Positions 1-20,651 of a DNA stretch of 20,651 nucleotides are shown here, piece by piece. The notes beneath the pieces are model-generated. The model saw only the letters and a program-made list of their open reading frames with translations, was not told where the DNA came from and ran no database searches. The number at the start of each line of letters is the position of its first letter. Within the stretch, counting starts at the first letter, position 1. The translations under genes were made by a program, and so were the position numbers. Source of the stretch: a virus; IMG/VR virus record IMGVR_UViG_3300036857_000427, positions 1-20,651 of that record; one strand, given 5' to 3'.

Positions 1-228
1 GCCCGACGCCCCAGAACGCCCCGTAGGGCCCCTGGCGCCGGCGGCGCCCCGGCTCCCCTTCGGCCCCTGCTCCCCCTGCGGGCCCGGGGGCCCGATGGCG
101 ACGGGCGGCGTCTGCGCGGAGGCGCGCTGCGACCCCGGGCCCGCGTTGGCTGCCATGACGGCCGCGGTACCGGCGCCGACGCCGATGAGGCCGGCATAGA
201 GGACGACGAGCCAGAGCGCGCGGGTCAT
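1..228 (-). CDS. Membrane-anchored collagen-like protein (partial, 3' end beyond window)
   Basis: This reading frame starts at ATG 228-226, which overlaps the TGA of the preceding gene as ATGA, and stays open to the left edge (76 codons visible). Residues 4-28 are hydrophobic (ALWLVVLYAGLIGVGAG...), which suggests a signal anchor or signal peptide. After a Pro/Ala linker, residues from about 45 on are Gly-X-Y triplets (GPPGPQGEQGPKG, then SRGAAGARGPTG), which is the collagen-like repeat. Collagen triplets in phages normally make trimeric fibre stalks without a membrane segment. A hydrophobic N-terminus directly after lysis genes is therefore uncommon. It could be an exported or envelope-displayed fibre, or a fibre whose hydrophobic start has another use. 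Function is not known, and the C-terminal domain that would decide it lies outside the window. Confidence 0.75.
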   Translation of the reverse strand, partial: MTRALWLVVLYAGLIGVGAGTAAVMAANAGPGSQRASAQTPPVAIGPPGPQGEQGPKGSRGAAGARGPTGRSGASG

Positions 229-551
229 CGGGAGAGCCAGTCGGTGGGTGGGTTGGGGCCGGGCCCGCGGTCCATGCTCGAGCCCCCCAGCGTGGCGCGG
301 TCGAGCCGGCCGCGGAGAGCGAGGACGGTCGCGCGGCAGTCGGCCAGCGAGGAGCGCAAGTCGCTGATGTGGGCGTGGAGCTCGTCCTGGACCGTCATGG
401 GGTGCGCGGGAGCATCAACGGGCCCCTCCTCCTCCTCCGCCGGCGGCGACGGCTTCAGGAGCTTGTAGGCGGCGACGCAGGCGCCCACCAGGCCCGCCAT
501 CGCGGTGAGCAGCCCGGCAGCGGAGTCCGCGAACGTAGCGGCGAGCGGCAC
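225..551 (-). CDS. Small single-span membrane protein with coiled-coil tail (possible holin or spanin-like partner)
   Basis: The 108-residue protein starts at GTG 551-549, four bases after the stop of the two-span membrane protein. Residues about 10-32 (ending CVAAYKLLK) form one hydrophobic helix followed by positive charge. A short acidic Pro/Glu linker (EEEE at about 39-42) follows, then a probable amphipathic helix or coiled coil at about 53-86 (DELHAHISDLRSSLADCRA). The tail is Gly/Pro rich. I see no enzyme motif. Its place directly after the holin candidate and the endolysins suggests a lysis role: a second holin or antiholin, or an i-spanin-like protein. That is inferred from context only. 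No strong ribosome binding site precedes the start, so translation is probably coupled to the upstream gene. Confidence 0.7.
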   Translation of the reverse strand: MPLAATFADSAAGLLTAMAGLVGACVAAYKLLKPSPPAEEEEGPVDAPAHPMTVQDELHAHISDLRSSLADCRATVLALRGRLDRATLGGSSMDRGPGPNPPTDWLSR

Positions 552-555
552 CGGC

Positions 556-885
556 TCACGGCGCGGGCTCGTTGAACTTCGTCGGGTCGCGGACGTCGGC
601 TTCGTACTTCTGCCAGCCGTCCAGCCACTTGACGACGGCCGCGGCCAGCGCGCCGACGCCGCCGATGACGCCGACCGTCGATGTGATGTCGAGGTTGGCG
701 AGCGCCGGCGCCAGCGCTGCCGCTATGCCGGCCAGTGCGCCCAGGCCCGCCACGAGCCGCCCCTTGTTGAGGCCGCCCGGGATGGCGGACTGCGGGACCG
801 ACTTGACGACGGCCTCGAGCTCCGTCGCTACGACGCTTATCTGCTGGGCGCCGCCGGCCGCCTTCTGCCCTGGCGTCTCGCTCAC
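556..885 (-). CDS. Probable holin, two membrane helices
   Basis: This 109-residue protein starts at GTG 885-883, which overlaps the TGA of the acidic micro-protein as GTGA. GGAGGAGGAG sits just upstream as a strong ribosome binding site. The N-terminal 40 residues are soluble. Two hydrophobic helices follow at about 43-63 (LVAGLGALAGIAAALAPALA) and 69-88 (STVGVIGGVGALAAAVV), separated by a short turn (NLDIT). The tail is charged (WLDGWQKYEADVRDPTKF). Small size, two helices and position just after two endolysin genes match a class II-type holin, which forms membrane lesions that release or activate endolysin. No sequence family is recognised with certainty, so the call rests on topology and neighbourhood. 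Confidence 0.65.
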   Translation of the reverse strand: MSETPGQKAAGGAQQISVVATELEAVVKSVPQSAIPGGLNKGRLVAGLGALAGIAAALAPALANLDITSTVGVIGGVGALAAAVVKWLDGWQKYEADVRDPTKFNEPAP

Positions 886-1052
886 GGCTCCTCCTCCGCT
901 GGGGGCTCCCCCTCGAGGGGCGCCTCGTCGTCGTCGCCGGCGTCGTCGTCGAACGCGTCGTCGGGCTCGTCGGCGATGTCGGGGTTGCCGGCATCCGGGG
1001 GCGGGAAGGCCTCCTCCGCCGGCTCCTCGCCTTGCTGCTCCTGCTCGCTCAC
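882..1052 (-). CDS. Very acidic 56-residue micro-protein in the lysis region
   Basis: This short frame fills the gap between the M15 endolysin and the holin candidate. It starts at GTG 1052-1050, three bases after the endolysin stop, with GGAG about eight bases upstream. It ends in a TGA that overlaps the holin GTG. The product is almost wholly acidic and disordered: it begins SEQEQQGEEPAEEAF, continues through DDAFDDDAGDDDE and ends PPAEEEP, with no lysine or arginine. I recognise no family. A second protein of the same size and character lies at 2260-2439, also just before a lysis enzyme, which suggests a shared role such as a charged chaperone, an inhibitor or a nucleic-acid mimic. The function is unknown. 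The reading frame itself is well supported by its exact junctions on both sides. Confidence 0.75.
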   Translation of the reverse strand: MSEQEQQGEEPAEEAFPPPDAGNPDIADEPDDAFDDDAGDDDEAPLEGEPPAEEEP

Positions 1053-1055
1053 GGC

Positions 1056-1739
1056 TCAGGCTCCGATCAGCTGCTTGATGTAGTCGGCGCGCTCCTTCCG
1101 GTGCATCTGGCCCCAGCCGCTCTTCGCGGCGGCCTCCCGGATCTGGCGCAGTTGGACGGCAAGCTTGCTCTTCGCGCGCGAGGCGCGCTCGAGATGGCTC
1201 TTGTCGACCTTCTCCCACCCGCCGTGGCGTTTGGCGATGCGCCGCTCTTTGACGAGCGTGTCGCGCGCCGCCTTCTCCGCCCCGGTGAGGTACGTGCGGG
1301 GGTGCGGCTTCGGGCGAGCTCGAGGGCTCTCGCCGCGGTGGCGGTCGCGGTCGGGGTTGTACGTCGTATGCCACGCCTCAGAGGGGGCGTCGGTCCAGGG
1401 CCCGCCGCCGCGGATGCCCCACCCGTACTCCGCCCCGTAGCGGCGGACGGCGGCCTGCATCGCCGGCGTCGGCAGGTCAACGGCGATGCCCCATCCGTGG
1501 TTGCTGGTGCCGGGCCTCGCGGCGAGCGCCCCCCTGCCCGACTGGTAGAGGTTCCAGAAGTACTGCTGGTCGGCGTAGGGCCGGTAGGCGGTGCGCGAGC
1601 TCGTCGGGCAGATCCAGACGCCCTGTTCCTTGCCGATGCGCTGGCGGAGCCGCAGCCAGGAGGCGGCGGCGTCCTTGCGCAACCGGCCGCCGGGGATGTC
1701 GGCGAGGTCGGAGTCGGGGAGCCTGCCGTTCTGGGCCAT
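1056..1739 (-). CDS. M15-family (VanY/D-Ala-D-Ala type) zinc peptidase endolysin
   Basis: This 227-residue protein starts at ATG 1739-1737 with AGAGGAGG about six bases upstream. Residues about 45-125 carry the M15 peptidase signature: TSNHGWGIAVDL gives zinc ligands His81 and Asp88, and SEAWH gives the catalytic Glu121 and third zinc ligand His124. The preceding SSRTAYRPYADQ matches the substrate-side segment of the fold. M15 peptidases cut peptide bonds in the peptidoglycan stem or cross-bridge. The C-terminal third (about 145-227) is Lys/Arg-rich and helical, and could bind the anionic cell wall. It follows the Cys/His peptidase gene and precedes a holin candidate, so a role in host lysis is the natural reading. 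The family assignment is firm; the exact bond cut is not known. Confidence 0.9.
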   Translation of the reverse strand: MAQNGRLPDSDLADIPGGRLRKDAAASWLRLRQRIGKEQGVWICPTSSRTAYRPYADQQYFWNLYQSGRGALAARPGTSNHGWGIAVDLPTPAMQAAVRRYGAEYGWGIRGGGPWTDAPSEAWHTTYNPDRDRHRGESPRARPKPHPRTYLTGAEKAARDTLVKERRIAKRHGGWEKVDKSHLERASRAKSKLAVQLRQIREAAAKSGWGQMHRKERADYIKQLIGA

Positions 1740-1751
1740 GAGAGCCTCCTC

Positions 1752-2255
1752 TCAGATGTAGCGCCGGACCTCGAGGACGTCGGAGCGGTAGTCGTAGGGC
1801 AGAAACAGCGGGCCCGCCTCAGAGCCGTGGCTGATGACGTAGGGCCTCGAGCCCTTGAACGAGACGACCATCGCGACGTGCGAGCCGTTGGGCGGCTTGC
1901 CGTACAGGACGAGGTCGCAGCGGAGGATGTTGTCGTGGTCCTTGACGACCTTGCCGTGCTTGCGCAGCGTGCCGGTAAAGCCGGCGCGCCAGCCCAGGCC
2001 GTTGACGACGTCGCCCATCCCGAACCCCAGATACAGGCCGTTCCAGAGGTACCACGTGCTCGAGCTCGAGCAGTCGCAGTAGGCCGGGAACTGCCCCTTC
2101 CGGGCGTTGCGGCCTGAGCGGATGCCCTCCCAGCGGCGAGCGCCCTGCGTGTAGTGGACGGCGCCGCGGTGGTTGTAGAGCAGCCACGCCGCCTGGCAGG
2201 CGCGGTCGCGGCAACGGATGCGCTGCGCCTTGTCGAGGCCGGAGTAGGAGCCCAC
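1752..2255 (-). CDS. NlpC/P60- or CHAP-like Cys/His cell-wall peptidase (second endolysin)
   Basis: The start is taken at GTG 2255-2253 (VGSYSGLDKAQ...), preceded by GAGGAG at a workable distance and inside the tail of the previous gene. The longer open frame upstream is only a shadow of that gene. The 167-residue product has AYCDCSSSSTWYL at about 58-70, which resembles the DCSG...W nucleophile motif (Cys62). It then has LRCDLVLYG at about 111-119, matching the GDLVFY strand, GSHVAMVV with His126, and VISHGSE with His143. This order of Cys, Asp/His strand and His is that of the NlpC/P60 and CHAP papain-like amidases or endopeptidases, which cut stem peptides. The gene lies directly before the M15 endolysin. 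Two endolysins of different chemistry in tandem imply cooperative wall cutting. The subfamily is uncertain. Confidence 0.78.
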   Translation of the reverse strand: MGSYSGLDKAQRIRCRDRACQAAWLLYNHRGAVHYTQGARRWEGIRSGRNARKGQFPAYCDCSSSSTWYLWNGLYLGFGMGDVVNGLGWRAGFTGTLRKHGKVVKDHDNILRCDLVLYGKPPNGSHVAMVVSFKGSRPYVISHGSEAGPLFLPYDYRSDVLEVRRYI

Positions 2256-2259
2256 GGGC

Positions 2260-2439
2260 CTACTCCTCGCCGGCCGGCTCCTCAGCGCTGCCGGAGTCGC
2301 CCTCGTCGTCGCCGGCCGGCTCGTCGGGCTCCTCGCTCGTCTCGCCCTGCTGGCGGTCCTGCTCGAGCTCGCCCTCATCGGGCTTGTCGGCGGCGCCCTC
2401 GTCGGGCTCCTCCTGCGGGGCCTGCGGCTCTTCGGTCAT
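2260..2439 (-). CDS. Very acidic 59-residue micro-protein before the lysis enzymes
   Basis: The start is ATG 2439-2437, with GAGAGGAG about seven bases upstream; a longer open frame starting further upstream would swallow this binding site. The product begins MTEEPQAPQEEPDEG and ends DSGSAEEPAGEE. It is dominated by Glu, Asp, Pro and Gly, with only one Lys and one Arg, so it is probably unstructured. No family is recognised. It resembles the 56-residue protein at 882-1052 in size, charge and position before a lysis gene, although the two cannot be shown to be homologous from composition alone. The stop codon TAG lies five bases ahead of the next GTG start. The function is unknown. Confidence 0.72.
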   Translation of the reverse strand: MTEEPQAPQEEPDEGAADKPDEGELEQDRQQGETSEEPDEPAGDDEGDSGSAEEPAGEE

Positions 2440-2455
2440 GCTGAACTCCTCTCTC

Positions 2456-2662
2456 CTACGGGGTTGGCTCCGGCGCCGGCATTGCCGTCTCAATCGGGGC
2501 GACGGCTCCGCTCTGCACTGTTCCCTGGACGACCTGCTCGACCACGCTTGCGGAGACGAACGCGCCCTCCGGCAGGGAGAGGCCGGCGACGAGCGCCTCG
2601 ACGTCCGCGGCGGAGTCGGCGACGTAATTGATGGCGATGGAGGCCTGGACGGTCATGCTCAC
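2456..2662 (-). CDS. Small protein of unknown function after the collar fibre
   Basis: The 68-residue frame starts at GTG 2662-2660, overlapping the TGA of the collar fibre gene as GTGA. An ATG two codons later is an alternative start. The sequence (SMTVQASIAINYVADSAAD, then VEALVAGLSLPEGAFVSAS) has a beta-strand/helix/beta-strand look and a Pro-rich end (PIETAMPAPEPTP). It has no signal peptide, membrane helix or catalytic motif that I can see. A small soluble gene directly behind a fibre gene is often a fibre assembly helper, but nothing in the sequence proves that here. The tight coupling supports co-production with the fibre. Confidence 0.65.
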   Translation of the reverse strand: MSMTVQASIAINYVADSAADVEALVAGLSLPEGAFVSASVVEQVVQGTVQSGAVAPIETAMPAPEPTP

Positions 2663-3324
2663 GCTCCTGCGTAGATGTAGGCGGGGATCACGAGGGCGGG
2701 GGGCATGTTGCCGTCTGCCGCCCCGGAGCCCTGCGAGGGGATGCTGTGGCTGTGGCGCTGGTTCGCGCCGTAGGAGGTGCGCGCCCCCTCTGCGCTGATC
2801 GAGAGGCCGAAGCGGTCCGCGTTGACGGCGGCTTGCGCCTGGTTGGTCGCCGTGTACGTCTCGTAGTTGTGGTTGTGGTCGGGGGAGTCGTTGCCTGTCA
2901 GGCCGCCGTGGTTATGGGCGGGCATCGCGGCGAGCGAGACCGTCTCCGCGCCCACCCGGGCCCCCATCGCGCGCGCTGAGAGCCCCACGCCCTGGCCCGC
3001 CCCGATGGCCGCCCGGCCGCGGAGGTCGGGGACGTTGAACGTAGACGTGCCGTCGCCGGCCCCGTAGTTGGTGCCGATGGCGGCGAACAGCCGTGCGAAC
3101 GAGCCCGTCCTCGAGACGGCCGCTCCGTCGCAGGCGAGCCAGCCCGCCGGCGCCACGAGCATCCCCATCCAGCGGATCTCGCCGACGTAGATGAGGCCGG
3201 GGGCTCCGCCCTGGCCGGCGATGGCGTCCGCGAGCGCCTTGATGTCGCGGGGGACGTCGACGTTGTCGTCGGGCGTCGGGTACGGAAGGCCCAGGACGGG
3301 AGTGGAGCCAGACGGGCCGGACAT
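2659..3324 (-). CDS. Tail fibre/tip protein with phage tail collar domain
   Basis: This 221-residue protein starts at ATG 3324-3322, directly after the TAG of the gpI-like gene, with GGAGG at about seven bases. The N-terminus (TPVLGLPYPTPDDNVDVP, then RDIKALADAI) is a segment common in tail fibres of actinobacterial phages. Residues about 45-105 form the tail collar domain: WMGMLVAPAGWLACDG, then FARLFAAIGTNYGAGDG, then FNVPDLRGR. The distal part has histidine clusters (AHNHG about 136-140, DHNHN 149-153, HSH 191-193). In T4 gp12-type fibres, such histidine pairs hold metal ions along the trimer axis. It probably makes a trimeric short fibre or tip at the baseplate. A paralogous collar domain ends the 435-residue fibre at 5521-6828, so the phage has two collar fibres. 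Confidence 0.88.
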   Translation of the reverse strand: MSGPSGSTPVLGLPYPTPDDNVDVPRDIKALADAIAGQGGAPGLIYVGEIRWMGMLVAPAGWLACDGAAVSRTGSFARLFAAIGTNYGAGDGTSTFNVPDLRGRAAIGAGQGVGLSARAMGARVGAETVSLAAMPAHNHGGLTGNDSPDHNHNYETYTATNQAQAAVNADRFGLSISAEGARTSYGANQRHSHSIPSQGSGAADGNMPPALVIPAYIYAGA

Positions 3325-3978
3325 CTAGGGGCCTCCTCGAGAGTTCTCTGTCATGGCGCGGTACGTCGGGAAGATGGGCGGCAGGCTCGCATACGTCCAG
3401 GCGGAGCTCGCGCCCTCATCCGTCATCGCCTGGTAGTCCCAGCCCAGCACGGAGCGGTACGTCAGGACGATGCCGGCGGGCTTCGCGGCCATCAGGGCGG
3501 CGAGCACCTGGGCGGGGTCGGGCGTCTCGCTCTCGACGGTGACGACCTCGAGCGTGTACGGGGGGTCGGCGCCGGAGGGGTCGCGCTCCCGGAAGAAGAC
3601 GGTCTTGCTCCCAGTCAGGAAGAGGCTCGCCGCGGCCTCGAGCGCCGCCGGGGTGCCGCGGCGCTGCGGGGCGAGCGCCGTTATGAGCGCGCGCTGAGTC
3701 GCCTCGTCAGCTGTGGTCGGCAGCGAGAGCCCCGCCAACTGCGCGAGCCAGGGGAGCGCCCAGGCGGGGCAGCGCGCGGGGTCCAAGATCGTCTCGAAGG
3801 ACGCGGCGTCGACGGGGTCGAACGCCTCCTGCAACTGGATGGCCTTCGACGCCAGCGCCTCGCAGAGATGGCCCAGCGCGTAGCCCTGGCTCGAGTCGTC
3901 GGGGGCGAGCGGCGCGAGGCGCTCAGCGAGGCGAGCTCCCAGCGGCGAGTAGTCGGGGGGCTGGCCCAGTTGGCTCAC
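3325..3978 (-). CDS. Baseplate/tail protein I (P2 gpI-like, XkdU/YmfQ position)
   Basis: This 217-residue protein starts at GTG 3978-3976, overlapping the stop of the baseplate J gene as GTGA. The segment at about 71-90 (CPAWALPWLAQLAGLSL) and the following RALITALAPQRRGTPAALEAA are the helical core typical of P2 gpI-like tail proteins: wall-like Trp/Leu helices, then an R-GTP-A helix. In P2 and PBSX-like tails, this protein sits at the outer end of the baseplate wedge next to protein J and links to the fibre. The order here (gp25-like, J, I, collar fibre) is exactly that arrangement. The C-terminal part (about 125-217) is predicted to be beta-rich and may be the fibre attachment part. Confidence 0.85.
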   Translation of the reverse strand: MSQLGQPPDYSPLGARLAERLAPLAPDDSSQGYALGHLCEALASKAIQLQEAFDPVDAASFETILDPARCPAWALPWLAQLAGLSLPTTADEATQRALITALAPQRRGTPAALEAAASLFLTGSKTVFFRERDPSGADPPYTLEVVTVESETPDPAQVLAALMAAKPAGIVLTYRSVLGWDYQAMTDEGASSAWTYASLPPIFPTYRAMTENSRGGP

Positions 3979-5198
3979 GGCGCCGCCTGCGCGGTGATGA
4001 GGATGTTCGCGTCGTCGGGCATCGGGAGCGGCGCCGCCCCGGAGAGCGCGATGTCGGCCGCCTGCCAGGAGGAGCCGCCGTTGGCGGTGAGCTCGACGGA
4101 GTCGACCCAGTGGACGCCGTTGGCGCGGTTGAGGTAGTCGACGGCCTCATACAGGCGAACCTTCGTGTCGCGCGCCCAGGACGTCGTCTCCGCCGCCCCC
4201 GGCAGCGTCCCGAACTGCCCGGGGTCCAGCCAGGAGCGCATCATCGCCTCCGCCGCCGCCTCGACGTCCGCCAGCGCGAACCCCGGGAACGCCGTCACGG
4301 TAGCCCTCACGCCGATCGTCGCGTACGTCGGGCCGATGACGTAGTTGAGGAAGTTGACCTCCCGCTGGGCGTCGAGGCTCTCGTAGACCCGCTGCATCAG
4401 GCCGACGTCAGGGGCGGCCCCGCCAGGCCCCGTTATGGCGACGGTAGTGCAGCGCGGGACGTTGCTGCCGCCGGCGGAGTTGTACTCCGGGGCGTCGGTA
4501 TCGCCGACGGGGCTCTCGCTCGCCGGGGGCATGTAGAGGTCGATGGCGAGCGCGCGGCCAACGCCCGGCACTTGGAGCGCGAGCGTGGCGTGGTCCTGCG
4601 GAAGGATGGGGCGAGGAGCGAGCAGCGTAAGCGCGCTCGTCAGGCGGTCGAGGTAGTCGTCGATGTCCTCCTCGTCGGTGCCGCCCTGCGCCTCGCTGAC
4701 CTGGATGCTGTCGACGCCGTCGAGGGCGGTGGCGAGCTCGCTGTCGCCGAAGCTCCCGTTGGCTGCCGCCCCGGGGAGCTCCGCCGTGACGCCGACGCGG
4801 CTCTCGCCTCCTCCCTCTATGGCGACTACGTCGTCGTCGGTGAGGAAGACCTGGGCGTCGCCGGAGGGGTTCGGGACGATGACCTGGGAGCGGGCGTCGA
4901 GCATGACCGCCGGGGTATCCGCCGCCCACGTGATGGTGGCGGTAGCGACGGCGCTCGTAGCGGCGAGGCGTGGAATGCCGTAGATGGTCTGGCCGATCGT
5001 CGCGTAGACCGCCGGCGGCACCTGCGAGGCCTGGTCGAGGACCTCGCTGAGCATCTGGGCGTCGGCCTCGAGCATGACCGTCTCGACGTTCGCTGGGCGC
5101 GCGACCCAGTTGGGGATGGCGCCCTCGAGGTAGGAGAACGCGACGTTCGCCAGGGCGTCGGTATCGCTGACGAGGTCGAGGTCGATGTACTCAGCCAC
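3975..5198 (-). CDS. Baseplate J-like protein (wedge, XkdT/gpJ/gp6 family)
   Basis: The 407-residue protein starts at GTG 5198-5196; the stop of the gp25-like gene lies just before it, and GGAGGAG is upstream. The central region has hallmarks of baseplate J proteins: GVTAELPGAAANGSFG, SIQVSEAQGGTDEEDIDDYLDR at about 155-190 (the conserved GGxDxExxxxYxxR element), and a distal QVPGVGRALAID segment. J proteins of this family form the wedge ring that holds the hub before sheath contraction. The length is in the usual range of 350-480 residues. It is flanked by gp25-like and gpI-like genes, as in P2 and PBSX. The C-terminal part (about 270-400) looks like the domain that contacts the next wedge. 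Confidence 0.93.
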   Translation of the reverse strand: MAEYIDLDLVSDTDALANVAFSYLEGAIPNWVARPANVETVMLEADAQMLSEVLDQASQVPPAVYATIGQTIYGIPRLAATSAVATATITWAADTPAVMLDARSQVIVPNPSGDAQVFLTDDDVVAIEGGGESRVGVTAELPGAAANGSFGDSELATALDGVDSIQVSEAQGGTDEEDIDDYLDRLTSALTLLAPRPILPQDHATLALQVPGVGRALAIDLYMPPASESPVGDTDAPEYNSAGGSNVPRCTTVAITGPGGAAPDVGLMQRVYESLDAQREVNFLNYVIGPTYATIGVRATVTAFPGFALADVEAAAEAMMRSWLDPGQFGTLPGAAETTSWARDTKVRLYEAVDYLNRANGVHWVDSVELTANGGSSWQAADIALSGAAPLPMPDDANILITAQAAP

Positions 5199-5200
5199 GG

Positions 5201-5521
5201 CTAGAACTCCTCCTCCTCCGCGATGGTGGCGGCGATGCGGACCCGCTGGGCGCCGCGGCCGTCGTCGCTGAGCGTTATCTCGAGCTCCGCCCTGGGCTCA
5301 TACAGGCCGACTTGCCGCTCGATCTCCGCGGTGTTGATGGGCGTGAGCTCGAACGCTGGGTCGGTGATGCCGAAGTCGGGCTGCTCCGCCCGCCAGCCCC
5401 GACGGAACGAGAGGAGGACGGCCACAGCTGCGGCAACCTCGTCGTCTGTGTCCTGCTGGATGCTGGCGTAGCTCGAGCCGTCTACGCGGACCGGCCAGGC
5501 GAGGTGCGGGAGGTCGTCCAT
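5201..5521 (-). CDS. gp25-like baseplate wedge protein (XkdS position)
   Basis: The start is ATG 5521-5519, which shares one base with the TGA of the fibre gene (TGATG). The 106-residue protein has the gp25-like pattern: an N-terminal segment (LPHLAWPVRVDG), a helix (DDEVAAAVAVLLSFRRGW) with the R-xx-P-D-F-G-I element (RAEQPDFGITDPAF), and a C-terminal beta segment (YEPRAELEITLSDD). gp25-like proteins resemble the sheath subunit end and start sheath polymerisation at the baseplate. It is close in length to the family, and precedes the J gene as expected. The larger frame extending upstream in this phase runs antiparallel through the fibre gene and is not real. Confidence 0.9.
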   Translation of the reverse strand: MDDLPHLAWPVRVDGSSYASIQQDTDDEVAAAVAVLLSFRRGWRAEQPDFGITDPAFELTPINTAEIERQVGLYEPRAELEITLSDDGRGAQRVRIAATIAEEEEF

Positions 5522-6828
5522 CAGGCCGCCACCGTGATCCAGCGCACCGCCCGGTAGGGCGGGCGGTTCTCGTGCGCGCCCCCGCCCCCGGAGGTGGCAG
5601 TCGTAAAACCGTGGAGGTGGTCGATGCTCCGGTCGACGCCGTTGGTGCCGAACGACGCCACCCAGGCCCAGCGCACCATCGAGTAGTTCGAGATGCCCGC
5701 CACTCCTCCGCCCTGGTCGAGGTAAATCGTATTGCCGTATTGGACGTGAGCGTGGTCGAGGCTTCGGTCGGCGGCCCCAGTCGTGCCGGTATGCGTATGC
5801 GATGGCATCTCCGTCGCGCTCAGCGTGTGGCTCGCCTCGCCGCCCGTAGAGCCCACAGCGGCGGCCCCCGCCCCCATCAGGAACTTGTCGCGCAAGTCGG
5901 GGAGGCTGGCCCCGAACAGCGCGTATAGCTGCGGGTACTGCGCCTGCGTGATCCCCTGGCCGTTGAACTCGAGGTAGCCGCTGGGGATGGTCGAGACGAG
6001 CCAGGGGATCGGCGCGCCGACCAGAGCGCCGGCGGGGCCCTGCGGACCGGCGGGGCCCGTCGCCCCCGTATCGCCCTTCGGGCCCTGCGGCCCCGTAGCG
6101 CCCGTTGGCCCCGCGGGACCGACGGCGCCCTGCGGACCGGTGGCGCCGGTCGCGCCGGTCGCGCCGGTGTCGCCCTTCGGCCCCTGCGGGCCAGCGGGCC
6201 CCGTAGGGCCGGGCGGCCCCTGGGGTCCCGGCTCGCCGGGCACCAACACCGACACGTTCATCTGCCGGTTGTTGGCGGGCAGCGCGCCGGGGCCGGCCTG
6301 CTTGAACGTGACCGGGATGCTGACGTAGCCGCCGTGGTCGGTGGCGGGAGCGCTGACGGTGTAGCTCCCCCAGATGTCGGGGTCGTCCTGCTGCTTGAGG
6401 GCGAGCGTCTGCCCGGCCTGGAACGCGGCGAGGTTGCTCTGCGCGCCGGAGGCGGTCTGCTTCGCCAGGTTGACGACGGTGGCGGTAGCCCACGCGCCGG
6501 TGTTGATGCCGACGCGGCCGTTGGCGGCGTCGGTGGTCGAGGTCGTCCAGTTCCACTCGCCGCTGATGACGGTGCCGCCGCCGCCCCCCTCGCCGCCGGC
6601 CGCGGCGGGGTGCACGACGAACGGAGTGCCGTCCTGGGAGACAGCGACGCAGACGCGGTCGCCGGCGACGGCAGCCTCGCCGCCGACGAGCGGCCCTAGC
6701 AACTGCTGGGAGCCGTCGACGACCGCCCAGCGCTCCTCGCGGCGCAGCGTCAGCTTGCCCTCGAGGACGTTCGTCTCCCCCGGGCCCGGGGGGGGCGGCG
6801 CCGTGACCTGGTCGAGCGCCGGCGTCAT
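5521..6828 (-). CDS. Chimeric spike/fibre: OB-like N-terminus, collagen stalk, tail collar tip
   Basis: The start is ATG 6828-6826, overlapping the TGA of the hub as ATGA, with TTGGAGGGGG just upstream. The longer open frame to 7026 only shadows the hub. The 435-residue product has four parts. Residues about 20-78 ([16 protein letters not shown]...[18 protein letters not shown]) resemble the small OB-type fold found in PBSX XkdR-like or spike proteins. Residues 86-197 are a beta-rich fibre module ([19 protein letters not shown]). Residues 198-267 are unbroken Gly-X-Y collagen-like triplets, with [13 protein letters not shown] twice. Residues about 270-435 are a collar domain with SHTHTG, DHAH and DHLHG histidine pairs. 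It occupies the hub-spike position between hub and gp25. This implies that a collagen fibre is attached at or near the spike. Confidence 0.82.
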
Positions 6829-8975
6829 GTCCCCCTCCAATGGCGGGCGACGAACCCGGCGGTGCTCCTCGAGCCCGTCCTCAGCCGGGGCCCGCGATCG
6901 GACGGCGGCGCCGCCTCCCTGGATGTGTCTGCGAACTTGCCGGAGCCGACGCCCTTGAACTCGATGAAGGTATGGCCCGCGTTCGCCCAGACGGTCATCC
7001 GCTCGCCGGGCCCGGGCTCCCCCCACGACATCAACTGGCCGGAGCCGGCGCCGGGAGCGCCGGGCCGGAAGCCCAGGCCGGCGGCGGCGAGGCAGGCGAC
7101 GACGTAGCCGGAGCAGTCGAAGCCCGGGGGCGGCCCGGAGTTCTTCGACGGCGTATTCGTCCCGGCGTCCGCCGTCCCCGCCCGCGCGTGGCCGCCGCCC
7201 CAGATGTAGGGGAGGTTGCGGTCGCTGATGGCCTTCGCCTCCGCGTAGGCGCGGCCCGTAGCGGAGCCGTCGGCGGCGACGGAGCCCTCGCCGCCGCCGC
7301 CCTCGACGGCGCTCTGGGCCCGCGAGGCGCGCTCAGAGGCGGGCTCGAGCTTCTGCTTGCCGGGCTGCTTGATCGTGACCTCAGCCGTAGGCTCGAACCA
7401 GTTGCGCCTGACGCCAGTAATCAGCCAGCGGCCGTCGGGCGGGCCGAACCCGGAGAGGAGGATGACTGCTCCGGGCGGGGCCCCCCAGCGGTCGAGAGCG
7501 ACCGTCAGCGTCGCCTCGCTGACCGGCTTGCCCCAGTCGACGTCGTACGTCAGGTCGAGCAGGGCGTCGCTCGCGGCGGTGAGCTCGTAGCGGGGGCGCC
7601 GGCGGAACAGCTGCTCCTCGCTCATGTAGTAGACGGCGGAGCCGACGACGAAGCAGCGCCAGCCGACCTCCTCCGCGAGGCGCTGGATCGCCGTCCAGGA
7701 GTCCTCGTCGGCCTCGCGCGCGAACTGGTAGCTCTTTGCGTACGTGCCGCCGCCGCCGGCCTCGCTCTCCGCCGACGGCGAGCCGCCCCAGGCGCGGACG
7801 GCGCGCTTGCTCTCAGCCTCCCACGGCGCGTAGCCGCCGACGCTGACCTGGACGGCCTTGATGGCGGCCTCGAACCCGCCCGGGACAGCCTTCAGCGAGC
7901 CGTGCTTCTTCAGCCAGCCCGGCGCCGTCCCATGCCCCTTCGCCTGCGGCGTCCCGGAGAGCAAAAACGCGTTGGTGACCAGGCCGGGGTTCATCGTGTC
8001 GGCGGCCGGTATCCAGTTGCGGCCCTGCTGCATCAGCCCGGTGTCGTCGTTGCCCGTCTGGCCCGCCTGCTCGCCCATGACGGACTCCTGGGTGGCGCAC
8101 GCGAGGCAGGCCGCCATGACGTCGGCGGAGCAGTCGAGGCGCTGCGCCTCGCTGAGGATGCCCTCCATCCGCTTGCGCTGAGCGGCGCTCGCCGGCTTCC
8201 CCTTGACGGTCAGGTTGGCGCCGGAGGCGAACCCGCCCGTCGCGGAGGGGTCGGCCAGCGCGGAGCTCGAGCTCGAGGCCGCCCTCAGCGCCGCCGTGGA
8301 GCTCCTGGGCGCCGCGCGCTGGCTCGAGCCCCCGCTATCGGGGTTGTCGATGGGCTGGCGGACGAGGAGGTCGGGGCAGACGAACGGCGGCTTTATGAGC
8401 GTGACCTCACGGAGGAGGGAGAGGATGAACTGCGCCCTCGTCACCTTCGCCCTCGACGCCCGGCGCTCCCCCTTCTTGCGGCGCAGGAGGTAGACGATGC
8501 GGTCCTCGAACGTCAGCGTGAGCTCCTCGCCCTGGTGCGCGTAGGCGACGGCGACGAGCCGGAACGTCGCGCCATCGAGCGTCACTTGCATCGCGCGGCC
8601 TATGAGCTCCGGCGCGAGCATCGGCTCCCAGCCCTCGTCTACCTCCCGCGGCGAGCGGTTGCGGGCCTTCTTGGAGTCGGCGACCCGCGCGCGCATCCGC
8701 TTCGCCCACGTGGAGAACAGGAGCCCGCCGGGGTCGCGCAAGACGAGCGTGAGCGTCGAGGCGCCCTCGACGGTGCGCTCAATCTCGATGCTGGTGATGG
8801 CGCCGCGGGCGTCGAGGTCGACGACGCGGCGGTCCGTCCAGTTGAGGACGAGGTCGCTCAGGTCAAGCGTGGGCGCGAGCCCTACGTTCTCCCAGCGCGC
8901 CCACTGCGCCGACGTAGCCCAGGAGCTCGCCCGCCAGCGGTAGGGGTCCTTCAGAGCTCTCGAGGAGGCCGCCAC
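6825..8975 (-). CDS. Baseplate hub with internal lysozyme-like domain and C-terminal NlpC/P60 peptidase
   Basis: The 716-residue protein starts at GTG 8975-8973, one base after the stop of the LysM gene; the binding site is weak. Residues about 40-215 and 415-545 look like the two halves of a late-control-D/XkdQ hub ([20 protein letters not shown]; later [19 protein letters not shown] and [16 protein letters not shown]). Inserted at about 265-400 is a lytic transglycosylase-like region with ATQES (Glu297 as likely catalyst) and the downstream [10 protein letters not shown], which echoes the GLMQ motif. A Gly-rich linker leads to residues 575-716, an NlpC/P60 domain: [13 protein letters not shown] (Cys621) and NAGHTFIEF (His668). 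The protein would sit at the tail tip and degrade peptidoglycan in two ways during entry. The insertion and the terminal fusion are clear; the first domain's chemistry is less so. Confidence 0.87.
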
Positions 8976-8976
8976 G

Positions 8977-9678
8977 CTACTTCTTCGTCGAGCTCGTCCG
9001 CTTCTTGCGCGCCGGCTTGCGCAGGACCGGGACGCGCAGCCGGGAGCCGACCCGGAGCGCCTGCTTCGCCCCCTTCGTGATGACGTCCTTGTTGAGGTCG
9101 CGGATCTCCGTCCATTTGCAGCGCCGCTTGCGAGCGATGCTCGCCGGGGTGTCGCCCTTCTTGACGGTGTAGACCGTCGTCTTGGACTTGGCGCCCTGCC
9201 GGGCCTTCGCCCGCAGTTGGAGGTACTCCGGCGGGATGTACTCCACGAACGCGAGCGTCAAGTCCTGGCGGACGCGGGAGAAGTCGCTCGAGCGCCGCAG
9301 GACGGTATCGCCCGGCTCGACGGAGTTGAGGACCCACTCGTCGGCGGGCAGCCAGGGGATGCCGTCGATGTCCCAGGTCGACGGCTCGCTCTCGTCGTCG
9401 CCGCGGGCCGCGGCGAGGAGCGCGCGCAGCGCCGGCTCCTGGCTGTAGCCGCCGCCGGCGACCCCGGGCTCCCAGCCGTCGAGCATGACGACGAGCTCGA
9501 GCTCGAACGGGTCGGTGCCCTGCCAGATCGTCATCGAGACCTGCCGGGGGCGCTGGACGGTCTCCCAGCCGCCAACGCCGCCGCTGACCTTCGGGGGGTC
9601 CTCGCCCAGGAGGAACGTCTGGTCGAACTTCGGGTCGGAGCAGCGCAGGCGGACGTAACCGGGAGGCGCGACGGGCAT
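8977..9678 (-). CDS. LysM-containing tail protein (XkdP-like, between tape measure and hub)
   Basis: The 233-residue protein starts at ATG 9678-9676, just after the tape measure stop (TGA-G-ATG). Residues about 5-150 are beta-rich (VRLRCSDPKFDQTFLLGEDP, PFELELVVMLDGW) and match the N-terminal domain of XkdP/gp53-type baseplate proteins. Residues 168-217 are one LysM module: VYTVKKGDTPASIARKRR, then EIRDLNKDVITKG, then GSRLRVP. The last 15 residues are basic (KPARKKRTSSTKK). LysM binds N-acetylglucosamine in peptidoglycan. In myophage tails this protein is a hub-proximal baseplate component. The gene order of tape measure, LysM and hub is the PBSX order. Confidence 0.9.
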   Translation of the reverse strand: MPVAPPGYVRLRCSDPKFDQTFLLGEDPPKVSGGVGGWETVQRPRQVSMTIWQGTDPFELELVVMLDGWEPGVAGGGYSQEPALRALLAAARGDDESEPSTWDIDGIPWLPADEWVLNSVEPGDTVLRRSSDFSRVRQDLTLAFVEYIPPEYLQLRAKARQGAKSKTTVYTVKKGDTPASIARKRRCKWTEIRDLNKDVITKGAKQALRVGSRLRVPVLRKPARKKRTSSTKK

Positions 9679-9679
9679 C

Positions 9680-11275
9680 TCAGCGCCTCGCCCTCACGTC
9701 GGCGTCCGCCTGCGCCACGGCCGTCATGATGAGGCGGCGGTCGAGGAAGAACTGCGCGGTCGTCCCGCCGGCCGCCACTGGCGCCAGCGCTGAGCTCCTC
9801 AGCGGCGTGATGCGCGTGCCGGCAGGGAAGGAGGCGAGCTCCGGGCCGCGCTCGCCCACCAGGCTGAGGCGCTCCCTCGAGCCGACGACGCCGCCGGTCG
9901 CGTGGCCGCCGATGCCCAGGACGCCGGCGATCTTCTGGCCGATCTTCCCGCCCGGGATGAGGCTCTTGATGGCGTCGAGGATGGCGCCGGGGGCGCTCTT
10001 GATGCCGTTGGCGATGGCCTTGACGATCTGGCCTCCCAGCCGTTGGAAGCCGGAGACGAGCGCTCGAGCTCGCCCGACGGCGCTACGGAAGGCGGAGGAG
10101 AGCGCGCCGCGGATGGTCGAGGCGAGGCGCCCCAGCGTCTTGCCGGCGCTGATGGCGGCGCCGACGAGCGTGCGGATGACGCCGACAATGGCGCGTATGA
10201 GGCCGATGGTGAACCGGATGTAGACGCCCAGGGCCCGGAACTCCATCTTGAGCAGCTTCAGCGCCACGAACAGAATCGCGCCCACGGCGTAGGCGAGCAC
10301 CTTCAGGACCGGGATGAGGTAGTGGGCGTTCTGGATGATCGGCCGGACCGCCCAGGCGAGTTGCACGGCGGCGTCGGCGGCGGCCCGGAAGATGGGGGAG
10401 AGCGCGCGGCCGGCGGCGCCCAGAGCCCGGGCCCCCGCCCCGCCCTTTGAGAAGAACGGCCCCAGCTTCAGGAGGAGGTTGGCGAGCTTCTCGACGGTGG
10501 GCGCCAGCATCCCGCCGATGCTCTCCTGCAAGTTGCCCATCGCCACCTTCAGGCGCGCGGTGTTCGTAGCCTGAGCTCGAGCGCTCCCCCCGAACTCCTT
10601 GTTGAGCTCGCGGAGGATGACGCCCTGCGCCTTCGCCATATGGCCGTGCTCGACGTACCGCTTGATCGTCTTCTTCTGCTGGTCGTCGAACGTGACGCCT
10701 ACCCGGGAGAGCGCGCTGACGCCCTTGATGGGGTCGTTGAGCGCCTTCCCTAGCTGGATGGCCTGCTGCTGGGGGTCGGAGCCCAGCGCCGCGCTCATGT
10801 CGACGAGCGTCTTGGTCGCCCGGTTGAACACGTCGTTGCCCTTGCCCGTCTCGTTGCGGACCTTCGTAAACGTGAGCAGCATGTTCTCGCCGCCCTGGAT
10901 GACCTCGTCGTCGATGCCCGTCTGGTTGGAGAGAGAGCCGGCGAGGTTGCCGACCTGCCCCGCCGTCACGTTCGCGGTCCCGCCGGTGCTCTTGATGACG
11001 GCCGCGGTCTGCGCCCCGATCTTGGCGCTGTCCTGGAAGGCCTTGACGGCGTCGACCCCGAACTTGGCTGCCATCAGGCCGCCGCCCACAGCTGCGCCGG
11101 CGGCGAGCGGGCCCAGCGTCCCCATCGCCTTCCCCAGCCGGCCGGTGGGCCGCTCCGCCTTCGTCCCCGCATCGCCGATCTTCCCGACGGCGCCGGCGGC
11201 TCCTCGAGCCTGGCTCTGGAAGGCGGCGGCGCCGGCGAGGCGGAGCTCGATGATGATGGCCTCGTTGGCGGGCAT
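9680..11275 (-). CDS. Tail tape measure protein
   Basis: The 531-residue protein starts at ATG 11275-11273, three bases after the stop of the chaperone extension. It has the usual tape measure features: Ala/Gly-rich helices (about 10-120), a central hydrophobic stretch (YLIPVLKVLAYAVGAILFV, about 319-337, and IGLIRAIVGVIRTLVGAAIS, about 357-376) that could insert in the host membrane, and a C-terminal TGGVVGSRERLSLVGERGPE (about 473-492), a common terminal segment of such proteins. The stretch GGENMLLTFTKVRNETGKG (about 128-146) is also often seen in actinophage and PBSX-type tape measures. It sets tail length. At 531 residues, and assuming the usual 0.15 nm per residue, the tail would be short, near 80 nm. 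It shows no lytic domain; those lie in the hub. Confidence 0.95.
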   Translation of the reverse strand: MPANEAIIIELRLAGAAAFQSQARGAAGAVGKIGDAGTKAERPTGRLGKAMGTLGPLAAGAAVGGGLMAAKFGVDAVKAFQDSAKIGAQTAAVIKSTGGTANVTAGQVGNLAGSLSNQTGIDDEVIQGGENMLLTFTKVRNETGKGNDVFNRATKTLVDMSAALGSDPQQQAIQLGKALNDPIKGVSALSRVGVTFDDQQKKTIKRYVEHGHMAKAQGVILRELNKEFGGSARAQATNTARLKVAMGNLQESIGGMLAPTVEKLANLLLKLGPFFSKGGAGARALGAAGRALSPIFRAAADAAVQLAWAVRPIIQNAHYLIPVLKVLAYAVGAILFVALKLLKMEFRALGVYIRFTIGLIRAIVGVIRTLVGAAISAGKTLGRLASTIRGALSSAFRSAVGRARALVSGFQRLGGQIVKAIANGIKSAPGAILDAIKSLIPGGKIGQKIAGVLGIGGHATGGVVGSRERLSLVGERGPELASFPAGTRITPLRSSALAPVAAGGTTAQFFLDRRLIMTAVAQADADVRARR

Positions 11276-11278
11276 CGC

Positions 11279-11467
11279 TCAGCGGCTCTTCCGCTGCGCC
11301 TCCGCGTAGGCGTTGACGGCCTCGACCGCCATCGCGCGCATCCACCGCCGCTGGTTCTCCTGGGCTGCCGGTATGGCGGCGACGAGGAGCGCGCGCTCGA
11401 GCGGGCCGGCGCGGAGCAGGTCGCGCGGCGAGACCCCGCAGGCGGCGGCGATGCCCAGGTCGCTCAC
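11279..11467 (-). CDS. Tail assembly chaperone, downstream frame (-1 frameshift product T)
   Basis: The second chaperone frame is open upstream of and through the end of the first and ends at TGA 11281-11279. A separate GTG start at 11467-11465 overlaps the first frame's TGA as GTGA, giving 62 residues (VSDLGIAAACGVSPRDLLRA...). By homology of arrangement with PBSX XkdN and lambda G/GT, it is more likely expressed as a fusion. A -1 slip at GGGGGAA (11485-11479) would join residue 165 of the first protein to SSGLVSDLG..., giving about 231 residues. The helical C-terminus (QRRWMRAMAVEAVNAYAEAQ) is typical for the T part that contacts the tape measure. The separate start could give a free short form. 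Which is used cannot be told from sequence alone. Confidence 0.8.
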   Translation of the reverse strand: MSDLGIAAACGVSPRDLLRAGPLERALLVAAIPAAQENQRRWMRAMAVEAVNAYAEAQRKSR

Positions 11468-11973
11468 GAGGCCGGAGCTTCCCCCAGGCCCGGGACCTCC
11501 GCCGGCTGGCGCATCCACTCGAGCAGCCGGGAGGCGTGGGCGTCTATGGCGAGCGCGTTGCCTCCGAACAGCCGCAGGATGACGTCGCGGGCCGTCGGCT
11601 CGAACCCCTCCGGGAACGCGAGCTCGAGGAGCGCGGCGAGCCGGGCGTCGAGGCGGACGGGCTGGCCGTCGAGCTCGAGCTCGCCGCCGGCGCGGTCGAG
11701 GAGGCAGACGCAGGCCTGCGCCATCAGGTCCATGCTCGAGTCGGTCGAGGAGATGTCGGCGAGCTCCCCGCCCTTGTCGATGATGCGCGCGCGCTTCGCC
11801 ACGTAGCGGTCCATCTGGCCGGGGTCGAGCGGCCGGTAGCGGACGAACAGGAGCCCCGCGAACGCCCCGCCGATGGGGAGCTCGATTCGCTGCTCCTCCT
11901 GCTGCGCCGCCGCGGCGGCCTGCAACTGGGAGAGGATGCTGCCGGGGGCTCCCTCGAGCTCGAGCTCGCTCAC
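11464..11973 (-). CDS. Tail assembly chaperone, upstream frame (G-like, XkdN position)
   Basis: The 169-residue protein starts at GTG 11973-11971, overlapping the tube stop as GTGA. It lies between tube and tape measure, the fixed place of tail assembly chaperones. The sequence (LPIGGAFAGLLFVRYRPLDPGQMDRYV, shown here only in part as LPIGGAFAGLLFVRYR) has the fold-like pattern of these proteins, with a Leu-rich helical second half (RLAALLELAFPEGF, DVILRLFGGNALAI). Five codons from its end comes CTG GGG GAA, containing the slippery heptamer GGGGGAA, and the downstream frame is in the -1 phase. It probably guides tube polymerisation around the tape measure and is not part of the virion. Confidence 0.88.
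   Translation of the reverse strand: MSELELEGAPGSILSQLQAAAAAQQEEQRIELPIGGAFAGLLFVRYRPLDPGQMDRYVAKRARIIDKGGELADISSTDSSMDLMAQACVCLLDRAGGELELDGQPVRLDARLAALLELAFPEGFEPTARDVILRLFGGNALAIDAHASRLLEWMRQPAEVPGLGEAPAS
11479..11485 (-). promoter_or_regulatory. Programmed -1 ribosomal frameshift site (GGGGGAA)
   Basis: On the coding strand the heptamer reads G GGG GAA relative to the zero frame (CTG GGG GAA GCT). It lies five codons before the TGA of the upstream chaperone frame. The downstream chaperone frame is exactly the -1 phase, open across this point. GGGGGAA is a known slippery sequence in actinophage tail chaperone genes. Slippage gives Gly-Glu followed by Ser-Ser-Gly-Leu-Val and continues to the stop at 11279. 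Confidence 0.75.
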
Positions 11974-12416
11974 GACGCCACCAGGCCGACGACGGTGCAC
12001 TCGATCTCAACGAGCGCGGGGTCGTTGCCGGAGGAGTCGTGGTCGGGCATCTGGACCGCCTTGAGCGTCCCCGTAGCCGTGACGGGGTTGCCGCGGGCGT
12101 TGCCGTCGATGTCGAGCGCCTGCTGGCCGATGCTGATGCTGCCGCGGCCCCGGCGGTTGAGGAGGTACCCCATCGAGGGGAGGTCGCGGCCCCAGTCGAA
12201 CTCGCGGGAGAGCGTGATGTTCTCCGTCGTCTGCCGGCCGCCCAGGCTGACCTCAGTGGCCATCCCCCCGGGCGTGTACTTCGCCTCTTCGCTGTCGGCG
12301 TTGCCGCCGGTCTTGCGATCCCAGACTCCGAAGTCGACGTCGTCGACGCGGAGCGTAACGAGCCATGTGTCCTCGCGGGTCGGCCGCGCGAGGGGCTGGT
12401 TGAACGGGCCTGCCAT
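11970..12416 (-). CDS. Tail tube protein (XkdM-like)
   Basis: The 148-residue protein starts at ATG 12416-12414 with the binding site AGGAGGAGTAGGAG upstream, in a 15-base gap after the sheath stop. It is beta-rich (TWLVTLRVDDVDFGVWDRKTG, then VSLGGRQTTENITLSREF) with an Arg/Gly loop (LLNRRGRGSISIG) and a C-terminal strand pair (GTLKAVQMPDHD, LVEIECTVVGL). The length and pattern match the single-domain tube proteins of the contractile-tail family (about 145 residues). Its place after sheath and before chaperone is standard. It would form the inner hexameric tube. A tube gene next to a sheath gene shows the tail is contractile and not merely flexible. Confidence 0.92.
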   Translation of the reverse strand: MAGPFNQPLARPTREDTWLVTLRVDDVDFGVWDRKTGGNADSEEAKYTPGGMATEVSLGGRQTTENITLSREFDWGRDLPSMGYLLNRRGRGSISIGQQALDIDGNARGNPVTATGTLKAVQMPDHDSSGNDPALVEIECTVVGLVAS

Positions 12417-12431
12417 CTCCTACTCCTCCTC

Positions 12432-13859
12432 TCAGACCGCCCGCTCGAGCGGCACCTTGGTGATCGGGATGTCGATCCACTCCGCGACCTTGCTCGTCTT
12501 CAGCCGGATGACGGCGATGACGTTGCCGGCCGCGGCGTCGTCGACGGTATTGGCCTCCGCGACCATGACGCGGTAGGCGTCCTGTGGCGTAGCCCCGTAG
12601 AGGGCGTCCATGTCGAAGTAGCGCTGGCAGATCGCGATGAGGTCCTTCGCGAGCTTGGAGTAGAGGTGGCCGCGGCCGTCGATGGGCTCGAAGACGTAGG
12701 GCTGGGCCGCCACGTCCGCCTCGTGCGCGATCGCCATCACGACCCGGCTCTCCCCCAGGAACATCCAGTTCGTCTCCGGGCCCGCCGCCGCCGTCCGGTA
12801 GCCGTACGTCTCAATCGAGCCGTAGACGAGCTTCCCCAGGTTGATGCCCTGGCCGTTCATCGCCTCATGGTCGGCGTCTGACCACTCGTAGAGGAGCGCG
12901 AGCGTGCCGACATGGACGGAGCGGTCGCCGGCCGCTGAGACGGCGGGGTTGCCGGCGGCGTCGACGCGGGCGATGAGGCCCGCCTGGACGGCGCTGTAGG
13001 GGACGATGGTTGTCGCCGGCGCCACGGCCCCCGGGTAGCTCAGCCAGGGAGCGAACAGCCCCGCGTAGCGGCTTGCCTGCGTCGGCTGGATGGCCTCGAC
13101 GGCGGCCTCGAGCTCCGTCCTCGAGCCGGTGTTGGGGGCGTCGAGGAGCGCGACGCGGTGGTGCGTCTCCGCGTGGGCGACGAGCGCCTGGTGGACGGCG
13201 GGCGTCGAGAGCCCGGGGGCGAGCGCCTGGCCGGGCCCCAACTGGTAGCCGAACGCGTCGAGGGCAGCCCCGACGGAGTCGGCGTCGACGGTGTCGTCGG
13301 TCACGCCGCCGGCGAGCGTCGCGGTAGCCGGCGGCGCCGGCAGCGGGTCGGTCGCCGTCGTAGGCGTCAGCCGGATGTACTGGCTGTAGCGGGAGGCCCA
13401 GGCCGCGGCGTCCGCTTGCGTCGCCTCCGCCGGCGAGCGCTCGACCTCCGTGCCGTCGAGCTCGACGACGAGGACCTGCGAGCCCGCCGGCGAGCCAGAG
13501 GGCGGCGCCGCGGTGCTTACCTCGAGGTCGTTGCCCCAGGCGCCGGGCGAGCTCGCATCGACGGTCAGGTCCGTCCCCAGCGTCGCGGTAGCGGCCTCCG
13601 CTGTCGGGCCCGCTATGCGGTTGACGTACAGGGCGGAGCTCGCCTGGCCGGCCTCCGTAAAGAACGCCATGACGGAGTCGCGGAGGACGGAGGGGCCAGA
13701 GCCGAAGAGGTCCTGGTAGTTGCGGAGCGACAGCACCTTCGTCGCGCCGATGGGGCCGCGGTCGGAGAGCCCGACCATGTAGGCCTGTCCGGTATCGAGG
13801 ACGGCGCCGCCCCTGGCGGTGTCCTCCTCGATGTGCACTGTGACGCCAGGTCGCGGCAT
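12432..13859 (-). CDS. Contractile tail sheath protein (XkdK-like)
   Basis: The 475-residue protein starts at ATG 13859-13857, three bases after the previous stop, with AGAGGTGA as binding site. Sheath features in order: PGVTVHIEED at the N-terminus; AYMVGLSDRGPIGATKVLSLRNYQ (seen in part: GLSDRGPIGATKVLSL) at about 27-48; then ALYVNRIAGP at about 76-85. A variable insertion follows (about 90-330), and the C-terminal polymerisation domain includes DALYGATPQDAYRVMVAEAN and the final strand SKVAEWIDIPITKVPLE. The N- and C-terminal strands exchange between neighbouring subunits in contractile sheaths. Length fits the 400-600 residue family. This is the strongest single proof of myovirus morphology in the window. 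Confidence 0.96.
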   Translation of the reverse strand: MPRPGVTVHIEEDTARGGAVLDTGQAYMVGLSDRGPIGATKVLSLRNYQDLFGSGPSVLRDSVMAFFTEAGQASSALYVNRIAGPTAEAATATLGTDLTVDASSPGAWGNDLEVSTAAPPSGSPAGSQVLVVELDGTEVERSPAEATQADAAAWASRYSQYIRLTPTTATDPLPAPPATATLAGGVTDDTVDADSVGAALDAFGYQLGPGQALAPGLSTPAVHQALVAHAETHHRVALLDAPNTGSRTELEAAVEAIQPTQASRYAGLFAPWLSYPGAVAPATTIVPYSAVQAGLIARVDAAGNPAVSAAGDRSVHVGTLALLYEWSDADHEAMNGQGINLGKLVYGSIETYGYRTAAAGPETNWMFLGESRVVMAIAHEADVAAQPYVFEPIDGRGHLYSKLAKDLIAICQRYFDMDALYGATPQDAYRVMVAEANTVDDAAAGNVIAVIRLKTSKVAEWIDIPITKVPLERAV

Positions 13860-13862
13860 CGC

Positions 13863-14615
13863 TCACCTCTGGGGGTCGGGGAGTTGGTCGTCGGGGCGGT
13901 CCTCCTCGAGGGAGCTCTCCGCCGGCGTTTTCTGAATGCGCGGGTAGACCGCGTCGGTCTGCGGCCAGAGCGGGCTCGTCGGCGCCTCCGGGTCCGGGGG
14001 GACCAGCGGCGTGGCCGGGCCGCGGCCCCACTCGACGACGCGCGGCACCTCAGCCAGGCACAGGACCGTCGCGAGGTGCGTCGAGCGGTCGGAGGTCGAG
14101 GCGAGCTCCGTGTAGCGCTCCCCCTCGACGTCAAGCATCCCCAGCGTCTTGCTCTGGTCGCGCTTCTGGACGAGGGCGCCCCGTACCGCCGTCGCGTACA
14201 TGAGCGCGACAAGCCGCGGCTGCGGCGACGCGCCGTTCGCCGCCTTCAGCGAGCGCGTGACGGTCTGGACGCCTACCTCGAGCGCCCACCGCCACGTCTG
14301 CTGGTGGGAGCTCGCGCCGCCGCCGCGGCGCACCGCCTGCGCTGAGAGCGACCGGACGATGAGGGCGGGGTGCTGGTCCTCCGGCATGTTCTCCATGTCG
14401 GAGCTCACCCGGTAGGAGCGGATCGGGGGGAGCGCATCGGGGGCCCAGCCGGCGCGCCGGCAGATCTCGCAGATGTACGTCCAGAGCCAGGTTTGCAGGA
14501 GCTCCACGACGGCGCCCTCGACGTCATGCGCCCCGATCTGCGGACCAAAGACCTCGAGGGGGTCGTCGTAGGGCTCCGGCCCCCAGGCCTCCGGGAAGGT
14601 TGGGCTGGCGCTCAC
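13863..14615 (-). CDS. Probable tail terminator or tail completion protein
   Basis: The 250-residue protein starts at GTG 14615-14613, overlapping the stop of the gp10-like gene as GTGA. I recognise no family with certainty. The middle has the look of a tail terminator fold: LPPIRSYRVSSDMENM, then HPALIVRSLSAQ (strand), then TWRWALEVGVQTVTRS (strand), a helix ALMYATAVRGALVQKRD and a strand pair GERYTELASTSD and ATVLCLAEVPRVVEW. In tail terminators this order of strands and helix caps the tube. The C-terminal 50 residues are Pro-rich and probably disordered. The place between the gp10-like connector and sheath is where PBSX-like phages carry the terminator. The call is from position and strand pattern. 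Confidence 0.62.
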   Translation of the reverse strand: MSASPTFPEAWGPEPYDDPLEVFGPQIGAHDVEGAVVELLQTWLWTYICEICRRAGWAPDALPPIRSYRVSSDMENMPEDQHPALIVRSLSAQAVRRGGGASSHQQTWRWALEVGVQTVTRSLKAANGASPQPRLVALMYATAVRGALVQKRDQSKTLGMLDVEGERYTELASTSDRSTHLATVLCLAEVPRVVEWGRGPATPLVPPDPEAPTSPLWPQTDAVYPRIQKTPAESSLEEDRPDDQLPDPQR

Positions 14616-14950
14616 GGGCTCACCAGGTCGCTAGCGACGCGCCTCGAGCTCTGCGTGACGAGGACGCGGAGGTTGATCTGCGGCGGCTCCGCCTCCTGCC
14701 GGGCCGTCCCGTAGAAGACGAACCGCGCGTAGGGGACGTCGGAGAGCAGCCGGACGGAGTCAGCTGACGCCTCGACGCGCGGGCGGCTGACGCTGCCGGA
14801 GAGCTTCCCGGAGCGGTTCGTCCAGGCGCCGGGGGAGGCGATGCCGGCGCTCTCGCCGGCGGCCTCGAGGCTCGAGCTCTGGTCCTGCGCCTTCCGGCCG
14901 GCGCGGAGGATGACGGCCTGGGCCCGCTCGTCGCCCTCGACGGTAATCAC
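14612..14950 (-). CDS. HK97 gp10-like head-tail connector/neck protein
   Basis: The start is GTG 14950-14948, overlapping the TGA of the previous gene as GTGA; the longer frame upstream is a shadow. The 112-residue product opens VITVEGDERAQAVILRAGRK and carries the family's hallmark near the end, DVPYARFVFYGTARQ (about 79-93), like the YAxxVEFGT motif of HK97 gp10-like proteins. The middle TNRSGKLSGSVSR (about 45-57) is also typical (GxLRxSI). Such proteins act as tail completion or head-tail joining factors. It sits between the adaptor and terminator genes, as in HK97 and PBSX (XkdI place). Confidence 0.85.
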   Translation of the reverse strand: MITVEGDERAQAVILRAGRKAQDQSSSLEAAGESAGIASPGAWTNRSGKLSGSVSRPRVEASADSVRLLSDVPYARFVFYGTARQEAEPPQINLRVLVTQSSRRVASDLVSP

Positions 14951-15579
14951 AGAGTCCCCCGGGTATCGACGTGGCGAGGCGCGGGAGCGATCGGACGCCC
15001 GTCGGCGTCTATGACGCCCCGCCACGTCTCCTGCATCCCCACGAGCCACGCCTGGGCCGCAGAGGGCTCGTAGGGGTCGTCGACGTCGTAGGCCTGCGGG
15101 TTGTTCCAGTTGGCGGGAACGAACAGCGAGGGGCCGGCGCCGCAGGGCTGGTAGGGCGTGCAGAGGTCGTAGGCCCCCGCGGAGCCGCTCTCGCCGCCGG
15201 CGCCGGGCCCCAGCCCGCCATCGACGACGCACTGGTAGAGGCCCTGCAACGCCGCCGTGAGCTCCTCGTTTAGCTGGACGTAGGCGCTGCGGTTGTCGGC
15301 GATCTGCTCCGGGAAGTACGACTTCTCGATGATGCAGGCGGCGGCGAGCGAGACGGCCTGCCGGTAGCCGGCGAGGCAGGCGTCGGGGCTCTCCCAGCCG
15401 ACGCGGAGAGCCACCATCGCGTGGGCGACCTCGATCGTCGCCTCGACCTGTAGGACGGTGGGGCGCGTCGCCTCCGTGAAGAGGCCCTGCTCCCGCCCCT
15501 CGTCGTCCTGGGTGCGAGCGCGGAGCCAGACGGCGACATCCTGCGGCGTGCAGATGGGCTCCTCTGGCTCCGTGCTCAT
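14947..15579 (-). CDS. Head-tail adaptor protein (gp6/XkdH-like)
   Basis: The 210-residue protein starts at ATG 15579-15577 in a 17-base gap after the capsid gene, with GTAGGAGGGGG upstream. The first 110 residues are helical (PICTPQDVAVWLRARTQDD, PTVLQVEATIEVAHAMVA, YRQAVSLAAACIIEKSYFP), a pattern like the four-helix gp6-type adaptors that dock below the portal. A Gly-rich segment with a Cys pair (DLCTPYQPCG) and a Pro-rich tail follow. It is longer than the classical adaptors (about 100-110 residues), so the C-terminal 90 residues are an extension. Its place right after the capsid gene supports the call. Confidence 0.7.
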   Translation of the reverse strand: MSTEPEEPICTPQDVAVWLRARTQDDEGREQGLFTEATRPTVLQVEATIEVAHAMVALRVGWESPDACLAGYRQAVSLAAACIIEKSYFPEQIADNRSAYVQLNEELTAALQGLYQCVVDGGLGPGAGGESGSAGAYDLCTPYQPCGAGPSLFVPANWNNPQAYDVDDPYEPSAAQAWLVGMQETWRGVIDADGRPIAPAPRHVDTRGTL

Positions 15580-15596
15580 GGCTCGAGCTCCCCCTC

Positions 15597-16523
15597 CTAC
15601 GCGGTGGCGGTGGTCGCGAACGGGTACGTCGACTGCGGCTGGCCGTCGGCGCCGGTGCCGACATGGTCCGCCACGGCGAACGCGTAGCGGGCGACGGCGC
15701 GGAGAGCGACGGCGTCCTGCTGGGCGAGGTTGAAGATGACCTTCCCGGCGTCATCGCTGATGACGCTCTCGCTGAGCACCTTGTACGTGATGTCCTGGCG
15801 GACGCCCAGGACGGCGCAGGTCCAGTCGCCCATGATCGTCTGGAGGTTCGCCGGCCAGCCCAGCGTGCCGGACGGGTAGACGAGCGGGTAGCCGAACAGG
15901 TCGTTGGGGGCGGCCCCCAGGGAGCTCGCGCCACCCAGCTGCGTCAGGGCGCGCCGGACGGCGCCGCGGACGGCGGCGCGGGCGACGATGCCGTTGACGT
16001 TGACGTCGTTGCCCTCGAGAAGCGAGAGGGCCTCATCGATGCCGGCGACGACGTCGGCGTTGACGATGGCCTGCGTCGGCGTAGCGGCGGCGGCCCCCGG
16101 CACGATGGCCTGCGCGAACGTCGCCGGCCGGTTGACGCCGAAGACGGTTGCGCTGTCGAGGACCATCGCGAACGCGTCCGCCAGGAGGGGGCGGAGGCGG
16201 GCGAAGATGTCGACGTTGACGTCGGCGATGACCGCCTCCGGGACGGGGACGATGACGGCGAGCTCCTCCGCCGTGAGGTACTTGCCCGTCCAGGAGACCT
16301 TGGTGGTCTGCTTCAGCCCCGTATCTCCGTTGACCCAGTAGGCGTAGGGGAGGGCGTCGAGGACGGCGGTCTTGACCTGGCCGCTCGACATGGGGATCTG
16401 GCGAAACAGGCTCGCGACGATGCTCGTCCTCGCGATGTCCTGCTGTAGCTCGACGACGACGGGCTCCGGCATGAGGCCCTGAACGTCGGTGCGCGCAATC
16501 AACTGGTCGTAGATGGGCGGCAC
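15597..16523 (-). CDS. Major capsid protein, HK97 fold
   Basis: The start is GTG 16523-16521, with AAGGAG six bases upstream, the best-placed binding site in the window, as expected for the most abundant product. The 308-residue protein shows the HK97 pattern: MPEPVVVELQQDIARTSIV (about 18-36), then FRQIPMSSGQVKTAVLD (about 40-56), YWVNGDTGLKQTTKVSWTG (E-loop region), YLTAEELAVIVPVPEAVIAD (spine helix start), and a C-terminal YKVLSESVISDD plus VALRAVARYAFAVAD (P-domain strands). There is no long N-terminal delta domain, which agrees with the separate scaffold gene upstream. Capsomer T number cannot be read from the sequence. Confidence 0.94.
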   Translation of the reverse strand: MPPIYDQLIARTDVQGLMPEPVVVELQQDIARTSIVASLFRQIPMSSGQVKTAVLDALPYAYWVNGDTGLKQTTKVSWTGKYLTAEELAVIVPVPEAVIADVNVDIFARLRPLLADAFAMVLDSATVFGVNRPATFAQAIVPGAAAATPTQAIVNADVVAGIDEALSLLEGNDVNVNGIVARAAVRGAVRRALTQLGGASSLGAAPNDLFGYPLVYPSGTLGWPANLQTIMGDWTCAVLGVRQDITYKVLSESVISDDAGKVIFNLAQQDAVALRAVARYAFAVADHVGTGADGQPQSTYPFATTATA

Positions 16524-16619
16524 TGCGTGCTCCTTCGGCTAGAGGTATGACGCGCCCCTCGAGGGCGCTCTCCGGCCACTGGCGGGCCTGCTACTGCCGG
16601 CGCGCGCGGCGCCTGGGAA
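16524..16619. other. Intergenic leader of the capsid gene (96 bp, non-coding)
   Basis: This is one of only two gaps near 100 bp in the window. Going along the minus strand it holds a GC-rich run next to the scaffold stop, a perfect hairpin at 16568-16552, and the AAGGAG binding site of the capsid gene. I see no open frame and no convincing promoter boxes. It may tune capsid mRNA stability or translation. Confidence 0.6.
16552..16568 (-). repeat. Perfect hairpin upstream of the capsid ribosome binding site
   Basis: GCGCCC-CTCGA-GGGCGC forms a 6-bp stem with a 5-base loop. No T-run follows on the minus strand, so it is not a classical intrinsic terminator. It lies about 28 bases ahead of the capsid start, so it may protect the 5' end of a processed capsid transcript or insulate it from the scaffold gene. 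The loop plus adjoining base contains CTCGAG, the window's over-represented palindrome. Confidence 0.5.
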
Positions 16620-17159
16620 CTACCGCGAGACGTAGCCCGCTGCGCCGCGGATGGCGGCGTTGATGCCGTCGTTGGGGCTCGCCTGCGGAGGGGGAGCCGA
16701 ACGACTACGCGCCCCGCCGTCGGCGGGCGGACGGGGCTGCTCGCTCGAGGCCGGTCCGAAGTAGGCGGGCGAGTCTGAGGCGAGCGCGGCGATGGCCTCC
16801 GCCGCCCCCTTGACCTGCCCGTCCTCGAGCCGGACGGAGGTTTGGTCTATGAGACGCAGGACGTGGTCGGGGCGGCGGGCCCCAGCCTTGACGGCCTCCA
16901 CGAGTAGCGCCATCTCGACGGCCTGCTTCCCGACGGCCGGCTCGAGCTCGCCTACGCGCGCCTTCAGCCGGTCGCGTTCCTGCGCCGCCGGCTCGAGCTC
17001 GCTGACGCGCGCCTTCAGCGTGTCGCGCTCCTGGGAGGCGGCCTCGAGCTTCTCCTGCCACTCCCTGCGGTTGCGGGCGACGATCTGGTCGAGCTCCGCC
17101 TGGCTGAACGAACGCGGGGCGTCGTTGGCGGGCGGATCCTGCGGGGGGTCTGCTTCCAT
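16620..17159 (-). CDS. Capsid scaffold protein
   Basis: The 179-residue protein starts at ATG 17159-17157, six bases after the portal stop; no clear binding site is visible. The N-terminus is Pro/Asp-rich, then residues about 17-90 form a charged coiled coil (SFSQAELDQIVARNRREWQEK in outline). It includes two tandem 17-residue repeats, ERDTLKARVSELEPAAQ and ERDRLKARVGELEPAVG. A helix (about 95-130) and a Pro/Ser linker lead to the C-terminus DGINAAIRGAAGYVSR, a basic terminal helix of the kind scaffolds use to bind the capsid shell. Position between portal and capsid, acidic-helical character and length fit a DUF4355/GPO-like scaffold. There is no protease motif. Confidence 0.85.
   Translation of the reverse strand: MEADPPQDPPANDAPRSFSQAELDQIVARNRREWQEKLEAASQERDTLKARVSELEPAAQERDRLKARVGELEPAVGKQAVEMALLVEAVKAGARRPDHVLRLIDQTSVRLEDGQVKGAAEAIAALASDSPAYFGPASSEQPRPPADGGARSRSAPPPQASPNDGINAAIRGAAGYVSR
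16929..17030 (-). repeat. 51-bp tandem duplication in the scaffold gene
   Basis: Two adjacent 51-base units encode residues 44-60 and 61-77 of the scaffold. The protein units differ at four of 17 positions and the DNA units are highly similar (both carry GCTCGAGCTCG at the same offset, 16940 and 16991). It lengthens the coiled coil by 17 residues, not a multiple of seven, so the heptad phase shifts between copies. Confidence 0.8.
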
Positions 17160-17165
17160 CGGCGG

Positions 17166-18698
17166 TTACGCTACCGCCGGGGCAAACGGACCGCCAGTCG
17201 GCGGCGGGGGCGCGCCGGGCGGCGCCGGCGCCGGCGGGACCGCGGCCGGGGCCGCGGCAGGCGCCCCGCCGGCAGCCAGCCCGTGCTCGCGGGCCTGGTC
17301 GATGGCGTCGAAGAACCCGCTGATCTGCTCCGGCGAGTAGCCGTAGTCCTCCCACAGCTGCTGGGGCGGGACGCCGATGGCGAGACGCTTGACGAGGGAG
17401 TCCGCGAGCGCGCTCTCGCTCCGCCGGCCCGCCGCCGTCCAGTCGAGCGAGATGCGCGGGGAGCCGACGGTGATGCCCTCGATCTCCGCGGCGTAGCCCA
17501 TCGCGACGCTGATGCCGGGGCCCATGCTCCGCTGCTTCCCGACGACCTTGTCGGTCATCCCCGTCTCCGCCGCGTCGAGGCTCTCCCCCGACGGCCAGTT
17601 GCCGGAGCCGCTCATCAGGATGTGCGGCGGGATGCGGCTGCGGGAGGCGAGGCTCCGGACATGCCAGTCGAGCGCGCCGGTGTAGTTGCTGAGGTCCGTC
17701 TGCGCGAACTCCCCGAACTTGCCGTCGGGTTTCTCGTTTACCCAGACGCGCTCGACGGCGGCGCGGAACGGCTGGATGGGCAGGCCGGTGTCGGGGTCGC
17801 GCGGCACCTCGAGGCCCGTCGCCCAGCGCTGCCGGAACGCCTGGAACTCGGCGCTGACGAGCATGTTCGTCAGCAACTGGTCGATGGCGTCCTGCGTCGA
17901 GATGAAGTCGGCGATGTCGCTGCGCCCCAGCCCGATCGCGACGTCCGGGGCGTTATGGGGCGGGACGAGGAGAGCGAGCGGCGGGCGGGCCGGGAGCATC
18001 TGCGGGTCGGAGAGCAGGACGCCCACGGGGACGCGCCCCAGGCGGTTTGCCTCGACGTCGAGCGCCTCGTCCTCGCGCGCCATAAGCCAGGAGTCGCTGG
18101 GGCGCTTGCTCCGCCGGTAGATGGCCTGCGGCGTCCAGAGCGTGACGTACAGGGCCTCCGCGTTCTCGTCCCACCAAGCCTTCAGGGCGGCGGAGAGCCG
18201 GCGGCGGTCGTCGGGGGCGCGCTCAACGATGAACTGCCGGGGGTGCTCGACGGTGATGCGCGCGCGCGCCTCGCCGGCCTCGAGGTAGGGCTCAACGAGG
18301 AGGTAGGCCTCCCCCTGCTGGCCGGCGGCCGTGAAGCCCAGGCCGGAGTCGAGCTCGAGGCCCTCGCGGCGCCAGAGGTCGAGCAGTTGGCGGTCGGCGA
18401 GGTCGCTGCCGCCGCCCTTGAGCGCTTGTACCTCGAGGCGCTGCGCCGCGGCCTGGACGATGAGCGCCATCCAGTTGTCCGACATGCCGGCGAGCATCGC
18501 CCCGAACGCCCGCCGGTACTGCGTGGAGATGAACGCCAGGGCGTGGCGGCCCTCCACGTAGTCGGTGTAGAGGTCGCAGAGCGGCGCTCGCTCCTGAAGC
18601 TGCGTCAGGAGCCGGGCCATCAGGAGCTCAGGCGGCGTGGCGTCAGGCGGGACGCTGAGCGCCACCCACGTCTCGTCTGTGGGGGAGAGCAGGGTCAT
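17166..18698 (-). CDS. Portal protein (SPP1 gp6-like family)
   Basis: The 510-residue protein starts at ATG 18698-18696, overlapping the terminase stop as ATGA. The N-terminal part has PELLMARLLTQLQERAPLCD and YTDYVEGRHALAF (about 40-56), the N-x-x-Y-x-G-x-H element of SPP1-like portals. LGRVPVGVLLSDP lies near residue 220. The middle has ALDWHVRSLASRSRIPPHIL (about 343-362, in outline), the segment next to the clip and crown helices, and GISVAMGYAAEIEGI. Residues about 470-510 are a Pro/Ala/Gly-rich disordered tail (APAAVPPAPAPPGAPPPPTG). The portal forms the DNA entry dodecamer. No MuF-type minor head gene follows it, unlike in SPP1. Confidence 0.92.
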   Translation of the reverse strand: MTLLSPTDETWVALSVPPDATPPELLMARLLTQLQERAPLCDLYTDYVEGRHALAFISTQYRRAFGAMLAGMSDNWMALIVQAAAQRLEVQALKGGGSDLADRQLLDLWRREGLELDSGLGFTAAGQQGEAYLLVEPYLEAGEARARITVEHPRQFIVERAPDDRRRLSAALKAWWDENAEALYVTLWTPQAIYRRSKRPSDSWLMAREDEALDVEANRLGRVPVGVLLSDPQMLPARPPLALLVPPHNAPDVAIGLGRSDIADFISTQDAIDQLLTNMLVSAEFQAFRQRWATGLEVPRDPDTGLPIQPFRAAVERVWVNEKPDGKFGEFAQTDLSNYTGALDWHVRSLASRSRIPPHILMSGSGNWPSGESLDAAETGMTDKVVGKQRSMGPGISVAMGYAAEIEGITVGSPRISLDWTAAGRRSESALADSLVKRLAIGVPPQQLWEDYGYSPEQISGFFDAIDQAREHGLAAGGAPAAAPAAVPPAPAPPGAPPPPTGGPFAPAVA

Positions 18699-20122
18699 GA
18701 GAACGCGTAGAACCTCCCGGGCCGCTGGCCCGACGCCAGGGCGTCGCAGCGCGCCTCATAGGCGAGCACCGCGGCGACCGCGAGGTCGATTTTGTTCGGG
18801 CTCATGGGCGTGTCCTTGACAAGGAAGTAGCCTCCTCGCGCCTCGTGCATCCTGGCGTTCATGACCGCCCGCGTCAAGCGCGGGTCGCCGTTGTGGCCGA
18901 CCTCGCCGGCGAGCAGATCGGTACGGAAACGCTCGACGGCGGCCAGCATCGGGGAGCGGGCGGTATGGAACGGCGTGACGGCCGGCTGGCCGAACTCGAG
19001 CCCCCAGCGCTCGATGTCTGACTGCCAGAGCGGGGGGTCGAAGTAGCCGCGGACGACGCGGAACGTGTTCATCGCCTGCGCGACGGCGGAGTCGACCTCG
19101 AGCGCCGGCACCTCCCACGTCTGGTCGCGGTGGTGGCCCTCCGGCGCCTCCCAGAGCGCCAACGGCACGCAGAGGGCGTCCTCGAGCCGGCAGGCGCACA
19201 GCGCCGTCGAGTCGCCGGTCCTCGAGCCGTCGAAGCCCAGGGCGATGCGCTCCCCCGGCAGGATGGTGCCGACGCGGGCCCCCTGCGCCCACTGCTCCGC
19301 CCGCAGCCACCAATCCTCGCTCGCCTGCCAGAGCCCGCACGCAAACCGCGCCCACTGCGCCGGCAGCATCGACGGGCTCTCATAGCGGCGGCGCAGCGCC
19401 TCCTCCGTCTGCCAGGACGCCGGGTTGGCAAGCTTGACGACGCGCATGTCGCCGCGGTCGTCCTCGCGGTCAAGCGCCCACTCGTGGAGGACGAACCCGC
19501 CGTCAGCTGACCGCGCCACCGTATGGCGCCCCTCCCGGCGCAGCCCCTCGAGGGAGCGCGCCGCCGCCCGGATCTCCCCCAACGCCGACGCCTCGCTATC
19601 GCCGGCGGTGCTGATCGTCAGCATCTGCCCTCGCCGCGGGCCCAGGCCGTCGCGGAAAACCCCGTAGAGGTCCAGGGATTTGTGGCGGTGGAGCTCGTCG
19701 ACGAACGCGAGTGTCGGGATGACGCCATCGGCCGTGTCGACGTCGGCGGCGAGGACGCGGATGCGGCCCCGCCCCTCCCTCGCCCGAATCATCCGGTAGC
19801 CGCGCTGCACCCTCATGTGGCGCAGGAGCGAGCTCGAGCGCTCCACGAAGCCGGCGGCCTGCTCGTAGAGGATCGTCGCCTGATCGCGGGAGGCCGCCGC
19901 CACCAGGCACTCCGCGTCCTCGACGGTGAGCAGATGCCAGAGCGCCAGCGCCGCCATCAGCGTCGACTTGCCGTTCTTCTTCGGCAGGAGCGCCAACGTC
20001 TCCTGCGCGCCGGCGAAGTAGTCGGCCAGGAGCTCCGCCTGGAACGGCTCGAGGCGCATCGGCCGGCCGCTCTCGAGCTCGAGGCGCGAGCAGAAGGCGG
20101 CGAACTCCTCGAGCTCGCTCAC
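18695..20122 (-). CDS. terL: Large terminase subunit (TerL)
   Basis: The 475-residue protein starts at GTG 20122-20120, overlapping the stop of the 30-residue membrane frame as GTGA. ATPase motifs: LLPKKNGKST (Walker A, about 45-54), LAFVDELH (Walker B, Asp142-Glu143) and TISTAG (coupling motif, about 169-174). Nuclease motifs: ALGFDGSRTGDST with Asp298, GYFDPPLW with Asp362, and SPNKIDLAVAAVLAYE with Asp446. This order is that of the HK97/Terminase_1 large subunits that cut and pump DNA into the capsid. All key residues are present. It heads the structural operon together with the two small genes before it. Confidence 0.97.
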   Translation of the reverse strand: MSELEEFAAFCSRLELESGRPMRLEPFQAELLADYFAGAQETLALLPKKNGKSTLMAALALWHLLTVEDAECLVAAASRDQATILYEQAAGFVERSSSLLRHMRVQRGYRMIRAREGRGRIRVLAADVDTADGVIPTLAFVDELHRHKSLDLYGVFRDGLGPRRGQMLTISTAGDSEASALGEIRAAARSLEGLRREGRHTVARSADGGFVLHEWALDREDDRGDMRVVKLANPASWQTEEALRRRYESPSMLPAQWARFACGLWQASEDWWLRAEQWAQGARVGTILPGERIALGFDGSRTGDSTALCACRLEDALCVPLALWEAPEGHHRDQTWEVPALEVDSAVAQAMNTFRVVRGYFDPPLWQSDIERWGLEFGQPAVTPFHTARSPMLAAVERFRTDLLAGEVGHNGDPRLTRAVMNARMHEARGGYFLVKDTPMSPNKIDLAVAAVLAYEARCDALASGQRPGRFYAFS

Positions 20123-20211
20123 TTGACGACGAGCTCGTAGACGACGAACACCAACGCGAGCGCCAGGCCCACCACGATGAGCGCCGACCCAATCTCAGCC
20201 CAGCGGCGCAC
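20119..20211 (-). CDS. 30-residue membrane micro-protein between TerS-like gene and TerL
   Basis: This frame fills the gap between two clear genes. It starts at GTG 20211-20209, three bases after the stop of the TerS-like gene, and its TGA overlaps the terminase GTG as GTGA. The product is MRRWAEIGSALIVVGLALAL followed by VFVVYELVVK: a basic start, one 20-residue hydrophobic helix and a short charged end (positive-inside, so probably N-in). There is no strong binding site, so translation would depend on the gene before it. No family is recognised. A membrane peptide here is unexpected, and it might serve translational coupling only, or be a real micro-protein of the host envelope. The exact junctions on both sides and the clean helix favour a real gene. 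Confidence 0.6.
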   Translation of the reverse strand: MRRWAEIGSALIVVGLALALVFVVYELVVK

Positions 20212-20214
20212 CGC

Positions 20215-20523
20215 TCAGGCCCGCCGCCGGCGCGCGGCGAGCTCGTCATCGGGGTCGCCGCTCGAGCTCCCCGCCGGCGGCCCCGCCGCAGCCATCCGCG
20301 CATACTGCACCACCGCCTGCGTCTTGCCGGCGCGCGCCTGCTCCGCCAGAAGCCGCATCGCCTCCGCCGCCGGGTCCTCCCCCTCGAGCGCCTCGCGGCG
20401 CAACCCCAATTCGAGCGCGCGGCGCCCCATCTCCGCGAGGCTCACGCCCTCCTCGAGCGCTCGAGCTCGCAGAGCGTCCGCCAGAGAGGCCGGGACGCCC
20501 AAACGGAGCCGCTGCAACGCCAC
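20215..20523 (-). CDS. Possible small terminase subunit / ribbon-helix-helix-like DNA-binding protein
   Basis: The 102-residue reading from GTG 20523-20521 is preferred because the open frame further upstream is low-complexity and crosses repeats; an earlier start up to 20616 cannot be excluded. Residues 1-45 (VALQRLRLGVPASLADALRA, then EEGVSLAEMGRRALELGL) have the strand plus two helices pattern of ribbon-helix-helix or CopG-like DNA-binding proteins. The second half (AAEAMRLLAEQARAGKTQAV, then VQYARMAAAG) resembles the helical part of small terminases, and the tail is Arg-rich. It sits one gene before TerL. A TerS role (recognition of the packaging site) is therefore likely from context. 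An alternative is an autoregulator of the late operon. Neither has a decisive motif. Confidence 0.6.
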   Translation of the reverse strand: MALQRLRLGVPASLADALRARALEEGVSLAEMGRRALELGLRREALEGEDPAAEAMRLLAEQARAGKTQAVVQYARMAAAGPPAGSSSGDPDDELAARRRRA

Positions 20524-20564
20524 GGCCGCAGCATAGCGCCGCCAGACCGCCCACCGCACGCCAG

Positions 20565-20634
20565 AAACGCCCCAAAACGCCCCCAGACAGCCCGGCACGC
20601 CGCCGCGCACGCCCAAAACCGCCGCAAAACGCCG
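20565..20634. repeat. Iterated A3-4CGCC repeats upstream of the TerS-like gene
   Basis: Four related copies on the plus strand: AAACGCC at 20565-20571, AAAACGCCC at 20574-20582, AAAACCGCC at 20615-20623 and AAAACGCCG at 20626-20634. The start-to-start spacing is about 9, 41 and 11 bases, near whole turns of the helix, which fits protein binding on one face. Confidence 0.55.
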
Positions 20635-20638
20635 TTTT
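20626..20638. promoter_or_regulatory. Perfect inverted repeat AAAACG-C-CGTTTT, candidate operator or packaging site element
   Basis: Thirteen bases form two perfect 6-base arms around one central C. It overlaps the rightmost A4CGCC repeat and is followed by CGCGCGCG. Size and symmetry suit a dimeric ribbon-helix-helix protein, such as the one encoded about 100 bases downstream on the minus strand. No functional proof is possible from sequence alone. Confidence 0.45.
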
Positions 20639-20651
20639 CTTCGCGCGCGAG

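What the first reader, a model, noticed from the sequence alone, without database searches (positions are those of the whole stretch)
1..20651. CCGAG/CTCGG is almost absent
A hand scan of the whole window on both strands found one copy (CTCGG at 17847-17851, an Ala-Glu pair written GCC GAG in the portal) and no CCGAG. At about 69% G+C a simple composition model expects about 90. ACGAG, GCGAG and TCGAG are all common, so it is the C before CGAG that is excluded. Ala-Glu is written GCG GAG or GCT GAG, and Leu-Gly is written CTG GGx and not CTC GGx. This holds across about 29 genes, so it acts at DNA level. Candidate causes: avoidance of a host restriction or other defence target containing 5'-CCGAG-3', or loss of the site by mutation.
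Basis: partly seen in the sequence, partly recalled or inferred. Interest (0 to 1): 0.8.

Follow-up and report, generated by a model that had tools for sequence, protein, structure and literature searches.

The report
Phage purged of host restriction sites
A soil bacterial virus has rewritten its genome with synonymous codons so that the five-letter word CCGAG, expected more than 160 times, occurs once, most likely because an unknown host defence enzyme attacks DNA at that word.

Summary
CCGAG/CTCGG occurs once in the window (17847-17851), against 87.5 (Markov), 148 (dinucleotide shuffles) and 98.5 +/- 7.2 (synonymous-codon shuffle). The window is half of a 40,453-bp genome with terminal repeats (G001, contractile-tailed phage); the whole genome also holds one copy, against 167. 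A sister genome (G004) has one, elsewhere, against 157.

About 75 more distant relatives (terminase about 54-64% identical) are not purged, and nearly all have CCGAG at expectation. The loss is therefore specific to one clade and acts on DNA: relatives write Ala-Glu as GCC GAG in 61% of cases, G001 in 1%. At 52 homologous sites none is kept, and the changes spread over all five bases, mostly transversions. That rules out composition, codon bias and cytosine deamination.

The clade also lacks GAGCTG; the window and one sister lack CTGGAG. Cousins have erased other sets of sites. This is restriction-site avoidance against a host enzyme recognising CCGAG, a motif reported once as an m6A Type III motif in an unrelated bacterium.

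Published surveys find avoidance of asymmetric sites absent (Type IIG) or very rare (Type III). Loss from both strands also argues against a strict head-to-head Type III enzyme. Host and enzyme are unidentified.

The parts
1..20651 (.). CCGAG-purged phage DNA: late gene block (27 genes, all on the - strand), half of the complete genome G001 (19803-40453 of 40453)
   Evidence: 1 copy vs 87.5 Markov and 98.5 codon-shuffle; identical to G001, which has a 118-bp terminal repeat
17847..17851 (-). The only CCGAG site: GCC GAG (Ala-Glu, VSAEF) in the portal gene; also the only one in the whole 40.4-kb genome
   Evidence: sister G004 writes the same Ala-Glu as GCG GAG and G002 has Gly-Glu there
15840..15845 (+). 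The only CTGGAG site, a second purged asymmetric word
   Evidence: 1 vs 12.6 Markov, 24.2 codon shuffle
18695..20122 (-). Terminase large subunit, used as family marker (86% identical in purged sisters, about 54-64% in non-purged cousins)
17166..18698 (-). Portal protein gene, holds the residual site
15597..16523 (-). Major capsid protein
   Evidence: PHROG 10
12432..13859 (-). Tail sheath protein (contractile tail)
   Evidence: PHROG 23

Best explanation
Restriction-site avoidance. The host of this phage clade carries (or until recently carried) a restriction system that recognises 5'-CCGAG-3' and damages DNA in which the word is unmodified. Phages with fewer sites survived, and the clade replaced about 160-200 sites, almost always by synonymous codon changes, until one was left. 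The same process removed GAGCTG in the whole clade, CTGGAG in the window's lineage and in G002, and GGCGCC in G004. Shown: the loss, its exact word, its DNA level, its restriction to one clade, and the spread of changes over all positions. Inferred: that a host enzyme is the agent. Because both orientations were purged, I infer an enzyme that acts on single sites or on any pair of sites (a Type IIS/IIG-like or other asymmetric-motif system, or a relaxed Type III), not a Type III enzyme strictly dependent on head-to-head sites.
For: Counts and three nulls. Whole genome 1/167 and sister G004 1/157 at an unrelated place. About 75 cousins, nearly all at 0.8-1.3 of expectation. Ala before GAG is GCC in 1% of cases in G001, but 73% before GAA/GAC/GAT; in cousins 71% and 69%. 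Leu-Gly: CTC GGx 0 of 71 in G001, 1136 of 1372 in cousins. Homologous same-residue sites: 0 of 52 kept in G001, 0 of 59 in G004, while control words are kept at 27-93% and 38-73%. Sister G002: native part 1 of about 52 expected; a 9.4-kb diverged tail segment holds 7 of 37, as expected of a segment acquired later and only partly purged. Complete cousins: 82 palindromic and 65 asymmetric words eliminated in 18 genomes against 0.3 and 2.7 in codon-shuffled genomes. CCGAG is a reported m6A motif assigned to Type III in Thioflexothrix psekupsii D3 (PMC5578853).
Against: The host is not identified and no CCGAG enzyme was found in a candidate host. Rusinov 2018 (PMC6286503) found no avoidance for Type I and IIG sites and very rare avoidance for Type III, so complete elimination of an asymmetric word is unexpected under this explanation unless the enzyme is of another sort. 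The phage carries its own methyltransferase (G001 3788-4879), which might have spared it the need for avoidance.
Confidence: 0.87

Rival explanations
1. A classical Type III restriction enzyme (head-to-head sites needed) in the host is the agent. This is a sub-case of the best explanation that differs in the enzyme class.
For: The word is a 5-bp asymmetric A-containing motif, and the one published CCGAG methylation motif was assigned to Type III. A single residual site per complete genome would be harmless to such an enzyme (review PMC3874151).
Against: Purging one orientation alone would give immunity, as in T7, whose 36 EcoP15 sites share one orientation. Here both strands were purged: 0 of 64 and 1 of 101 in G001; 0 of 68 and 1 of 88 in G004. 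Type III avoidance is very rare in phages.
Confidence: 0.25
2. Mutational loss: a host methylase marks a cytosine of CCGAG, and deamination to T removes the sites without selection.
For: TCGAG, one deamination product, is over-represented (257 vs 186 Markov; 1.55 times the codon-shuffle value in G001).
Against: At homologous sites C>T makes up 1 of 72 changes in G001 and 3 of 73 in G004; the bulk is C>G at position 2 and G>C at position 3, both synonymous escapes. The Ala-Glu replacements are GCG, GCT and GCA.
Confidence: 0.03
3. A phage-encoded nuclease (for example the clade-specific HNH protein, G001 15055-15381) cuts CCGAG in host DNA, and the phage protects itself by having no sites.
For: The HNH gene and a PD-(D/E)XK gene are found in both complete purged genomes and in none of 16 non-purged complete or near-complete cousins.
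Against: Nearly all early genes of the clade are clade-specific, so the association is weak. The PD-(D/E)XK gene sits beside RecT, as recombination exonucleases do. Small HNH proteins are common in phages, also in phages without the purge. Cousins purge many other words without this gene.
Confidence: 0.04
4. Composition or codon-usage artefact.
For: None after testing.
Against: The codon-shuffle minimum is 79 against 1 observed; cousins of similar composition have the word at expectation.
Confidence: 0.005

Closest known systems
Restriction-site avoidance in phage genomes (Rusinov et al. 2018, PMC6286503)
   Same: Near-complete elimination (observed/expected under 0.1) of a restriction-type word at DNA level in a dsDNA phage in which no integrase was seen; lineage-specific word sets
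   Different: The published pattern concerns palindromic orthodox Type II sites; Type IIG sites were not avoided and Type III sites only very rarely. Here the strongest case is an asymmetric 5-mer, purged on both strands (1 of 167)
Strand-biased site retention of phage T7 against the Type III enzyme EcoP15 (PMC3874151)
   Same: A phage escaping an enzyme with an asymmetric site through the make-up of its genome
   Different: T7 keeps 36 sites in one orientation; this clade has lost both orientations
CCGAG m6A methylation motif of Thioflexothrix psekupsii D3 (PMC5578853)
   Same: Same recognition word
   Different: An unrelated gammaproteobacterium; no enzyme was assigned there and no link to this phage was tested

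Membership tests
Phage restriction-site avoidance | Word strongly under-represented beyond base, Markov and codon nulls | tested here: met
Phage restriction-site avoidance | Acts at DNA level in any reading frame, on both strands | tested here: met
Phage restriction-site avoidance | Lineage-specific and not shared by more distant relatives | tested here: met
   only one clade (G001/G002/G004, plus the fragment G003 identical to G001) of about 80 related contigs
Phage restriction-site avoidance | Host encodes a restriction system for the word | not testable with these tools
   host unknown; weak hint of Solirubrobacterales (terminase relative in a Solirubrobacteraceae MAG; distant portal relatives in 4 of 232 genomes of that order)
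Phage restriction-site avoidance | Non-temperate lifestyle (typical of complete elimination) | tested here: inconclusive
   no integrase recognised among the G001 genes, but not every gene was scanned
Target of a head-to-head Type III enzyme | Selection only against coexistence of both orientations | tested here: not met
   both orientations purged
Target of a BREX system in the tentative host order | BREX genes in the host | tested here: inconclusive
   PglZ found in 4 of 232 Solirubrobacterales genomes, 2 over the curated cut-off; host not established

The most novel reading that the evidence does not exclude
The uncultured host carries a restriction system of undescribed make-up that recognises the asymmetric word CCGAG and acts on single unmodified sites strongly enough to drive complete loss from both strands, and this phage family as a whole meets host defence mainly by site erasure, including asymmetric words, contrary to the published rule.
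Probability: 0.3. Interest if true: 0.65.

Novelty: new variant of a known kind. Interest (0 to 1): 0.52.

Why it matters
The published rule is that phages erase palindromic Type II sites but hardly ever asymmetric sites. Here is a clean, quantified exception with sister genomes as controls. It also shows how word loss in phage contigs can name the defence specificities of hosts nobody has grown: one family of soil phage genomes gives a list of words (CCGAG, GAGCTG, CTGGAG, GAGGTG, GGGCTC and many palindromes) that can be sought among methylated motifs in long-read data from the same soils.

Tried and rejected
Host by DNA matches to 232 Solirubrobacterales genomes: only weak, repeat-like or diverged hits. 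Two short high-identity hits checked for CRISPR repeats: none. Type III methylase family PF12564 in the order: no hit, but the control rang nowhere either, so uninformative. Phage phiC31 and two relatives show 4-5-fold CCGAG depletion, but other 5-mers are as depleted and sites remain mostly as CCGAGA, so I did not count it as the same thing. Literature for GAGCTG as a methylation motif: none held. One search was a mis-specified alignment and is not used.

Full report
What was checked. The window holds one CCGAG on both strands, CTCGG at 17847-17851. A maximal-order Markov model expects 87.5 (z -13), dinucleotide shuffles 148 +/- 11, and synonymous-codon shuffles that keep every protein and the codon usage 98.5 +/- 7.2 with a minimum of 79 in 500. 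It is the most depleted 5-mer. G+C is 72.3%, not 69%.

What it belongs to. The window is a whole IMG/VR record (G000) and is identical to positions 19803-40453 of G001, a 40,453-bp contig with a 118-bp direct terminal repeat, taken as a complete genome. The genome encodes a terminase, portal, capsid protein, tail sheath (contractile tail), RecT, a PD-(D/E)XK nuclease, RusA, an HNH protein and an orphan-type methyltransferase; no integrase was recognised. In all of G001 CCGAG occurs once against 166.6 expected; in coding sequence 1 against 192.7 by codon shuffle. G004 (44,739 bp, 123-bp terminal repeat, terminase 86% identical) has one against 157, at 35359 in an unrelated small gene. G002 (22,464-bp fragment) has 8 against 90. 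The habitat (soil) is inferred from the family and the kind of samples, not read from a record.

Clade-specific. Eighty terminase-related viral contigs were retrieved, and 15 further complete or near-complete cousins (36-46 kb) were read in full. Outside G001/G002/G004 (and the 5-kb fragment G003, identical to G001), nearly all have CCGAG at 0.8-1.3 of expectation; the lowest are L057 (15 of 33) and L072 (76 of 112). The purge therefore arose within one clade.

DNA-level and selective. Relatives write Ala-Glu as GCC GAG in 61% of cases; G001 does so in 1% and uses GCG, GCT and GCA instead. Leu-Gly is CTC GGx in 1136 of 1372 cases in cousins and 0 of 71 in G001. GCC is avoided only before GAG: 1% there against 73% before GAA/GAC/GAT. 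At 52 G001 codon positions where some cousin has CCGAG and the residues are the same, none is kept; the control words GCGAG, CTCGC, CCGAC, GTCGG, TCGAG and CTCGA are kept in 27-93%. The changes hit all five motif positions, mostly as C>G at position 2 and G>C at position 3; C>T is 1 of 72. This excludes deamination and points to selection for any synonymous way out.

Mosaic control. In G002, 7 of the 8 sites lie in a 9.4-kb tail segment only about 44-64% identical to its best relatives at protein level; this segment has 7 of 37 expected, while the rest of the fragment has 1 of about 52 (binomial P 0.011 for the clustering). A later-acquired, partly purged segment is the simple reading; a donor with partial avoidance is not excluded.

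Other words. GAGCTG is absent from G001, G002 and G004 (0 against 62.5, 34.6 and 39.6 by codon shuffle); CTGGAG is nearly absent in G001 and G002 but normal in G004; GGCGCC is absent in G004. Cousins have erased other sets, mostly 6-bp palindromes such as CTCGAG, GAGCTC, CAGCTG, GCCGGC, CCGCGG and GTCGAC, and also asymmetric words such as CACCTC, GAGCCC and CAGCTC. In 18 genomes, 82 palindromic and 65 asymmetric words are at or below 10% of expectation, against 0.3 and 2.7 in codon-shuffled genomes. Some asymmetric words may be parts of longer or degenerate sites (for example GGACC within GGWCC).

Mechanism. The best reading is avoidance of a host restriction target. CCGAG has been reported as an m6A motif assigned to Type III in Thioflexothrix psekupsii D3 (PMC5578853). 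A classical Type III enzyme needs head-to-head sites, and T7 escapes EcoP15 with 36 same-way sites (PMC3874151); under such an enzyme one orientation could remain. Here both are gone: 0 of 64 and 1 of 101 in G001, 0 of 68 and 1 of 88 in G004. I therefore favour an enzyme that acts on single sites or on any pair. That both complete genomes keep exactly one site would fit an enzyme needing two sites in any orientation, but two genomes are too few to build on.

Against what is known. Rusinov et al. (PMC6286503) found avoidance mainly for orthodox Type II sites, none for Type I and IIG, and very rarely for Type III. This clade is an exception, and asymmetric-word losses in its cousins suggest the exception may hold family-wide. 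The kind of phenomenon is known; the word, the completeness for an asymmetric site and the loss on both strands are the new part.

Limits. The host is not identified. The nearest bacterial contig is a Solirubrobacteraceae MAG (terminase 46%), and distant portal relatives occur in 4 of 232 genomes of that order. No cognate enzyme was found. Gene calls outside the window come from a simple codon-score script.

Noticed in passing
G008 (39,809 bp; L019, L020) and L155-L157 (G020), L164-L166 (G023): Cousin phages that have erased about ten different 6-bp palindromes each (for example GAGCTC, CTCGAG, CAGCTG, GCCGGC, CCGCGG at 0-1 copies against 16-63 expected).
   Followed up: partly
L161-L163 (G022, 41,855 bp, about 58% G+C): Asymmetric words AGCGA (1/46), CACCTC (0/49) and CAGGTC (0/30) and the 4-mer TTAA (0/57) are eliminated, on both strands for the asymmetric words.
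   Followed up: no
L167-L168 (G018): CCCGAG is absent on one strand (0/19) but present on the other (CTCGGG 30/40): a possible one-orientation signature of a Type III enzyme, or chance.
   Followed up: no
L011:3788-4879 (-): Clade-specific phage methyltransferase (PHROG 12517/498), absent from the 16 complete or near-complete cousins compared; its target is unknown.
   Followed up: partly
L011:15371-16582 (-): 403-aa clade-specific protein with a C-terminal Asp/Arg beta-hydroxylase domain (PF05118) beside the HNH and RecT genes.
   Followed up: no
window 5521-6828; L011:19389-20030 (-): Collagen-like Gly-X-Y repeats in a tail-region protein and in a second protein of the same phage.
   Followed up: no
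L199 (phiC31), L200 (Shawty), L194 (Heather): Streptomyces phages with CCGAG at 0.19-0.24 of expectation, though other 5-mers are as depleted and the remaining sites are mostly followed by A.
   Followed up: partly
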